NCBI GenBank assembly: GCA_902785075.1
Contig: CACZXN010000009.1
Location: 1 to 63,015 of the forward strand
DNA from: an uncultured Bacteroidales bacterium
GTDB lineage: Bacteria > Bacteroidota > Bacteroidia > Bacteroidales > Bacteroidaceae
DNA: 63,015 nt
Direction: 5' to 3'
Part shown: piece by piece, positions 1 to 63,015 of the stretch
Numbering within the stretch: position 1 is the stretch's first letter
Layout: each line of letters starts with the position of its first letter
Program-made: the position numbers and the translations under genes
The notes under the pieces: model-generated
The model's input: the letters and a program-made list of their open reading frames with translations, nothing else
The model's database searches: none
Told to the model about the DNA's origin: nothing

Positions 1-80
1 GGGAGCTGTGGGTGGGATAGCGAAATAAGCTGCTCCCCTAAGATAGGGGAGCTGTCACAGAGTGACTGAGGAGTATGACA
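1..80. repeat. REP-like hairpin at window start
   Basis: A perfect 7-bp inverted repeat, GCTCCCC at 32-38 and GGGGAGC at 46-52, sits in G/C-rich noncoding DNA. It is followed by a GTCACAGAGTGACT palindrome (54-67). It resembles the other GC-rich hairpin elements in this window (3546-3835, 12061-12100, 13625-13740, 62361-62640). It may be the 3' end of a longer element outside the window. Confidence 0.55.
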
Positions 81-86
81 ACAATA

Positions 87-128
87 GTCAATAATCAATG
101 GTCAATAATCAATGTTCAATGTTCAATA
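87..128. repeat. 7-bp tandem array, six units, before micro-ORF
   Basis: Six consecutive degenerate 7-mers (GTCAATA, ATCAATG, GTCAATA, ATCAATG, TTCAATG, TTCAATA) form a 42-bp tract with a 14-bp super-unit. It ends 13 nt before the start codon at 142. Similar 7-bp arrays precede the starts at 1025, 5329, 12142, 13792 and 14635. Confidence 0.8.
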
Positions 129-141
129 AATTAAAAAATGT

Positions 142-243
142 ATGGAAGAAGGAAAGAAGAAAGTGATCGTGGAAGTAATCCGCTTCATCATCACAGTATT
201 GGGAGCTTTGCTAGGCTCATCAGCTCTGCAGTCGTGTTGCTAA
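142..243 (+). CDS. smalltalk-like micro-protein, 33 aa
   Basis: The ORF encodes a 33-residue peptide: a charged N-terminus (MEEGKKK), a hydrophobic stretch (VIRFIITVLGALLG) and a terminal SALQSCC with a Cys near the end. This matches the pattern of the Bacteroidota smalltalk family, which are about 30-aa peptides with a Lys-rich start, one hydrophobic segment and a terminal SC motif. Function of that family is unknown to me. The start at 142 is preferred over an out-of-frame ATG at 138. A 7-bp tandem array lies upstream and a strong terminator follows at 276. Family assignment is by pattern only. Confidence 0.7.
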   Translation: MEEGKKKVIVEVIRFIITVLGALLGSSALQSCC

Positions 244-275
244 CTACGCCCATCGTGGCAGACCTCTGAAGAATT

Positions 276-310
276 GGGTTGCACTCACACGATGCAACCC
301 TCTTTGTTTC
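276..310 (+). terminator. Rho-independent terminator after micro-ORF
   Basis: An 8-bp perfect stem, GGGTTGCA (276-283) and TGCAACCC (293-300), is followed by a T-rich run. It lies 33 nt after the micro-ORF stop. Confidence 0.85.
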
Positions 311-391
311 TTTGTGACTTTTCAGTAGTTCGATACTAACGAGAAAACAGCATTAAATGAAACAATAAACAATAAGATATGGGTAAATGTG

Positions 392-421
392 TTGCACTTT
401 GAGATTTAATTCGTATATTTG
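392..421 (+). promoter_or_regulatory. Bacteroidota sigma-ABfr promoter for flavodoxin-like gene
   Basis: TTG at 392-394, a 19-bp spacer, then TATATTTG at 414-421 match the Bacteroidota -33/-7 consensus TTG-N19-TAnnTTTG. The predicted transcript starts about 10 nt downstream, which makes an upstream in-frame ATG at 387 untranscribed and supports the start at 465. Confidence 0.75.
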
Positions 422-464
422 CAAATTAAAAAACGTTTTTTACTATTCAAAAACTTATCCGATT

Positions 465-983
465 ATGAAAGTATTGATTTTACAGGCTTCGCCTCGTGCG
501 AACGGAAACACCGCTTGGATGGCGGAAGAGTATAAGAAGGCTGCCGAGGCAGCTGGTCATGAAGTGACATTGGTAAATGTGTCGAAGATGAAGATCGCCG
601 GCTGTCTGGCTTGCGAGTATTGTCACAACAAGGGTAACGGGGCTTGTATCCAGAAGGATGATATGCAGGAGCTTTATCCTCTGATGGCTGAGGCAGAGGC
701 TCTCGTGTTGGCTGCTCCCATCTATTATTTCACGTTGAATGCGCAGATTCAGGCTCCTATTCAGCGTATGTATTGTGTGAACAAGCCTGCCAAGGTAACG
801 AAAATGGCATTGTTGGTTTCTTCGTACTCTCCTGGGGTGTATGACGGTGCAAAGGCTGAGTTCCGCGACATCTGCAACTATTGGGGCGCTGAGAACATGG
901 GCGCGGTAACTGCCAAAATTGACGAACAGAAGACGGAGGAAACAAAGCAGAAAGTGGTTACATTGGCAGGAATGTTGAAGTAA
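465..983 (+). CDS. Flavodoxin family protein / NAD(P)H-dependent FMN reductase-like
   Basis: A 172-aa cytosolic flavodoxin-fold protein. The N-terminal MKVLILQASPRANGNTAWMA is the usual beta1/FMN-phosphate loop (SPRxxGNT) of this family. A Cys pair follows in CLACEYCHNKGNGACIQKD (residues about 46-64), as in iron-sulfur flavoprotein-like members, and then the APIYYF loop that contacts the flavin. Such proteins usually reduce quinones or nitro- or azo-compounds or pass electrons from NAD(P)H; the actual substrate cannot be read from sequence. The start at 465 is chosen because the promoter at 392-421 lies downstream of the other in-frame ATG. It is single-gene, with a CDF transporter 41 bp downstream. 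Confidence 0.85.
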   Translation: MKVLILQASPRANGNTAWMAEEYKKAAEAAGHEVTLVNVSKMKIAGCLACEYCHNKGNGACIQKDDMQELYPLMAEAEALVLAAPIYYFTLNAQIQAPIQRMYCVNKPAKVTKMALLVSSYSPGVYDGAKAEFRDICNYWGAENMGAVTAKIDEQKTEETKQKVVTLAGMLK

Positions 984-1002
984 AGTTCAAGTTGTCATAC
1001 GA

Positions 1003-1023
1003 GGTTAGAGGTTAGAGGTTAAA
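1003..1023. repeat. 7-bp tandem array, three units, abutting start codon
   Basis: Three units (GGTTAGA, GGTTAGA, GGTTAAA) make exactly 21 bp and end one base before the ATG at 1025. Confidence 0.85.
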
Positions 1024-1024
1024 G

Positions 1025-2128
1025 ATGAATCGTAGTCAGGAAATCATTCGTACCAGTTGGATAGGCATAGCGACCAATTTGTTGCTTGCCGGTTTCAAGG
1101 CAGCTGTAGGCATCGTGTCGAGTTCGGTTGCCATCGTGATGGATGCCGTCAATAATCTGAGCGATGCTCTGTCGAGCGTCATTACCATTGTTGGCACCAA
1201 ACTCTCACAACGACCTGCGGATAGGAAACATCCGTTCGGTTTCGGTCGCATCGAATATTTCAGCGCCATCATCATTGCCGTCATCGTGTTGTCGGCTGGT
1301 ATCACCTCGCTCATCGAGTCGGTGAAGAAGATTTTTGACCCAACCGAACCCGAATATACGACAACCACCCTGATTATCATCGTCGTGGCTATCGTGGTGA
1401 AGCTGGTGCTTGGTCAATATGTCAAACGCAAGGGTGAACAGCTGAAGAGCGATGCCCTGATTGCCTCGGGAGCTGATGCGTTGTTCGATGCCATCATCAC
1501 GCTGGCTACACTCATCTCAGCTGGAGTCATGTTGCTGTGGAATGTGTCCCTCGACGGCATACTAGGTGCCTTGATTTCCCTCGTCATTATCAAAGCAGGT
1601 ATCGAGATGCTGGCTTCGCCCATCAACGAGTTGTTGGGTACCAGCATTCCTGCAGAGCTAAGTAAGGAGATTATGAAAGAGGTGTCGGAGTTCGAAGGTG
1701 TGCATGGTGTGTTCGACCTGATTCTGCACAACTATGGTCCGGACGTCAAGATCGGTTCGCTTCACATCAACGTTTATGACACCATGTCGGCACATGCGAT
1801 TCATGGTCTGACTCGTAAGATATCTACCTTTATGTTCGAGCAGCATGGGATCATCATGACGGTTGGCGTCTATGCCATTGCTACAGGTGAAAACCGCCAT
1901 GCAGAGTTACAGTCGCAAGTGATGCAGACGCTCGCAGCCCATAAGGAAATCGTGCAGGTGCATGGATTCCTCTATTTGGAGAATGAACGGATGTTGTCCG
2001 TAGATGTCGTGCCCGATATCTCCGTACACGATGATGCAGCCCTCGTCGACAAGCTCACCAATGAGATACAGCCTCTTGCGCCCGATATGCAAATCATCAT
2101 CGTGATTGATCATAATTACTGCGAATAG
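1025..2128 (+). CDS. Cation diffusion facilitator (CDF) family metal exporter
   Basis: A 367-aa inner-membrane protein with about six N-terminal transmembrane helices (residues 12-215) and a C-terminal cytosolic metal-binding domain (about 220-367). Family marks are DAVNNLSDALSSV in helix 2 and HPFGFGRIEY (residue 69 onward) between helices 2 and 3. CDF proteins export divalent metals by proton antiport. The transport site would be N43xxxD47 in helix 2 and D151xxxD155 in helix 5. That set lacks the His of typical zinc exporters and resembles the Asn/Asp site of MntE-type manganese exporters, so manganese export is a fair inference but not proven. An AlkZ-related gene starts 25 bp downstream. 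Confidence 0.9.
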   Translation: MNRSQEIIRTSWIGIATNLLLAGFKAAVGIVSSSVAIVMDAVNNLSDALSSVITIVGTKLSQRPADRKHPFGFGRIEYFSAIIIAVIVLSAGITSLIESVKKIFDPTEPEYTTTTLIIIVVAIVVKLVLGQYVKRKGEQLKSDALIASGADALFDAIITLATLISAGVMLLWNVSLDGILGALISLVIIKAGIEMLASPINELLGTSIPAELSKEIMKEVSEFEGVHGVFDLILHNYGPDVKIGSLHINVYDTMSAHAIHGLTRKISTFMFEQHGIIMTVGVYAIATGENRHAELQSQVMQTLAAHKEIVQVHGFLYLENERMLSVDVVPDISVHDDAALVDKLTNEIQPLAPDMQIIIVIDHNYCE

Positions 2129-2153
2129 CATCAAGCTGAGGAGGTGTATGGGT

Positions 2154-2825
2154 ATGAAGCTTCGAAGAACGATTCACAGTTGTCCGGAACTGATGGCGTA
2201 TATCCAAGAGGTAGGGTTTCTGCCATTGTTGGATAGCGGCATCACGGGTTACTCAGCCGAGGATGTGGTGGATGAGGACAATCGCTATGTGGTATATACC
2301 GACGGAGGTTGGGACTGGCCTCTGTGGAAATGGAAAGGCCCTATCGTGCAGGAAGGTAACTGCGTGTATGGCAAGTTCTTTGCCGGCAAGGCAGGATTTA
2401 TCAGCCGTGAGTGGTGGCCCGACTTCTGCAATTATCGCAGGAGCATACACCCCACCCCATCAGAAGGGAGCATTGAGGAAATAATCGTTATGACCTTGAT
2501 GGAGCACGGAAGTCTGATCACACGCGATCTTCGTGCAGCTTGTGGGTTTACCGGACCACATATGCGTAGCCGTTTCGACAACTACGTCACTCGTCTGCAG
2601 ATGGCTTGCCGAATCGTCACAGAAGATTTCGTCTATCCTCGTGACAAGCACAACAACGAATATGGTTGGGGCTGGGCATTACTCACTACGCCCGAACAAC
2701 TGTTGGGACGAGACAACTTCAATTGTTCCCTCACCCCACAAGCATCCTATCAGCGAATGGAGGCACATCTACACACTATTCTGCCTGATGCGACCGATAT
2801 GCAAATCAAGAAACTGATAGGCTAA
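2154..2825 (+). CDS. AlkZ-related protein (YcaQ/winged-helix-like)
   Basis: A 223-aa protein that looks like the AlkZ-related family of Bacteroidota, distant and short relatives of the YcaQ/AlkZ DNA glycosylases built from winged-helix units. Recognisable segments are the SREWWPDFCNYRR block (residues about 82-95), a helix-turn-helix-like LITRDLRAACGF region and a Trp-rich YGWGWALLTTPEQLLG segment near the C-terminus. The full-length AlkZ catalytic QxQ motif is not seen, so glycosylase activity should not be assumed. The start at 2154 is chosen because a rare good Shine-Dalgarno (GAGGAGG, 2138-2144) is 9 nt upstream; ATG 2148 is too close to it. It probably shares a transcript with the CDF gene. 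Confidence 0.65.
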   Translation: MKLRRTIHSCPELMAYIQEVGFLPLLDSGITGYSAEDVVDEDNRYVVYTDGGWDWPLWKWKGPIVQEGNCVYGKFFAGKAGFISREWWPDFCNYRRSIHPTPSEGSIEEIIVMTLMEHGSLITRDLRAACGFTGPHMRSRFDNYVTRLQMACRIVTEDFVYPRDKHNNEYGWGWALLTTPEQLLGRDNFNCSLTPQASYQRMEAHLHTILPDATDMQIKKLIG

Positions 2826-2977
2826 GACCGAAGATATTTACGATTTAGCAATTTACAATTTACGATTGTAGTTTTTTTCGATTTTGTTCTCCATTCTTAC
2901 TTTCTCCAATAAAAAGGAGGGGGACCGCTTGCGGTGAAGGAGTCTGTATTAGCTCTACAATTCGTAGCAATAACAAC

Positions 2978-3466
2978 ATGAATATCCGATTAGCAAGTAC
3001 GAATGATATCGCTGCGATTATGCAAGTTATGGATGCCGCAAGAGCCATCATGCGGGCATCAGGCAACATGCATCAATGGGAAGATGGATATCCTTCGGAA
3101 GCAGTCATCATGACAGATATAGAACATCAAGGAGGTTATGTCATCGAAGAGGATGACAAGGTGGTAGCCTATTTTGCTTTTCTCCCCCACCCCGAACCGA
3201 CCTACGATAAGATTTACGAAGGAGAGTGGCTTGACAACTCACAGCCCTATCATGTCATCCACCGAATAGCCAGCTATCCGCACATACACGGCATATTCAG
3301 CTGCATCATGGACTTTTGCTTTTCTCACTCCACGAACATCCGAATCGACACTCATCGCGACAACCATATCATGCAGCACGTCATTCAGAAACACGGCTTT
3401 ACATATTGTGGCATCATCTATCTGCTGTCGGGCGACGAACGGCTAGCCTATCAAAAGATGCTATGA
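2978..3466 (+). CDS. GNAT family N-acetyltransferase
   Basis: A 162-aa GNAT-fold protein. It begins with the usual MNIRLASTNDIAAIM beta1-alpha1 start and has the GYVIEEDDKVVAYFAF beta4-like strand. It ends with RIDTHRDNHIMQHVIQKHGF, the IDTHxDNxxMxxxxxKxGF signature typical of this subfamily's acetyl-CoA-facing C-terminal half. It transfers an acetyl group from acetyl-CoA to an unknown amine. The 152-bp upstream gap holds loose 9-10-bp ATTTACGATT-like repeats (2835-2870) and a short hairpin near 2922-2936. No clear promoter was found. Confidence 0.85.
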   Translation: MNIRLASTNDIAAIMQVMDAARAIMRASGNMHQWEDGYPSEAVIMTDIEHQGGYVIEEDDKVVAYFAFLPHPEPTYDKIYEGEWLDNSQPYHVIHRIASYPHIHGIFSCIMDFCFSHSTNIRIDTHRDNHIMQHVIQKHGFTYCGIIYLLSGDERLAYQKML

Positions 3467-3545
3467 GGACAGAAAGCCCATCGATTTATTGACGATCCTA
3501 GTTAATTTACGATTTATTTTAATTGATTTATTGACAAATTTCTTA

Positions 3546-3835
3546 GCCCCAACGGGGCGGAATATTGCAGGATAGGGCGTAAGCCCTATTTCGTTTTAAA
3601 CACCCCACCCATCGCCCTGTAGGGGCGAAATATTATGTCGCACTTTCAGCGCTATGGGGTGGTGGGGTGTCTTTCCGATAGGGTTGACACCCTATCCTTT
3701 GTTCTGTCACCCCAATGGGGTTTCTAGGTGACCACTCCCCGCCCTAGAGGGAGGGGCAAGGGGGAGGGTCTTTCCCTCCTTCCTCCCCCTAGAGGGGGAG
3801 TTAGAGGGGGGCTTGGGGCAAGGGGGAGGGTCCGT
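3546..3835. repeat. Dense cluster of GC-rich hairpins (REP-like intergenic element)
   Basis: This gene-free stretch carries a run of near-perfect inverted repeats: GCCCC/GGGGC (3546-3558), ATAGGGC/GCCCTAT with a GTAA loop (3572-3589), TCGCCC/GGGCGA (3612-3628), GATAGGGT/ACCCTATC with a TGAC loop (3677-3696) and ACCCC/GGGGT (3709-3721). A CTCCCCC/GGGGGAG tract near 3783-3802 belongs to a type repeated elsewhere in the window. No ORF with coding character is present. It could act as a bidirectional terminator between the converging GNAT and peroxidase-fusion genes. Confidence 0.7.
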
Positions 3836-3857
3836 CTTAGTTTTAGGATATCGTTAC

Positions 3858-4865
3858 CTAGAGAAATTTCACTTTCGAAGCATCACGTGGTTTAGCATCG
3901 GGCTGCTCGTCGGGATAGCCGATAGCAATGATGTAGTTGAGCTTATAGCCTTCGGGGATATCGAGACGGTCGAGGAAGAACTTCCCGTCAGCATTCGAGT
4001 TGAGCCAACGAACAGGCCCTCCAAGGCAGCATGTTCCAAGTCCGATAGCCTGAGCAGCCAGCATCATGTTCTCGCCCAGCAATCCTGCATCGAGATCACC
4101 CCCATTCGTAGGCGTGCATACACAGATAAGGTTTGGAGCATTATACAGTCCACGACACACTTTATTCACATCGGCAATGAGTTTCTGGTCTTCCACAACT
4201 CGTACGATCCAAGGCTGCGCATTCATGCCGCTTGGCGCATTAATGCCTGCACGGACAACCACCTCGAGCTTCTCGTGCTCGACAGGCTTGGCAAGATATT
4301 TGCGGATGGAGCGACGCGAGAAGATGTTGCTCAGGACCGGATTCACCTCGAACTGCATATCAGCCTCGATGGTCGATACCTGGTCGCGCGACTCATAGCG
4401 TTTGATGACTTTGCCGTCACGTCCGATAAGGAACTTGGTGAAGTTCCACTTGATATCGCCTCCACCTGCCTGAGCTTTCAGCCAAGTGTAGAGCGGATGC
4501 GCCTTCTCGCCGTTCACGTCGATTTTGTCGAACTGCGGAAAGTGGATGTCGTAGTTGGTTGTACAGAACTGGTGTATCTCCTCGATAGTACCTGGAGCCT
4601 GCTGTCCAAATTGGTTGCAAGGGAAATCGAGAATCTCGAAACCCTGATTGTGATACTTCTGATAGAGGGGCTCGAGGTCTTTATACTGAGGTGTGAAACC
4701 ACACCGGGTAGCAGTGTTGACAATCAGCAGCACCTTCCCTTTGTAGTCGGCCATCGAGACATCCTTTCCGAGGTCGTCCTTCACCTTGAAATCATATATA
4801 CTCTGTGCCGAAAGGGTCAGCACACCCATCATTGCCATGAGGCAGATTAGCATTAGTTTCTTCAT
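3858..4865 (-). CDS. Secreted glutathione peroxidase-nitroreductase fusion protein
   Basis: A 335-aa two-domain protein with a signal peptide (MKKLMLICLMAMMGVLTLSA, cleavage near residue 20). Residues about 23-172 are a glutathione-peroxidase-family thiol peroxidase: peroxidatic C55 in TATRCGFTPQY, Q85 in FPCNQFG and W140/N141 in WNFTKFL, which form the full Cys-type tetrad. Residues about 180-335 are a nitroreductase-fold FMN domain starting FSRRSIRKYL, with APSGMNAQPW as the FMN-binding segment and GLGTCCLGG near the end. The reading frame is continuous through the junction. It is the last gene of a gpx-ohrR-fusion operon, 17 bp after ohrR. Roles in peroxide removal and reduction of quinones or nitro-compounds outside the cytoplasm are inferred. 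The fusion is unusual: both families are normally separate. Confidence 0.9.
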   Translation of the reverse strand: MKKLMLICLMAMMGVLTLSAQSIYDFKVKDDLGKDVSMADYKGKVLLIVNTATRCGFTPQYKDLEPLYQKYHNQGFEILDFPCNQFGQQAPGTIEEIHQFCTTNYDIHFPQFDKIDVNGEKAHPLYTWLKAQAGGGDIKWNFTKFLIGRDGKVIKRYESRDQVSTIEADMQFEVNPVLSNIFSRRSIRKYLAKPVEHEKLEVVVRAGINAPSGMNAQPWIVRVVEDQKLIADVNKVCRGLYNAPNLICVCTPTNGGDLDAGLLGENMMLAAQAIGLGTCCLGGPVRWLNSNADGKFFLDRLDIPEGYKLNYIIAIGYPDEQPDAKPRDASKVKFL

Positions 4866-4882
4866 ACTTTTTTTGTGTTTTG

Positions 4883-5329
4883 TTATGGCTGTTTATTTAT
4901 TGTGTGAATAATCGTATCGAGTTCGTGAGCAAGGTTCTGATAGTCCTCAAGTTTCAGGGGACAGGCAGACATTTGCTTTTGCATGCCTTCGGGAATGAGT
5001 TGAAAGGCTTTTTGCTCCAAATCCCTACCCTTTTCGGTCAAACTGACTATCTGCTGACGTTTGTCGTGTTCTCCCTTCTTACGGCTAACCACACCTAGTT
5101 TCTCCATACGCTGCAGCAAAGGAGTTACGGTGTTGGTCTCAAGCAGTAACCGATGAGCAATATCGTTCACAGGTTGGTTGTCTTTTTCCCACAATACCAT
5201 CAACACCAGATACTGCGGATAGGTAATTCCCAACTCCGTCAGCATCGGTGTATAAGCTTGAGTAACCAATCGTGCAGCCGTATAGAGACGAAAACAGATT
5301 TGATTATCGAGTTGTAATTCTGCGTGCAT
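4883..5329 (-). CDS. ohrR: OhrR-type MarR family peroxide-sensing regulator
   Basis: A 148-aa winged-helix MarR protein. The N-terminus LDNQICFRLY has the OhrR reactive Cys (C12) and Tyr16; Tyr26 follows in the next helix. These match Cys15, Tyr19 and Tyr29 of Bacillus OhrR, the residues that form the organic-hydroperoxide switch. The recognition helix and wing are in LLLETNTVTPLLQRMEKLGVV and KGEHDKRQQIVSLT. It lies between the two peroxidase genes (47 bp after gpx, 17 bp before the fusion), so it probably represses this operon and releases it on Cys oxidation. No ohr gene is present here, which is odd for an OhrR. A 42-bp array of 7-mers sits directly before its start. Confidence 0.88.
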   Translation of the reverse strand: MHAELQLDNQICFRLYTAARLVTQAYTPMLTELGITYPQYLVLMVLWEKDNQPVNDIAHRLLLETNTVTPLLQRMEKLGVVSRKKGEHDKRQQIVSLTEKGRDLEQKAFQLIPEGMQKQMSACPLKLEDYQNLAHELDTIIHTINKQP

Positions 5330-5335
5330 CTTATT

Positions 5336-5377
5336 TCTTAACTCTTAACACTTAACACTTAACTCTTAACTCTAAAC
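5336..5377. repeat. 7-bp tandem array, six units, between gpx stop and ohrR start
   Basis: Six units of WCTTAAC or near variants (plus strand), exactly 42 bp. The array starts in the last base of the gpx stop codon and ends 6 nt before the ohrR start codon. As mRNA it reads as GTTAAGA/GTTAAGU units, so the leader of ohrR is almost entirely repeat. Confidence 0.85.
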
Positions 5378-5922
5378 TAAGCCAGCATGGCTTCTACGTC
5401 CTTCTCGAAGTCTTTTGGCGCAGTTGTTGGTGCATAGCGCTTGATGGTCTGCCCATCCTTCGAAATCAGGAACTTAGTGAAGTTCCAAAGAATGTCACTA
5501 TCCTTCTCCACACTTGTGCTGAGCGACTTGAGCAAAGCATGCGTAGCTTTTGCCTTCAAACCGCTATAGTCCTCAGTAGGAGCCTGAGTCTTCAGATACT
5601 CGAAAACAGGCTCAGCAGCAGGACCGTTCACATCCGTCTTCTTCATAATTTGGAAGGTCACACCATAGTTGAGCTGGCAGAACTCCTCAATCTCGCTATC
5701 CGTACCAGGATCTTGCTCCTTGAACTGATTGCATGGGAATCCGATGATGACCAGCCCCTTGTCCTTATACTTCTGGTACAACTCCTCCAATCCTGCAAAC
5801 TGAGGAGTAAAACCACACTTGCTAGCTGTGTTTACAATCAGCAATACTTTACCTTTAAACTCAGAGAAATCAATCTCCTTTCCTTTGCTCGTGAGAGCCT
5901 TGAAATCATAAATCGTTGTCAT
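5377..5922 (-). CDS. gpx: Glutathione peroxidase family thiol peroxidase
   Basis: A 181-aa cytosolic peroxidase without signal peptide, of usual family length. It carries peroxidatic C36 in NTASKCGFTPQF, the FPCNQF motif with the catalytic Gln, and WNFTKFL with Trp and Asn. Bacterial Cys-type members reduce hydroperoxides, usually with thioredoxin rather than glutathione. It is the first gene of the operon that continues with ohrR and the secreted peroxidase-nitroreductase fusion, so the cell would make one cytosolic and one exported enzyme from one transcript. The promoter at 6101-6130 gives a leader of about 170 nt that contains a 22-bp palindrome array. Confidence 0.92.
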   Translation of the reverse strand: MTTIYDFKALTSKGKEIDFSEFKGKVLLIVNTASKCGFTPQFAGLEELYQKYKDKGLVIIGFPCNQFKEQDPGTDSEIEEFCQLNYGVTFQIMKKTDVNGPAAEPVFEYLKTQAPTEDYSGLKAKATHALLKSLSTSVEKDSDILWNFTKFLISKDGQTIKRYAPTTAPKDFEKDVEAMLA

Positions 5923-6013
5923 ATTCTATATCTTTTAATAATAATGTGCTACGTTAAAGAACGATTCTTAATGTCGGCTGACATCTTGTTTCGCCTAATG
6001 AGAATTATTGTTC

Positions 6014-6067
6014 CCCTTAAGGGAAAATTTTGTTACCCCTAGGGGCTGCAAATTTTTCCCCTAGGGA
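6014..6067. repeat. 22-bp phased palindrome array in gpx operon leader
   Basis: Three 10-bp palindromic boxes start at 6014 (CCCTTAAGGG), 6036 (CCCCTAGGGG) and 6058 (CCCCTAGGGA), exactly 22 bp apart. Spacers are A/T-rich; the second reads CTGCAAATTTTT. The same box type, period and spacer recur at 49137-49212. It lies about 30-80 nt inside the predicted gpx transcript. Confidence 0.8.
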
Positions 6068-6100
6068 GAACACTCTTTGTGCCTCATCGGATTCGCGTTG

Positions 6101-6130
6101 CAAAGGTAAGAAGAAAAAATTATGTCGCAA
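6101..6130 (-). promoter_or_regulatory. Promoter of gpx-ohrR-fusion operon
   Basis: On the minus strand: TTG (complement of 6128-6130), a 19-bp spacer, then TACCTTTG (complement of 6101-6108). This fits the Bacteroidota consensus exactly. An OhrR operator would be expected near here; no clear perfect palindrome overlaps the promoter core. Confidence 0.75.
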
Positions 6131-6200
6131 GCGATTTATCTAAAACTTTAAGTAAGTTTAACATTCTATCGTTTGCGATATTTATAGAAAAGACTCTTGA

Positions 6201-6704
6201 CTACTTTTGGGGCGAGTGCTGTTTCATCAACTCAACTGACTCCTTACCAGTAAGGTGCTCAATATCGAAACGGATAGCAAGCATACGCGAAAGGCCACTA
6301 TTGATTTCCTGCTGAAGAGCCTCGTCTTGATTCGGATTGTATCTGTTGCCAAGCAGACGGGCAATTTCGAGTTTCTCCGCTGGGTCCTCAATGATGTGAA
6401 TCCTGCCGAATGCAATTACACTACGAAAGAAGGTAGTGTATTTCTCAGGCTGAACTTCATCCTGACAGATTACGCAAAACGAAGCCTTGTCGCAGTTTCT
6501 AATTGCGTCCACCTTATGCCCTTCTAAAGCACTATGGAAATAGAGTTTTCCGTCCGAATAGACGTAACTGATTGGAACTGCATAGGGATAGCCCCCATCA
6601 CCCAACAAAGCCAAAGTGCCCGAAGTGGCTTTCTTCAGTAGTTCGATGCTTTCAGCATCAGGAAGTTGTTGGCGAAAACGCCTCATTGGTCTGAAATTTC
6701 TCAT
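6201..6704 (-). CDS. Nim-like pyridoxamine 5'-phosphate oxidase family protein
   Basis: A 167-aa split-barrel flavoprotein. The N-terminal FRPMRRFRQQLPDAES and the GTLALLGDGGYPYAVPISYVY, SDGKLYFHSALEGHKVDAI and SFCVICQDE segments follow the layout of NimA-type proteins. H63 in LEGHKVDAI matches the conserved His that NimA uses near its cofactor. Nim proteins are linked to 5-nitroimidazole resistance in Bacteroides, but many chromosomal homologs have no proven role, so no phenotype is claimed. It is last in a run of minus-strand redox genes, 79 bp after the DUF3795 gene. Confidence 0.82.
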   Translation of the reverse strand: MRNFRPMRRFRQQLPDAESIELLKKATSGTLALLGDGGYPYAVPISYVYSDGKLYFHSALEGHKVDAIRNCDKASFCVICQDEVQPEKYTTFFRSVIAFGRIHIIEDPAEKLEIARLLGNRYNPNQDEALQQEINSGLSRMLAIRFDIEHLTGKESVELMKQHSPQK

Positions 6705-6783
6705 CGTTCGTTTGAATAGAATATCAACAATAAACTAAATAATCACCTTCGTTCATCCTAAAATCTATTCGCTAACTTGGGAT

Positions 6784-7491
6784 TTACTTCTGCAGATTCT
6801 CTCTTGCCTGAGGGTTGTTCTGCCAAATCGCGTTGACTTTAGGACAGATGTCTTTCTCTGGACAATAGCCGCAAGTCTCAATCCCTTTGACTACTGCACA
6901 TTTTCGAATCTCACACAACGAGCTGCAAAACAGGGTTTTGGCGCCATTCATACGACATCCTTCGCAATTGATATGTTCTGGAAGAATCGAAGCATGATTC
7001 AATTCAGACCAGAGCTTGGCAGTTTTTTCCCGAAGAGATTGATCATTATTCTTTGTGGCAATGTAGGCATCACACTTCTCACAATCAAGTCCACAGATGG
7101 CTATCTGTCTTTTCATTTCGGCACCTCGAGTGATACGGAATGTACAACGGTCGCCACCTCTGAGAATCGTGTTGACGATCTGAACATCAAAGTTGCTATT
7201 AGGCTCAAGTTGTGATAGAATATACAAAATGCTTTGGCGCGAACACTCACATTGTTCAGGACAACTTCTCGTCCCACACTTAACCTTAGTGCAAGAGCAT
7301 TCTAAATAACTCAGTTCATATACTTTACCAGGAACGAGAACTTTACCTGTATATGAGTTGCTATTGTATGCTTCTGTATAGATTCTATCAAAATCTCCGT
7401 TATATTTGGCATATATCTGCTGATGAATGGGGAGGACATTATCCTTAACGCATGCTATTGCCTCTTCGCGGTAATTTACTCCTTTCTCCAT
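6784..7491 (-). CDS. DUF3795 protein with extra N-terminal domain
   Basis: A 235-aa protein in two parts. Residues about 127-235 form a Cys-rich DUF3795 unit (MKRQIAICGLDCEKCDAY at the start, then CEGCRMNG, CSSLCEIRKCAV and CGYCPEKDICP). Its many Cys pairs suggest a metal or Fe-S site. Residues 1-125 are a separate domain with ECSCTKVKCGTRSCPEQCECSRQS in the middle, ending GGDRCTFRI. That ending resembles the last strand of ATC-hydrolase/V4R-like small domains, which is a guess. Free-standing DUF3795 proteins normally begin at the internal Met, so this looks like a domain fusion. Function unknown. Confidence 0.65.
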   Translation of the reverse strand: MEKGVNYREEAIACVKDNVLPIHQQIYAKYNGDFDRIYTEAYNSNSYTGKVLVPGKVYELSYLECSCTKVKCGTRSCPEQCECSRQSILYILSQLEPNSNFDVQIVNTILRGGDRCTFRITRGAEMKRQIAICGLDCEKCDAYIATKNNDQSLREKTAKLWSELNHASILPEHINCEGCRMNGAKTLFCSSLCEIRKCAVVKGIETCGYCPEKDICPKVNAIWQNNPQARENLQK

Positions 7492-7528
7492 GTGTTTTCT
7501 TTCAGTTTAATTTAATATAAATTCTGGT

Positions 7529-8077
7529 TTACCTGTCTATTATCTCTATCTTTTTAATCACCTTCGCAGGAACACCTCCAACAATCGTATTCGGCTCAAC
7601 ATCATGTGTAACTACAGCACCTGCCGCAATGACTGCTCCATCGCCTATAGTCACACCCGGCAAAATGGTGGAATGCCCACCAATCCACACATCGTTACCT
7701 ATGGTGATAGGCATACCATATACATCAAGCGTGCGGCCTTCTGGCTCTAATCGATGACCTGCCGTGTAGATGCCAACGTCTGGCCCTATCAGGCAATTGT
7801 TGCCTATACGAATCTCTGCCAAATCGAGCATCGTACAGTTATAGTCGGCATGGAAGTTGTCGCCTACATGAATATGCTGTCCAAAGTCACAATGGAAATT
7901 ATCACCAACGAATGGATTACTGCCTACAGAGCCGAACAGTTCCATGATAATCTTCTGCTTTTCAGTTTGCTCAGCCAACGTAAGGCTATTCAGATGTTTT
8001 GTCAAAGCAGACACTTTAGCCATCAGCATCCGTATATCATCGTCTATTTCTGTCCTTGAGTAAAAAGTCTTTTCCAT
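7529..8077 (-). CDS. Sugar O-acetyltransferase (LacA/Maa family, left-handed beta-helix)
   Basis: A 182-aa acetyl-CoA-dependent acetyltransferase of the maltose/galactoside type. The N-terminal helices (to about residue 55) precede a left-handed beta-helix made of hexapeptides such as [57 protein letters not shown] and [10 protein letters not shown]. The catalytic His is in YTAGH. Substrate could be a sugar or glycan. It is 10 bp after the small membrane protein gene and 37 bp before the DUF3795 gene, so co-transcription is likely. Confidence 0.9.
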
Positions 8078-8087
8078 ACGTCATGAT

Positions 8088-8288
8088 TTATTCTTTTGTT
8101 AAGAAATAAACAAGCAGTGTTGGAATAATAACCAAAAGCAGCAATGTAACTTCCACAAGTGCATACGACCCGAAATAATCAACCAATGTCTGGAACTTCA
8201 GCACTCCATCGACCAGCAAGACTAAGAAAGCAAACCAGCAGATGAAGAATATGGCTGCATACTTTATTTTACGTTTCTTCAGTTTCAT
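8088..8288 (-). CDS. Small two-helix membrane protein
   Basis: A 66-aa protein with a Lys/Arg-rich start (MKLKKRKIKYA) and two predicted transmembrane helices (AAIFFICWFAFLVLLVDGVL and YALVEVTLLLLVIIPTLLVYFL). I do not recognise the family. The positive start suggests both ends face the cytoplasm. It is 10 bp before the sugar acetyltransferase gene, and a 21-bp repeat array separates it from the upstream DUF362 gene. Confidence 0.6.
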   Translation of the reverse strand: MKLKKRKIKYAAIFFICWFAFLVLLVDGVLKFQTLVDYFGSYALVEVTLLLLVIIPTLLVYFLTKE

Positions 8289-8291
8289 TCT

Positions 8292-8375
8292 ATAACCCTT
8301 ATCCTTTCATCAATAACCCATCATTATGAAGCAATAACCCTTGGTTATTTACGGATAACCCTTGGTTATTCATCT
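8292..8375. repeat. 21-bp tandem array with ATAACCC boxes
   Basis: ATAACCC starts at 8292, 8313, 8334 and 8355, exactly 21 bp apart. The last two units contain a near-perfect palindrome (AATAACCCTTGGTTATT at 8333-8349; GATAACCCTTGGTTATT at 8354-8370). The last unit overlaps the stop codon of the DUF362 gene. It fills the gap between that gene and the small membrane protein gene, so it may be a terminator, operator or RNA-processing site. Confidence 0.8.
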
Positions 8376-9412
8376 ATACTCTTTATTGTATATTGACGAC
8401 TCCCAAGCCCTATTTTCTCAGCATGTTCAATCGTGTGTACACCATGCTGTTGGTCAATACGGCTGAGCAAATCCGTTGGGTCGTTGGTGGCTGTTACTTT
8501 CTGCTGATTGATGATGTCGATACAAGCTTGGTCGAGCGCAACAGGATCAGTAGAGGCAAGAATGCCGTAGTCTTCGAGCTTCACAGGTTCCGGATGATCT
8601 ACACAATCACAATCAATCGACATGTTGTTCATCACGCTGATGTAGATAATACCCTTTTGTTTCGTGAAATAGTTCACCACAGCCTGTGCTGCTGCAGCCA
8701 TACTTTCAAGAAACCCGTCTTGGTCGCCAATAAACTCTGGCGTCCAAAGTTTATCCATATCAAGTTTCTCCATCTTGCCTGCCGAGTGGATGTAGGCTTT
8801 ACCGTTCTGGCTGGCACAACCGATAGACAGATTCTTTAATGCACCTCCATAGCCGCCCATTGGATGACCTTTAAAGTGATTTAAGGCAATCATGAAGTCG
8901 TAGTTTGCCATATGTCCTCCTACGATGTCGTACTTGATGTGCGATTGGTCCTCCACAGGGATACGAATCTCGTCGTATTCGTCCATGATATCCACAGGGA
9001 AAAGAGCCTTGAATCCATGACGCTCGATTACCCTCCAATGGTTCTCCGAAGAGTTGCGGTCGTCTTGCTCGTCACCAGGACCGTTTCCGTATGCTGTATT
9101 ACACTCCACGATGGTACCATTTACCTCATATACCAAATCCTTGATGAGTTCGGGCTTCAGATAGTTGGGATTGCTGCCTTCACCTGTACTCATCTTAACT
9201 GCTACCCTACCCTGAGCAGGAACTCCCAGCGCCTTATAGATTCTTACTAACGACTCCGGAGTTATCTCTCGAGTCAGATACACCGTTGCTTCATTGTTAC
9301 CTTTCTGTTCCATTTCCTTCTCTGTAGTTTGTTTTTTGTCCACGCAACCCATTAGCATTCCGACAGCAAGCGTTGCGAATAATACTGTAAGATTCTTCAT
9401 TGTTATATTCAT
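8366..9412 (-). CDS. DUF362 domain lipoprotein
   Basis: A 348-aa exported protein with a lipobox (LAVGMLMGC, Cys near residue 23) and a DUF362 domain over most of its length (VKMSTGEGSNPNYLKPELIKDLV to the C-terminus). DUF362 proteins often associate with Fe-S or redox metabolism. Here no ferredoxin Cys cluster is seen, so only the DUF362 core is present. The gene starts 3 bp after the flavodoxin-like gene, indicating coupling. A second possible start four codons in (9400) would also give a normal signal peptide. Confidence 0.82.
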   Translation of the reverse strand: MNITMKNLTVLFATLAVGMLMGCVDKKQTTEKEMEQKGNNEATVYLTREITPESLVRIYKALGVPAQGRVAVKMSTGEGSNPNYLKPELIKDLVYEVNGTIVECNTAYGNGPGDEQDDRNSSENHWRVIERHGFKALFPVDIMDEYDEIRIPVEDQSHIKYDIVGGHMANYDFMIALNHFKGHPMGGYGGALKNLSIGCASQNGKAYIHSAGKMEKLDMDKLWTPEFIGDQDGFLESMAAAAQAVVNYFTKQKGIIYISVMNNMSIDCDCVDHPEPVKLEDYGILASTDPVALDQACIDIINQQKVTATNDPTDLLSRIDQQHGVHTIEHAEKIGLGSRQYTIKSIDE

Positions 9413-9415
9413 GTT

Positions 9416-10060
9416 TTAATTCTTCAACTGTTCTGCCATACGTCGACCTGCATCGAACGCTTTTTGTAAATCCTGCTCCCAATGTTCCTCACGATACTTA
9501 CGTTTGTCCTCTTCCGAGAACCCTGCTAACTCATAACGATCGTAGTTCTTCACCTGATACGTGTTGTAAGCCATCAGGCGCTCAGGTTCACCAAGAGCAG
9601 CCGTGATGCAGTACTCCATCGAGCCGTATCCATGACTGTTGTTCCGTTCTGGCGTTCCGTTCATCGTTTCTATCAGCACAACAGGCATGCGTTTCGGAGC
9701 CGTCATGCTGTAGTCGTTGTAGGAGAGCCAAGGGAATGCCAAACGCTCCAAGAAGGTACGCATCTGACCAGTAACGTCACCAAAGTAAACGGGCGACCCA
9801 AGCACCAATCCGTCAGCCTCAGCTATCTCCTCCAACACAGGTGTCAAAGCATCCTTATATTTGCAGATGTTCGAGGCTTTTCCCTTTATCTTACATGCCA
9901 TACACGACATGCAACCTTTATAGTCGATTCCATAAAGGCGCACGGCCTTTACTTCTATTTGGTCACTTACTGAGCTTGCACCATCAGCAAATTTCTGTAG
10001 AATTGAGGCCGTATTGAAATTCTTTCTTGGGCCTCCGTCGATAATCACAATCTTCTTCAT
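9416..10060 (-). CDS. Flavodoxin family NAD(P)H-dependent oxidoreductase
   Basis: A 214-aa flavodoxin-fold protein. It has the FMN-phosphate loop GGPRKNFNTASIL, a Cys cluster CMSCMACKIKGKASNICKY (residues about 50-68) like that of iron-sulfur flavoproteins, and GSPVYFGDVTGQMRTFLERL, the conserved SPVYFGxxxxxMKxFLER block. It probably carries FMN and reduces quinones or other electron acceptors. It heads a two-gene unit with the DUF362 lipoprotein under the promoter at 10090-10119. Confidence 0.87.
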   Translation of the reverse strand: MKKIVIIDGGPRKNFNTASILQKFADGASSVSDQIEVKAVRLYGIDYKGCMSCMACKIKGKASNICKYKDALTPVLEEIAEADGLVLGSPVYFGDVTGQMRTFLERLAFPWLSYNDYSMTAPKRMPVVLIETMNGTPERNNSHGYGSMEYCITAALGEPERLMAYNTYQVKNYDRYELAGFSEEDKRKYREEHWEQDLQKAFDAGRRMAEQLKN

Positions 10061-10089
10061 AGCTATGATTCAAAAATTAGTTCTGCCTG

Positions 10090-10119
10090 CAAAGATAGCA
10101 AATAAATCAGAAACGCCAA
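10090..10119 (-). promoter_or_regulatory. Promoter of flavodoxin-DUF362 unit
   Basis: Minus-strand TTG (10117-10119), a 19-bp spacer and TATCTTTG (10090-10097), a perfect consensus 30 nt upstream of the start codon. Confidence 0.8.
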
Positions 10120-10267
10120 ATCGTTAATGCTGATTTTTTTACTCTTAAACCTATAAAAACACACAAAAACCAAACAAACTCAGGTCGTAAGAACACGAAA
10201 AAAGAGAAGGATATGTAGGCTTTTCAAATATATTATGTACTTTTGCATTGTCAAAACAAACCTAATA

Positions 10268-11398
10268 ATGAAAAAAACGAAAATGAAACAAATGAAATTA
10301 TGGATGTGGACAGCTACCCTACTGTTTTGCTGCCTGACAATGATGACTTCGTGTAGCGAAGAAGATGACGACGTAACACCTGAGTACCAAAAGACCGTTG
10401 ATATTAAATGTTCGAAACCAGAATATCTGAAGAAAGGCGACAAAGTGGCACTCCTATCACCATCCTATTACACACCCAATGAGAATGTGGAGAAAACAGC
10501 CGACGTACTACGCAGCTGGGGACTTGAGCCTGTTATCGGACCTAATGTAGGAAAAGTAATCGATGGACGCTATGCAGGAACCGTAGCTCAACGCATCAGC
10601 GACATACGTTGGGCACTTACCGACCCAACCATCAAAGCCATCATCTGCAATCGTGGCGGATATGGAACCATCCAACTGATTGACCAGATGACACTCTCCG
10701 AATTGAAAGCTTCGGCAAAGTGGATTGTAGGGTTTAGCGACATCTCTACCCTGCATGGACTTTGGAATCGAGCGGGAGTGATGAGCATCCATGGAACCAT
10801 GAGTTCGTTCCTTGCTAAGGGTGGCAACGATACGACCAGCACCCTGATGCGCGACCTGCTACTCGGAAATGTTCCTCGATATGAACTACCAGCCCACAAC
10901 CAGAACATCACAGGACAAGCCAAGGGTGTACTCGTTGGAGGAAATCTATGCACCTTTGTCCCTAACCTCGGTTCACAAGCTGATGCAACCAAGGGTCGCG
11001 ACCTGATTCTATTTGTGGAAGAAGTAGAAGAATCCATGCATAACATCGACCGTCAGATGCGCATCCTGCAGATGAACGGAGTTCTTGACCGCTGTCGTGG
11101 TGTTATACTTGGAGAATTCACCGACTGCGGTACGGAGTTCACCTATGAGAATGTCGAAGCGATGCTCCATCAGATGCTGAAACCCTATAACATCCCACTT
11201 CTCTGCGGATTCCCTGCAGGTCATGGCGATGTAAACCTGCCCCTCGTGATGGGAGCACCAGTCACCATTGATGTACGCAACGATGGAGCCACTCTGCAGT
11301 TCAATATCGATGGTACTCAGCAAGAAGTACACACAGCCGACATCACAGCTCCCCAAACCCCTGTAGCAACCCGCATGCACTTGGCAGGCAAACGCTAA
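10268..11398 (+). CDS. LD-carboxypeptidase, S66 family, lipoprotein
   Basis: A 376-aa exported S66 peptidase, starting with a lipoprotein signal (LLFCCLTMMTSC, lipid-modified Cys near residue 28). The catalytic triad is readable: S157 in GFSDIS, E251 in FVEEVEE and H319 in GFPAGHGD. S66 enzymes (LdcA) remove the terminal D-Ala from muropeptide tetrapeptides during murein recycling. LdcA in E. coli is cytosolic, so an outer-membrane or periplasmic lipoprotein form would act on peptidoglycan outside the cytoplasm. A TACTTTTG -7 box (10238-10245) lies 23 nt before ATG 10268 and overlaps the longer in-frame ATG at 10235, supporting the shorter start. Confidence 0.9.
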   Translation: MKKTKMKQMKLWMWTATLLFCCLTMMTSCSEEDDDVTPEYQKTVDIKCSKPEYLKKGDKVALLSPSYYTPNENVEKTADVLRSWGLEPVIGPNVGKVIDGRYAGTVAQRISDIRWALTDPTIKAIICNRGGYGTIQLIDQMTLSELKASAKWIVGFSDISTLHGLWNRAGVMSIHGTMSSFLAKGGNDTTSTLMRDLLLGNVPRYELPAHNQNITGQAKGVLVGGNLCTFVPNLGSQADATKGRDLILFVEEVEESMHNIDRQMRILQMNGVLDRCRGVILGEFTDCGTEFTYENVEAMLHQMLKPYNIPLLCGFPAGHGDVNLPLVMGAPVTIDVRNDGATLQFNIDGTQQEVHTADITAPQTPVATRMHLAGKR

Positions 11399-11424
11399 CT
11401 TGTTACGAATAAATAAAATAGCAA

Positions 11425-11850
11425 TTAGCACTTACGTTTTTTCTTGTAGCCATAGCCATACGAGGGACCTGTGCTACAAAAGGGCATGTAAGCAATGTCG
11501 GGCATAAAAGTGATGGTGTAGTCGCTTTCCGAACGATAGATGACTCCTATCGCATCGATATGCATTTCCATATCGATGTGGTACATGTTTTGATAGCGAT
11601 AAATGGCTCGAACTATATTTCGGAGCTTAGCGTCTGTGATGGCTTGCACAGGATTTTCCATCAGGTTGGATGTTGTGCTGCGTGTCTTTACTTCGATGAA
11701 ATGAAGTTCATTGTCTTTGGTGGCCACGATGTCGAGCTCGCAACCTTTGTGAAGGTTCCAGTTTCGATGGAGGATTCTGTAACCCTGTTTCGTCAGATAG
11801 TCACCTGCCAGCTCCTCGCCATTTTGTCCGATTGTCCATCTTTCGTCCAT
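11425..11850 (-). CDS. yraN: YraN family nuclease-like protein (UPF0102)
   Basis: A 141-aa protein of the YraN family, with a small restriction-endonuclease-like fold. It keeps the conserved GQNGEELAGDYL, CELDIVA and HFIEVKTRS segments, i.e. the E-x-D-x-ExK metal-binding arrangement (E12, D40, E53, K55). The C-terminus is a lineage-specific basic tail (YGYGYKKKRKC). Family function is poorly defined but the fold suggests a nuclease or Holliday-junction-like role. It converges on the LD-carboxypeptidase gene, 26 bp away. Confidence 0.88.
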   Translation of the reverse strand: MDERWTIGQNGEELAGDYLTKQGYRILHRNWNLHKGCELDIVATKDNELHFIEVKTRSTTSNLMENPVQAITDAKLRNIVRAIYRYQNMYHIDMEMHIDAIGVIYRSESDYTITFMPDIAYMPFCSTGPSYGYGYKKKRKC

Positions 11851-11914
11851 AATTCCGTACGTTGTTTCCCTTGCTCTTCTTTATGAGAATGATGAAAGGG
11901 TTGTTTTTTCTTTG

Positions 11915-11944
11915 CAAAGATATGGAAAAGAGTTCAAAGTTCAA
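11915..11944 (-). promoter_or_regulatory. Promoter of yraN
   Basis: Minus-strand TTG (11942-11944), a 19-bp spacer and TATCTTTG (11915-11922) give an exact consensus match. The leader is about 60 nt. Confidence 0.75.
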
Positions 11945-12060
11945 AGCTGAAAGCAGAAAATATATGAAAAAAAGCGACATTCATCGTTTTTTTGGTGTGT
12001 AATCCATTTTTATTTCGTAACTTTGTGGTTCGACAGGCTCACCACAAATGGAGAGGTGAG

Positions 12061-12129
12061 AAGACCCCCTCTAACTCCCCCTCTAGGGGGGGAGGACGAG
12101 AAGTTTAGAGTTTAGTGTTTAGAGTTAAA
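12061..12129. repeat. REP-like hairpin followed by 7-bp tandem array
   Basis: A CCCCCTCTAACT prefix and a hairpin CTCCCCC-TCTA-GGGGG (about 12076-12093) match the element at 62546-62574 almost base for base. Four 7-mers follow directly (GTTTAGA, GTTTAGT, GTTTAGA, GTTAAAG; 12102-12129), ending 12 nt before ATG 12142. The REP-then-7-mer order recurs at 13625-13790. Confidence 0.75.
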
Positions 12130-12141
12130 GGATAAAAAGGT

Positions 12142-13611
12142 ATGAAATACGGTTTTGACAACGATAAATATGTTAGGATTCAGTCGGAACATATCAAGGA
12201 GCGCATTGCTCAGTTCGGTAATAAATTGTACTTGGAACTTGGCGGTAAGTTGTTCGACGACCATCATGCGAGCCGTGTGTTGCCTGGGTTCCAACCCGAC
12301 AGCAAACTGAAGATGTTGCAGCAACTGAAAGATAGTGCTGAGATTGTGATTGTGATCAGCGCCGTTGACATTGAGAAGCAGAAAGTAAGAGGCGACTTGG
12401 GTATTACGTACGACATGGATGTGTTGCGTTTGCGCGAGGAGTTCCAACGCAGGGGGTTCGTAGTGAGTAGCGTGGTAATTACTCACTATAACGGTCAGAG
12501 TTCGGCCGACGCTTACAGTCAGCGCCTGGCACGGATGGGCATTCAGTCGTATTTTCACTACACGATCGAGGGTTATCCGTCGAACGTGGCGCTGATTGAC
12601 TCAGAGGAGGGTTTTGGCAAGAACGACTATGTGAAGACGACTCGTCCGCTTGTCATCGTGACGGCTCCAGGTCCTGGGAGTGGCAAGATGGCTGTGTGTC
12701 TGAGCCAGCTCTATCAGGAACACCAGCGTGGCATCGAGGCCGGGTATGCGAAGTTCGAGACGTTCCCCGTGTGGAACCTACCGCTGAAGCATCCCGTAAA
12801 CATTGCCTACGAGGCTGCAACTGCCGACCTGAACGATGTGAACATGATCGACCCTTTCCACTATGAGGCTTACGGCAAGATTGCCATCAACTACAATCGT
12901 GACATCGAGATTTTCCCTGTGCTGAACGCTTTGTTTGAGGGTATCTACGGCAAGAATCCTTACAAGTCGCCCACGGATATGGGTGTGAACATGGTGGGAT
13001 TCTGCATCAGCGACGACGAGGTGTGTCAGGATGCTTCGAAGAACGAGATAATCCGTCGCTACTATACTGCATTGAACCATCTGGCAAATGGTGACGGAAA
13101 TGACAACGAGGTGAGCAAGATTGCGCTTCTTTTCAAGCAGGCGAACATCAACAGCGCATATCGCAAGACAACTGTTGCAGCCAAGGAGCGCAAGGAGCAG
13201 TCGCTGGGCAGCAAAGCATGTGCGGCAATAGAACTGTCGGACGGCACCATCATCACGTCGGAGGAGAGTACGCTGCTTGGACCGAGTGCCGCCCTGATAC
13301 TAAATGCCACCAAGGTGTTGGCAGGTATCGACCACAGCATCAAACTCATCCCACAAGACCTCATCGAACCCATTCAGAAAACAAAGACAGAATATCTTGG
13401 AGGTAATAACCCACGTCTGCACACAGACGAAGTGTTGGTGGCCCTGTCGGTGTTAAGTACGCACGACGAGAACTGCCGCAAAGCGCTTGAAAGTCTTCCC
13501 GAACTACGTGGATGCCAAGCTCATTGTACGGTGATGCTAAGCGAGGTGGACCGTAAGATTTTCAAGAAACTGGGGGTTGGACTGACATGCGATCCTGTGA
13601 AGAAGAGATGA
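12142..13611 (+). CDS. DUF1846 domain-containing protein (UPF0371)
   Basis: A 489-aa protein matching DUF1846 along its length (MKYGFDNDKYVRIQSEHIKE at the start, then the VISAVDIEKQKVRGDLGITY block). TAPGPGSGKMAVCLSQLY near residue 177 is a P-loop-like segment, and FPVWNLPLKHPVNIAYEAAT follows. The family is conserved in anaerobes and gut bacteria, and no reaction is established to my knowledge. A -7 box TAACTTTG (12018-12025) lies upstream. The leader contains the REP hairpin and 7-mer array. Confidence 0.88.
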   Translation: MKYGFDNDKYVRIQSEHIKERIAQFGNKLYLELGGKLFDDHHASRVLPGFQPDSKLKMLQQLKDSAEIVIVISAVDIEKQKVRGDLGITYDMDVLRLREEFQRRGFVVSSVVITHYNGQSSADAYSQRLARMGIQSYFHYTIEGYPSNVALIDSEEGFGKNDYVKTTRPLVIVTAPGPGSGKMAVCLSQLYQEHQRGIEAGYAKFETFPVWNLPLKHPVNIAYEAATADLNDVNMIDPFHYEAYGKIAINYNRDIEIFPVLNALFEGIYGKNPYKSPTDMGVNMVGFCISDDEVCQDASKNEIIRRYYTALNHLANGDGNDNEVSKIALLFKQANINSAYRKTTVAAKERKEQSLGSKACAAIELSDGTIITSEESTLLGPSAALILNATKVLAGIDHSIKLIPQDLIEPIQKTKTEYLGGNNPRLHTDEVLVALSVLSTHDENCRKALESLPELRGCQAHCTVMLSEVDRKIFKKLGVGLTCDPVKKR

Positions 13612-13624
13612 TGAGATGTGACAG

Positions 13625-13790
13625 GTGAGAAGACCCCCTCTAAGTCCCCCCGTCATCCCCCTTTGGGGGACTGAGGGGGACAGGAACGGATTTTTCCCCC
13701 TTCGCACTCCCCCCAAGGGGAGAGAAGGGGGAGGACGAGGAGTTTAGAGGTAAGAGGTAAGAACGGTAAACGGTAAACAAGAACTGTAAG
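13625..13790. repeat. REP-like hairpins followed by 7-bp tandem array
   Basis: GC-rich inverted repeats (for example CCCCC-TTT-GGGGG near 13658-13670 and CCCC/GGGG pairs to about 13735) are followed by seven 7-mers: GTTTAGA, GGTAAGA twice, ACGGTAA twice, ACAAGAA and CTGTAAG (13742-13790). The array ends one base before ATG 13792. No ORF is supported here. Confidence 0.75.
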
Positions 13791-13791
13791 C

Positions 13792-14613
13792 ATGAAACAG
13801 ATAACTCAAATGATTGTCATACTGATGGCGCTTTGTATCGCCTCTCCTGTCTTTGCCATTAAGAAAAAGAAAATAAAGAAAGGAGAGGTTGTGTCGATTG
13901 CTGCACCTGAACCTGACGCTCCAGCCAACACCTACCAAGCAACGCCAGACATACCCGCGCAGCCAAAGAAACAGCCTGTAATCAGTGTTGTAGAAGCAGA
14001 AGGCGACCATCTTCACGGTATTGATGTGAGTCACTATCAGGGCCGCATCGACTGGCGTTCGGTAGCAAAAGACAAGAATGTGGGGTATGTGTATATCAAG
14101 GCAACCGAGTCGAACTACATGGTTGACGACACCTACGAATACAACATAAGCGAGGCTCGCAGGAACGGCATCAAGGCAGGCAGCTATCACTTCTTCCGTC
14201 CAGGAGTATCTGCAGCTGGGCAGTTTGCCCTGTTCAAGCGTGTCATCGACAAGAAGAAACAAGACCTGCTGCCACTCATCGATGTTGAAGTGACAGGCGG
14301 AGTGTCGGTCGAAACGATGCATGCCCGTCTGCAAGAATTCCTAAGACTTGTGACAGAAGAATATGGCAGACGTCCTGTCATCTATACTGGCCGTAACTTC
14401 TACAACAAATACTTTGCCGGCTATTCATTCTACAAACCATACCACTTTATGATTGCGATGTACAACACCACAGAACAACCCTATCTGTCGAATGGTAACG
14501 ACTACGTAATCTGGCAGTATTCAAGCAAAGGTAGCATCAACGGCATTCGTGGCGATGTGGATCTAAGCCGGTTTGTGGGAAGGCATACGATTGGGGAGAT
14601 TATGTATAAATAG
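13792..14613 (+). CDS. Glycoside hydrolase family 25 lysozyme-like, exported
   Basis: A 273-aa protein with a signal peptide (residues 1-22), a Lys/Pro-rich linker (23-70) and a GH25 muramidase domain (72-270). Catalytic-site residues are D78 in HGIDVSHYQG and D164/E166 in PLIDVEV. YVYIKATES and GSYHFFRPG are further GH25 marks. It would cleave the MurNAc-GlcNAc bond of peptidoglycan in the periplasm. The DUF1460 gene follows after a 21-bp 7-mer array, so the two probably act together on the wall. Confidence 0.92.
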   Translation: MKQITQMIVILMALCIASPVFAIKKKKIKKGEVVSIAAPEPDAPANTYQATPDIPAQPKKQPVISVVEAEGDHLHGIDVSHYQGRIDWRSVAKDKNVGYVYIKATESNYMVDDTYEYNISEARRNGIKAGSYHFFRPGVSAAGQFALFKRVIDKKKQDLLPLIDVEVTGGVSVETMHARLQEFLRLVTEEYGRRPVIYTGRNFYNKYFAGYSFYKPYHFMIAMYNTTEQPYLSNGNDYVIWQYSSKGSINGIRGDVDLSRFVGRHTIGEIMYK

Positions 14614-14634
14614 TTGATAGTTGGAGTTAAAAGC

Positions 14635-15480
14635 ATGAAACAGTTACTTCTCATAGGATTGTGGTGGTTGTGCCTATCGACTGATGCACAAGAGGTGGAG
14701 TTTACGTCTGAAGACAGTATACGGATTGAACGGTTGCTGATGAAAGCCCAATCGGAAAAGCCAGAGAATGTGATGCTGTATTTTGGCAAACAATTTATCG
14801 GAATCCCCTATGTCGGGCATACGTTAGAAGAGGGTGACAAGGAACACCTTATTATTAATACGCGCGAGTTAGATTGTACGACCTTCGTCGAAACCGTTCT
14901 GGCACTCTACCTTTGCCACAAGACCAAAAGCACTTCGTTTCGCTCGTATTGCGACAACTTGCGAAAGATTCGCTATCGAGGTGGAGAACTGAAGGATTAC
15001 ACCTCACGACTGCACTACTTCACTTGGTGGGGCGAAGATAACGAGAAGATGGGGTTTGTGAAGTCGGTTGGGACAAACAGTTATCCATTCACAGCCACAC
15101 AGCGACTGAACATCAATTACATGTCGACTCACCCTACCCTATACAAACACCTCAAAGCCAATCCGAAGTTCGTAACTATCATTGGTCAACAAGAGAAGGC
15201 TTCGAACGGTAAGACCTACCGATACATACCAAAGTCGCTTTTGAATCGGACGAAGAAAGAACTTTCGTGCATACAAACAGGAGACATCGTGTCTCTGATT
15301 ACGAAGAAGGCAGGTCTCGACACCAGTCACGTAGGTATAGCTGTTTGGCAAAACGACAAATTGCACTTAATGCATGCATCATCTCTTTACACAAAGGTCG
15401 TCCTCGACACTAATACCTTCTATGACTACGGACAACGTCAGTCGTCTATGCTGGGAATCCGTGTTTATCACGTTCTGTAA
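14635..15480 (+). CDS. DUF1460 N-acetylmuramoyl-L-alanine amidase-like protein
   Basis: A 281-aa exported protein with a short signal peptide (MKQLLLIGLWWLCLSTDA). It is a DUF1460 protein, an NlpC/P60-like cysteine-peptidase fold. The likely nucleophile is C81 in ELDCTTFVE and the His is H232 in DTSHVGIAV. FIGIPYVGHTLE and YIPKSLLNRTKKEL also fit the family. It probably hydrolyses an amide in peptidoglycan. ATG 14635 is preferred over the upstream in-frame TTG at 14614. Three 7-mers (TAGTTGA, TAGTTGG, AGTTAAA; 14611-14631) start at the GH25 stop codon and end 3 nt before this ATG. Confidence 0.87.
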   Translation: MKQLLLIGLWWLCLSTDAQEVEFTSEDSIRIERLLMKAQSEKPENVMLYFGKQFIGIPYVGHTLEEGDKEHLIINTRELDCTTFVETVLALYLCHKTKSTSFRSYCDNLRKIRYRGGELKDYTSRLHYFTWWGEDNEKMGFVKSVGTNSYPFTATQRLNINYMSTHPTLYKHLKANPKFVTIIGQQEKASNGKTYRYIPKSLLNRTKKELSCIQTGDIVSLITKKAGLDTSHVGIAVWQNDKLHLMHASSLYTKVVLDTNTFYDYGQRQSSMLGIRVYHVL

Positions 15481-15528
15481 GAAGATAGTTGAGCGAAAAA
15501 GAGTTTGCTATTAACGGAATGGCTTCCA

Positions 15529-17979
15529 TTATGAACCTATATCGACAACCGTAATACCTGCACCTCCGAATTGCGGATGTTCATCATGATAACTGATAAC
15601 TTCAGGAATCGTGTCGAGATATTGGCGAATAAGCTTTCGGAGAATGCCATTACCTGTACCATGAAGAATTCGAATACGAGAAGCATTTGCCACCAAAGCA
15701 TCATCGATATAAAGACTGATGGTCTGCATACATTCATCACCTCGCAATCCACGCACATCGATTTCGCCCGTGAAATTGAGTGTCGTTTCGCGTATCTGAT
15801 CTTGTGTACTGGAGGTGACAAATGTCACTTCTCTCGACGCAGCTTTTGGAGCCTGTGAGGGTTCCAAACGATTCAATTTCACATTCGTTTGTATGGAACC
15901 GAAAGCAACTAATGCTTCGTTACCACTAAGTTTGAGTATTCTACCAGTAATAGATTGTCCTTTCATCTTGACATAACTACCTACCACAAGTTCAATTGTC
16001 TGCTGTGGCGCTTTAGCCGAAGAAACAGATTGGTTTTGCGGTTTCATCTCCTGACGTTGCTCACGCCTTGCTGTCGCAGAATGGAAGGTATCAACGTGGT
16101 CCTTAAAGCGGGTGAGTTTTTCACGAACCTGTTTGGTACGTTCGCGCTCAGCTTGAGCCTCCTTGATGTCGCGAATGGTACGCTCAATCTTAGCGTTGGA
16201 GCTATCCAACAACTGTTGAGCTTCGGCTTTTGCCTTGGCGATTATCTCATGCTTCTGTGCATGAATACGATCGAACTCATCCTCGTAGCGTTGAATGGTC
16301 GATTCGAGTTTTTTCTCCTTATGATGAATCTCTTGACGTTTGGTTTCCCAATAACGCTTATCACGTGATATATCCTGCAGATACTTATCGGCTGAAATAT
16401 AATTCTGTCCGACTAGTTCTGACGCTTCAGCAATTACATCTTCAGGGATTCCTATCTTTCGGGCAATCTCGATGGCAAACGAGCTACCAGGATTGCCGAT
16501 ACGCAACTGAAAGAGAGGCTGCATCTGCTGACGGTCATAAAGCATCGCTCCATTGATGATGCCAGGTGTATCCTGCGCATATTCCTTCAAGTTTTGATAA
16601 TGAGTAGTGATGACACCAAATGCCTTCTTGTCGTTGAAACGCTTCAGAACAGATTGCGCTATAGCTCCACCGATCTGCGGTTCAGTTCCTCCACCAAACT
16701 CATCGATAAGAATCAATGTGGAATAGTTGGCATTCTTCATCATGACCTTCATATTCATCAAATGGGAAGAATAAGTAGAAAGGTCGTTTTCCAGACTCTG
16801 CTCATCACCGATATCAATGAAGATATTGTTAAAGACACCCACAGATGAACTCTCGGAAACAGGCAGCAGCAAACCACATTGGAGCATATACTGCAACAGT
16901 CCAACTGTCTTCAGGCAGACGGACTTACCTCCAGCATTAGGTCCAGAGATGAGCAAAATGCGCTGTTTACCATCTAATCGGATGTTGAGTGGAACAACCT
17001 GACGACCGTGTTTCGCTAATGACATCTTTAATAAAGGATGAATTGCATCTACAAGATCTATTTTCTGTCGCGCCTCAATGGTAGGCAAAATTGCATCGAT
17101 ATTGATGGCAAACTTAGCCTTCGCACGAATGAAGTCGATATCGCCCAAGAACTCATACGACTGTATCATGTCGAGCACCAAAGGACGTATAGAATCAGAA
17201 AAGACCGTAAGAATACGCACAATTTCACGACGTTCTTCGCTTTCAAGTTCACGGATGCGGTTGTTTGCCTCGACAACGACTGTCGGTTCTATATATACGG
17301 TACGTCCAGAATCAGACTCATCGTGCACGATTCCGTTAATTTTACGCTTCATCGCTGGAGCTACTGGTATGACCAAGCGCCCATCACGTATGGTAGGAGC
17401 GGCATCCTTGTCGACCACACCCTCTACCTTTGCCTCGCGCAGAATGCGATGAAGCATGCCTGAGATGCTGTTCGATGTATTCATCTTCTCCTGACGAATA
17501 CGCATGAGTTCTACGGTAGCCGAGTCTTTTACTTCGCCATACTTGTCGAGTATCTGACTTATGCGCCGTACAATATTCGGAAAGGTCTTGATGTTCTTTG
17601 ACAGCTCAAGTAGTTGAGGATAGACGGGCTGTTCGTCACCTTCCACCTGACGGGAAAAGAAATGAACAATCAGATCAATAGAAGAAAGTGAACGTTGCAA
17701 GTCAAACAATTCGTCAACCAGCAGATATGTGTTGGGAATCTTGATGCGCCGCAAAGCAGGACGCACATCAAAAAAATGCTGATCGGGAAACTCCTCCTCA
17801 CGTAATACACGAACAAATTCGGCTGTTTGTAATAAAGCTTGCTGAATCGTCTCAAATTGGGCAGAGAACTGCATCGCTTCTACACGTTCCACACCTAAAG
17901 GACATAAACAAGCCTCTTTCAGCATCGTCCTGATTACATCGAACCCTATCTTCGCTTCAAAGTTCTCTGGATATATCAC
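15529..17979 (-). CDS. mutS2: Endonuclease MutS2
   Basis: An 816-aa MutS homolog without the mismatch-recognition domain. The clamp and lever helices come first. The ATPase then has Walker A GPNAGGKS near residue 346 and Walker B LILIDEFGGGTEP. A coiled-coil insert follows (about 520-640), then a C-terminal Smr nuclease domain (about 735-812) with IDVRGLRGDE and RILHGTGNGILRKLI. MutS2 suppresses recombination and, in some bacteria, rescues collided ribosomes. Length and domain order are standard. It converges on the DUF1460 gene and lies 35 bp after rarA on the same strand. Confidence 0.95.
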   Translation of the reverse strand: MIYPENFEAKIGFDVIRTMLKEACLCPLGVERVEAMQFSAQFETIQQALLQTAEFVRVLREEEFPDQHFFDVRPALRRIKIPNTYLLVDELFDLQRSLSSIDLIVHFFSRQVEGDEQPVYPQLLELSKNIKTFPNIVRRISQILDKYGEVKDSATVELMRIRQEKMNTSNSISGMLHRILREAKVEGVVDKDAAPTIRDGRLVIPVAPAMKRKINGIVHDESDSGRTVYIEPTVVVEANNRIRELESEERREIVRILTVFSDSIRPLVLDMIQSYEFLGDIDFIRAKAKFAINIDAILPTIEARQKIDLVDAIHPLLKMSLAKHGRQVVPLNIRLDGKQRILLISGPNAGGKSVCLKTVGLLQYMLQCGLLLPVSESSSVGVFNNIFIDIGDEQSLENDLSTYSSHLMNMKVMMKNANYSTLILIDEFGGGTEPQIGGAIAQSVLKRFNDKKAFGVITTHYQNLKEYAQDTPGIINGAMLYDRQQMQPLFQLRIGNPGSSFAIEIARKIGIPEDVIAEASELVGQNYISADKYLQDISRDKRYWETKRQEIHHKEKKLESTIQRYEDEFDRIHAQKHEIIAKAKAEAQQLLDSSNAKIERTIRDIKEAQAERERTKQVREKLTRFKDHVDTFHSATARREQRQEMKPQNQSVSSAKAPQQTIELVVGSYVKMKGQSITGRILKLSGNEALVAFGSIQTNVKLNRLEPSQAPKAASREVTFVTSSTQDQIRETTLNFTGEIDVRGLRGDECMQTISLYIDDALVANASRIRILHGTGNGILRKLIRQYLDTIPEVISYHDEHPQFGGAGITVVDIGS

Positions 17980-18014
17980 TTTCTTTCAGAATTTGACAAT
18001 TTACTTTTTTTAAT

Positions 18015-19265
18015 TTAGTCCTTCCACAATCGATCCATCCGTTCCTTTAGTTTGGCTTCTTGGGGATTATCCTGAGCAATCCAAAACTTCTGACCTTGAG
18101 CATCATCTGGCAAAAACTGTTGACGGACGAAATTACCTTCGTAATCGTGTGCGTATTTATAGTCTTTTCCATAGCCCAATTGCTCCATCAACTTGGTAGG
18201 AGCATTTCGCAGATGCAGAGGAACAGGAAGATTGCCGCTTTGCTGAACATACTGCAAAGCATTATTGATTGCCATATAGGCAGAATTGCTCTTAGGGCTT
18301 GTGGCCAAATAAACTGTTGCCTCCGCTAAAGGGATACGTCCCTCTGGCCACCCCAGTTTATGGACGGCATCAAATGCAGCATTTGCAAGCAGGAGTGCAT
18401 TCGGATTTGCAAGACCTATATCCTCACTCGCAGAGATAACCAATCGACGAGCGATAAACTCCGGAGCTTCCCCACCCTCAATCATGCGTGCAAGATAGTA
18501 AATGGCCGCATCAGGATTGCTACCACGAATACTCTTAATGAAAGCCGAGATGAGGTCGTAGTGCATCTCTCCATCTTTATCGTATGCAAGTGGGTTTTGT
18601 TGCAAACATTTGGTCACCACATCATCAGTTATCACATCAGACTCCTGAATTGTCAGTTCCAATATGTTCAACAGTTTTCGTGCATCACCTCCAGAATAGC
18701 GAAGAAGTGCTTCTGTCTCCTTCACATCGATATGCTTATCTTTCAATACGACATCTTTATGTAATGCAAGATCAGCCAACTGGAGCAGATCGTTTTTCTC
18801 TAATGGATTCAGCACATATACCTGACAACGACTCAGCAAAGGCCGAATCACTTCAAAAGAAGGATTCTCCGTCGTAGCACCTATCAATGTGACGATTCCC
18901 TGTTCAACAGCACCTAACAAGGAATCCTGTTGGCTTTTGGAGAAACGATGAATCTCATCGATGAAAAGAATGGGATTGCCAGACGAAAAGAATCGGGACG
19001 ACTTTGCTTTATCGATGACATCTCGCACATCTTTTACACCGCTAGTTACTGCGCTGAGGGTATAGAACGGAACTTCGAGTGTCTTGGCGATGATATTGGC
19101 CAAGGTGGTCTTTCCCACTCCTGGAGGTCCCCACAAGATGAACGACGCGACACGCTTCTGTTCTATCATGCGGCGTATCACGGCTCCCTCACCAACGAGG
19201 TGTTTTTGTCCTATGTAATCGTCCAAGGTCTGTGGACGCATCCTCTCTGCTAACGGCTGCAGCAT
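18015..19265 (-). CDS. rarA: Replication-associated recombination protein A (AAA+ ATPase)
   Basis: A 416-aa clamp-loader-like AAA+ protein (RarA/MgsA). Walker A GPPGVGKT is at residues 46-53, Walker [10 protein letters not shown] near 98-106, and sensor-1 [11 protein letters not shown] follows. The C-terminal helical tetramerisation region contains [28 protein letters not shown], a hallmark of RarA. It acts at stalled replication forks. It lies directly before mutS2 on the same strand. Confidence 0.95.
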
Positions 19266-19365
19266 ATCTACTTATCTTATCCTTAAAGACTATCAAATAA
19301 AAACCTACCAAGTCCAAGCCATAGCCAGAACATCAGTAGGTTATTCTTCCGAAACAAAAGGGTAC

Positions 19366-19590
19366 TTATTTCTTCGCCTTCAATTCAGCTTTATACTCAT
19401 CCTCCAACATCTTGAAGAAATCTTTGTTCAAAACAAGGCTAATCTTCATAAGGATGTCTGTCTTTATAGCAGGCTTATGGAAGATCTGATAGATTTTTGT
19501 TCTATCACAATCCAAACGGCGTGAAAGCCAAGAAACGGTGCGTTCTTGCTCTCTCAATTCTGCCTCAATTGCTTGTCCAATGTGAATCAT
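19366..19590 (-). CDS. Small XRE-like helix-turn-helix protein
   Basis: A 74-aa DNA-binding protein made of one XRE/Cro-type helix-turn-helix: TVSWLSRRLDCDRTKIYQIF is the turn and recognition helix, followed by a stabilising C-terminal helix and a Lys-rich tail. Proteins of this size are common and uncharacterised in Bacteroidota. It stands alone under the promoter at 19665-19694 and lies 100 bp upstream of rarA. Its target is unknown. Confidence 0.8.
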   Translation of the reverse strand: MIHIGQAIEAELREQERTVSWLSRRLDCDRTKIYQIFHKPAIKTDILMKISLVLNKDFFKMLEDEYKAELKAKK

Positions 19591-19664
19591 CGTTTTAAAT
19601 TGTTTTTTAAGGGTTATAACTATGATTAATTACCTAACTCGTTGAATACTTATTGAGTTCGTTG

Positions 19665-19694
19665 CAAAGTTAATATAATTATTTTAAGCAACAA
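19665..19694 (-). promoter_or_regulatory. Promoter of small XRE gene
   Basis: Minus-strand TTG (19692-19694), a 19-bp spacer and AACTTTG-type -7 box TAACTTTG (19665-19672) give an exact consensus match. A divergent TAACTTTG box for the glycosyltransferase gene lies at 19747-19754. Confidence 0.75.
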
Positions 19695-19846
19695 TCATTT
19701 TTTGTGTTTTTTTTACATTTTTTTCGCAACTTCTAAAAAAAAGTTGTAACTTTGCAGTACAACCCAATACAATAATTCACTTACACATTACATCGTTATA
19801 GTTGTAGGAAATCCATAAACCACTACGAATTATATTATACAACACT

Positions 19847-20743
19847 ATGTTGTCGATTCTGATTCCGACTTATGAATATGATTGCAGCGAGTTGGTATGT
19901 TGTTTACACCAGCAATGCGAGGAAGTAGTCAAAACAAAAGCGTTCGACTACGAAATCATCGTTGCTGATGATAGGTCCCAATCATACATCTGGCAAAATG
20001 TTCAAGCTACAATCCAAGAACTTAGCCACTGCTCTTTTATTCGTATGGATGAAAATATTGGTAGGAGTCGCATCAGAAATCTTTTGGCCAAGCATGCCCA
20101 AGGCGACCGACTGTTATTTATCGATTGTCACATGGACATCATTGCGGATGATTACATTCAACGTTATTTAGACACTGATGCTGATGCAGATATCTGTCAG
20201 GGAGGATATGTAGTTGCGAGGAACGACAGCATGAAGGAGAACTTACGATACATCTACGAATATCGTGCACGGCATCTCAACAAGAAGCAGCCAAACGGCT
20301 CAAATGGCAACCGCGACTTCCATACCTCTAATTTTCTTGTGAAACGTCAATTGTTTCTCGACCACCCTCTCGACGAGACCATCAACAGATATGGTTACGA
20401 AGATGTGCTATATGGGAAACAGCTCAACGAAATCGGAATACATATTACAGAGATTGACAATCCTGTCGGGTTCTCTCATTTCGAGTCGAACGAGGCTTTC
20501 GTGAAAAAGACTGAAGACAGTATTGAGACGCTTCACTTCATCGGGGAAAGGATTGGAGATTATTCACGGTTGCGGTCGATCGCTCAACGAATCAAGCGTT
20601 GGCATTTTGCACCCATCCTATGCTGTATCTTTTCCCTGACTAAGGAGAAAATGCGTGAGAACCTTTGCGGTTCGCATCCCAACCTCCATGTCTTCGACCT
20701 CTACAAACTTTTGTACCTCTTAAACATCGACTGCAATGAATAG
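19847..20743 (+). CDS. Glycosyltransferase family 2
   Basis: A 298-aa GT-A-fold enzyme. It has the N-terminal LSILIPTYEYDCSELV nucleotide-sugar strand, the EIIVADDRS acidic loop, NIGRSRIRNLLA and LLFIDCHMDI, which holds the DxD-like metal site. Later GGYVVARNDS and YGYEDVLYGKQLNEIG match the acceptor-side ED motif of GT2 enzymes. It would transfer a sugar to an envelope glycan; donor and acceptor are unknown. Its last 8 bases overlap the start of the AddA-like gene (ATGAATAG), so translation is probably coupled, although no functional link is obvious. Confidence 0.88.
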   Translation: MLSILIPTYEYDCSELVCCLHQQCEEVVKTKAFDYEIIVADDRSQSYIWQNVQATIQELSHCSFIRMDENIGRSRIRNLLAKHAQGDRLLFIDCHMDIIADDYIQRYLDTDADADICQGGYVVARNDSMKENLRYIYEYRARHLNKKQPNGSNGNRDFHTSNFLVKRQLFLDHPLDETINRYGYEDVLYGKQLNEIGIHITEIDNPVGFSHFESNEAFVKKTEDSIETLHFIGERIGDYSRLRSIAQRIKRWHFAPILCCIFSLTKEKMRENLCGSHPNLHVFDLYKLLYLLNIDCNE

Positions 20744-23700
20744 CATCGGAAAACTGAAAGTGGGACGAGCTTCTGCTGGAAGCGGTAAGACATTCACGCT
20801 CACGATTGAATATATCAGCCTGCTCTTAGACAATACAGAGAACTACAAACACATACTCGCTGTGACTTTCACCAACAAGGCCACAAACGAGATGAAGACG
20901 CGTATCGTGGACACCCTCCATGGTATAGCTACCAACGATCCAAATGCGAACACGTACTTCCAAGTGCTGCAAAGCCGTTATCAGAATCGCATGACGGAAT
21001 TGGCTATCCGTCATACATGCCAAACGGCGCTCAATCTTATTCTACATGATTACAACCACTTCCGTATTGAGACAATCGACTCCTTCTTCCAAAGCATCAT
21101 ACGCGACCTGGCTCGCGAACTGAACCTCACAGCCAACTTGCGTATCGACTTGAATCAGGATGAAGCTCTTGCTGATGCTGTGCACAAGATGATAGAGCGG
21201 ATGCATCAAGGCGACAGGGTTTACAATGCGGTGTTGGCATACGTACAGGACAACCTTGATAGCCAGGATAAGAATTGGAAGATAGAGGCTGAGGTGACCA
21301 AGTTCTGCAGCAACATCTTCAATGAGAAGTATCTGCAGAACGAGAAGCTCATCAACGAGCGCACCAGCGATTCTGGATTCTTTGTCGATTACAAGCGGCA
21401 TCTGTTCCAAGAATTGGAATCAATTCGCCAAAGCCACTTGGAGAATGCGCAATCTTTTCTGACCTACTGCGATGCAAACGGTCTGGAATCTTCGATGTTC
21501 ATAAAGGGGAAAACAGGTGTTTACAGTTTCTTGCCTAAGATTGCCGACAGGGCAACGCCTAAAACGCCGGCCGCATTGGTGAAAAATCCGAATGCAGATT
21601 GGCTGAAAGACGCTGAACAGAACAGCCGTCACCAGCCAAGGTTCAAGCAGATGTATGATCGCGAAATGGAGTTGCGAAGAAAGGAGAACACCTGCAAAGC
21701 GATTCTCAAACACTTGAACCAGATGAGTCTGCTGAAGATGGTGGACACAACGCTTCGCAGCATCAACAACGAGACGAATCGCTTCATCCTTGGCGACACG
21801 GCGTACAAGCTTCACGAGATGATCAACGGGAACGACATCCCGTTCATCTACGAGAAGGCTGCCTCCTCTTTCAAGTACATCATGATTGATGAGTTCCAAG
21901 ACACAAGCGAACTACAATGGAAGAATTTCATTCCTCTCATCAAGGAATGTATCGACCGAGGATGCATGTGTCTGATTGTCGGTGATGTGAAGCAAAGCAT
22001 CTATCGTTGGCGCAACAGTGATTGGAGCATCCTGAACAACATCGGGAAGAATGTGTTGTTCAAGGACATCATCGACGAGGAAAGTCTGAAGAATGCCCTT
22101 GACACAAACCGCCGAAGTGACGAACATATCGTCGACTTCAACAATCGCTTCTTCCGCAAAGCTAGCTCGGATGTTGCTGCGAACTTTCGCAATCGTTTCC
22201 CTTCATCTACTGACTATATTGACATTGAGACTGCCTACAACGAGGTGGAACAGCATCAAGACCCAAGACATGCGGGATGCGGATATGTGGAGGTGGTTGA
22301 TGTCGGCAAGGCAAGCGAGAACGAAAACGAAAACGGAAACGGAACCAAGAACGAAGGCGAAAGCAAGAACGAAAACGGAACCAAGAACGAAGGCGAAAGC
22401 GATAACGAAGGCGGAAGCGGAGGCGGCACTCCCATGTTGGACGAAGTGGTACGAATCGTACGCGACCTTATCGACAACCAGCATGTGAAAGCGGATGATA
22501 TTGCCATACTGACCCGTAGCAACGATGACCTCAAGCTAATAACGAAACATTTGAAGAACGAGATGCCCGAAGTGAGTGTAGTGAGCAACGAGGCCTATCA
22601 ACTCGACTCCTCGGATGCGCTTCAAATCATGATGCTAGCCATGCAGGTGATTGCCAGTTATACGGGGAAGGAAAAGGGAGATGAAAACGGGCGGCGTCCG
22701 TTCCACCTCTTTTTATTAATGACGCTGACGGTGAAGTATCAGATGCTCGTTTGCGGAAACGAGATGGCGGGCACAAAGGCGGAAGAGGTGCTGCAAGCGA
22801 CAAAGGCGGAAGATGTGTTGCAAGCGACAGAGGCGGAATGGGCGGACTTGCTACCGAATGGTTTCATCGATCGTATAGAAGAGTTGCAGGTGTTGCCCCT
22901 TTACGAACTGTGTGTCGAGCTGCATCGGCTCTTCGGATTGGACAGGCTGAAAGGCCAGTCGCCCTATCTGTTCTGCTTCATGGACGAAGTCGCTGCTTTC
23001 GTCGAGGATAAGGGAGCCGACCTTCATGGATTGATTGGCTATTGGGATGAGAGTTTGCATAAGAAAACCATTCCGGCGGCGAGCATCAGTGGCATTCAGC
23101 TGATGACGATCCACAAGTCGAAGGGATTGGAGTTCCATACGGTCATCATTCCCTATTGCAACTGGAGCATGAGCGGGAAGAGCAATGTGATTTGGTGCGA
23201 GCACGACGACGGCCAACATCTTCCCGTCATTCCCGTGCAGTTCAGTAACGAACTCTACGAATCGGACTTCAGCCATCATTACGAGCAGGAGGAGATGAAG
23301 AACTATGTGGACAATCTCAACCTGTTGTATGTGGCATTCACACGTGCTTGTCACAATCTCTTCGTCATTACGGACAAAGATAGCGGCTACACCGCCTACG
23401 ACGTCATCGACAGCGCCATCAAGGAGCTGACGCTTCCTGTGGGCAGCATCGTGCCGCATCTTGGAAAGAAGGAGAGTGGGAACAGCATCGAAATCAACTA
23501 CGAGGATAGCGACATGAAGGTGGAGTTCCGTCAATCGAACCGTTCGAAGGAGTTTGTGGCTGAAAACGAGGATGGCGAGGAGGCGACGTACATCAGTAAA
23601 GGATTGGTGGTTCATAAGATATTTGAGTCGGTTCGCGACTTGAACGACATTCCCAAGGCGATGAACGAGCTACGCCAGGAGGGCGTCTTGAAGGACAAAG

Positions 23701-24023
23701 CGTTTGCGGACGAGATGGAGCAGACGATCGAGCAGCTCATGAGCAATCGGCAGGTTCGCAGTTGGTTCGATCCGTCGTGGAAGGTGCTGAACGAATGCAG
23801 CATCGTCGCCGTGGAGAATGGCATTGCGGTGTCGAAACGTCCCGACCGTGTCATCTTCAACGACACCGAAACCATCGTCATTGATTACAAGACCGGTCGG
23901 AAGCGCGACGATTACAAGTGGCAGGTCCGTCAGTATATGAATATGCTGAGGAAGATGGGAATGAAGAATGTGCACGGATTTCTTTGGTATCTGAAGGACA
24001 ATGAAATCGAGGAGGTACAGTGA
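20736..24023 (+). CDS. AddA/RecB-like UvrD-family helicase-nuclease
   Basis: A 1095-aa double-strand-break repair protein. The SF1A helicase core has Walker A RASAGSGKTF (residues 11-20), VTFTNKAT, MIDEFQDTSELQW (Walker B), VGDVKQSIYRWR and LMTIHKSKGLEF, with LYVAFTRA as motif VI. The C-terminus is a PD-(D/E)XK nuclease with RPDRVIF and VIDYKTGRK. With the next gene it should form an AddAB-type complex that resects DNA ends for RecA. Two low-complexity inserts are odd: an Asn/Glu/Gly-rich stretch near residues 525-565, coded by 36-bp repeats (22341-22412), and a TKAEEVLQA-type 9-residue repeat coded by 27-bp units (about 22771-22836). GC content rises relative to upstream genes. Confidence 0.9.
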   Translation: MNSIGKLKVGRASAGSGKTFTLTIEYISLLLDNTENYKHILAVTFTNKATNEMKTRIVDTLHGIATNDPNANTYFQVLQSRYQNRMTELAIRHTCQTALNLILHDYNHFRIETIDSFFQSIIRDLARELNLTANLRIDLNQDEALADAVHKMIERMHQGDRVYNAVLAYVQDNLDSQDKNWKIEAEVTKFCSNIFNEKYLQNEKLINERTSDSGFFVDYKRHLFQELESIRQSHLENAQSFLTYCDANGLESSMFIKGKTGVYSFLPKIADRATPKTPAALVKNPNADWLKDAEQNSRHQPRFKQMYDREMELRRKENTCKAILKHLNQMSLLKMVDTTLRSINNETNRFILGDTAYKLHEMINGNDIPFIYEKAASSFKYIMIDEFQDTSELQWKNFIPLIKECIDRGCMCLIVGDVKQSIYRWRNSDWSILNNIGKNVLFKDIIDEESLKNALDTNRRSDEHIVDFNNRFFRKASSDVAANFRNRFPSSTDYIDIETAYNEVEQHQDPRHAGCGYVEVVDVGKASENENENGNGTKNEGESKNENGTKNEGESDNEGGSGGGTPMLDEVVRIVRDLIDNQHVKADDIAILTRSNDDLKLITKHLKNEMPEVSVVSNEAYQLDSSDALQIMMLAMQVIASYTGKEKGDENGRRPFHLFLLMTLTVKYQMLVCGNEMAGTKAEEVLQATKAEDVLQATEAEWADLLPNGFIDRIEELQVLPLYELCVELHRLFGLDRLKGQSPYLFCFMDEVAAFVEDKGADLHGLIGYWDESLHKKTIPAASISGIQLMTIHKSKGLEFHTVIIPYCNWSMSGKSNVIWCEHDDGQHLPVIPVQFSNELYESDFSHHYEQEEMKNYVDNLNLLYVAFTRACHNLFVITDKDSGYTAYDVIDSAIKELTLPVGSIVPHLGKKESGNSIEINYEDSDMKVEFRQSNRSKEFVAENEDGEEATYISKGLVVHKIFESVRDLNDIPKAMNELRQEGVLKDKAFADEMEQTIEQLMSNRQVRSWFDPSWKVLNECSIVAVENGIAVSKRPDRVIFNDTETIVIDYKTGRKRDDYKWQVRQYMNMLRKMGMKNVHGFLWYLKDNEIEEVQ

Positions 24024-24083
24024 AGAGGGATAATGAAGAGAGAGAATTGTTGACAACTAAGCGTTAAATCGAGCAGTAAAAAG

Positions 24084-27000
24084 ATGGAAGTATTCTTGAA
24101 TCGTGTCGCCCGTGATTTGGTGGAACGGGTGAATCAGCAGCCAGGCGTTATGATGACCGACCACACGGTGGTCTTTCCCAACAAGCGTGCCAGCCTGTTC
24201 TTCAATCAGTATCTGACGAACTACCTCACCCCACCCTTCTGGGCGCCGCGCTATACGACAATCAGCGAAATCTATCAGACGTTGAGCCGGCTCACCATGG
24301 CCGACAAGTCGCTGTTGGTGTTCTACCTTTACAACGCTTACGTCGAGGTGACCAAGAGCGAGGAGACGTTCGACCAATTCTATTCGTGGGGAGAGATTCT
24401 GCTCAACGACTTCGAGGACATCGACAACAACATGGTCGATGCGCAGGCGCTCTTCATCAACATCACCGACATCGAACAGCTCACCGACTTCAACTTCATC
24501 GACGCCGAGCAGGAGCAAATCATCCGCAGGCTGTTCAACAACTTCAGCACCGAGGCCATCACCGAGCTTCACAAGCGTTACCTCCACATGTGGCAAGCCA
24601 TGCCTGCCATCTACGCCACTTTCCGCGCGAGCCTGGAGCGATGCGGAATGGCATACGAAGGCATGATGAAACGCGAGATTGCCGAACGCTTGAGGGACGG
24701 CAAGGACGATGGGCTTCGCGAGCTGGTCGGCGTGCAGTACGCTCATGTCTCCATCGTGGGCTTCAACGTGCTTAACACCACCGACAAGATGCTGTTCCGA
24801 TTCTTGCGTCAGAACTGCGACGTACGTTTCTATTGGGACTACGACGAGGTGTATAAAGACGAAAAGACATTCGAGGCGGGCATGTTCATAAACCAGAACG
24901 TCAGCATGTTCGGCAACAGCCTCGCCGACTGCCCCGACATCTATCGGGGGTTCAGCGAGAAGAAGGACATTCGGTTCGTCGCCGCTGCGACCGACAATGC
25001 GCAATGCCAATACGTCGAGCAATGGCTGCAGCAGACGTTGAAGCAAGGCGAGGCGCTCAACAAGACCGCCATCGTGCTATGCGACGAGCACCTGCTGATG
25101 CCCACGCTTCGTGCCATTCCGTCAACCTATGGCGACGACCACAAGCCTACGACGCTCAACATCACCATGGGCTATCCGATGCAGAGCACGCCAGTGGCGA
25201 GTTTCCTCGTGGCGCTGCTCGAACTCTATTTCCGAGGATGGATGGGCGTTTCGAAAAGGGCTTCGGAGGGGAAATGGCGATTCATCTATGTGGAGAAAGT
25301 GTTGCGGCATCCCTACATGATGCTGATGAACAAAGAGGATGCGCTCGAGCTGCTGAAACAATTCAAGCGCCACAACACCACCTACCCCAACGTCAGCGAC
25401 TTCACGGGCGACTTCATCGACGAGGTGTTCGCAACGCCGCCTACCACGCAGATCTCCATCCTCAAGCATACCGCCGACATCATCCAGAGGGTTGCCGTCC
25501 GATTGTCGAAGAACCAGACGCAGCAACCGGCAGACGCCCTCTACGCCGAGTCGATGTACGTGGCATGGACCATGCTCAACAACTTCTACGACCTGATGGA
25601 GAACCACGGGCTGGCATTCAATTCGCCCGACACCCTCATCCACCTCATCCGCCAAGCCGTCAGCAGCAAGAGCATCGCCTTTCATGGCGAACCCGCGGTC
25701 GGCATTCAGCTCATGGGCATCCTCGAAACCCGCAACCTCGACTTCGAAAACGTCATCATGCTCTCCGTCAACGAAGGGACGCTACCCAAGAACACATCGC
25801 ACACCTCGTTCATACTCCATTTCCTACGCGAGGCCAACGAGATGACCACCTCCAAGCGCCAGCTGAGCCTCTACGCCTACTACTTCTATCGGCTCCTCCA
25901 ACGAGCTAAGCACATCACGCTCGTTTACAACCAATCGACCGATGGACTCCATCGCGGCGAGATGAGCCGATTCATGATGCAATTGAAATACGAGAAAGAC
26001 CGAATCCTTTCGGCCGACTCCACGCTGGAGGAATACGCCATCACCAACCCCACCGACAGTTCGGTCGCCGCCCCCCTCGCACCCTCCGACGCCATCGCGG
26101 TAGCCAAGTCGAGCAAAGCCGTGCAGAAAGCACTCGACAACATCAAGTTCCTCAGCCCAACAGCCCTCAACAACTATCTCGAATGCCCGCTCCGGTTCTA
26201 CCTCCAGCACCTCTGCGGCTATCGTCAGGAAGAGGAAATCACCGAGGACGTCGCCGACAATGTATTCGGCAGCATCTTCCACAAAGCCATGGAATGGTTC
26301 TATAATAATAAAAAAGGTGTGGAACTCGACCGACAATACTTCCAGCAGTTCGTCCACGAATCGGGCGACAAACTCACCATCACCCGTCAAGGCCACGACT
26401 ACATACGACGATGCGTCGATAAAGGATTTGCAAGCGAAATGTTCCACATCGACAAACAGCTCGTAGCCAACGACCAATACACCCTCGACCTCAACGGCAC
26501 CCAACTGCTCAACCACGAAGTCATTGCCCGATACATAGAGAAGCAAATCAAGAACGACTACCGCCTTGCACCCCTCACCATCCTCACAACCGAGCAAGAC
26601 TACTACCACACCATCACCATCGACAGCAACGGCAGCAAACGCACCGTCAGGATCGGCGGAATCATCGACCGCGAAGACATCGTCACCATCGACGGCAGGC
26701 GCCACTATCGCATCGTCGACTACAAAACCTCATCAAAAAAGAAAACCGCACAGACCATCGAAGAACTATTCACACCATCGCCCAAACGCTCAGCCTACAT
26801 CTTCCAAGCATTCTACTACGGCGAAGTACGACTTGGCGTCAGCCAGAAGGCAGGCACCACCCTACCCGCCATCATGCCAACCCTCAACTACATCAAGCTC
26901 GACACCAACACCGACATGCCCGCCATACATCTGGGCAAAGACCCCATCACCGACTATCAGCAGCAATGCCACGACACGTTCCACAGCCAACTCACCAACC

Positions 27001-27104
27001 TCATCGCCGAAATATTCGACACCGACACCACCTTCACCCCAACCACCGACACCAAGAACTGCCAATACTGCCCCTTCACCACCCTCTGCAATCGCAACAA
27101 GTAG
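24084..27104 (+). CDS. AddB-like PD-(D/E)XK nuclease family protein
   Basis: A 1006-aa partner of the AddA-like helicase. The N-terminus (VVFPNKRASLFFNQYL) corresponds to the inactivated helicase domain of AddB, with no Walker A GKT. The C-terminal nuclease (about 680-1006) has FLSPTALNNYLECPLRFYLQ, RIGGIIDREDIV and RIVDYKTSS. One Cys in LECPLRFYL plus three in CQYCPFTTLC fit the AddB 4Fe-4S cluster that clamps the nuclease domain. The gene begins 60 bp after addA. Its 3' half is markedly C-rich on the sense strand: bases 26041-26100 are 44/60 G+C. Confidence 0.88.
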   Translation: MEVFLNRVARDLVERVNQQPGVMMTDHTVVFPNKRASLFFNQYLTNYLTPPFWAPRYTTISEIYQTLSRLTMADKSLLVFYLYNAYVEVTKSEETFDQFYSWGEILLNDFEDIDNNMVDAQALFINITDIEQLTDFNFIDAEQEQIIRRLFNNFSTEAITELHKRYLHMWQAMPAIYATFRASLERCGMAYEGMMKREIAERLRDGKDDGLRELVGVQYAHVSIVGFNVLNTTDKMLFRFLRQNCDVRFYWDYDEVYKDEKTFEAGMFINQNVSMFGNSLADCPDIYRGFSEKKDIRFVAAATDNAQCQYVEQWLQQTLKQGEALNKTAIVLCDEHLLMPTLRAIPSTYGDDHKPTTLNITMGYPMQSTPVASFLVALLELYFRGWMGVSKRASEGKWRFIYVEKVLRHPYMMLMNKEDALELLKQFKRHNTTYPNVSDFTGDFIDEVFATPPTTQISILKHTADIIQRVAVRLSKNQTQQPADALYAESMYVAWTMLNNFYDLMENHGLAFNSPDTLIHLIRQAVSSKSIAFHGEPAVGIQLMGILETRNLDFENVIMLSVNEGTLPKNTSHTSFILHFLREANEMTTSKRQLSLYAYYFYRLLQRAKHITLVYNQSTDGLHRGEMSRFMMQLKYEKDRILSADSTLEEYAITNPTDSSVAAPLAPSDAIAVAKSSKAVQKALDNIKFLSPTALNNYLECPLRFYLQHLCGYRQEEEITEDVADNVFGSIFHKAMEWFYNNKKGVELDRQYFQQFVHESGDKLTITRQGHDYIRRCVDKGFASEMFHIDKQLVANDQYTLDLNGTQLLNHEVIARYIEKQIKNDYRLAPLTILTTEQDYYHTITIDSNGSKRTVRIGGIIDREDIVTIDGRRHYRIVDYKTSSKKKTAQTIEELFTPSPKRSAYIFQAFYYGEVRLGVSQKAGTTLPAIMPTLNYIKLDTNTDMPAIHLGKDPITDYQQQCHDTFHSQLTNLIAEIFDTDTTFTPTTDTKNCQYCPFTTLCNRNK

Positions 27105-27142
27105 ATTCATACGCCCCCGCCCGTGACAGGGATGGTCGGCTC

Positions 27143-27205
27143 ACTCGGAATACTCGGAATACTCGGATTACTCGGAATACTCGGAACACTCAGATTACTA
27201 GATTA
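27143..27205. repeat. 9-bp tandem array (ACTCGGAAT)
   Basis: Six 9-bp units begin at 27143, 27152, 27161, 27170, 27179 and 27188 (ACTCGGAAT and single-base variants), then decay into ACTAGATT. It starts 38 bp after the addB stop codon. Confidence 0.85.
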
Positions 27206-27276
27206 CTCGACAAAAAAGTTACCACTTCAGTGGTGAAGTGGTTGTGCCAACGTCAAAACAACGTCTAAAAGTGAGT

Positions 27277-27310
27277 AAACGGACCGCCTCAGGGGTCCGT
27301 TTATTGTTTC
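27277..27310 (+). terminator. Rho-independent terminator after addAB
   Basis: Arms AAACGGACC (27277-27285) and GGTCCGTTT (27294-27302) enclose a short loop, followed by TTATTGTTTC. The arms are perfectly complementary. A second small GC hairpin (CCCCGGCTCGGGG) follows at 27310-27322. Confidence 0.85.
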
Positions 27311-27378
27311 CCCGGCTCGGGGAAGTCCGCCAAGGGGGGTAATCTAATTAGTTGAAAAAATATGTAATAAAAAACGAC

Positions 27379-27533
27379 GTCGGCGAAGAGTTCAAATCGA
27401 ATTTGAAATGTCGTTCGGGGGTCGGCGAAGAGTTCAAATCGTATTTGAAGTGTCGTTCGGGGGTCGGCGAAGAGTTCAAATCGTATTTGAAGTGTCGTTC
27501 GGGGGTCGGCGAAGAGTTCAAATCGTATTTGAA
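27379..27533. repeat. 42-bp tandem array A with 17-bp palindrome per unit
   Basis: Units start at 27379, 27421, 27463 and 27505 (the last is partial, 29 bp). Each contains TTCAAAT-CGN-ATTTGAA, an inverted repeat with 7-bp arms, at 27391, 27433, 27475 and 27517. Units differ by only a few bases, so expansion is recent. Confidence 0.9.
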
Positions 27534-27690
27534 AAGCCGTTGCACCCCCGCAATGAGGTCGCCGGACGATTTTCTAAGCCGTTGCACCCCCGCAATGAGG
27601 TCGCCGGACGATTTTCTAAGCCGTTGCACCCCTGCTATGAGGTCGCTGGACGATTTTCTAAGCCGTTGCACCCCCGCAACGGGAGCGCTT
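27534..27690. repeat. 42-bp tandem array B
   Basis: Directly joined to array A. Units start at 27534, 27576 and 27618, with a partial unit at 27660. The unit begins AAGCCGTTGCACCCCCGCAA and is unrelated to array A. In the last unit CCGTTGC/GCAACGG forms a perfect 7-bp stem around ACCCCC. Confidence 0.9.
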
Positions 27691-27898
27691 AATGATTATC
27701 TTACTCATTGCCACCCGAACGAAGGTATCATTGTCAAATGAGACATCGCTTTATACCATTCATGAATGTATTTTTACATTTATTTGCAAATTTCGGTCTA
27801 AAGATAAAGCAGTTTCAAAAAATGATTCGTATCTTTGCTAAAGAAAAAGTACAGGAATTGTTACAATCATAACATATTAAAAACAAAACAAACTGCTT

Positions 27899-30800
27899 AT
27901 GAATCATTTTAGATTTCTATGTGTATTGCTGCTGACGCTGACATCAACAGCATTGTGGGCACAAGACGGAGCGAATGAGCGCAAAATCGTAACGTCCACG
28001 TTCACTCACCTATCGGGTTACTACGATAGTGAACTTTATACTGCAGGAACCTTTTCGACCGTGGAAGGTCACGACTATGGATTTGTGGGTCCCAACAGAC
28101 TGAGTTGGGCACGATTCAAGAACGAAACCATCGAAGGTGAGGCATGTATGGCTGTCAGTTTAGACCCTTCGTATAGTTTCAAATTAACGTCGAACTTTAT
28201 AATAGACGGTTACGTCAAGAGAATCATCGTCCGCGCAGGAGGTAATTTGGGAGGAATCGGGGTCGTCTTCAACGAATACCCTATGGTTCGAGTTACAAAG
28301 CCAACGAGTGGGATTGAAGAATATGTGTTGGACTATGGTGACGAACACCTGACCTTACCCGACAAAAATCTGACGGTAGAATTCCGATTGGAAGAACAAA
28401 CCCAAGAAAAACCCATCTATATTCAGAGCATCACCGTTGAGTTCGAAGAAATACCAGAGATTTCGTATGAGGGAATCACATCGACATTCACAAGTTTCGA
28501 CAGCGACAGCCACACAATGAAAGCGACAGCGTCAGCGTTCGACTGGACAATGGATTGGCCAACCGACGGAACGACAATCGAAGCCACCTCCGTCACAATG
28601 GCGGGCGAAAATGCTGTCTATGTACGTATAAACGGCGGCACAAGCACTTATAAGAGGTTAGATTTTACCCCTAAATTCCCCATAACAAGCAAGGTGAAGA
28701 AAATCGTGGTACATGCTGGAGGCGAAATCGACATGATATACTTTGCGAATGAAAGATATGACATCATGGAAAGAATTCCTGTCGGCAACGATACGTTCAA
28801 GGACTGGATTCTCGACTTTGGAGAAGGAGGCATCGATTTATCCGGCAACTTCCAGTTCGCCATCTTTGCAAAGTCTGTATTTTACATTCAAAGCATTACA
28901 CTTGTCACCGATGCTCCTCTGACCGACGGTGTCACCTCTACGTTCTCGAATTGGATAGAACTGACGTCGTCGGAATCAGGAAAAACGGGAAGAATGTTAA
29001 CCGAGGAACAAAATGACTGGGACGGCATCATCAACAAACCAGATGTACAAATGGAGTACACAAGAATTGGTGGCGTCAACAATGAAGACGGCACGAGTTG
29101 TCTGGTTGCTTGGGGACAAAACAGCGAGTTTACACTTAACATGATTAGCCAATTCGATTATAGTGGACCGGTTCAGAAAATCATAGTACGCGCATCAGGA
29201 AACGTCAATCAAATCGCTGCAACGATCAAAGAAAAGAACGGCGGTTCAGGACAAGCGGTTGCACATATCGACGCATCAACGACTGATGATTTCTATGACT
29301 ATGTACTGCATTTCCAAGAAACACCTTCTTATGAATCAGCCGACATACAGTTGCAAATTTTCGGTTCCTCACCAATCTTCATCCATAGCGTAACGATTGT
29401 GAAGGAAGAACATCAGGAGGCATTGCCAAAGGGAAAGTGTGGCGACAACCTCCAATACGAATTAGTTTACATAGAAGGAGAAACTACGTATAACCACGAC
29501 ACCAATACTGAAATACCTGCCATGAAACTTGTGATAACAGGTTCGGGCGACATGTACGACTACGATTCAGACTGGCCTGATGAACCAAACTCCACTCCTT
29601 GGGCTAATTATAGGTATAATATCACCAGTGTGGAATTAACTGACCAGATGACCCATGCCGGCAGTTATGCATTCTCAAGATTATGGAACAATAATTTCAA
29701 AGAACTCCCATCAGGTTTGAAGTCAGTCGGAGCGATGGCATTCTACAACGACTTCTTCCTCGAGGAATTGCGTCTGCCCGAAGGCTTGGAGACAATCGAC
29801 TACAGCGGTTTCAACGCCCTGAACGGAGCAAAAAAGGTATACGTAGGACCCAAACTCCAATCCATAGCCAATCAAGGTCTCAATGGATTATATAGTGTGC
29901 AATACTACTTCGTTGACGAGAAAAACCCAACCTATCGCGGCGATGGATATGGCATCATCGAAAGGAGCACGAATACACTCATCGCCGGAGGCAAATTCAC
30001 AGAGATTCCTGAGGGAATTACATCCATCGGACATAATGCATTCTCAAATACCCGCAAAGAAACGGTCAAGTTACCAAAAAGCCTGAAAGAGATAGGAAAC
30101 TACGCATTCTACTATTCACAGCTCAAAGAAATAACCATCACCGACTCTGTTAAGAAAATCGGACAAAATGCATTCGGAAGCTGCAAGCAACTGCTGAGCG
30201 TTACAATCGGAAAAGATGTGATAAGTATAAAGAAAGGAGCATTCGATTATAGCAACAACATCCTCGACGTTTATTGCTATGCCAACCCAGATCAATTGGA
30301 ATGGGAATCAAGCAGTTTTGAGACGCGTAGCTTCATGCCCGACCAGATGACTAAGATGCACGTTCGCGAAGCAGACCTCGATAAGTGGAAAGCGAAATTC
30401 AGCGTCCTCAACGTAACGTTCGTAGGCGATTTGGGCCAGGCAATCGTTCCAATCACCAACGAAACGACCGTCAATGCAGAAACGCTCAAGGGCGAAGACC
30501 TCACCGACAACACTATCGAAAACATCTACTACAACCTCGACGAAAGCAAGGGATGCGGATACATCGACAACAGCCTCATCATCGGACAGGTTACCGACAT
30601 GTCGAAGATAGGAAATGGCGAACCAGGCAGCGAAGAAGTTCGCGACAACTTCAACGGCATCATCCTGAAAGTCAATGGAAAGGGAACCATCACCATCGAC
30701 TCACGCGTATTTGGATCCAAGATACGTCTGGCAGTCCGAATTGGAGACGGAACTCCAACCTACGCATCTGAAAACAGTCGTTGGCAGACCTACGTCACCT

Positions 30801-31072
30801 ACAATGTCACAGAAGAAACCTATGTCTACATCTACGCAGTAGGTCCTGGTTCACTCTTACGTGCACAAGACAACCGCGCACCAGAAGTAGGCGATGATGC
30901 TTTGGTCATCTACGGAATCACAGTTACACCAGACGATGCAGAAGCTATCAACGACATCGAGCTTGGCAGCAACAACGACAATCAGTGGTATGATATCAAC
31001 GGACGTGCTGTCGCAGCACCGAAGAGTAAAGGCATTTATATCCGGAACGGTAAAAAGGTGATGGTAAAATAG
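27899..31072 (+). CDS. BspA-type leucine-rich-repeat surface protein with T9SS-like tail
   Basis: A 1057-aa exported protein: signal peptide (1-21), then three related modules of about 155 residues, each starting with a TSTFT/S motif (near 31, 197 and 346). Next comes a BspA-type LRR_5 region (about 565-810; NAFSNT, YAFYYS and NAFGSC turns with LP/IP strands). Another beta domain and a C-terminal WYDINGRAVAAPKSKGIYIR-type tail, as used by type IX secretion cargo, end the protein. BspA-like proteins act in adhesion. A TATCTTTG -7 box is at 27830-27837. The strong terminator at 31097 ends the unit. Confidence 0.88.
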   Translation: MNHFRFLCVLLLTLTSTALWAQDGANERKIVTSTFTHLSGYYDSELYTAGTFSTVEGHDYGFVGPNRLSWARFKNETIEGEACMAVSLDPSYSFKLTSNFIIDGYVKRIIVRAGGNLGGIGVVFNEYPMVRVTKPTSGIEEYVLDYGDEHLTLPDKNLTVEFRLEEQTQEKPIYIQSITVEFEEIPEISYEGITSTFTSFDSDSHTMKATASAFDWTMDWPTDGTTIEATSVTMAGENAVYVRINGGTSTYKRLDFTPKFPITSKVKKIVVHAGGEIDMIYFANERYDIMERIPVGNDTFKDWILDFGEGGIDLSGNFQFAIFAKSVFYIQSITLVTDAPLTDGVTSTFSNWIELTSSESGKTGRMLTEEQNDWDGIINKPDVQMEYTRIGGVNNEDGTSCLVAWGQNSEFTLNMISQFDYSGPVQKIIVRASGNVNQIAATIKEKNGGSGQAVAHIDASTTDDFYDYVLHFQETPSYESADIQLQIFGSSPIFIHSVTIVKEEHQEALPKGKCGDNLQYELVYIEGETTYNHDTNTEIPAMKLVITGSGDMYDYDSDWPDEPNSTPWANYRYNITSVELTDQMTHAGSYAFSRLWNNNFKELPSGLKSVGAMAFYNDFFLEELRLPEGLETIDYSGFNALNGAKKVYVGPKLQSIANQGLNGLYSVQYYFVDEKNPTYRGDGYGIIERSTNTLIAGGKFTEIPEGITSIGHNAFSNTRKETVKLPKSLKEIGNYAFYYSQLKEITITDSVKKIGQNAFGSCKQLLSVTIGKDVISIKKGAFDYSNNILDVYCYANPDQLEWESSSFETRSFMPDQMTKMHVREADLDKWKAKFSVLNVTFVGDLGQAIVPITNETTVNAETLKGEDLTDNTIENIYYNLDESKGCGYIDNSLIIGQVTDMSKIGNGEPGSEEVRDNFNGIILKVNGKGTITIDSRVFGSKIRLAVRIGDGTPTYASENSRWQTYVTYNVTEETYVYIYAVGPGSLLRAQDNRAPEVGDDALVIYGITVTPDDAEAINDIELGSNNDNQWYDINGRAVAAPKSKGIYIRNGKKVMVK

Positions 31073-31096
31073 CCATCACCATCAGGGAAAAAAGAA

Positions 31097-31133
31097 AATG
31101 GTGCTGCACCCGTGTGCAACACCATTCTTTTTT
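31097..31133 (+). terminator. Terminator after BspA-like gene
   Basis: 13-bp arms AATGGTGCTGCAC (31097-31109) and GTGCAACACCATT (31114-31126) have one mismatch and a CCGT loop, followed by six T. Nearly the same hairpin occurs again at 31362. Confidence 0.9.
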
Positions 31134-31163
31134 ATAATTAGCTTGGGCACTTATCAAAATCAG

Positions 31164-31320
31164 TTTTCAACGTTTGCCAAAGGCTGGGCATTTATTAAAA
31201 ACCGTTTTCAGCGTCTGCAAGAACTTTTGCATTTATAAAAATATGTTCGCAGCGTTTGCAAGAGCTTTTGCATGTGTTTTATTCAGTTCGCAGTGTTTGC
31301 AAGAGCTTTTGCAAACTTAA
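31164..31320. repeat. 41-bp degenerate tandem array between two near-identical terminators
   Basis: Four units share CARCGTYTGC and start that core at 31168, 31209, 31250 and 31291, exactly 41 bp apart. The later units carry a near-palindrome TTTGCAAGAGCTTTTGCAAA. No ORF is supported. The 31073-31415 gap otherwise holds only the two hairpins. Confidence 0.85.
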
Positions 31321-31361
31321 GATAAAATTGCAAATATGCAAAATCCGTAAAGACAAAAGAA

Positions 31362-31399
31362 AATGGTGCTGCACCGAGCGTGCAACACCATTCTTTTTT
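31362..31399 (-). terminator. Terminator serving DUF805 gene, probably bidirectional
   Basis: Arms 31362-31374 and 31380-31392 are the same 13-mers as in the 31097 hairpin, with a CGAGC loop. A-rich DNA lies to the left and T-rich DNA to the right, so it can work in both directions. It is 17 bp past the stop codon of the minus-strand DUF805 gene. Confidence 0.85.
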
Positions 31400-31415
31400 A
31401 ATATTAGCCGTAAAC

Positions 31416-31694
31416 TTAATCTTCTGGCTGAGGACCCCACTTGTTGTCACCTTCCTGAGATTTGTAGAATGGGAAGATGCAATTCATGATTGGACAAAGA
31501 ATCCACCATCCTGAGTGACCAGTGTCGTGCATACGACGGATAAGCACTGCTGTTACAGGAAGAGAACAAACACCTGCACATCCACAAGTGAGAAGGTTGA
31601 AGAGTTGGAACCACCAATACTCTGAACGTGAAGCACGTCCCTCATAAGTTACGAACTTGCTGAAACAAGTCTTAATTGACTGACCAAATGTCAT
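31416..31694 (-). CDS. DUF805 family inner-membrane protein
   Basis: A 92-aa small membrane protein. It keeps the DUF805 marks YEGRASRSEYWWFQLFN, IRRMHDTGHSGWWIL and GDNKWGP. DUF805 proteins usually have three or four helices; this one is short, with two or three, the stretch between LLTCGCAGVCSLPVTAVL and the HDTGHSGWW motif being compressed. Function of the family is unknown. It is a single gene with its own promoter and terminator. Confidence 0.87.
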   Translation of the reverse strand: MTFGQSIKTCFSKFVTYEGRASRSEYWWFQLFNLLTCGCAGVCSLPVTAVLIRRMHDTGHSGWWILCPIMNCIFPFYKSQEGDNKWGPQPED

Positions 31695-31756
31695 AACGCT
31701 AAAATTTTTATTGGTTAATACTTAATATTTGTTGTGGTAAATCACAATTTCGGCCA

Positions 31757-31787
31757 CAAAGTTATAACAAATTGTTATTAACTCCAA
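31757..31787 (-). promoter_or_regulatory. Promoter of DUF805 gene
   Basis: Minus-strand TTG (31785-31787), a 20-bp spacer and TAACTTTG (31757-31764). Confidence 0.6.
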
Positions 31788-31861
31788 ATATTTTACACGA
31801 AATTTACGCTTTTTCCGTATTTTTCCTTACATTTGTAGGCAAAATCTTAAGTTGTGTTAAC

Positions 31862-32104
31862 ATGAGATGGTTCAAAACAGATAATGAAATCATACAGTTT
31901 CTCATCAATTTCTTCCTCATTGAGACCCTTGGGCAAATCGCGCTATACCTTTTCTGCCTGCTGTTCCGCATCTTCGGTATGCCCCAGCTCTACCATTTCA
32001 TGTATGCTACCCCACTCGTCCGCCACATCACCTTCACCGTATTCCTCCTCATCGCCATCACGCTGAGCGTTGTCAATATCCTCCGAAAGAAGAAACGGTC
32101 TTGA
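31862..32104 (+). CDS. Small membrane protein, unknown family
   Basis: An 80-aa protein starting MRWFKTDNE, with two hydrophobic helices (FLINFFLIETLGQIALYLFCLLFRIFG in part, and ITFTVFLLIAITLSVVNIL) and a basic end (RKKKRS). I do not recognise it. ATG 31862 is preferred over the in-frame start at 31772 because a TACATTTG -7 box (31829-31836) lies between them. A gap of about 220 bp to the next gene holds a palindromic GCGCGAGC-like stretch and a TAACTTTG box at 32242-32249. Confidence 0.5.
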   Translation: MRWFKTDNEIIQFLINFFLIETLGQIALYLFCLLFRIFGMPQLYHFMYATPLVRHITFTVFLLIAITLSVVNILRKKKRS

Positions 32105-32324
32105 GCATCTGTCACACTCGGCAGAAAAAAAACGGAATTCATAACAGGGCATGGATGACAAAAGCGATGCATCTCTGCCCGCTTTTCGCAAAAAACCACA
32201 CATAAACGAGGAGAAAAGTATCGAGATTCAAATAAATTTACTAACTTTGCAGCCAATTCGCACGCTCGGGCGCGTGAATAAATAATAAGGTATAAGTTAA
32301 ACACAACAATAAAAGATTCCGACA

Positions 32325-34691
32325 ATGAACAAGATTGTTAGTAAACAGCAATTCAGTGAAAAGGTGTTCAAACTTGAGGTTGAAGCACCACTTATAGCCA
32401 AGTCACGCCGTGCAGGCCATTTCGTAATTGTACGTACAGGCGAGAAGGGTGAGCGTATTCCTCTCACCATTGCCGACAGCGATGTGGAACGCGGCACCAT
32501 CACATTGGTGGTTCAAACCGTAGGATACAGCTCCACAAAGCTTTGCCGCCTAAATGTAGGCGATTATATCACAGACGTAGTAGGCCCATTGGGACAGGCT
32601 ACTCACATCGAGAAGTTCGGTACCGTTGTATGTGCCGGAGGTGGTGTAGGTGTAGCTCCTATGTTGCCTATCATCAAGGCCCTGAAGGAAGCTGGCAACC
32701 GTGTCATCAGTGTGTTGGCAGGACGTACGAAGGAACTCATCATCCTCGAAGACGAAGTACGCAAGCACTCCGATGAGGTCATCATCATGACCGATGACGG
32801 TTCGTATGGACAGAAGGGCGTTGTGACTGTAGGTATTGAGCAGGTGATTCAGCGCGAGAAGGTGGACAAGTGTTTCGCCATCGGACCTGCTATCATGATG
32901 AAGTTCTGCTGTTTGCTGACGAAGAAATATAACGTACCAACCGATGTTTCGCTCAACACCATCATGGTGGATGGAACAGGTATGTGTGGTGCATGTCGTA
33001 TCACCGTAGGCGGTAAGACGAAGTTCGTATGCGTCGACGGTCCTGAGTTCGACGGTCACGAGGTGGACTTCGACGAGATGTTCAAGCGTATGGGTGCCTT
33101 CAAGGCTGCCGAGTTGGAAGAGATGAAGAAGCTGGAGCAGAGCATTTCCGAAGCAAGCGCTACAAATAAGACTAGTGATACTAGCAAGACTAGTCAGACT
33201 AGCATGATTAACCCTGAGGATGGTATCGCCTCCATCGACGAGCTTCTCGACCGCAACACCAACTGGCGTAAGGAGCTGCAGGCAACGATGAAACCCAAAG
33301 ACCGCACGCTGATCGAGCGTTGTGTGATGAGCGAACTCGACCCTGTGTATCGTGCCACAACACGTACGGAAGAAGTAAACCAAGGACTGACTGAAGAGCA
33401 GGCGCTGACAGAAGCCAAGCGTTGTCTCGACTGCCCGACACCATCATGTATGGAAGGCTGTCCTGTCAACATCAATATTCCATCGTTCATCAAAAGCATC
33501 GAACGCGGACACTTCCTCGATGCAGCAAAGGTGCTGAAGAACACTTCATCGCTCCCAGCAGTATGCGGACGTGTATGCCCACAAGAGAAGCAATGCGAAA
33601 GCAAGTGTATCCACATGAAGATGGGTCACAAGCCTGTTGCCATTGGTTACTTGGAACGCTTTGCAGCTGACTACGAGCGCGAGTCGGGCAAGATGGCTTT
33701 GCCTGAATGCAAACCCGCAAACGGCATCAAGATAGCAGTCGTAGGTTCAGGTCCTGCAGGATTAAGTTTCGCAGGCGATATGGCAAAGAACGGATATGAG
33801 GTGACTGTATTCGAAGCCCTCCACGAAATAGGCGGTGTGCTCAAGTATGGTATTCCAGAGTTCCGTCTGCCTAACGCCATTGTCGACGTTGAAATCAACA
33901 ATCTAGAGAAGATTGGCGTGAAGTTCGTTAAAGACTGCATCATCGGTAAGACGATCACCGTAGCCGAACTCGAAGCCCAAGGATTCAAGGGAATCTTCGT
34001 AGCATCAGGTGCAGGTCTGCCAAACTTTATGGGCATCCCTGGCGAGAACAGCACAGGCATCATGTCATCGAACGAATACCTGACACGTGTGAACCTCATG
34101 GACGCATCAAACCCAGAGAGCGATACCCCAATCAACAAAGCAAAGAACGTGATGGTAGTAGGTGGTGGGAACACCGCAATGGACTCATGCCGTACAGCAA
34201 AGCGACTCGGAGCAGAACGCGTATTCATCGCATACCGTCGTAGTGAGGCAGAGATGCCAGCACGACTCGAGGAGGTGAAGCACGCCAAAGAAGAAGGCAT
34301 CGAATTCCTCACCCTCCACAACCCAATCGAATATATCGCAGATGAAAAAGGAAACGTATGCCAAGTACGTTTACAAAAGATGGAACTGGGTGAGCCCGAC
34401 GCATCAGGACGCCGCAGCCCTGTACCAATCGAAGGAGCCATAGAAACCCTCGACATCGATATGGCGATCGTAGCTGTAGGTGTATCACCAAACCCACTCG
34501 TACCGAAATCAATCGAAGGTCTCGAGCTGGGACGCAAGAATACCATCGCAGTAAACGACGATATGCAATCAAGCATACCAACCATCTTCGCAGGTGGCGA
34601 CATCGTACGAGGTGGAGCAACAGTCATCCTCGCAATGGGTGACGGACGCCGTGCAGCCAAAGCAATGGACGAGAAGTTAATGGCTCATTAA
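32325..34691 (+). CDS. NfnA-NfnB-type fusion: DHODB-reductase-like subunit joined to NADPH-dependent glutamate-synthase-like subunit
   Basis: A 788-aa flavoprotein. Residues 1-275 match the ferredoxin-NADP reductase/PyrK-like subunit (NfnA), with a 2Fe-2S Cys set starting C221 and C224 in GMCGACRITVGG. Residues about 305-788 match the GltD/NfnB subunit: two 4Fe-4S motifs (CLDCPTPSCMEGCPVN and CGRVCPQEKQCESKC), then two Rossmann dinucleotide sites (VVGSGPAGLSFAGDMA and VVGGGNTAMDSCRTA). By analogy with NfnAB it could bifurcate electrons between NADPH, NAD and ferredoxin; that is inference. The joining linker (about 277-297) is Ser/Thr/Lys-rich and coded by 9-bp repeats. It is monocistronic, with a -7 box at 32242-32249. 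Confidence 0.92.
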   Translation: MNKIVSKQQFSEKVFKLEVEAPLIAKSRRAGHFVIVRTGEKGERIPLTIADSDVERGTITLVVQTVGYSSTKLCRLNVGDYITDVVGPLGQATHIEKFGTVVCAGGGVGVAPMLPIIKALKEAGNRVISVLAGRTKELIILEDEVRKHSDEVIIMTDDGSYGQKGVVTVGIEQVIQREKVDKCFAIGPAIMMKFCCLLTKKYNVPTDVSLNTIMVDGTGMCGACRITVGGKTKFVCVDGPEFDGHEVDFDEMFKRMGAFKAAELEEMKKLEQSISEASATNKTSDTSKTSQTSMINPEDGIASIDELLDRNTNWRKELQATMKPKDRTLIERCVMSELDPVYRATTRTEEVNQGLTEEQALTEAKRCLDCPTPSCMEGCPVNINIPSFIKSIERGHFLDAAKVLKNTSSLPAVCGRVCPQEKQCESKCIHMKMGHKPVAIGYLERFAADYERESGKMALPECKPANGIKIAVVGSGPAGLSFAGDMAKNGYEVTVFEALHEIGGVLKYGIPEFRLPNAIVDVEINNLEKIGVKFVKDCIIGKTITVAELEAQGFKGIFVASGAGLPNFMGIPGENSTGIMSSNEYLTRVNLMDASNPESDTPINKAKNVMVVGGGNTAMDSCRTAKRLGAERVFIAYRRSEAEMPARLEEVKHAKEEGIEFLTLHNPIEYIADEKGNVCQVRLQKMELGEPDASGRRSPVPIEGAIETLDIDMAIVAVGVSPNPLVPKSIEGLELGRKNTIAVNDDMQSSIPTIFAGGDIVRGGATVILAMGDGRRAAKAMDEKLMAH
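33162..33206. repeat. 9-bp repeats encoding the linker of the NfnA-NfnB fusion
   Basis: ACTAGTGAT, ACTAGCAAG, ACTAGTCAG and ACTAGCATG start at 33171, 33180, 33189 and 33198, after a weaker unit at 33162. They are in frame and encode TSD, TSK, TSQ and TSM. Confidence 0.85.
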
Positions 34692-34693
34692 GT

Positions 34694-34776
34694 TAATAGG
34701 TCATTAGCCCAATAGGCCGCATAAGCCTCATAGGTCTCATTGGTCACATAAGTCACATAAGCCCCATAGGTCCCAT
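34694..34776. repeat. 9-bp tandem array before uridine phosphorylase gene
   Basis: Units CATAAGCCT, CATAGGTCT, CATTGGTCA, CATAAGTCA, CATAAGCCC and CATAGGTCC start every 9 bp from 34720. Weaker units reach back to the stop codon of the fusion gene. The array fills most of the 107-bp gap before ATG 34799. No other signal is seen there. Confidence 0.8.
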
Positions 34777-34798
34777 TCCAAAATAATTCCCAAACCGC

Positions 34799-35677
34799 AT
34801 GAAGTATTTCGCACCTTCTGAACTGATAATCAATGAAGATGGAAGTGCATTCCACCTTCACATCAAGCCAGAACAACTGGCAGATAAGGTAGTGATGTGT
34901 GGCGATCCCGACAGAGTGAACATCATCGCCTCTTTCTTCGACACAAAGGAATGCGACGTGCAAAGCCGTGAGTTCCACACAATTACAGGAACCTACAAAG
35001 GCAAGCGTATCACAGCCATTTCACATGGTATCGGATGCGACAACATCGATATCGTAACTACAGAACTCGATGCTCTGAAAAACATCGATTTCAAGACACG
35101 CCAACAGAAAGAGGAGCTGACACAGATGGATTTGGTGCGTATCGGCACATGTGGCGGACTGCAAGCCTACACAACTGTAGGGACCTTCGTATGCAGCGAG
35201 AAATCCATAGGATTCGAAGGACTGCTCAACTACTACGCAGGACGCGATGAGATATGTGACTTGGAATTCGAGAAGGCCTTTACGGAACATCTCGGATGGG
35301 ACTATCACAATCTGCCTTCGCCCTACGTAGTCGATAACGACCATTCGCTATTGGAGCAGATTTATACAGAAGGTGTGGGAATGATACGTGGAGTGACCAT
35401 CTCATGCGGCGGATTCTATGGTCCCCAAGGACGAGCCATCCGCATTCCTCTTTCCGACCCACAACGTAATGAGAAGATATGCAGTTTCGAGTGGAATGGT
35501 TACCGAATCACCAATTTCGAGATGGAAAGTGCAGCATTAGCAGGCCTAAGCAAACACCTCGGACATCGTGCCCTCACCGTCTGCTTGGTCGTTGCTAACC
35601 GCATAGCACACGAAGCCAACACAAACTATAAGAACCAAATTGGCGACTTGATAAAGATAGTATTGGATAAAATATAA
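34799..35677 (+). CDS. Nucleoside phosphorylase (uridine phosphorylase-like)
   Basis: A 292-aa NP-1-family enzyme. VVMCGDPDRVNII is the phosphate-binding GDPxR motif, RIGTCGGLQ the GTxG motif, and RITNFEMESAALAGLS the ribose-binding Met-Glu-Ser motif. It catalyses phosphorolysis of uridine, or possibly another nucleoside, to base and ribose-1-phosphate in the cytosol. It is somewhat longer than E. coli Udp (253 aa). It lies 36 bp before the KDPG aldolase gene, so the two may be one unit. Confidence 0.85.
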   Translation: MKYFAPSELIINEDGSAFHLHIKPEQLADKVVMCGDPDRVNIIASFFDTKECDVQSREFHTITGTYKGKRITAISHGIGCDNIDIVTTELDALKNIDFKTRQQKEELTQMDLVRIGTCGGLQAYTTVGTFVCSEKSIGFEGLLNYYAGRDEICDLEFEKAFTEHLGWDYHNLPSPYVVDNDHSLLEQIYTEGVGMIRGVTISCGGFYGPQGRAIRIPLSDPQRNEKICSFEWNGYRITNFEMESAALAGLSKHLGHRALTVCLVVANRIAHEANTNYKNQIGDLIKIVLDKI

Positions 35678-35713
35678 TTAGAATAATCAGAATTTTAGAA
35701 CTATCAGATATTT

Positions 35714-36382
35714 ATGGCAAAATTCGATAAACTCGCCGTTATGGCAAAGATTGGCAAGACAGGCATGGTTCCTGTGTTCTACCACAAAGACGCAGAAGTA
35801 GCAAAGCATGTTATCAAGGCGTGCTATGATGGAGGCGTTCGTGCCTTCGAATTCACGAATCGTGGTGACTTTGCCCACGAGGTATTTGCAGAATGCGTGA
35901 AGTATGCAGCAAAGGAATGTCCAGAATTAGCAATAGGAGTAGGAAGTGTGGTTGATGCACCAACAGCAGCCCTTTACATTCAACTCGGTGCTTGCTTCAT
36001 TGTTGGTCCTTTGTTCAATCCGGAAATCGCACCTGTATGCAATCGCCGACTTATCCCCTACTGCCCAGGATGCGGTAGTGTGAGCGAAGTCGGTAAAGCA
36101 CAAGAACTGGGATGCGATCTCTGCAAGGTGTTCCCAGGTGATGTGTATGGACCAGCATTTGTAAAAGGCATGAAAGCTCCGATGCCATGGTCAAAAATCA
36201 TGGTGACAGGTGGAGTCGCTCCAACCGAAGAAAACCTCACATCATGGTTCAAAGCAGGAGTTTACTGCGTAGGTATGGGTAGCAAACTCTTTCCCAAAGA
36301 CAAAGTTGAATCTCAAGACTGGCAATATGTCACAGACAAATGCCACGAATGTCTTGAGATTATCAAGAAAGCAAAAGCTTAG
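35714..36382 (+). CDS. eda: 2-dehydro-3-deoxy-phosphogluconate / 4-hydroxy-2-oxoglutarate aldolase
   Basis: A 222-aa class I aldolase (Eda/KDPG aldolase family). Schiff-base K138 is in [13 protein letters not shown]. The general-base Glu is in RAFEFTNRG, the phosphate-binding [23 protein letters not shown] block is present, and [10 protein letters not shown] lies near the end. It splits KDPG into pyruvate and glyceraldehyde-3-phosphate, serving uronate or gluconate degradation. Its last 4 bases overlap the 3' end of the convergent Dabb gene. Confidence 0.92.
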
Positions 36383-36684
36383 ATTACGTAGTCCAGACAC
36401 GAACGCTGGACAGTATAAGGACGTACTTTTGTATTTGCCACCTCCACATGAGCAGGATGTGTGGCATATTTTTTTAATGCCTCTTCTGACTCAAGGGTGC
36501 TATCGAGCATCACATCAACATTAGACGAATCAAGACGACCGTCAATATTCACTTTTACATCTATTAATCCAGGAACGACACCTTTAAGGCCTTCCAATCC
36601 CTGCTTGATTCCTGCTTTGACAGACAGCTTTTCACTGTCTGTCAAATCCGGATTAAGTTTCCAAAGAATGATATGCTTTACCAT
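36379..36684 (-). CDS. Dabb family stress-responsive alpha/beta-barrel protein
   Basis: A 101-aa dimeric alpha-beta barrel domain protein. [11 protein letters not shown] is the canonical first strand of Dabb proteins, and [28 protein letters not shown] is the usual end (YxxHPxHxxV...R...DY). Family roles vary: stress response or small enzyme. It lies 23 bp downstream of the dockerin protein gene on the same strand and overlaps the eda end by 4 bp. Confidence 0.88.
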
Positions 36685-36707
36685 ATATAATGATTACTTT
36701 ATTATTT

Positions 36708-38663
36708 TTATTGGTTGCTTATCGTTTCATAAATCATCAATACGTCTTGGGTATCTATGACTTTATCACCATTGACATCAGCACGATAATCGAAAGTACT
36801 AGCCTGTATCACTCCGTATACGGCAAGCACATCCTGAGTATCTACAATACCATCCCCATTGACATCCTCAGCCTGTCCTGAAGCAGTCTCAACATCGTCT
36901 GTATTCACAACATAGTATTGGATGGCATCCCTGAAAGGAATAACAAATACATTAACATTATATATACCACCTTCCTTGAAGACATCCTGCAAATTAGAGA
37001 AGTTGTCACGAATCACCACGTCTGTTGTGCCATCAGTTAAAGTATAATTAGTCTTGTTTGAAACAACCTCTTCTGACTTATATGATAGCCCCTCAAAACG
37101 GATGTACTTGCTAGCATCAGTAGCTGTAACATCAGCAGCAGCAACTTTTGTTGCTGTTACGGCATTGCCTTGACTCTCAACTTTTACACCTTCCCACTTA
37201 TTGCTTACAGAAATTTCAGGCAGACCATTGTATGAATAGAGTTTGCCCTCAATACTACCACTAATAATTTCTCCTTTAACAAATCCCGAATTTGAGCCAT
37301 AAAGAAGGAATGCACCTGTTTCATCGCTCACAAATACATTAGAGCCATTAACACCTGTCACAAGCAGATTTGTAGTCTTAAACATAACAACAGGAGCATT
37401 GTTCGAACTTGTAGCTGTACAATTCTTAAGGAGTTCGGCAATTGTGGTATATACAACTTGCTTGTTGATGGTTATTACAGAAGTAGATACCACACTCATA
37501 TTATCATCATCGTCAACGTATACAGCCTTCACCGTTGTTGTCTTTGACACCGTGAATGGAGCCTCATATACATTTGACGACTCAGTTGGTTCGCTTCCAT
37601 CAACCGTATAATAAATAGTATAGTTGTTGCCTGTGGGATCTACAATCGTTACCATCTGGTCTGTATCGTAGGTTCCTGTAGCAGGGGTGATGGTAGGTCC
37701 AGCCTTTTCTTCTTTTTTTACCGAAATAGAACCGCCTCCCTTAATATCCACGCTCTTAATCTCATAAGAACCAGCAGATGAAGTCGTACTCGTATAGACA
37801 ATTGCCAACTGAACAGCATCCTTTCCTGCATACTCAGAGATGTCAACTGCAGACTCGTTGAAGTTCCAATTGTTACCTGCAGGCCATTGCAATACTTCCA
37901 CCTTCTTCCACGTCTGTCCTCCATCTATAGTTGCACAGAACGAAACTTGATCGGACACAGCACCAGCAAACTTATTACCCGCATGGTTGATTGTCATTTC
38001 AAGCTCTGAAGCCTTCGACATGTCAAAGACAGGAGACAACAACCACGATTCAGACTCATTGCTTGCATTCGTATAAGCGGTTGCAACATAACCATATGAT
38101 GTGCTGGGTTTCCAAACGTATGACAAATCGCCAGTCAACTTCTTATCGTCAATGCTCCATCCATCTTGTGATGAGGTGAAGGCAATAGAATAAAGGGTAG
38201 ACTTAACCACATGTCCAGCTTCAGTAGACACTTCCACTTTACTGATTTGAGTATTCTTGGAAACAGCAAAGGTAATCTTATTAGCGTTACCTGTCCATTC
38301 CTTGCCGGACAATTCGCCTATATCAACAGAAACATTCCAATTTGTGTTGCCTGTAAACTTTATATAAGTAATTGGGGCACCACTAGATTCAATAATAAAC
38401 GATTCAGAATAAAGTCTCAAACGTGGAGAGCTACCCCAAATACGATTGGCCGTACCACCTTGTGCAGGCATAACCGTAAAACTGATGTCGCCTATCTTTG
38501 CAGTAGTTACCTCTGTAAAGTCTCCATCATGACTATCGTTAGACGATTCTCCTAAGGCAGGGAATAAAGTTTTGATGTCATTATCAAAATCAAAGACCAC
38601 TTCACCTGCAAACATACACACACTCATGAAGAGTGCCAAGATTGATAGTAATAATTTCTTCAT
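36708..38663 (-). CDS. Secreted multidomain protein with chitobiase-type and OB-like domains and a dockerin-like end
   Basis: A 651-aa exported protein (signal peptide 1-19). Residues about 20-165 and 165-315 look like carbohydrate-binding or choice-of-anchor-J-like beta sandwiches (the second contains SWLLSPVFDMS). About 325-400 is a chitobiase/hexosaminidase C-terminal-type repeat (IYYTVDGSEPTESSNVYEAPF). About 410-590 is an OB-fold or DUF5689-like stretch (FVSDETGAFLLYG). The end has two dockerin EF-hand-like repeats (DVNGDGIVDTQDVLAVYGVI and DVNGDKVIDTQDVLMIYETI). No catalytic domain is recognised. It is 28 bp after a secreted nuclease/phosphatase-like gene and probably acts with it at the surface. 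Confidence 0.75.
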   Translation of the reverse strand: MKKLLLSILALFMSVCMFAGEVVFDFDNDIKTLFPALGESSNDSHDGDFTEVTTAKIGDISFTVMPAQGGTANRIWGSSPRLRLYSESFIIESSGAPITYIKFTGNTNWNVSVDIGELSGKEWTGNANKITFAVSKNTQISKVEVSTEAGHVVKSTLYSIAFTSSQDGWSIDDKKLTGDLSYVWKPSTSYGYVATAYTNASNESESWLLSPVFDMSKASELEMTINHAGNKFAGAVSDQVSFCATIDGGQTWKKVEVLQWPAGNNWNFNESAVDISEYAGKDAVQLAIVYTSTTSSAGSYEIKSVDIKGGGSISVKKEEKAGPTITPATGTYDTDQMVTIVDPTGNNYTIYYTVDGSEPTESSNVYEAPFTVSKTTTVKAVYVDDDDNMSVVSTSVITINKQVVYTTIAELLKNCTATSSNNAPVVMFKTTNLLVTGVNGSNVFVSDETGAFLLYGSNSGFVKGEIISGSIEGKLYSYNGLPEISVSNKWEGVKVESQGNAVTATKVAAADVTATDASKYIRFEGLSYKSEEVVSNKTNYTLTDGTTDVVIRDNFSNLQDVFKEGGIYNVNVFVIPFRDAIQYYVVNTDDVETASGQAEDVNGDGIVDTQDVLAVYGVIQASTFDYRADVNGDKVIDTQDVLMIYETISNQ

Positions 38664-38691
38664 AACAATAATTTATAATTTACTTTTTAAT

Positions 38692-39777
38692 TTAATTCTG
38701 TACTTCCTTTACAAGGAAAATCTGTGTAGGCAGGTGGTCACTATAGCCGTTGAGCCATACTCCACTTGCATTGGTACGCTTTGGTGCACCTTTCGTTTTT
38801 CCTTCTTGTGTGATTAGAAAATCACGCAAATAAATCTCGTGCTTGCGGAACTTTAACGTAGAATAGTCCGTCACGCCATCAGGATTGAGAAGATTCTCTG
38901 ATATGATAATCTGGTCGAACAAGTTCCACTTGCCATCATAAAGCAATGTACCCTGCCCCACTTTATATAGAGTTTCATACCAAGGATTGAACATGTCTCC
39001 TAGTTTACAATCTTTCTTATTATGTTTTGCTCCTAGTGCTTTTGTCACACTCTTATCCTTGGGGTCATCGTTCAAGTCACCCATCACAACAACTCTCTCC
39101 GCAGGATTAGCAGCAAAGATTGAGTCAATCATTTTTCGCACTTGACGACCAGCCATCTCACGGAATTCACTTTCAGCTGCACGTGATGGCCAGTGATTAA
39201 CAATGAAGCTAATTTTATCACCTGCAATTGTACCACTTGCAATCAAAAAACCTCGAGTAGCACGTGTTGTATCACCATTCTCGTAAATATAATGTGTCAG
39301 ATGGTAGTGTTCCAACTTGAAAATTGCTGGATTATAGAAAAATGCACAATCTACACCACGCATGTCTGGACCTTCAACATGGATGATATCCCATCCCTTA
39401 TCCTTCAATGCGGGTTCTTTCAGTAAATCTTCAAGCACCCTACGATTCTCCACTTCCGACAATCCGATGATAGCAGGACTTTTACACACTTTTTGCAAAC
39501 CTGACTTCATCGTCATCTCTGTTCCAAGATTTGCTAAGACCTGAGCCATATTCTTCAGTTTGCTTGAATACTTCAAAGCCCCCCATCGATTAGTACCATT
39601 AGGCAGATACTCATAATCGTTCTTACCTTCGTCGTGAATAGTATCGAACAGATTTTCAAGATTGTAAAAAGCGACTCCATACACTTGTAATGTTTTATCG
39701 TCCTCAGACTCTGGATGCCATGAGATGATTGACAAAACAACCATCACCATTAAAAAAGAAAGAATACTTTTTTTCAT
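38692..39777 (-). CDS. Secreted endonuclease/exonuclease/phosphatase (EEP) family protein
   Basis: A 361-aa exported EEP-fold protein (signal peptide about 1-19). AFYNLENLFDT is the metal-binding Asn/Glu start, IIGLSEVENRRVLEDLL holds the catalytic Glu, VNHWPSRAA has the conserved Asn-His, GDLNDDP the DxN motif, and GYSDHLPTQIFL the terminal S-D-H catalytic motif. It should hydrolyse phosphodiesters outside the cytoplasm, perhaps DNA. An upstream GTG in frame is rejected in favour of ATG 39777. It heads a two-gene unit under the promoter at 39805-39834. Confidence 0.88.
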   Translation of the reverse strand: MKKSILSFLMVMVVLSIISWHPESEDDKTLQVYGVAFYNLENLFDTIHDEGKNDYEYLPNGTNRWGALKYSSKLKNMAQVLANLGTEMTMKSGLQKVCKSPAIIGLSEVENRRVLEDLLKEPALKDKGWDIIHVEGPDMRGVDCAFFYNPAIFKLEHYHLTHYIYENGDTTRATRGFLIASGTIAGDKISFIVNHWPSRAAESEFREMAGRQVRKMIDSIFAANPAERVVVMGDLNDDPKDKSVTKALGAKHNKKDCKLGDMFNPWYETLYKVGQGTLLYDGKWNLFDQIIISENLLNPDGVTDYSTLKFRKHEIYLRDFLITQEGKTKGAPKRTNASGVWLNGYSDHLPTQIFLVKEVQN

Positions 39778-39804
39778 ATCTAACACAACATTTTAATTTC
39801 CCTA

Positions 39805-39834
39805 CAAAAGTAATACTTATTTTTAAAACTACAA
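39805..39834 (-). promoter_or_regulatory. Promoter of EEP-dockerin protein unit
   Basis: Minus-strand TTG (39832-39834), a 19-bp spacer and TACTTTTG (39805-39812), an exact consensus match 28 nt from the start codon. Confidence 0.8.
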
Positions 39835-39915
39835 AACCCATACCAAACAAAATGACTTTTTTCTTTACTATTGCGTTAAATTATTAAAAATATAAGGTGT
39901 TCGAGCCATAAAATT

Positions 39916-39945
39916 TTGTTGATATGTTTTTTTTAAGTAATTTTG
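39916..39945 (+). promoter_or_regulatory. Promoter of DUF4468-porin operon
   Basis: TTG (39916-39918), a 19-bp spacer and TAATTTTG (39938-39945), an exact consensus match. The predicted start is about 20 nt before ATG 39977. Confidence 0.8.
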
Positions 39946-39976
39946 CAACGTAATAAAATTGATAAAAGATAAAGAC

Positions 39977-40618
39977 ATGAAAAAATTGATAATGACATTA
40001 ATGGTAGCTATGCTTCCATGTTGCATAAATGCACAGACTGCAGGTATTTTCGGGAAAAAGAACTCAACTACTAAGGTGACAGACTTCACGCCTTACATGC
40101 AAGGTGCCGTCCCTGTAGAAAATGGTTTGGTCACATTCTCCAAAACAATAGTAGCAACAAACAAAAACAAAGATGATCTTTATCGTAAGATTGCCTCTTG
40201 GGCATCAGCTCGTTACATGCCAAACATTGAAAATGGGAAATGGACAGACAACGATTATTTCCGTAATTTGGCATATTCTTCTGTAAAGACTTCAAACGAA
40301 AACAAGTCACAGATCATCTGTCAAGGTAATGAAGAAATTGTCTTCTCCAACAAAATTCTTGAACGCGACTATGCAGAAATTGAGTACAAACTCTATATCA
40401 ATGTCAGTGATGGTTTGGTGAAAGCCACATTAACAAATATTGCCTATGTATATACTTTCACTTCAGAAAGAGAACATGTGACGGCAGAAGAATACATTAC
40501 TGACGAAAATGCGTTTAACAAAAAAGGAAACTTCATTAAACAGAACCGCAAATTCAGGGTGAAGACTGTTGACCTTGCCAACGAACTCTTCACAGAAATT
40601 GAGACAGTCATCAAATGA
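39977..40618 (+). CDS. DUF4468 domain exported protein
   Basis: A 213-aa protein with a signal peptide (MKKLIMTLMVAMLPCCINAQ). The rest resembles DUF4468 proteins (TBP-like fold): VENGLVTFSKTIVA, KSQIICQGNEEIVF and the YKLYINVSDGLVKATLTNI strand pairs. Function is unknown. ATG 39977 is preferred because the in-frame ATG at 39959 would lie almost at the transcription start. Its stop overlaps the next start by 4 bp (ATGA), so translation is coupled to the small membrane protein and then the porin. Confidence 0.78.
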   Translation: MKKLIMTLMVAMLPCCINAQTAGIFGKKNSTTKVTDFTPYMQGAVPVENGLVTFSKTIVATNKNKDDLYRKIASWASARYMPNIENGKWTDNDYFRNLAYSSVKTSNENKSQIICQGNEEIVFSNKILERDYAEIEYKLYINVSDGLVKATLTNIAYVYTFTSEREHVTAEEYITDENAFNKKGNFIKQNRKFRVKTVDLANELFTEIETVIK

Positions 40619-40878
40619 AAGCCGACGAAGTAGACAAAATAATTTCAGAAGCACTCGAAAAGGATCGTCAGCAACGTTCGTACAGAAGAAGTGGACGAAG
40701 CAAAAAAGATTCCATCCAGACAGTTCGTAAAGTATTGAACATTATCTTTATGATTGGCTTTCTGGCTGCTATCATTGTCTATTTCGCGATTCCAGAGAAC
40801 AGAATTCTGTTTTTCTGTCTGGGATTTGGAGCTATGCTTATCAAAATCGTTGAATTCTTCTTACGATTCATGTTCTAA
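40615..40878 (+). CDS. Small membrane protein in porin operon
   Basis: An 87-aa protein with a charged N-terminal half (DEVDKIISEALEKDRQQRSYRRSGRSKKD) and two hydrophobic helices (VLNIIFMIGFLAAIIVYFAI and ILFFCLGFGAMLIKIVEFFL). I do not recognise the family. It overlaps the upstream gene by 4 bp and the next gene starts at the base after its stop, a tightly packed operon. Confidence 0.65.
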   Translation: MKADEVDKIISEALEKDRQQRSYRRSGRSKKDSIQTVRKVLNIIFMIGFLAAIIVYFAIPENRILFFCLGFGAMLIKIVEFFLRFMF

Positions 40879-42921
40879 ATGAAACGATTGTCCATTTTAT
40901 TCATCACCGCCCTCACTCCACTCTTTGCTTCTGCTCAACGTATTATTGGAGAGCTTGAGGCAAACACGGATATGTCAATGGTTCCTGGCGACTCAACAAA
41001 TAAAGAATCTAAAGACAAAAAGTTGGTACCTGTTGATGTCTATGCATGGACTATTGATGAAACATACGGAAACAGGACCCCTACTTATGTTGACACTCTA
41101 CAACATCAATTTCAGAATGCCAACCTATCAGAAGGAATAAATGGGCATTACAGTCATTTGGGCAACCTAGGCTCTCCTCGCATAAATCGTATTTTCTTAG
41201 AACGCAAAGACAACGATGAATTCATATTCCTCCGTCCTTTCGACCAATTCTACATACAAGCAGACCAATTCAGATTTTACAACACAAAATCGCCATTCCT
41301 CAATGCGACATACAACACATGCGGTTCAAAGACAACAGGCGATGAACACATTAAAGTTGTTTATACACAAAACGCAGGTAAACGGATTAATATAGGCGGG
41401 TTATTTGACTACATGTATGGTCAAGGCTATTATAGTAACCAATCGACTTCACACATGGGAGCCAACGGATGGGCATCTTATATTGGTGATAAATATGATT
41501 TCCACTTCTTTTATTCTCACAACTACATGAAATTGACTGAAAATGGAGGTATCACCGATGAACTCTACATCACACATCCAGAGAATATGAAGCAGAGTTT
41601 TGATGCTGATGATATTCCGGTTTTTTTGACGAGCACATGGTCAAAACAGGAACACGATGTCATCCACTTCAACCATCGTTATAATATCGGTTTCTATCGT
41701 ACTGAGGGAGATTCCACAGACATGAAAGATGTATTCGTTCCTGTTACAAGTATCTTCCACACCTTTAGCCTACGATACCTTAGGCGTGGATATATCGCAT
41801 ATAATACACCTTCGAATTACCACACATTCGACTATATAGATGGAGACTCAACCAATGATCGAACAAAGAATTTCATCATGCGTAATACAGTAGGACTTTC
41901 GCTGCGAGAAGGTTTTAACAAGTACGCTGCTGCTGGTATTAATGCATATGTTGCATTTGAGCACCAAAGATTTGAGCAACCAGACTCCATGATAACAGCC
42001 ATAGGAAATTACTCACGTCTGATTACTAACAAAACGTCAGAGAACAACATAGCTGTAGGTGGTCAATTAATACGAACACAAGGTAAAATCATTCATTATA
42101 ACGTGAATGGAGAATTCACTGTAGCAGGAGAGCGGGTAGGTGATTTCTTTGTCGAAGGACGTGGAGAACTCAATTTGCCTATTATGGGTGATACAGCCCA
42201 GGTGGTACTGTCTGCCTACATAAAAGACAAGAAACCTTCATTTTACATACGTCATTATCATTCACGCCATGCATGGTGGGATCGTGATTTCAATAATGAA
42301 TGGCGTACGCGTATCCAAGGACATTTTTCTTTTCCTAAGACCAAAACAATGTTAACCATCGGAGTTGAGAACATAAAGAACTATTGCTATTTCCAAAATA
42401 CTGGAACTCCTTATACATCTTCAACAGGTGTGGGATACAGCAATAACATCACTCCATTTCAGCATAAAGGAAACATACAGATAATCAGTGCTAATCTTTG
42501 TCAGAATTTCAATTTCGGAATATTCCATTTTGACAACGATATTACCTACCAAAAATCAACCAAGTCGGATTTAATTCCATTACCTACGCTGTCATTATAC
42601 AGCAATCTGTATATCGAGTTCAAAATTGCAAAAGTGCTTAACTGCGAACTAGGTGGTGACTTAAAGTATTTTACAGAATACGAGGCTCCTGACTATTCTC
42701 CAGTTACAAGTCAGTTCATGCTCCAGAATACCAATAACCGCAAAAAAGTCGGAAATTATCCTCTTATCAGCATTTATGCCAACTTTGACTTGAAACGTAC
42801 TCGATTCTATTTACAGTATTATCATGTCAATCAATCAGATGGCAGATATCTATGGTTACCTGGCTACCCAATGAACCCTGGAGGATTACATTTCGGTTTG
42901 AGCTGGAATTTCTATGATTAG
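40879..42921 (+). CDS. Putative outer-membrane porin (Porin_10 family)
   Basis: A 680-aa protein with a signal peptide (MKRLSILFITALTPLFASA). It contains long amphipathic beta-strand regions rich in Tyr, Phe and Asn, and ends in GLSWNFYD, a typical outer-membrane barrel C-terminus with an aromatic next to the last position. VYAWTIDETYGNRTPTYVDT and LGNLGSPRINRIF are characteristic of the Bacteroidota putative porin family. It probably forms a barrel for small solutes. The upstream operon partners have unknown roles, perhaps in barrel assembly. Confidence 0.85.
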   Translation: MKRLSILFITALTPLFASAQRIIGELEANTDMSMVPGDSTNKESKDKKLVPVDVYAWTIDETYGNRTPTYVDTLQHQFQNANLSEGINGHYSHLGNLGSPRINRIFLERKDNDEFIFLRPFDQFYIQADQFRFYNTKSPFLNATYNTCGSKTTGDEHIKVVYTQNAGKRINIGGLFDYMYGQGYYSNQSTSHMGANGWASYIGDKYDFHFFYSHNYMKLTENGGITDELYITHPENMKQSFDADDIPVFLTSTWSKQEHDVIHFNHRYNIGFYRTEGDSTDMKDVFVPVTSIFHTFSLRYLRRGYIAYNTPSNYHTFDYIDGDSTNDRTKNFIMRNTVGLSLREGFNKYAAAGINAYVAFEHQRFEQPDSMITAIGNYSRLITNKTSENNIAVGGQLIRTQGKIIHYNVNGEFTVAGERVGDFFVEGRGELNLPIMGDTAQVVLSAYIKDKKPSFYIRHYHSRHAWWDRDFNNEWRTRIQGHFSFPKTKTMLTIGVENIKNYCYFQNTGTPYTSSTGVGYSNNITPFQHKGNIQIISANLCQNFNFGIFHFDNDITYQKSTKSDLIPLPTLSLYSNLYIEFKIAKVLNCELGGDLKYFTEYEAPDYSPVTSQFMLQNTNNRKKVGNYPLISIYANFDLKRTRFYLQYYHVNQSDGRYLWLPGYPMNPGGLHFGLSWNFYD

Positions 42922-42947
42922 TAACAACAATAAAATACTCAATAATT

Positions 42948-44216
42948 ATGAACAGATTATATATCTTCCTGCTTGCGCTACTCTGTTCTATCATATCAGT
43001 AGCCCAAGGGCAACAAATAAAGGTAGCTTGCGTTGGTAACAGCATCACATGGGGACATGGAATCCAGGACCGCAGTCATAATACATACCCTGCCCAGCTT
43101 CAACAACTACTAGGTGATGGATTTGATGTTCGGAATTTTGGTAATAATGGTAAGTGCGCCCAAGACGAAGCCGACGACCCATATACCAAGACAAAAGAAT
43201 ACGCAGATGCATTAGCATTTCTTCCTGATATTGTAATTATCAAACTCGGAACGAACGACTCTAAACCTCAGAATTGGAAGGACACGAAACGTTTCAAACG
43301 AGGGCTAGAGAAAATTGCCGTCAGTTTTAGCAAACTCAGTTCTAATCCTCGTATCATCATGGCCCTTCCAGCAACTGCTTTCAGTCATGCTTGGGCCATC
43401 AACGACAGCATCATCACAGCAGGCATTATCCCTGCTTGTCAACAAATTGCAGCTCACCATAAATGGCAAGTGGTAGACCTGCATCAAAAGACCTCTACAC
43501 TCTCCAATTTATTCCCTGATGGAATCCATCCTAACGAGACCGGAGCAGGAATTATTGCCCAAGCCATCAGGGATGCAATACGTGAAGATGCGAATCGCCC
43601 TCAAGTTACGTTCTATTCTGACTTAGGTAATATTGTTATAGAACTATTCAACGAGACACCACTACACCGCGACAATTTTCTACGTCAAGTGAAGAATAAG
43701 ACATTCGATGGTGTATTGTGGCATCGTGTAATCAAGAACTTTATAATTCAAACAGGAGACCGTCTTAGCAAAAATGCAAAACCTGGTCAAATGTTAGGTG
43801 AAGGTGATGAAAAGCCTTCTGACCATATTCCTGCAGAATTCCGTGCGCCACTCTATTTCCATCAACGAGGGATGCTCAATGCAGCACGCGAAGGCGATGA
43901 TGTAAATCCGGAGCAAAAGAGTTCATCGACTCAATTTACAATTGTGACAGGTATGATCTATGATGATGAGAAACTTGACAATTGCCAAAAACGAATCGAC
44001 GAGTGGACAAACGGGCACTTCAAACTAACCGCAGAGATGCGCGAAACGTACAAAACCATCGGAGGTGCTGCACATCTAGATGGGAGCTACACTGTATTTG
44101 GTCGAGTAGTCAGCGGTATGGATGTTGTTGAGAAAATCGAGCGTGCAACAACTGACCAGCATGACCGTCCTATCCATGACTTTCGCATTACAAAAGCAAA
44201 GATTACAAAGAAATAA
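42948..44216 (+). CDS. SGNH-family esterase fused to cyclophilin-type peptidyl-prolyl isomerase
   Basis: A 422-aa exported protein (signal peptide about 1-21). Residues 23-217 are an SGNH/GDSL hydrolase: the block-I Ser in CVGNSITWGHG, Gly in NFGNNG, KLGTNDS and the DGIHPNE Asp/His end. Residues about 222-420 are a cyclophilin: NFLRQVKNKTFDGVLWHRVI, FIIQTGD, SSSTQFTIVTG and YTVFGRVVSGMDVVEKI. The reading frame is continuous. Each half is standard for its family, but the pairing is unusual. It might act on acylated glycans or folded envelope proteins; that is inference. It lies 26 bp after the porin gene on the same strand. Confidence 0.9.
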   Translation: MNRLYIFLLALLCSIISVAQGQQIKVACVGNSITWGHGIQDRSHNTYPAQLQQLLGDGFDVRNFGNNGKCAQDEADDPYTKTKEYADALAFLPDIVIIKLGTNDSKPQNWKDTKRFKRGLEKIAVSFSKLSSNPRIIMALPATAFSHAWAINDSIITAGIIPACQQIAAHHKWQVVDLHQKTSTLSNLFPDGIHPNETGAGIIAQAIRDAIREDANRPQVTFYSDLGNIVIELFNETPLHRDNFLRQVKNKTFDGVLWHRVIKNFIIQTGDRLSKNAKPGQMLGEGDEKPSDHIPAEFRAPLYFHQRGMLNAAREGDDVNPEQKSSSTQFTIVTGMIYDDEKLDNCQKRIDEWTNGHFKLTAEMRETYKTIGGAAHLDGSYTVFGRVVSGMDVVEKIERATTDQHDRPIHDFRITKAKITKK

Positions 44217-44247
44217 TACGATAGGCAAAAAAGCCATATAATGCAGA

Positions 44248-44775
44248 ATGACTATGACACGCGAAGAAACTGTTCTAGACTTCCTGAGCAAACACGACAT
44301 ATCATATTCCATCTATCATCATCCTGAAGGCAAAACTATTGCCGAGGCGAAACAATGGTGGAAGGATGACGGATCGGTGCATTGCAAGAACCTGTTTTTT
44401 CGCAATCACAAAGGAAATAAACATTACTTGGTATGCTTTCATTGCGACCACGACTTAGACATCCACGACCTGGAACATCGTTTGAAAGCATCTCTGGTAT
44501 CACAAGGACTTCCTTCGTGCGGCAAGTTGTCATTTGCATCACCAGAACGGATGATGCGTTATCTTGGACTTGAACCTGGGAGCGTGTCACCATTTGGATT
44601 GATTAACGACTCAGAGCATCATGTCCATCTTTTCCTTGACGAGACTCTTCGTTGTGCATCACTCCTTTCGTTCCATCCGAACGATTGCCGCGGTACAGTG
44701 GTCATCTCTAACGAAGCTTTTCACAAGTATCTTGAGGCTATTGGAAATGTTTATGAATATATCAAACTCTATTAA
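44248..44775 (+). CDS. ProX/PrdX-type prolyl-tRNA synthetase-associated editing protein
   Basis: A 175-aa YbaK/ProX-fold protein. YSIYHHPEGKTIAEAK and NLFFRNHKGNKHYLVCFHCD are the substrate-pocket start with the conserved K/N block, KLSFASPERMMRYLGLEPGSVSPFGLIND is the signature of ProXp-ala-type free-standing editors, and HVHLFLDETL follows. Such proteins deacylate Ala-tRNA(Pro). A start at 44254 is also possible (MTREE). It is probably co-transcribed with the gene 13 bp downstream. Confidence 0.88.
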   Translation: MTMTREETVLDFLSKHDISYSIYHHPEGKTIAEAKQWWKDDGSVHCKNLFFRNHKGNKHYLVCFHCDHDLDIHDLEHRLKASLVSQGLPSCGKLSFASPERMMRYLGLEPGSVSPFGLINDSEHHVHLFLDETLRCASLLSFHPNDCRGTVVISNEAFHKYLEAIGNVYEYIKLY

Positions 44776-44788
44776 ATAGTATACCTAT

Positions 44789-46216
44789 ATGAATGCAACT
44801 TATCTCGCTTATCTCATTTTTGCAGCAACGGTAACAGTTCTGTCTTTCGAAACTCAAGGTGACTATAGTGAAGACTATAAACAGGAGTTGAAGCCACGTT
44901 TGGTAGTCCTAACAGATATCGCACCTGCAGATGTGGAACCAGACGACATGGAATCTGCTATTCGCTTGATGGCATATGCCGACATGTTTGAGATTGAGGC
45001 TATCATGACGACTGTCGGATGGAACTGTGACCCTTATCCAGAGGAGTGGTCAAAATATCTCGATCAAGTAGTTGAAGCATACGGAAAGGATGTTGACAAC
45101 TTAAAAGCCCGTTCAAAGCAGAAGGGTTACTTAACTTTCGAGGAAGAGTCATGGCGTCAACCTATGGGCTACTGGCCAAGCGTAGAATATATCAAGAGCC
45201 GCATCATGCCTGGTAGTCACCGTGGTGGTATCGGAGTTGTAGGCGAAGAGAATGACTCTCCAGGCAGCGAATTCCTCATCAGTTTGGCGCTTGAGGACGA
45301 TCCCCGTCCTATTTATGTGGCAGCATGGGGTGGCGGAAATACGCTAGCACAGGCTATCTGGCGTATGAAACAGAGATATTCTGACGATGAGATGCAGACT
45401 TTCCTACGCAAATTTCGCATCTACACCATCACCGATCAAGATATGAAGTACGATATGCGAATGAACCGTGCCTATAGTTCGCATCAGTGGATGCGTCGTG
45501 AGTTTCAAGACGATCTTAAGTTCATCTGGGATGAAAACACATGGCAACTGCAATGTGAACTGGGCAAACAGCATTGGAACAAACATCAACAATACATACA
45601 GAACAATAGTGCACTAGGCAGAATCTATCCGAATTACAAATGGGGTGTTGAAGGAGACACTCCAAGTTTTCTCTATGTTATGCCAAATGGTCTGAGTGAT
45701 CCGAACGACCCACATCAAGCAAACTGGGGTGGCTATCACACGTTCGGTCTCAGTCCTGACGAACAAACCAATGCATGGACCAGTTGGGAGCCTATGCAGA
45801 AACGCATTACCGAAAGTTATAAGAAGCGGTTCTACCCTGACGAACTGAACGATTTCTGTGCTCGCATGCAATGGGCACAAGACGGTAAAGGCAATCATAA
45901 TCCAGAAGTATATATCAATGGGAAACATTCGTCCAGACCTCTTGTAGTAAAGGTCAAGGCAGGAAAGACCTTACGTTTGAGCGCCAAACAAAGCAAAGAT
46001 GCTGATAAGGATAAGCTCACATATCAATGGTGGCAACAACCTGAAGCAGGCAGCATCGGCAAAATGCTTACCATTATCGGAGCCGACAAACCTGTTGCAA
46101 AGGTTACCATTCCTGCAGATGCAAAAGGCAAAATCATCCATATCGTCTGCGAAGTGCACGACAATGGACCTTTCAATCTTGTAGGATATCAACGTGTTAT
46201 CATTCGTGTACAATAA
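44789..46216 (+). CDS. DUF1593 nucleoside-hydrolase-like exported protein
   Basis: A 475-aa protein with an N-terminal hydrophobic export signal. Residues about 35-340 match DUF1593, a nucleoside-hydrolase-like fold with an Asp-rich site (LTDIAPADVEPDDMES), WGGGNTLAQAIWRM and TITDQD. Residues about 375-475 form a C-terminal beta-sandwich domain like the Sde182 C-terminal domain (LSAKQSKDADKDKLTYQWWQ, then IHIVCEVHDNG). Homologs are linked to polysaccharide or nucleoside breakdown, but the substrate is not established. Confidence 0.85.
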   Translation: MNATYLAYLIFAATVTVLSFETQGDYSEDYKQELKPRLVVLTDIAPADVEPDDMESAIRLMAYADMFEIEAIMTTVGWNCDPYPEEWSKYLDQVVEAYGKDVDNLKARSKQKGYLTFEEESWRQPMGYWPSVEYIKSRIMPGSHRGGIGVVGEENDSPGSEFLISLALEDDPRPIYVAAWGGGNTLAQAIWRMKQRYSDDEMQTFLRKFRIYTITDQDMKYDMRMNRAYSSHQWMRREFQDDLKFIWDENTWQLQCELGKQHWNKHQQYIQNNSALGRIYPNYKWGVEGDTPSFLYVMPNGLSDPNDPHQANWGGYHTFGLSPDEQTNAWTSWEPMQKRITESYKKRFYPDELNDFCARMQWAQDGKGNHNPEVYINGKHSSRPLVVKVKAGKTLRLSAKQSKDADKDKLTYQWWQQPEAGSIGKMLTIIGADKPVAKVTIPADAKGKIIHIVCEVHDNGPFNLVGYQRVIIRVQ

Positions 46217-46265
46217 TTCTTTATTGACTACATATTACAATATTTTAAAACTCAATTTTTTATTC

Positions 46266-47288
46266 ATGTTTCATTTCGACACCGATTATATGGAAGGCGC
46301 TCATCCTGCGGTGATGCAGCGACTCGTAGAAACAAATATGGAACAAACACCAGGCTATGGGACAGACCATTATTGTGACAAAGCCCGTGGACTCATACGT
46401 CAGGCTTGTGGCGACGAAACACTTGATGTTTATTTCCTAGTAGGAGGAACTCAAACTAATTCAACGATTATTGATGCACTATTGTCTCACCACGAAGGAG
46501 TTGTAGCAGCAGAAACAGGTCATATCAACGTTCATGAGTCTGGAGCTATCGAATCCTTTGGCCATAAAGTGCTTACCCTACCCTCACATGCAGGAAAGGT
46601 AGATGCACATGAGTTAGCACAATTTATCAGCGACTTCTATGCAGACGAAACTTATGAGCACATGGTGGCCCCAGGAATGCTTTATATTAGTTACCCTACG
46701 GAATATGGGACCATCTACTCCAAACAAGAACTTCAACAGTTGAAATCCGTTTGCCAGAAAGCACAGATTCCTTTTTTTATTGATGGTGCACGTCTTGGTT
46801 ATGGTCTTTCATGTGATGCAGCTGACCTCACACTCTCAGAACTGACTTCTCTATGTGATGTCCTGTATATTGGTGGAACAAAAGTTGGAGCCTTGTTTGG
46901 CGAATGTGTAGTTGCACATCCTGGACAACTGAAACACTTTACTCCATTAGTGAAACAACATGGAGCATTATTGGCTAAAGGAAGACTCTTAGGCATTCAA
47001 TTTGAAGTTCTCTTTACAGACAACCTTTATTTTCGAATCGCCCGTCATGCAGTTGAACAGGCGATGTTGCTGAAACAGGGATTCATTTCGAAAGGGTATC
47101 AGCCATTTATTGACTCACCTACGAACCAACAATTCTTTACACTACCAAACGAGGTAATGGACCGCTTAGCTCAACATCACACCTTCGAGATGTGGGGCAA
47201 ACGTGGTGACACACATACTACCGTACGCTTCGTGACTAGTTGGGCAACAAAACGTGAGCAAGTAGAAGCATTGATTGCTGATTTATAA
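46266..47288 (+). CDS. Low-specificity L-threonine aldolase family, PLP-dependent
   Basis: A 340-aa fold-type I PLP enzyme. FDTDYMEGAHPAVMQRL starts the active-site region, ETGHINVHESGAIESFGHK is the ring-stacking and substrate segment, FFIDGARLGYGL has the PLP Asp, and K206 in YIGGTKVGALFGE is the Schiff-base Lys. It cleaves threonine or allo-threonine to glycine and acetaldehyde, although related beta-eliminating lyases are possible. ATG 46266 is preferred over an upstream in-frame ATG at 46194 that lies inside the DUF1593 gene. Confidence 0.88.
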   Translation: MFHFDTDYMEGAHPAVMQRLVETNMEQTPGYGTDHYCDKARGLIRQACGDETLDVYFLVGGTQTNSTIIDALLSHHEGVVAAETGHINVHESGAIESFGHKVLTLPSHAGKVDAHELAQFISDFYADETYEHMVAPGMLYISYPTEYGTIYSKQELQQLKSVCQKAQIPFFIDGARLGYGLSCDAADLTLSELTSLCDVLYIGGTKVGALFGECVVAHPGQLKHFTPLVKQHGALLAKGRLLGIQFEVLFTDNLYFRIARHAVEQAMLLKQGFISKGYQPFIDSPTNQQFFTLPNEVMDRLAQHHTFEMWGKRGDTHTTVRFVTSWATKREQVEALIADL

Positions 47289-47375
47289 CTTTTGTCAACC
47301 ATTCATACCACGTATTTCATGAAAAAATACTAACTTTGCACTTGCAAGTAGTTTTGCAAAACTCAATAACAAATC

Positions 47376-47744
47376 ATGAAAGGATTATATACTATATTGC
47401 TTTTGATTGCCTCAAACAGCTTTATGACTTTTGCATGGTACGGCAATTTGCTGTTGAAACAGCATCACATTTCTGACAACTGGTCGTTACCAAAGGTCAT
47501 TCTTTTGTCTTGGCTGATAGCGGGTGTGGAATACTGCTTCCTAATTCCAGCCAACAGCATTGGGTCGGACATCAATGGCGGTCCGTTCACCCTCATGCAG
47601 TTGAAAGTGATTCAAGAGGTCATATCCATCTCTGTCTTCACAGTCATCGCTTTAATGTGCTTTCAAGGTCAACAACTACATTGGAATCACATCGCGGCAT
47701 TTATCTGCCTCATTGCGGCAGTTTGTTTCGTCTTTTATAAATAA
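47376..47744 (+). CDS. DMT family protein (DUF486)
   Basis: A 122-aa integral membrane protein with four helices, of the DUF486 branch of the drug/metabolite transporter group. SNSFMTFAWYGNL, LSWLIAGVEYCFLIPANSIG and FTLMQLKVIQEVISI are conserved family blocks. Substrate is unknown. The promoter -7 box TAACTTTG is at 47331-47338. purM follows 14 bp after the stop. Confidence 0.88.
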   Translation: MKGLYTILLLIASNSFMTFAWYGNLLLKQHHISDNWSLPKVILLSWLIAGVEYCFLIPANSIGSDINGGPFTLMQLKVIQEVISISVFTVIALMCFQGQQLHWNHIAAFICLIAAVCFVFYK

Positions 47745-47758
47745 ATAATAAGGTGTAT

Positions 47759-48925
47759 ATGGAGAATCAACGCTATATGATGCGCGGAGTGAGTGCCGCA
47801 AAAGAAGATGTGCACAATGCCATCAAGAATATTGACAAGGGAATCTTTCCTCAGGCTTTCTGTAAGATTATCCCTGATATATTGGGAGGCGATCCTGAGT
47901 ATTGCAACATTATGCATGCCGATGGAGCAGGAACCAAGTCGAGTCTTGCCTACATGTATTGGAAGGAGACAGGCGACTTAAGTGTGTGGAAAGGCATCGC
48001 ACAAGATGCGCTAATCATGAATACAGATGATTTGCTTTGCGTTGGAGCTGTCGATAATATCCTTGTCAGCAGCACCATTGGTCGCAATAAGATGCTGATT
48101 CCTGGTGAAGTCATCTCTGCCATCATTAACGGGACAGACGAACTGATGGCCGAACTCCGTGATATGGGAATCGGAATTTATGGCACAGGAGGTGAGACTG
48201 CCGACGTGGGTGACTTGGTACGTACCATTATCGTCGACTCAACCGTCACATGCCGCATGCGTCGCGCAGATGTCATCAATAATGCGAACATTCTACCAGG
48301 TGATGTCATCGTGGGACTATCGTCAACTGGTCAGGCCACTTATGAGCATCGTTACAACGGAGGTATGGGTAGTAACGGACTTACATCTGCCCGACATGAT
48401 GTGTTTGCTAAATACCTCGCAGAGCACTATCCAGAGAGCTATGACAAAGCAGTTCCTGAGGATTTGGTGTATAGCGGGCATTATAAGTTGACAGATCCTG
48501 TTGACGGTTCGCCAGTCAATGCTGGGCAGCTTGTCCTCTCCCCTACTCGCACCTATGCTCCTGTCGTACGTCGATTGCTTGACGAGTTACGTCCCAAAAT
48601 ACATGGTATGGTACACTGCACAGGTGGTGCACAAACTAAGGTGCTCCATTTCGTAGGAGAGAATTGTCGAGTCATCAAGGACAATATGTTCCCTGTTCCA
48701 CCACTTTTCCGTATTATCCATGAGGAAAGTCAAACCGACTGGGCAGAAATGTACAAAGTATTCAACATGGGTCATCGTCTCGAAGTATATCTTGCTCCAG
48801 AGGATGCTCAACAGGTTATCGACATCTCTCGTTCGTTCAACATCGATGCTCAGATTGTGGGACACATCGAGGAAGGTCCTCGAAGTCTTACCATCAAGAG
48901 TGAGTTCGGCACGTTTGAATATTAA
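47759..48925 (+). CDS. purM: Phosphoribosylformylglycinamidine cyclo-ligase (AIR synthase)
   Basis: A 388-aa PurM-family enzyme that makes aminoimidazole ribotide in purine synthesis. MRGVSAAKEDVHNAI is the start block typical of Bacteroidota PurM. HADGAGTKSSLAYMYWKETGDLSVWKGIAQDALIMNTDDLLCVGA and GTGGETADVGDLVRTI are the ATP- and phosphate-binding blocks. Length is a little above the E. coli form (345 aa). ATG 47759 is preferred over the GTG at 47753. It may share the DUF486 promoter; the terminator at 49005 closes the unit. Confidence 0.93.
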   Translation: MENQRYMMRGVSAAKEDVHNAIKNIDKGIFPQAFCKIIPDILGGDPEYCNIMHADGAGTKSSLAYMYWKETGDLSVWKGIAQDALIMNTDDLLCVGAVDNILVSSTIGRNKMLIPGEVISAIINGTDELMAELRDMGIGIYGTGGETADVGDLVRTIIVDSTVTCRMRRADVINNANILPGDVIVGLSSTGQATYEHRYNGGMGSNGLTSARHDVFAKYLAEHYPESYDKAVPEDLVYSGHYKLTDPVDGSPVNAGQLVLSPTRTYAPVVRRLLDELRPKIHGMVHCTGGAQTKVLHFVGENCRVIKDNMFPVPPLFRIIHEESQTDWAEMYKVFNMGHRLEVYLAPEDAQQVIDISRSFNIDAQIVGHIEEGPRSLTIKSEFGTFEY

Positions 48926-49004
48926 AACCTACTCAAGCATTACATTTTTATAATGGCAATGATATAGAATATAGAAGTTGCCCCGAAAAGTCAACATAAA
49001 GATT

Positions 49005-49050
49005 GAGCAGCCAATCATTGGTTGCTCTTTCCTTAATCCTTTTTTTTCTT
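49005..49050 (+). terminator. Rho-independent terminator after purM
   Basis: 10-bp arms GAGCAGCCAA (49005-49014) and TTGGTTGCTC (49018-49027), one G-U pair, followed by two T-rich runs. Confidence 0.85.
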
Positions 49051-49069
49051 ACCCCTAGAGTAAATTTCT

Positions 49070-49128
49070 GTTGCAAGTCGTGCAACGTATGTTGCAGGTC
49101 GTGCAACGTACATTGCAGGTCGTGCAAC
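49070..49128. repeat. 21-bp tandem array of TTGCA palindromes
   Basis: GTTGCAAGTCGTGCAAC and two near-copies start at 49070, 49091 and 49112, exactly 21 bp apart. Each has TTGCA/TGCAA arms around a 5-base centre. Confidence 0.9.
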
Positions 49129-49136
49129 AGAAAATA

Positions 49137-49212
49137 CCCTTAAGGGAAAAAACTTTTTCCCCTAGGGGCTGCAAATTTTTCCCTTAGGGGCTGCAAAATT
49201 TTCCCTTAGGGG
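49137..49212. repeat. 22-bp phased palindrome array (second locus)
   Basis: Boxes CCCTTAAGGG (49137), CCCCTAGGGG (49159) and CCCTTAGGGG (49181 and 49203) are exactly 22 bp apart, with CTGCAAATTTTT-type spacers. It is the same element as at 6014-6067, one box longer. The 49213-49358 stretch after it holds no further feature. Confidence 0.88.
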
Positions 49213-49391
49213 AAACACAAAAACAGGAGTTTATTCAGAAGATGTATCTACCTCATTATCGTTTTATCGAGAGGTCTATTTTTCCGTATTAACTGCTTAT
49301 ATTTGGACAGATTGGTAAAAAAACTTGAATAGAAAATGGTAGATTGCAGAATTATTCGTATATTTGCAAATTGAAGATAGAATAAAACAAT

Positions 49392-50501
49392 ATGGCAGAA
49401 AGTAATATATTAGACAAACTAGAGGGATTGGTGAGTCGTTTCGAGGAGATTTCGACGCTCATCACCGACCCTAACGTCATCAGCGATCAGAAACGTTACG
49501 TAAAACTGACAAAGGAATACAAGGACCTCAGCGACATCATGAAGGCAAGAAAGGAATACATGACCTGCCTGCAGAATGCCAATGAGGCTCGCGAGATGAT
49601 AGCACTGGAAGATGACCCAGAAATGAAAGAGATGGCACGCGAGGAATTGGCTACAGCCGAACGACGCATACCAGAACTGGAAGAGGAAATAAAATTGTTG
49701 TTGGTTCCTGCTGACCCTGAGGATGGAAAGAATGTCGTGATGGAAATACGAGGTGGAACAGGAGGCGATGAGGCAGCACTGTTTGCCGGCGACCTTTTCC
49801 GCATGTACACGAAATACTGCGAAATGAAGGGATGGAAGGTCACCATCTCGAGTTTCTCGGAAGGAGCATCGGGTGGATACAAAGAAATCATCTTCAACGT
49901 GACAGGAGAAGGCGTTTATGGTATCCTAAAATACGAATCGGGCGTTCATCGTGTACAACGAGTGCCTGCCACAGAAACCCAAGGACGTGTCCACACAAGT
50001 GCAGCAACGGTAGCCGTACTGCCCGAAGCCGAACCGTTTGACGTAGAAATCAATGAGGGCGCCATCAAGTGGGACACGTTCCGCAGTCAGGGTGCTGGTG
50101 GTCAGAACGTCAACAAGGTAGAGTCGGGAGTTCGTGCACGATACATGTGGAAGAATCCCAACACAGGCGTTGAAGAAGAGATTCTGGTAGAGTGTACAGA
50201 AACACGCGATCAACCCAAGAACAAGGAACGCGCTCTGGCTCGACTGCGCACCTTCATCTACGACCGCGAGCATCAGAAATATATCGACGACATAGCCAGC
50301 CGACGCAAGACAATGGTGTCGACAGGCGACCGTAGCGCAAAGATTCGAACCTACAACTATCCGCAGGGACGAATCACCGACCATCGCATCAACTACACCA
50401 TATATAATCTCGCTGCATTCATGGATGGCGACATCCAAGACTGTATCGACCACCTCATCGTAGCTGAGAATGCCGAGAGACTAAAAGACGCAGAACTGTA
50501 A
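49392..50501 (+). CDS. prfA: Peptide chain release factor 1
   Basis: A 369-aa class I release factor. The catalytic GGQ is at residues 236-238 (SQGAGGQNVNK). The PAT tripeptide in QRVPATETQGRVHTSAATVAVLPE is the stop-codon reader of RF1 (UAA/UAG). The start is a standard helical domain (LDKLEGLVSRFEEIS). A TATATTTG -7 box is at 49359-49366. Its stop shares a base with the next start (TAATG), so the symporter is translationally coupled. Confidence 0.95.
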   Translation: MAESNILDKLEGLVSRFEEISTLITDPNVISDQKRYVKLTKEYKDLSDIMKARKEYMTCLQNANEAREMIALEDDPEMKEMAREELATAERRIPELEEEIKLLLVPADPEDGKNVVMEIRGGTGGDEAALFAGDLFRMYTKYCEMKGWKVTISSFSEGASGGYKEIIFNVTGEGVYGILKYESGVHRVQRVPATETQGRVHTSAATVAVLPEAEPFDVEINEGAIKWDTFRSQGAGGQNVNKVESGVRARYMWKNPNTGVEEEILVECTETRDQPKNKERALARLRTFIYDREHQKYIDDIASRRKTMVSTGDRSAKIRTYNYPQGRITDHRINYTIYNLAAFMDGDIQDCIDHLIVAENAERLKDAEL

Positions 50502-51871
50502 TGAACGATATCATCACAACACTGAACGATTTCATGTGGGGATGGCCAATGATCATCCTGCTATTAGGTACGCATATCTTCCTCACCTTCCGACTGAAGA
50601 TTCCACAGCGCAAACTACTGACAGCCATCAAGCTATCTGTTCAGAAGGATAAAGACTCGAAGGGCGATGTGAGTCAGTTTGGCGCACTAGCAACATCGTT
50701 AGCAGCTACGATTGGAACGGGAAACATTATCGGAGTAGCTACAGCCATATCATTGGGCGGACCTGGAGCCGTGTTGTGGTGCTGGCTGACTGGCGTATTC
50801 GGCATTGCTACCAAATACGCAGAAGGATTGCTTGCCATTAAATACCGCACAAAGAATGCCGAGGGGAAGATGATAGGCGGCCCGATGTATGCACTTGAGC
50901 GAGGAATGGGCATGAAATGGTTGGCAGTTGTGTTCTGCATTTTCACAGCCATCGCAGCCTTTGGCATAGGGAACACGGTTCAGGCAAATGCCATATCGGA
51001 AAACGTAAGTCTTGTATGCCAAGACTTTATAGACCCAATGACCTGCAAGATGATTATCGGATTCATCGTAGCAGCAATTATCGGATTCGTCATCATCGGA
51101 GGAGTACACAGTATCGCCACATGGTGTACTCGTCTGGTTCCACTGATGGCCTTGTTCTATGTGATTGGTTGTATATACATTCTCTTTGTGAATCACCAAT
51201 ACATCCTTCAAGCCCTCCAATTGATAGTTAGCGAGGCATTCTCGCTTAAAGCATTCGGAGGCGGAACAGCAGGAACAGTCATCATGATGGCAGCCCGATA
51301 CGGTATTGCTCGCGGATTGTTCTCGAACGAGTCAGGAATGGGTTCAGCCCCCATCGTAGCTGCTGCAGCTCAAACACGCAACCCTGTACGCCAAGCATTA
51401 GTTTCATCGACAGGAACATTTTGGGACACAGTTGTCATCTGTGCCATCACAGGAATGGTAGTCGTCACGAGCATCATCGCCTATCCGGAAATCAGTCAGG
51501 ACGATGGAGGAATGCTCACAAAGAAAGCATTTAGCATGATTCCATACGTAGGAACCCCTATCCTCACCTTCGGCATCATCACCTTTGCTTTCTCCACCAT
51601 CCTGGGTTGGAGCTACTACGGTGAACGTGCCGTTGAGTACTTGGGAGGTCGCCGAGCTGTGTTCTGCTATCGTGTCCTATGGATTCTACTCGTATTGGTA
51701 GGTTCTGTACTAAGTCTGGAGTTCGTATGGAACATATCTGACCTCATGAATGCCTTCATGGCTATCCCGAACCTCATTGCACTGATCTATCTTTCTAATG
51801 TAATTGCCAAAGAGACAGATTACTATCTGTGGAAAGGCAATCTGGACGAAGAGACAAACGAAGAAACGTAA
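50501..51871 (+). CDS. Alanine/glycine:cation symporter family protein
   Basis: A 456-aa inner-membrane AGCS transporter with about 11 helices. GALATSLAATIGTGNIIGVATAISLGGPGAVLWCWLTG is the N-terminal signature helix pair and SNESGMGSAPIVAAAAQTRNPVRQALVSSTGTFWDT the second family signature. It imports alanine or glycine with sodium or protons. It is coupled to prfA by a 1-base overlap. Confidence 0.93.
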   Translation: MNDIITTLNDFMWGWPMIILLLGTHIFLTFRLKIPQRKLLTAIKLSVQKDKDSKGDVSQFGALATSLAATIGTGNIIGVATAISLGGPGAVLWCWLTGVFGIATKYAEGLLAIKYRTKNAEGKMIGGPMYALERGMGMKWLAVVFCIFTAIAAFGIGNTVQANAISENVSLVCQDFIDPMTCKMIIGFIVAAIIGFVIIGGVHSIATWCTRLVPLMALFYVIGCIYILFVNHQYILQALQLIVSEAFSLKAFGGGTAGTVIMMAARYGIARGLFSNESGMGSAPIVAAAAQTRNPVRQALVSSTGTFWDTVVICAITGMVVVTSIIAYPEISQDDGGMLTKKAFSMIPYVGTPILTFGIITFAFSTILGWSYYGERAVEYLGGRRAVFCYRVLWILLVLVGSVLSLEFVWNISDLMNAFMAIPNLIALIYLSNVIAKETDYYLWKGNLDEETNEET

Positions 51872-51904
51872 CCAAACAATAACAAAACAACTATACTAAT
51901 TAAC

Positions 51905-52300
51905 ATGAATCGTATGAAAAAACTAAGAGCAATTCTTTTGACAGCGATACTTGTGATAAGTTTCGCAACAATCAAGGCAGAAGACTACAAGTTCTTCACC
52001 ATTGAGAAGACTGACGGCACTTCACAGACAATGACTGCCGTAGGACTTACAATCAACTACACGGATGGGTATCTCGTTGCACAAAATGGAAACGAGACAA
52101 CCAAGATTCTACTCTCCGACCTTAAGCGCATGTACTTCACTAACGAAGCAGCAGCCATCAGCGACATCACTGATGAAAAGGCATCAAACAACGAAACCTA
52201 TGACATGCAAGGTCGCCGCATCACTGACAAGCCACTCATGAATCGTGGCATTTACATCATCAAGAAAGACGGTAAAACCCAAAAAGTGTTTGTAAAATGA
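51905..52300 (+). CDS. Small exported protein with T9SS-like C-terminal tail
   Basis: A 131-aa protein with a signal peptide (about 1-25), a short beta-rich middle (FFTIEKTDGTSQTMTAVGLTINY) and a YDMQGRRITDKPLMNRGIYI-type end like type IX secretion or Por-type tails. The middle resembles the start of the next protein (QTLTIMGKEFSISEIDRIF aligns with TTKILLSDLKRMYF). Function unknown. Its stop overlaps the next start (ATGA). A start at 51914 is also possible. Confidence 0.65.
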   Translation: MNRMKKLRAILLTAILVISFATIKAEDYKFFTIEKTDGTSQTMTAVGLTINYTDGYLVAQNGNETTKILLSDLKRMYFTNEAAAISDITDEKASNNETYDMQGRRITDKPLMNRGIYIIKKDGKTQKVFVK

Positions 52301-54183
52301 AACGGACAATTCTATTTATCATACTCATAGTGTCCGTCATCATAAGTAAAGCACAGACACTCCATGTCGTAACAGGAAACGTTACATCGCAATTTCCCGC
52401 AAACCAAGCTGGCGATATGACCTACAGCAACAACGGGCAAACACTTACCATCATGGGTAAGGAATTCAGCATCAGCGAAATAGACCGCATCTTCATTGAT
52501 GAAACAGTCGTAAACGACAACGAAGTAAGCGTCAACTATAACGGAAATTCTGCAACTATTGATGTTGCAGGAAACATCGCACAATATATCTCTGTTGCAA
52601 CAGAAGGAGCACATGTTTTCATTACACAAGGTAACGTGTCCGAAGAAGTCACCTATACCCTATCTGGGGCTTCCAACAACGGAGAATTCTACATGGCTGG
52701 TTCGTACAAAGCTACCGTCAAATTGAACGGAATAACCCTCACCAACCCAAACGGAGCAGCCCTCAACATCCAAGACGGTAAGCGAATCGACATAAGCATT
52801 CAGAAAGATACAGAAAACAACCTGACAGATGGAACAGGCGGAGAACAAAAGGCATGTTTCGTCATTAAGGGACATGCTGAATTCAAAGGGAAAGGTACGC
52901 TGAACATATACGGAATGAGCAACCATGCGATTAAGACAGGTGAATACATGACAATGAAGAATTGTACTGTTAATATCAAAAAGGCGGTAGGAGATGGCAT
53001 TCACGTCAACGAGTATTTCCTGATGGAAAGCGGCACATTAAAAATTGAAGGTGTAGGCGATGATGGAATTAAGACCGAACTCGACGGTACTACTTCGACA
53101 GGCGAAACAACTGACCACGAAGGAGAAGACTCGGGAAACATCTACATCATTGGTGGAACAATCACAACCGAAGTGACTGGTACAGCGACTAAGGGTTTCA
53201 ATGCTTCGGGTGACATCAAATTCACGGGTGGCGACATAACTATCACGGCAAGTGGTGGTACAGATACCTCTAATAGCACTGATCTATCTTCTGGCGCATG
53301 CATCAAGAGTGATGGAGGAATCACCATCAGCGGTGGTACGCTCAATCTCACAAATACAGGACAAGGCGGACGAGCTATCAATTGCGACGGAGTCCTCACT
53401 ATCAATGGAGGTAATACAATAGCAGCAGCAAAAGGCAGCAACTATGGTTCTTCACAAGGTGGAGGCGGTGGAGGAGGACGTCCAGGAGGCGGAGGATGGG
53501 GAGGAAACTCTTCGTCAAGCCACAAATATGCAAAAGGAGTTAAAGCCGACGGAGCTATTATGATTAGTGATGGTACGCTGATGGTCAGCTCTGCCAACCA
53601 CGAAGGATTGGAATCAAAGTCGACAATTGACATCAGTGGCGGACAGGTCTGTATGACAGCATACGATGATGCTATTAATGCAGCCAGCCACTTTACAATT
53701 AGCGGAGGATATGTGATGGGCTATGCTACCAATAACGATGGGTTGGATTCAAACGGCAACTGCTATGTAAAAGGTGGGATTGTATATGCTATCGGGAAAA
53801 CCTCACCTGAATTGGGCATAGACGCAAATACAGAAGGAGGCTATAAACTCTACGTCAGTGGTGGAACAATTATAGCCATCGGAGGATTAGAATCTGGAGC
53901 AAGCCTCACACAATCATGTTATTCGACGTCATCTTGGAAAAAGAGCACATGGTATGCACTCACTAACGGCAATGAGACATTCGCCTTTAAGACTCCATCA
54001 AGCGGAGGTACGACATTAGTTGTTTCCGCTTCCTCTAAACCGACTCTAACGACGGACATCACAGTCACAGGCGGTACAGAATACTTCGGTGGAATGGGTA
54101 ACATCGGAGCAACGATTAGTGGAGGCTCTACAGTTTCACTCTCCAACTATACAGGTGGAGGAGGAGGAGGAGGCCGATGGTAA
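52297..54183 (+). CDS. Cthe_2159-like carbohydrate-binding right-handed beta-helix protein
   Basis: A 628-aa exported protein (signal peptide about 1-19). From about residue 115 it matches the Cthe_2159 carbohydrate-binding family (DUF4353): TVKLNGITLTNPNGAALNIQDGKRIDI, KACFVIKGHAEFKGKGTLNIYG, GDGIHVNEYFLMESGTLKIEGVGDDGIKTE and later GxTLxxxS..GLES repeats form a long beta-helix. The founding protein binds polygalacturonate. Two Gly-rich loops (GGGGGGGRPGGGGWGGN near 388-404, and a terminal GGGGGGGRW) are odd and may be flexible surface segments. It overlaps the upstream small gene by 4 bp. Confidence 0.85.
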   Translation: MKRTILFIILIVSVIISKAQTLHVVTGNVTSQFPANQAGDMTYSNNGQTLTIMGKEFSISEIDRIFIDETVVNDNEVSVNYNGNSATIDVAGNIAQYISVATEGAHVFITQGNVSEEVTYTLSGASNNGEFYMAGSYKATVKLNGITLTNPNGAALNIQDGKRIDISIQKDTENNLTDGTGGEQKACFVIKGHAEFKGKGTLNIYGMSNHAIKTGEYMTMKNCTVNIKKAVGDGIHVNEYFLMESGTLKIEGVGDDGIKTELDGTTSTGETTDHEGEDSGNIYIIGGTITTEVTGTATKGFNASGDIKFTGGDITITASGGTDTSNSTDLSSGACIKSDGGITISGGTLNLTNTGQGGRAINCDGVLTINGGNTIAAAKGSNYGSSQGGGGGGGRPGGGGWGGNSSSSHKYAKGVKADGAIMISDGTLMVSSANHEGLESKSTIDISGGQVCMTAYDDAINAASHFTISGGYVMGYATNNDGLDSNGNCYVKGGIVYAIGKTSPELGIDANTEGGYKLYVSGGTIIAIGGLESGASLTQSCYSTSSWKKSTWYALTNGNETFAFKTPSSGGTTLVVSASSKPTLTTDITVTGGTEYFGGMGNIGATISGGSTVSLSNYTGGGGGGGRW

Positions 54184-54218
54184 CAAATAGAATACTAACC
54201 CTTTAATTATAAACCTAT

Positions 54219-55664
54219 ATGGATATCTTAATGATTCTACAACTCATCATCGTGTTGCTTGCACTATATGTTGGTTCACGTTATGGAAGTTTGGCTTTAG
54301 GTGCCATCTCAGGCATCGGACTTGCTATTTTGGTATTAGGTTTCGGAATGAAACCAGGAACCCCACCGACCGATGTCATTTACATCATCATCGCAGCTGT
54401 GACATGTGCTGGTATCATGCAAGCATCAGGCGGTATGGATTGGTTAATACAGCTGGCAGAAAAACTACTTCGAAAGAGGCCTGGAGCTATCACATTTCTA
54501 GCACCACTCTGTACCTTCTTCCTGACGGTATTTGTGGGAACAGGACACGTAGTATATACTCTTATGCCTATCATTTGCGACATTGCGCTCAAGAAAGGAA
54601 TACGTCCCGAGCGTCCTTGCGCTGTAGCATCTATCGCCTCTCAGGTCGGTATAACCTGTTCGCCAATTGCTGCCGCTGTCGTAGCGTTTGTGAGTATATC
54701 CAACGCAAACGGTTTCAACATCTCCATCCCCGATGTGCTGATGATTTCCATTCCTTCCTGTCTTTGTGGACTGACAGCAGCTGCATTTGCCAGCTATCGT
54801 CGAGGACTTGATCTCGACAAAGACCCAAAGTTTCAAGAAAGACTGAAAGATCCAGAGCAGTACAAATACATCTATGGCACGACCGCCACAACCTTGGACA
54901 AGAAGATTCCGCAGTCGGCCAAGAATGCCGTGTATATCTTTATCGGTGCTCTAGTCATTATTACCTTCTTCGCTGTTTTCCAGAATGCATTGCCTTCGCA
55001 TGAAACCTTGCGTGCGGTCAAAGGGACAAACGACCTGTATATTGACGAGAACCTATCCATGACAGCCAACCAGTTGGTACAGGCAAAGGTGCATGTGACA
55101 GGCGTGACAGAATGGTTTAATAAGCCGTTGCAGATGAATGTCGTCATCCAGATAATAATGATTTCAGCTGCTGCCTTGATGATTATATTTGCCAAAGCAA
55201 GTCCAAAGAAAGCTGTAACCGGTTCAGTATGGCAGTCGGGTATGGTGGCAGTTGTAGCCATCTACGGCATTGCATGGTTGGCAGATACCTATTTCAGCAA
55301 CTACTTACCCGAGATGCAGGCAGGCTTGGAAGGAATCGTGAGTCATTATCCATGGTCCATCGCCATCGTATTCTTCATCGTATCCGTACTTATCAATAGT
55401 CAGGGAGCGGTAGTCGTAGCAATGCTTCCGTTGGCTTATTCGTTGGGTATCTCAGGACCTGTATTGCTGGGCGTACTTCCATCGGTATATGGTTACTTCT
55501 TCATTCCAAATTATCCGTCGGACATTGCAACAGTAAACTTCGACCGGTCGGGTACTACGGTGATTGGCAAATACTTGCTCAACCACTCTTTTATGATGCC
55601 AGGATTGGTAAGTGTCGTTGTTAGCACCATCGTAGCAACGATACTCACTCAACTCATTTATTAG
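54219..55664 (+). CDS. dcuB: Anaerobic C4-dicarboxylate transporter (Dcu family)
   Basis: A 481-aa inner-membrane transporter with about 12 helices. VGSRYGSLALGAISGIGLAIL, CAGIMQASGGMDWLIQLAEKLLR and VGTGHVVYTLMPIICDIALKKGIRPERP are clear Dcu signatures. It exchanges fumarate, malate or aspartate for succinate, as needed in fumarate-respiring Bacteroidota that excrete succinate. DcuA and DcuB are hard to separate by eye. The 3' end overlaps the convergent MATE gene by 11 bp. Confidence 0.92.
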   Translation: MDILMILQLIIVLLALYVGSRYGSLALGAISGIGLAILVLGFGMKPGTPPTDVIYIIIAAVTCAGIMQASGGMDWLIQLAEKLLRKRPGAITFLAPLCTFFLTVFVGTGHVVYTLMPIICDIALKKGIRPERPCAVASIASQVGITCSPIAAAVVAFVSISNANGFNISIPDVLMISIPSCLCGLTAAAFASYRRGLDLDKDPKFQERLKDPEQYKYIYGTTATTLDKKIPQSAKNAVYIFIGALVIITFFAVFQNALPSHETLRAVKGTNDLYIDENLSMTANQLVQAKVHVTGVTEWFNKPLQMNVVIQIIMISAAALMIIFAKASPKKAVTGSVWQSGMVAVVAIYGIAWLADTYFSNYLPEMQAGLEGIVSHYPWSIAIVFFIVSVLINSQGAVVVAMLPLAYSLGISGPVLLGVLPSVYGYFFIPNYPSDIATVNFDRSGTTVIGKYLLNHSFMMPGLVSVVVSTIVATILTQLIY

Positions 55665-56988
55665 CAGAAATATTTCGACGATATTCAATCCAGAACAACA
55701 ACCCTGCGGTGGATAATCCGAACGGAAATCCCCACCACACTCCAGCGCTCCCCCATCCGAGCAGAAATGCAAAGATATAACTGAGGGGAATACTAACAAT
55801 GATATAAGCAACAAACGCATGTATCATCATACGCTTTACTGCTTCTAATCCTCTCAGCACATTCGCAAAAAGGATTTGTGTGCAGTCGCCAAACTGATAG
55901 ACAACAAAACACGGAAGCATCGTCTGCAACACAGCAACGACTTCGCCACTTGTCGTAAACAGTGAAGCAAGTGGACGGAAAGCTAACACAATCAGCAAGG
56001 TCATACATCCTGCGCAGCACAATCCTATGATATAGGCAGTCTTTACTGTGCGTCGAATCATCATACGATCGTTCTGACCACGATACTGACTTACTAATAT
56101 AGAAGCAGCACCACCTACTCCGTATATCACCTGAAAGCAAAGCGTGGAGATGGTACCCATCACCTGATGTGCTGCTAAAGGAATCGCACCCAACCACCCC
56201 ATGAACAAGGCGGTAAGATTGAAAGCCGAAGCTTCTAGACAGAGTTGAATAGCTATGGGGAAGCCTACTCCCAGCAGATGCACCATACCCAGACGCGTGA
56301 GTCCTCTTGAATACGAAGTGGTTTCCGGACGGACATACGGCTTGTAAGTAGGACCTGATAAAATTATCAACATAGAAACAGGCAGGAATAGACGTGCGAT
56401 GAAAGTTGCAATTCCTGCTCCCAGCAAACCCATCTCAGGCAACCCACACTTTCCGTATATCAGCAAATAGTTGAGCACTACATTCAATACGTTTGAAGCT
56501 AGCAGTATCCACATAGGAGTGCGTGTACGACCTATGGCATCAGAAAACTGCTTCATAGAATTAAACGCACCAAGAAACGGAAGAGAAACTACTTGGACAA
56601 GAAAATAAGGACGTATCAGCGGCAGTAACTCCTCGGGCTGTCCCAAACAGTCAAGATGGAAATAAAGTAAAAGTAGCAATAGCGACAATATGCCTCCACA
56701 ACAGACATTGACTAGCAAACTCTCTTGCAGTGTGCGTGCTGTTCCTGCATAGTTGCGAAGTCCGAATAAGGCTCCTACGATAGGAACGGTACTATAAGAA
56801 ATGCCCAACATGAAGAAGATGACCATGTTGAACATGTTATTCACAAACCCGGCAGCAGAAAGCTCCATCGTACCATACTGACCGACCATCATGGTGTCAG
56901 CAAATGTCTGTAACACGACACCCAGCTGACCCACGATTAACGGTACACCCAATGCGATGATGCTCCTCGTCAAAGATTTGGGCACCAT
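55654..56988 (-). CDS. MATE family multidrug/metabolite efflux transporter
   Basis: A 444-aa inner-membrane protein with twelve helices in two homologous halves. GVPLIVGQLGVVLQTFADTMMVGQYG is the usual MATE start, and VSQYRGQNDRMMIRRTVKTAY marks the mid-loop. It exports drugs or metabolites with sodium or protons. It begins 3 bp after the TPR-like gene, so it is the last gene of a three-gene unit. Confidence 0.92.
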   Translation of the reverse strand: MVPKSLTRSIIALGVPLIVGQLGVVLQTFADTMMVGQYGTMELSAAGFVNNMFNMVIFFMLGISYSTVPIVGALFGLRNYAGTARTLQESLLVNVCCGGILSLLLLLLYFHLDCLGQPEELLPLIRPYFLVQVVSLPFLGAFNSMKQFSDAIGRTRTPMWILLASNVLNVVLNYLLIYGKCGLPEMGLLGAGIATFIARLFLPVSMLIILSGPTYKPYVRPETTSYSRGLTRLGMVHLLGVGFPIAIQLCLEASAFNLTALFMGWLGAIPLAAHQVMGTISTLCFQVIYGVGGAASILVSQYRGQNDRMMIRRTVKTAYIIGLCCAGCMTLLIVLAFRPLASLFTTSGEVVAVLQTMLPCFVVYQFGDCTQILFANVLRGLEAVKRMMIHAFVAYIIVSIPLSYIFAFLLGWGSAGVWWGFPFGLSTAGLLFWIEYRRNISANK

Positions 56989-56991
56989 TAT

Positions 56992-59055
56992 TTATTTCTT
57001 AAAATACTTACAGAACTGAATATACTCGTCACAGCGAGATACGTAAGAGCTAACATTCTTGTTATTAGCCTCAAACTCAGCAAGCGCAGCAAAAGCCTTA
57101 TACTGGCTGGTTTCTGGCTTAACTGTTCTGCGAGGCTGCCCGCCTGATGCTCCCCAATTATAGGTAAACCATTCCTCTCCTGGATACAGATAAATGTATG
57201 ACAAAGCAAACAAAGCACGCTCTTTCAACTGAGGATCTGTCGTTTCTGCAGCCGAACGCAACAAACGCACTGCTTTAGCATTCAAGTCTGCCTCATTTAC
57301 TCGGACCTCATCTGCCCAACTCTTTCCGTTTCGCATGAGGTACCAGCAATCACCCGTAAAGTTAGCTTGTGCATACATCACAGCAAGATCGTAGCAGGCC
57401 TGCTGATGGTTCTTTCCCTTCAACTTCTTCAGGCGATCTTCCATCGAATTAATCTCCTTGACAAAATCCATCTTCGGATTCGAAGTCATGTGCTGAGGTT
57501 CACCCGAATAAGCAATAGAATCTTTCAACCATTGACGTTTAATCCAAGGTTCAACCTTGTAACTGCGATTCGCTGCATAGGCTGCATAACCTGCATTGTT
57601 ATAGAACGAAACCGGAACTTTCTTCAACCACTCCATCGCTTCTGGCCACTGACACAGACGCATATATTTCGTACCTATCAAATCGTAGAGTTCTAGTTCT
57701 GGTGTATGCGTATCCGGAAGGTCTGAATTGTGCGTAGAAAGCAAATTCTTCAAATAGCGATCAAGTGGTGACGAAAGCGTACGATTGAAATAACCAAGGT
57801 AACTCTCGACACTCTTCACGTCTATCGTATCTAAAGCTTCCACATATTCATAGTGAGGATCGATGATGTTCAGAAGCGCAAGCGAAGTCTCCACTCGATT
57901 GTTCTGAGCATACTTATCAACAAGAACTTGATGAACAATACGTTCATTAGCTCTCCAGTAGAACCCATCTTCGTCATTCATTGACTTGAGCCAAGCCAAC
58001 TCTCCAGCAACGTAATTATCAAATTGATCGTTAATAGGCTGTTGAGCTGCAGAGATATAGAAACGGAGCACTCGTGCATTGTTCTTCATCCAATCCGTTC
58101 CCTCCATCTTCACGGCTTCGTCAATATCAGTCAACGCCTGCTGACGATTACCGTACATATACTCAAGCCAAGCCTTGGCACTCATCCACAAGGCTGGAAC
58201 ACGACTCTTGCCTTCCTTCACGACTTCACCTGCCAACAGAATCATCTGCTGAGCCTCAAGTTTCGTTATGGTGCGGACAAACATTTTGCCATATCCATCT
58301 TCATCAACTGCTTCTTGCGAGTTGTTCACAAAATCCTGTAACAAGAAAGGCAGAACAGCCGAATTGGCATTATGCTGATACTCCTGACGTATCGCCTGAT
58401 ACGAGCGTTTCTTATAATATTGTGTCATCAGGCTCGACCAGTCGCCCATCTCAGCAAACAACCGACCTGCCTCATCGGGATGATTCGTCTTCAACAAGGC
58501 ACCTGCATAGATATTCTTCATCATGTCCTTATACACTGACTCTATGAGTTTTACTCCTGTCTGCTCCCAGAATGTCACATTCTCAGCATGCTTTCCTTGC
58601 AGCATATTACAGCGCATGAACAACAATGCATGTTGACTACGCAGACGCGATGTCAACTTTCCTTCTGCATAGGTACGTACCTCGTTGATAATACGATTGC
58701 GTTGAGCCAAATCTTCCTTCGAAGGATAATCCCAAGCATCGGAGATTACCTTCGATGCACAATCCAAATAGCGTTCCAAGTTGTTCACATAGCTCACCAT
58801 TAACGCATCACCCTTACTGTTTGCGAAGTCGCGAATCTTATCGGCATCGAAATAATACAAATCCTCGTCCGAACCCAGATAAGATTTCCAGTTGTCTAAC
58901 GTGATTTCGTCCATGCGATTACTAAACTCGTTAGAGTTATACACATGGAAAAGGTAATAGTTGTGGGTGTAGTACCCAACACACGGAAAAGCCGTCGTGC
59001 TGACAGCCGTCATCATGCTAATGGCGATAAAACGCTTCAAATGTTTTCTTGTCAT
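56992..59055 (-). CDS. Exported TPR-like protein, unknown function
   Basis: A 687-aa protein with an N-terminal signal (MTRKHLKRFIAISMMTAVST). Most of it is alpha-helical with TPR-like helix pairs (for example AYAANRSYKVEPWIKRQW and ACYDLAVMYAQANFTGDCWYLM). ATG 59055 is preferred over the longer frame from 59115, whose extra 20 residues break the signal. It overlaps the 3' end of the upstream lipoprotein gene by 38 bp. I recognise no catalytic motif. Context suggests envelope assembly or export with the lipoprotein and MATE transporter. Confidence 0.7.
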   Translation of the reverse strand: MTRKHLKRFIAISMMTAVSTTAFPCVGYYTHNYYLFHVYNSNEFSNRMDEITLDNWKSYLGSDEDLYYFDADKIRDFANSKGDALMVSYVNNLERYLDCASKVISDAWDYPSKEDLAQRNRIINEVRTYAEGKLTSRLRSQHALLFMRCNMLQGKHAENVTFWEQTGVKLIESVYKDMMKNIYAGALLKTNHPDEAGRLFAEMGDWSSLMTQYYKKRSYQAIRQEYQHNANSAVLPFLLQDFVNNSQEAVDEDGYGKMFVRTITKLEAQQMILLAGEVVKEGKSRVPALWMSAKAWLEYMYGNRQQALTDIDEAVKMEGTDWMKNNARVLRFYISAAQQPINDQFDNYVAGELAWLKSMNDEDGFYWRANERIVHQVLVDKYAQNNRVETSLALLNIIDPHYEYVEALDTIDVKSVESYLGYFNRTLSSPLDRYLKNLLSTHNSDLPDTHTPELELYDLIGTKYMRLCQWPEAMEWLKKVPVSFYNNAGYAAYAANRSYKVEPWIKRQWLKDSIAYSGEPQHMTSNPKMDFVKEINSMEDRLKKLKGKNHQQACYDLAVMYAQANFTGDCWYLMRNGKSWADEVRVNEADLNAKAVRLLRSAAETTDPQLKERALFALSYIYLYPGEEWFTYNWGASGGQPRRTVKPETSQYKAFAALAEFEANNKNVSSYVSRCDEYIQFCKYFKK

Positions 59056-59887
59056 ATCTATTAATATTATCGTGATCCAAATGATAGAGCAGGATGGAGT
59101 GGCGCAACTCATCACGCTCGTTTTCTACTGCAGCCTTCACCTTCAGTATCTCATCAGCAGACACTTCGTGTACGAGGTTCATATTGTAAAACACACGTTG
59201 CCAGCTGAATACCGGATAAGCGGCTGCCAACTTCAGCTGATAACTGCCCAGATAGCGCAGATAAGGCTCTACGTCCCTTAAATCGAGGATGGGATTACGT
59301 TCCATATATTTCTGCGGATCGCCCGTGTTGTATATCATCAGCACACCATAATCGACTGGCGGCACAGGCATCGACAACTGATGCAGACGGATGGTTGTCG
59401 ATAGTCCCATTGCGTGCTTACGAGCTTCTTCGCGTACTTCGGCAAGGAATTCGTAATATCCCTGACGACTTCGTAAGGTATAATCACAGTCAATCTGAAT
59501 CTCCTTCACATTGTGAACATCATTCGTTTCGTTCATCTTCACAACTCGCTCCACAATCTTCGTTGCCAATCCTGTTAGCGACTGATGCAGACAAGCTTCT
59601 GTGATGTAAACCGTAGGGATGATTTCCAAGTCTTGAGGCACCGTATCAACAAACACAATCGTTGCGATGGGTTTGAGTTCTGTTGCTCCCTCATCTGTCA
59701 CAACATCAAAATACCGACAATACACCTTATGAATCTGATACTGTTCAATGAAATCCCGTTCCAACGAGTCGAGTCGCCACTCAGTACGCCAGTAATACAC
59801 CGCGTTCTCATCGTCCATCCGTTCCTGATGCGAACAGGCAAGGAAGAATGGTAGCAGAATCATACAAACGAGCCATCTCTTTTCCAT
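59018..59887 (-). CDS. Lipoprotein, possible TIM-barrel-like domain
   Basis: A 289-aa lipoprotein: MEKRWLVCMILLPFFLACSH is a signal with lipobox FLAC. VKEIQIDCDYTLRSRQGYYEFLAEVREEARKHAMGLSTTIRLHQL resembles a strand-helix unit of barrel-type glycosidase-like proteins (DUF3142-like), and YGVLMIYNTGDPQKYMERNPILDLRDVEPYLRYL follows. No catalytic pair is certain. The start at 59887 is supported by a TAACTTTG -7 box (59911-59918) that lies downstream of the longer in-frame ATG at 59956. It is the first gene of the lipoprotein-TPR-MATE unit. Confidence 0.72.
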   Translation of the reverse strand: MEKRWLVCMILLPFFLACSHQERMDDENAVYYWRTEWRLDSLERDFIEQYQIHKVYCRYFDVVTDEGATELKPIATIVFVDTVPQDLEIIPTVYITEACLHQSLTGLATKIVERVVKMNETNDVHNVKEIQIDCDYTLRSRQGYYEFLAEVREEARKHAMGLSTTIRLHQLSMPVPPVDYGVLMIYNTGDPQKYMERNPILDLRDVEPYLRYLGSYQLKLAAAYPVFSWQRVFYNMNLVHEVSADEILKVKAAVENERDELRHSILLYHLDHDNINRYDKKTFEAFYRH

Positions 59888-59964
59888 ACTTGCTGTACAA
59901 ATATCGGGTGCAAAGTTACTAAAAATCTTCATTACTTCCATTCTTTCAACCTTCAATTCTTATT

Positions 59965-60008
59965 AAAAAGGCAGATGGGCGCTTGTTTCCACAACAAACA
60001 CCCACCCT
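59965..60008 (-). terminator. Terminator after dnaB
   Basis: On the minus strand, an extended stem pairs GGTGGGTGTTTGTT with AACAAGCGCCCATC (several G-U pairs), followed by TTTTT. It ends dnaB transcription before the lipoprotein gene. Confidence 0.7.
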
Positions 60009-60043
60009 AAACAACAATTGATAATGTGAGAAAAATGTATATT

Positions 60044-61597
60044 TCAAAACGGAGCATCGCTAGGGGGCACATCTCTTCCGGTTCCTATGGGATCGTCGTC
60101 AGATATAGCCACTTGGTTCATCCTTGACTGTATCAGTCCATTATTGGACGTCTCACCAGGTAGTGGAACATCATCCGTTCTATTCGCAAAACGAGCATAC
60201 TCGCCGATGAAACGCAGTTTCACATCTCCGGTCTTACCATTTCGATGCTTGGCAATAATCAGTTCAGTGATACCTTTCAACGGGTTTCCATGACTATCTT
60301 TCAAGATACCATAATAATCCGGACGATGAATCATGCACACCATATCGGCATCTTGCTCGATGGCACCCGATTCTCGCAGGTCCGACAACTGAGGACGGTG
60401 AGTGTCCTTCTGCTCCTCTGTTGACGCATTTGCAATTCGGTTTTCGACACCGCGGTTCAATTGCGACAGCGCGATAATCGGGATTTGCAGTTCCTTTGCC
60501 AAAGCTTTCAACGATCGGGAAATCGTCGACACTTCTTCCTGGCGATTGTTGTAACTCATACCCGATGCGTTCATCAACTGCAGGTAGTCGATTAATATCA
60601 GTTTCACCCCATGTTCGCGCACCAATCGGCGTGCTTTGGTTCTGAGTTCAAAGACCGACAACGATGGCGTATCATCGACATAGAGCGGTGCTCCGTAGAG
60701 CGCTTGCATTCTACTGCTCAACTGCTGCCACTCGTAAGGGGCTAACTGACCACTACGAAGTTTCTCACTTGTAATCTCACATACATTCACTAACAAACGA
60801 TTGACCAACTGCACATTCGACATTTCGAGCGAGAACATCGCAACCGGAATACGATAATCTACCGCTATGTTCTTCGCCATCGAAAGCACAAAGGCGGTCT
60901 TTCCCATTGACGGACGCGCAGCAATAATAATAAGGTCTGACTTCTGCCAACCATTCGTAATTTCGTCCAACTGATAGAAGCCCGAACTGATGCCCGAGAT
61001 GCCGTCGGGATTATGAGCAGCTTCCTCAATCAACTTATAAGCCTCGTTCAGCACAGGGTCAATCTGTACGAAATCCTTCTTGATATTCGTCTTCGACAAC
61101 TCAAACAGCCTACCCTCTGCTGTCTGCATCAGCTCATCAACATCCTGTCCTTCCGTGAAGGCACCCTCCTGAATCTGACTGGCATACTTGATCAACTCTC
61201 GTGCCAGATACTTCTGAGCGATAATCTTGGCGTGATACTCTATGTGAGCCGACGAAACGACTTTATTGCTCAGTTCGGCTATGTAATAAGGACCACCTGC
61301 CTCCTCCAACGTTCCGTTCACACGCATCTGCTCCGTAACCGTCAGGATGTCGATAGGCTTGTTCTCGGCCGACAGACTCTGGATGGCTTCGAATATCAGT
61401 CGATGCTTCGATTCGTAGAACGATTGGGGTTTCAGTATATCCGCAATGCGTCCAAATGCCTCCTGCTCAATCAGACAGGCACCAATGACCACCTCCTCAA
61501 AGTCGGTTGCCTGGGGCTGCTGACGTCCTAAGTCAGAGACAATCTTCACTTCTTCACTCTTCTTTCGCGCTGTTGTACGTTTATTTGTTGTTGGCAT
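60044..61597 (-). CDS. dnaB: Replicative DNA helicase DnaB
   Basis: A 517-aa hexameric RecA-fold helicase. The N-terminal DnaB domain (EEVVIGACLIEQEAFGRI) precedes the ATPase with Walker A AARPSMGKTAF near residues 224-234, Walker B LILIDYLQLM and LRESGAIEQDADMVCMIHR. There is no intein. The C-terminus is a short Asp/Pro-rich tail. A -7 box TAACTTTG (61644-61651, minus strand) is upstream. The 61598-61882 gap also holds an inverted repeat TTATGAAC/GTTCATAA (61692-61734). Confidence 0.95.
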   Translation of the reverse strand: MPTTNKRTTARKKSEEVKIVSDLGRQQPQATDFEEVVIGACLIEQEAFGRIADILKPQSFYESKHRLIFEAIQSLSAENKPIDILTVTEQMRVNGTLEEAGGPYYIAELSNKVVSSAHIEYHAKIIAQKYLARELIKYASQIQEGAFTEGQDVDELMQTAEGRLFELSKTNIKKDFVQIDPVLNEAYKLIEEAAHNPDGISGISSGFYQLDEITNGWQKSDLIIIAARPSMGKTAFVLSMAKNIAVDYRIPVAMFSLEMSNVQLVNRLLVNVCEITSEKLRSGQLAPYEWQQLSSRMQALYGAPLYVDDTPSLSVFELRTKARRLVREHGVKLILIDYLQLMNASGMSYNNRQEEVSTISRSLKALAKELQIPIIALSQLNRGVENRIANASTEEQKDTHRPQLSDLRESGAIEQDADMVCMIHRPDYYGILKDSHGNPLKGITELIIAKHRNGKTGDVKLRFIGEYARFANRTDDVPLPGETSNNGLIQSRMNQVAISDDDPIGTGRDVPPSDAPF

Positions 61598-61882
61598 AAT
61601 CGGTCTAACTTGTTGTGAACTTGTCGAATCAATTTTCAGGGCACAAAGTTACAACTAATTCAACATTCAACACTCAAGAATACCCTATTATTTATGAACA
61701 CCGTTGTTGAAAACTCTGTTGAAAACGTTCATAACTTTATCCGCAAAGTCAGTCGCATCGCTGCCAAATCGCCAAATGACGAACCTATCATTTAATTCAT
61801 CGATTGAAAGCCCATTTGAGCAGAATTGACCGAATTGCGTTCAAAATCACAGCGAATGCAACAAAATAAAGCAGATAATTAC

Positions 61883-61912
61883 TTGATATATGGCAAATAA
61901 TTACTATCTTTG
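61883..61912 (+). promoter_or_regulatory. Promoter of tmRNA gene
   Basis: TTG (61883-61885), a 19-bp spacer and TATCTTTG (61905-61912), an exact consensus match. It predicts a short 5' precursor of about 40 nt before the mature tmRNA end. Confidence 0.85.
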
Positions 61913-61958
61913 CACGCTTTTCCGTTAAGCGAAACGAAAAGAGCACACACTATTACTT

Positions 61959-62354
61959 GGGGTTGACATGGATTTGACAGCAAGCCGAGGTGGTAGGTAA
62001 GCATGCAGAGCGTTGTTGGGTGGCTCTTTAATCCCATCTTTCGTCAAATTTATCTGGCAACAATACTTTTGCTCTCGCAGCTTGATCGAAGTATAGTAGA
62101 TCGCTTTATTCCTTTGTTAGACATTGGAACGAGACATCGCGCTGAAAGCCCCCTTCCTGAGGCGTTTAGATAAGCGGTGCGGCAAATTCGGGAATAGCTC
62201 TTGGCAGCCTCGTGCCCTGAGCGAATCTTTAGAGGATAAGGGTGCGACTCGATGGTTCAGGTCAGGTCACATCACGAAAACCAAAACTGAACTAAGCATG
62301 TAGAAAGCTTATGGTCTCCTTGTTTGGACGAGGGTTCGATTCCCTCCAGCTCCA
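61959..62354 (+). ncRNA. ssrA: Transfer-messenger RNA (tmRNA)
   Basis: The 5' end GGGGTTGACATGGATTTGAC and the 3' end GGGTTCGATTCCCTCCAGCTCC form the alanine-tRNA-like half: GGGGTTG pairs with CAGCTCC (62347-62353), discriminator A at 62354. CCA is not encoded. The tag reading frame ends at TGA 62083-62085 and gives GNNTFALAA when read from GGC 62056. Most Bacteroidota tags known to me end NYALAA, so F for Y is a variant. tmRNA with SmpB frees stalled ribosomes. Confidence 0.95.
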
Positions 62355-62360
62355 CAAAGA

Positions 62361-62640
62361 AAGACCCTCCCCCGTACCCCTCCCTCTATGGAGGGGAGTG
62401 GTCACCTATATAAAGCTCCCCCTTTAAGATAGAGGGGGTGCCCTTCAGGGCGGGGGCGTATGAAAAATCGTAAATAAGATTGCACACTCCTCCACCATAA
62501 ATGGTCCCCCTCCCCTAGCTTAGGGGAGGAGCTAATAAACCCAAGACCCCCTCTAACTCCCCCTCTAGGGGGAGGATAAAAATAAAAAAAGATTCTCATT
62601 TATGATAGAGGGGGTGCTTTTTTTAGGGCGGGGAGTAGGA
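62361..62640. repeat. REP-like GC-rich hairpin block
   Basis: Several perfect hairpins occur in gene-free DNA: GCCCT/AGGGC near 62440-62452, CTCCCCTA-GCT-TAGGGGAG (62510-62528) and CTCCCCC-TCTA-GGGGGAG (62557-62574). The last is preceded by AGACCCCCTCTAA, as at 12061. Nothing in this stretch looks coding. Confidence 0.75.
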
Positions 62641-62653
62641 ACTAAGAGCGAAT

Positions 62654-62692
62654 AGCGGGCAAAAGTGGAATGAATTGACACTTTTGCCCGCT
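62654..62692. terminator. 14-bp perfect hairpin, terminator-like
   Basis: AGCGGGCAAAAGTG (62654-62667) and CACTTTTGCCCGCT (62679-62692) pair without mismatch around an 11-base loop, followed by GTTTATTC. The weak T-run makes it a terminator candidate only; it could also be a processing or REP hairpin. Confidence 0.65.
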
Positions 62693-62720
62693 GTTTATTC
62701 ACTTTTCTCGTCCCTTTCGC

Positions 62721-62749
62721 TTGTCGTTACAAACTTTTTCGTATCTTTG
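62721..62749 (+). promoter_or_regulatory. Promoter before terminal micro-ORF
   Basis: TTG (62721-62723), an 18-bp spacer and TATCTTTG (62742-62749), one base short of the best spacing. Confidence 0.65.
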
Positions 62750-62818
62750 CACGTGATTATCGTACTGAATACCGAATGATACATTAATCAAATTTTCGTA
62801 ATAACTCATTAAAAACAA

Positions 62819-62875
62819 ATGACTATGAAGAAAAAATCGTATGAAAAACCGACGATGGAAGTCGTCAAGTTATAA
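62819..62875 (+). CDS. Truncated Bacteroidota KPTMEVV-type micro-peptide
   Basis: An 18-codon ORF (or 16 from ATG 62825) gives MKKKSYEKPTMEVVKL. Many Prevotella and Bacteroides genomes carry small proteins starting MKKxYxKPTMxVV that then continue for 20-60 residues. Here a TAA stops it at 62873-62875, after which the same frame continues open (LKGEKPPAADFRSPRK) into the 42-bp array. This looks like a shortened or interrupted member. Function unknown. Confidence 0.5.
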   Translation: MTMKKKSYEKPTMEVVKL

Positions 62876-62884
62876 CTAAAAGGC

Positions 62885-63010
62885 GAAAAGCCCCCAGCGG
62901 CGGACTTCCGCAGCCCGCGGAAATGAGAAAAGCCCCCTGCGGCAGACTTCCGCAGCCCGCGGAAATGAGAAAAGACCCCAGCGGCGGACTTCCGCAGCCC
63001 GCGGAAATGA
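62885..63010. repeat. 42-bp tandem array C, reaching the window end
   Basis: Three units start at 62885, 62927 and 62969. In the micro-ORF frame each unit reads EKPPAADFRSPRK plus a stop (EKTPAADFRSPRK in the third); the stop overlaps an ATG (ATGA), which opens the neighbouring frame MRKAPCGRLPQPAE repeated to the window end (62923-63015). Each unit holds TTCCGC, which can pair with GCGGA before it or GCGGAA after it. Confidence 0.88.
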
Positions 63011-63015
63011 AAAAC

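Follow-up and report, generated by a model that had tools for sequence, protein, structure and literature searches.

The DNA analysed here, called the window throughout, is a stretch of 63,015 nt from an uncultured Bacteroidales bacterium of the family Bacteroidaceae (GCA_902785075.1, contig CACZXN010000009.1, positions 1-63,015, forward strand). It holds a series of short tandem arrays, which were listed with TRF at score 30 (Table 1). The preliminary description had named eight arrays of different sequence with periods of 21, 22, 41 or 42 bp. TRF recovers seven of the eight with these periods; the array at 6014 has no TRF row, and its units are visible on wrapping at 22. This array carries a family A match at 6036 and has the core CCCCTAGGGGCTGCAAA in common with family A at 49159. 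It is a degenerate copy of the family found at 49137, which leaves seven units. The arrays at 49070 and 49137 are parts of a single composite element, in which the first family A dyad stands 21.5 bp from the last family B dyad. Several 7-mer arrays had also been described as 21 or 42 bp in total length; such a pattern is not supported, as the 11 kept 7-mer arrays of the window measure 16, 21, 32, 43, 16, 25, 17, 17, 15, 15 and 20 bp. Taken whole, the observation is partly confirmed: it is real, with these corrections.

Table 1. Arrays and dyads in the window. Fold z, folding as single-stranded DNA relative to shuffles; half-unit identity, value in the array and, where given, in shuffles.
Feature	Position	Strand	Units and dyads	TRF	Fold z	Half-unit identity
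Family A element	6010..6071	+	Three degenerate 22 bp units, dyads CCCTTAAGGG, CCCCTAGGGG, CCCCTAGGGA	No row	-3.4	
21 bp array	8306..8369	+	~2.8 copies, dyad AATAACCCTTGGTTATT; wrapping	8311-8369	-3.1	
42 bp array	27379..27541	+	3.9 copies, dyad TTCAAATCGTATTTGAA	Yes	-5.3 (27379-27520)	0.31 vs 0.32
Second 42 bp array, unlike the first	27534..27679	+	3.5 copies; adjoins the 27379 array with 8 bp overlap	Yes	+0.26 (no folding excess)	0.26 vs 0.31
41 bp array	31188..31313	+	Contains TGCAAGAGCTTTTGCA	Overlapping rows 31188-31273 and 31209-31313 (2.1 and 2.6 copies)	-0.8	0.39 (p 0.10)
Leftmost dyad of composite element	49050..49062	+	TACCCCTAGAGTA, centre ~49056; read by eye			
Family B	49069..49128	+	Three 21 bp units like GTTGCAGGTCGTGCAAC, centres 49078, 49099, 49120	Yes	-7.5 (49046-49135)	
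Family A	49137..49212	+	Four dyads, 22 bp step, centres 49141.5, 49163.5, 49185.5, 49207.5	49154-49212	-2.5 (49130-49216)	
42 bp array	62885..63014	+	3.1 copies, dyad TTCCGCAGCCCGCGGAA; reaches window end	Yes	-2.0	0.33 vs 0.35

By half-unit identity against shuffles, the 41 and 42 bp units of the window (the 27379 unit among them) are neither built of 22-mers nor doubled 21-mers, and these arrays may thus be a separate matter. The arrays at 27379 and 27534 both lie within one 129-aa ORF and are scored as coding by the ORF mask; hence, they are absent from the non-coding counts given below. A Pfam search of this ORF gave no match. The only Rfam matches in the window at gathering scores are tmRNA and, as a borderline case, Acido-Lenti-1; neither is at an array.

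We show here that the window's genome and its relatives, nearly all Bacteroidaceae, contain a class of non-coding tandem arrays with a unit length held at 21-23 bp, mostly 22, and a unit sequence that changes by family and species. Within 863 kb of the genome that holds the window, 16 of the 24 distinct non-coding families with a period of 17-27 bp fall at 21-23 bp (p 6.5e-5). Other genomes, represented by 112 stretches nearly all from the same bacterial family (80 prfA loci, 8 genus and 24 family stretches), give 20 of 25 (p 6e-8), and all 8 of their distinct families with a period of 35-50 bp are at 44 bp. When the samples are pooled, 37 of 62 distinct families (period 17-100) deviate from a multiple of 22 by no more than 1 bp, where the chance share is 0.14 (p 2e-16). 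An ungapped lag scan yields the same main period peak. In shuffled non-coding DNA no period of 19-21 bp exceeds 0.3 arrays per pass, and periods of 22-23 bp are absent. Arrays of 44 and 66 bp are higher-order forms of this class; in the relatives, 9 of 10 such units are made of 22-mers. Other Bacteroidota have fewer of these arrays; a scan of 100 kb of E. coli found none. Thus, the non-coding peak that had been predicted is found at 21-23 bp in two samples of the genome itself as well as in further genomes of its group, and the broad distribution without a peak that was looked for as its opposite is not. A codon effect as the cause of the period is ruled out, because 22 is no multiple of 3 and the arrays lie outside coding sequence; the peak is also present in other species, where the units are unrelated. 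Since DNA in E. coli cells is given as ~11 bp per turn (PMC8501960), the base step of 22 bp corresponds to two turns. That intergenic repeats of this gut bacterium and of related genomes, unlike in sequence, have a common step of ~22 bp suggests that the length itself matters.

The ranges (17-27 and 35-50), the +/-1 rule and the thresholds were fixed after the first sample of the window's own genome, and the results from other genomes are an independent check on them. Families with a 9-mer in common were counted once in the peak tests. Among the 80 prfA loci one (L091, Heminiphilus) belongs to the Muribaculaceae and one (L040) is labelled Roseburia; omitting both leaves the result of the 17-27 peak counts unchanged. 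The 12 stretches L121-L132, all picked for holding a family A match, are left out of the pooled peak tests and included in the unit-dyad, copy-number/ORF and indel counts. In the other stretches contig starts are over-represented and several loci come from one genome, and gene calls are plain ORFs throughout.

Some of the units are palindromic. With a loop allowed, dyads at p<0.05 make up 12 of 55 distinct units in the 21-23 and 41-44 bp classes, compared with 8 of 134 controls (Fisher p 0.003; 5/77 coding, 2/39 non-coding of 15-20 bp, 1/18 non-coding of 24-40 bp). This test supersedes an earlier loop-free version, in which 5/42 and 4/13 units reached p<0.05. The other 43 of the 55 units are not significant dyads, so that the common length extends beyond the dyads. 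Non-coding dyads outnumber those in shuffles in the window's genome (494 vs 236), in relatives (349 vs 205) and in other families of the order (117 vs 102). Families A (22 bp) and B (21 bp), with 69 and 51 matches in the window's genome, make up dispersed composite elements there, and some of these elements have symmetric ends when read by eye. Family B units are flipped in place, with arms kept and loop reversed, in 7 of 16 arrays with at least two units, and these arrays keep 21 bp steps with a single exception of 20 bp, as would be expected if the dyad is what matters. A peak of unlike dyads at 10-11 bp was not used as evidence, because tandem palindromes yield half-step dyads automatically.

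As to a bias towards gene 3' ends, 13 of 40 arrays in the window's genome have a convergent setting (Fisher p 0.025 against intergenic regions, of which 37 in 229 are convergent). This lean is not repeated at the 80 prfA loci, where 3 of 19 arrays are convergent and 5 divergent, or in genus stretches at family A matches, where the numbers are 1 and 5 of 10. Arrays near purM and prfA are not conserved between species of the genus, and around the 49070-49212 element the gene order at purM/prfA has changed across the genus. Unlike 22 bp arrays in several Bacteroides loci had suggested a hotspot upstream of purM; it was rejected, as the upstream genes differ and arrays occur in 3 of 7 regions upstream of purM, while the other long intergenic regions carry them in 10 of 39 cases. 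Rows of short dispersed palindromic units between genes are also known as REP/BIME elements of enterobacteria. The units described here resemble them in being short, dispersed and palindromic, with the lean to convergent gene pairs in the window's genome, but unit length and sequences are unlike. Also, a REP/RAYT reading is not supported, since the RAYT-type Y1 transposase domain (Y1_Tnp, PF01797) has no match in this genome, at an assembly completeness of 85.5%, and is found in 5 of 14 control genomes.

Our tentative first choice is a length dictated by the double helix, with sites two turns apart that are held by putative proteins bound in phase. A unit would be one site of ~10-20 bp, often a dyad. 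With ~11 bp per turn in vivo, adjacent sites two turns apart would be spaced by 22 bp, and this may be the tightest spacing that lets dimeric DNA-binding proteins stack on one face without clash. Copy number would shift via slippage or recombination, and the unit letters would turn over while the spacing stays, preserved because the bound proteins would interact in phase. That the Bacteroidaceae arrays are defined by length, with sites stacked at every second helical turn, phase under selection and sequence replaced between species, and are bound by a putative protein or complex guided by spacing or shape more than by sequence, appears somewhat unlikely to us. A whole-turn spacing that is constant regardless of sequence is seen in the period counts and the lag scan. 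In elements traced by hand (window 49056-49207, L109, L003) the 21-22 bp step is kept across junctions of unrelated dyads; one such junction in L128, read by eye, is off the step. With each junction type counted once, 8 pairs of unrelated dyads stand at 21-22 bp compared with ~3 in shuffles, a weak excess, and most distances in the 14-32 range have 0-3 pairs. Periods of 31-33 bp, i.e. three turns, are rare although equally in phase, and this counts against phased sites, as does the lack of conservation between species of the genus for the arrays near purM and prfA. Among imperfect arrays 55 of 76 at 21-23 bp are free of indels, compared with 57 of 84 other non-coding ones (p 0.6), and an effect of length constraint is not visible. 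The indel and cross-family phase tests therefore give no clear support for selection on phase.

Nearly as probable is a mutational origin of the common length. A replication, repair or nicking process of this family may duplicate ~22 bp in tandem, for example when nicks paired at a distance of two turns are filled in, with the arrays as neutral by-products. A common length despite unlike sequence would be expected of such a process, and the lack of extra indel purging in the counts above is in line with it. The peak at 21-23 bp is present even when the copy number of a non-coding array is below 2.5: it accounts for 31 of 75 such arrays with a period of 15-50 bp and 31 of 43 with a period of 17-27 bp, with the stretches chosen for family A included. 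Arrays within called ORFs point in the same direction: 13 have the frame-breaking period of 22 bp, compared with two at 17, one at 23, one at 25 and none at 19, 20 or 26, and this favours a mutational process unless the ORFs are wrong. At least 2 of the 14 ORF-internal arrays of 22-23 bp (L010 and L110) are family A elements, so that some of these ORFs are likely wrong. Moreover, coding arrays lack a clear excess at the in-frame length of 21 bp (15: 19, 18: 11, 21: 14, 24: 6, 27: 7), and neither the over-representation of dyads nor the many dispersed copies of family B would be expected from a plain duplication process. We consider it unlikely that the arrays are stem-loop or MITE-like non-autonomous mobile elements, with tandem palindromes that fold into long hairpins of RNA or single-stranded DNA and a period set by hairpin size. 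Such elements would account for the dispersal of families A and B and for the symmetric ends, and five of the eight window arrays fold at z -2.5 or lower. However, dyads of 10 to ~20 bp all keep to one period, which hairpin size leaves unexplained, the 27534 array and the 41 bp array (placed at 31164 in the preliminary description) fold no better than shuffles, the RAYT gene is missing from the genome, and three window families occupy a single locus each within the sampled 863 kb. An ordinary cause, namely a few related families or chance behind the window pattern, is very improbable. The 6014 and 49137 arrays are indeed one family, families A, B and that of TTTCATACTTTGAAA supply many arrays of the window's genome, and in the sampled 863 kb three of the four 41-42 bp arrays occur nowhere outside the window; the peaks nevertheless survive the single counting of families that share a 9-mer, they recur in independent genomes, and dinucleotide shuffles yield almost no arrays. 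The interpretation proposed at the outset is partly supported: a period class independent of sequence and beyond the codon effect exists, and its single mechanism would be either a repeat-making process of fixed length or selection for proteins bound on one face of the helix.

The closest known repeats are those of 22, 23 and 41 nt in Porphyromonas gingivalis, as described in the sections of PMC4596501 drawn on here: BrickBuilt with 23 nt repeats, MITE464/PgRS with 41 nt, and further 22 nt repeats in strain W83. The 23 and 41 nt units are mutually unrelated, intergenic and species-specific, with dyad symmetry and stem-loops (PMC4596501). BrickBuilt, a MITE with long stem-loops, is a precedent for mobile elements of this kind; it carries a leader, a tail and IS5-type terminal repeats, and 10 of its 19 copies have terminators nearby (PMC4596501). 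Like BrickBuilt, families A and B are dispersed tandem units in intergenic DNA, with 21-22 bp rather than 23 nt, and like BrickBuilt and MITE464 the arrays described here are intergenic, have lengths of ~22 and 41 and occur within the Bacteroidales. A main difference is that here one period is common to dozens of families across many genomes. Against a MITE-like origin, the BrickBuilt terminal inverted repeats GAGACCTTTGCA occur in the window at chance level (2 matches at <=2 mismatches vs 5.4 expected), and of their 6 matches at <=1 mismatch in the sample of the window's genome only 1 is at most 400 bp away from one of the 59 arrays. The same sections of PMC4596501 handle the P. gingivalis repeat lengths singly, without a remark on a common helical length. 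The ~11 bp periodicity of bacterial genomes, described in the parts of PMC4132750 and PMC7537859 considered here as a genome-wide periodic base bias, likewise links a length to the helical pitch of supercoiled DNA, whereas the present arrays are discrete tandem repeats with a length quantised at 22 bp. Among the titles and abstract openings found by literature searches, none states a common period of 21-23 or 44 bp in unrelated repeats of this group.

Tandem repeats are customarily classed by sequence. A length class that is blind to sequence across a bacterial family would point either to a mutational process that measures out its own length or to selection on DNA geometry. The latter, if true, would mean that chromosome proteins of major gut bacteria are served by a spacing code.

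Tandem arrays in this genome and its relatives form a length class that is real, general and independent of sequence. The genome, of which the window is contig C9, is a draft of 2.9 Mb (85.5% complete). Three Bacteroidaceae/Prevotellaceae assemblies contain the nearest named matches of its prfA (98% protein identity), and two of these assemblies have titles naming rumen or reticulum samples. We sampled the window and 40 stretches of 20 kb (863 kb, ~89 kb non-coding), called arrays by TRF and retained the best of overlapping rows. Non-coding arrays in the first half of the sample had periods of 21 (n=11), 22 (n=12) and 23 bp (n=3), with none at 19, 20 or 25; the corresponding counts in the second half were 7, 6 and 1, and periods 19, 20 and 25 each occurred once. 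When the non-coding DNA of the first half was dinucleotide-shuffled, no period between 19 and 23 exceeded 0.3 arrays per pass. The non-coding peak that the preliminary description had anticipated is present: with families sharing a 9-mer counted once, 16 of the 24 distinct families in the range 17-27 have periods of 21-23 (p 6.5e-5), although this and the following binomial p values are guides only, because the tests assume independent families and equally likely lengths and the ranges were fixed after the first sample.

The expected peak in relatives was likewise found. Among 112 loci from other genomes (80 prfA loci, 8 genus and 24 family stretches, without the 12 that had been selected for a family A hit), the range 17-27 contains 25 families, of which 20 have periods of 21-23 (p 6e-8), and all eight families in the range 35-50 sit at 44. 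Twenty-five loci contribute the families at 21-23, 44 and 66, and the result is unchanged without two loci whose affiliation is different or uncertain. In an ungapped lag scan, 22 was the top lag among those ≥15 (own 24, prfA 12, genus 6, family 10 arrays). A near-exact duplication scan placed 37 of 39 duplications of the family set at 20-23, 42-44 or 63-66, with maxima at 21-22 in the own set and 22 in the prfA set, both rising from broad background signal that includes side peaks (own e.g. 16, 28, 33, 35). When own and other genomes are pooled, 37/62 distinct families (period 17-100) are no more than 1 bp away from a multiple of 22 (chance share 0.14, p 2e-16). Arrays are few in 36 stretches from other Bacteroidales families and other orders or classes of the phylum, 4 versus 13.5 expected at the related sets' lower density (Poisson p 0.003), and 4/8 families of period 17-27 lie at 21-23 there (p 0.15); 100 kb of E. 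coli held zero non-coding arrays.

TRF recovered seven of the eight arrays that had been described as different in sequence. The array at 6014 belongs, in degenerate form, to the family of the 49137 array (family A, 22 bp dyad units), so that there are seven different units, and the arrays at 49070 (family B, 21 bp units) and 49137 form a single composite element. Family A has 69 own-genome matches at ≤2 mismatches (reversed control 0) and occurs in 8/17 genus genomes including its own, of which one, having a lone match, is at control level; it was found in none of 14 other genomes and, at ≤1 mismatch, in none of 40 further genomes of the phylum. Family B has 51 own-genome matches (one place counted on both strands) and 0-3 in each of 40 other examined genomes of the family, which is the reversed-control level. 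Its arrays run in 21 bp steps, one 20 bp step excepted, and in 7/16 arrays with at least two units single units are inverted in place, the 5-base loop being reversed and the arms kept. Between family A dyads lies a cassette of family B or of the TTTCATACTTTGAAA family, and the step across hand-traced junctions is near 21-22 bp. That phase is kept across families is suggestive only, because a systematic count of unlike dyads, taking each junction type once, gave a weak excess at 21-22, and one junction in the sampled stretch L128 is out of step.

Positions and steps of repeat and other features in the window, own-genome contigs (C) and sampled stretches (L)
Feature	Location	Remarks
Family B in-place flip	C2:45430	
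Family B in-place flip	C5:56175	
Family B in-place flip	C8:43436	
Family B in-place flip	C10:43040	
Family B in-place flip	C12:16628	
Family B in-place flip	C16:81843	
Family B in-place flip	C34:9107	
Dyad steps, hand-traced	Window composite	about 22, 21, 21, 21.5, 22, 22, 22 bp
Dyad steps, hand-traced	L109	22, 21.5, 21, 21, 21, 21.5 bp
Dyad steps, hand-traced	L003	22, 21, then 23 bp inside a third family
7-mer arrays	Window 1001-1021, 5336-5378	among 11 kept rows
11 bp array, directly followed by one resembling its inverted copy	L013:125-246 (own C10)	large inverted pair
11 bp array, directly followed by one resembling its inverted copy	L128:14052-14205	large inverted pair
42 bp array	Window 62885-63015	window ends inside it; if the contig does so too, this would be an assembly break that hides the true copy number
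Terminator-like hairpins, near-identical	Window 31096-31133, 31360-31399	AAAATGGTGCTGCACC...GTGCAACACCATTCTTTTTT, on both sides of the 41 bp array
CCCCTCC...GGGGAGG-type repeats	Window 62360-62640	in a row after the tmRNA gene
Acido-Lenti-1 RNA match	Window 3545-3590, minus strand	37.6 bits, marginal against a gathering score of 37

The units share no sequence relationship, and many are dyad-like (GTTGCAGGTCGTGCAAC, CCCCTAGGGG, TTTCATACTTTGAAA, AGTGCGCCYTARGGCGCACT, GAGTGCGCACTC). In a shuffle test at p<0.05, dyads were found in 7/42 distinct units of 21-23 bp and 5/13 of 41-44 bp, versus 5/77 coding, 2/39 non-coding 15-20 bp and 1/18 non-coding 24-40 bp controls (12/55 vs 8/134, Fisher p 0.003). 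Significant dyads are thus a minority, and length is the more general feature. In 9/10 arrays the relatives' 44/66 bp units are two or three diverged 22-mers, with an internal identity of 0.45-0.85 at lag 22. For the units of 41 and 42 bp in the window the corresponding identity is 0.26-0.39, the same as shuffled, and they show no doubled structure; three of the window's four 41-42 bp arrays have no other locus in the sampled 863 kb. Of the periods first described, 22 with its multiples is strong, but the window's true 41-42 bp units are the weaker part of the pattern.

Further own-genome peaks lie at 7, 14 and 11 bp. The period of 7 bp is the commonest non-coding one in the own and prfA sets; these arrays are a class separate from the 22 bp arrays, yet a 7 bp sub-period is present in 9/81 of the arrays at 21-23 bp. 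Of the own-genome arrays with a period of 7 or 14 bp that adjoin a gene start, 27/55 are no more than 50 bp away from it, and of those that adjoin a gene end 15/35 are equally close, which does not demonstrate proximity to promoters. The 11 bp arrays of L013, L016 and L020, all from the own genome, are at most about 310 bp from a contig start. An element upstream of prfA in L021 (ACTCCTCCACC...GGTCCCCCTCC) is similar to the repeats following the window's tmRNA gene. Own-genome arrays of 21-23 or 41-44 bp lean towards convergent regions (13/40 convergent, 5/40 divergent, vs 37/229 and 60/229 intergenic regions; convergent excess Fisher p 0.025), a leaning that did not recur in prfA loci (3 convergent, 5 divergent of 19) or in genus stretches at family A hits (1 and 5 of 10). 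Arrays near purM and prfA are not conserved between genus species, and a hotspot upstream of purM was rejected on follow-up comparison.

A dimeric protein covers ~17-20 bp of DNA. If such proteins were packed in phase as closely as possible, a step of 21-22 bp would result, which would account for the lower frequency of 11 and 33 bp, lengths that are as much in phase as 22. For DNA inside E. coli cells roughly 11 bp per turn was found (PMC8501960), and at that pitch 22 bp makes two helical turns. Sites packed every two turns, a reading that is fitted by the dyads and in-place flips, are our tentative preference, still well short of probable. Three observations count against it and speak for a mutational ruler, a duplication process of fixed length, which we rate almost as high. 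Two-copy arrays also peak at 21-23 (31/43 of period 17-27), and indels are not rarer in 21-23 bp arrays (imperfect arrays without indels 55/76, vs 57/84 of other arrays). The peak at 22 is also seen in called ORFs, where multiples of 3 show their expected abundance and period 22 stands out with 13 arrays (17 n=2, 23 and 25 n=1 each, 19, 20 and 26 n=0). At least two of the ORF-internal 22-23 bp arrays (L010, L110) are family A elements and their ORFs are therefore likely wrong; ORFs with 22 bp arrays, if real, would favour the ruler.

Stem-loop or MITE elements would accommodate families A and B and have a precedent in Porphyromonas gingivalis, but they leave one length common to dyads of 10 to 20 bp unexplained, and we consider them unlikely. 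The terminal repeats of the P. gingivalis MITE BrickBuilt, as given in its description, were not found at the arrays of the window and own sample, where one of six matches at ≤1 mismatch in the own sample is within 400 bp of any of 59 arrays, and a Y1 transposase was not found in the 85.5% complete own assembly. The preliminary description had suggested a single mechanism; one mechanism is plausible, though unproven, whereas the length class itself stands. The BrickBuilt account reports 23 nt and 41 nt (PgRS) repeats, states that they are not homologous to each other, and mentions earlier descriptions of 41, 23 and 22 nt repeats in strain W83 (PMC4596501). The same set of lengths thus recurs with other letters in a species from a different Bacteroidales family, which we take as independent support for the length class.
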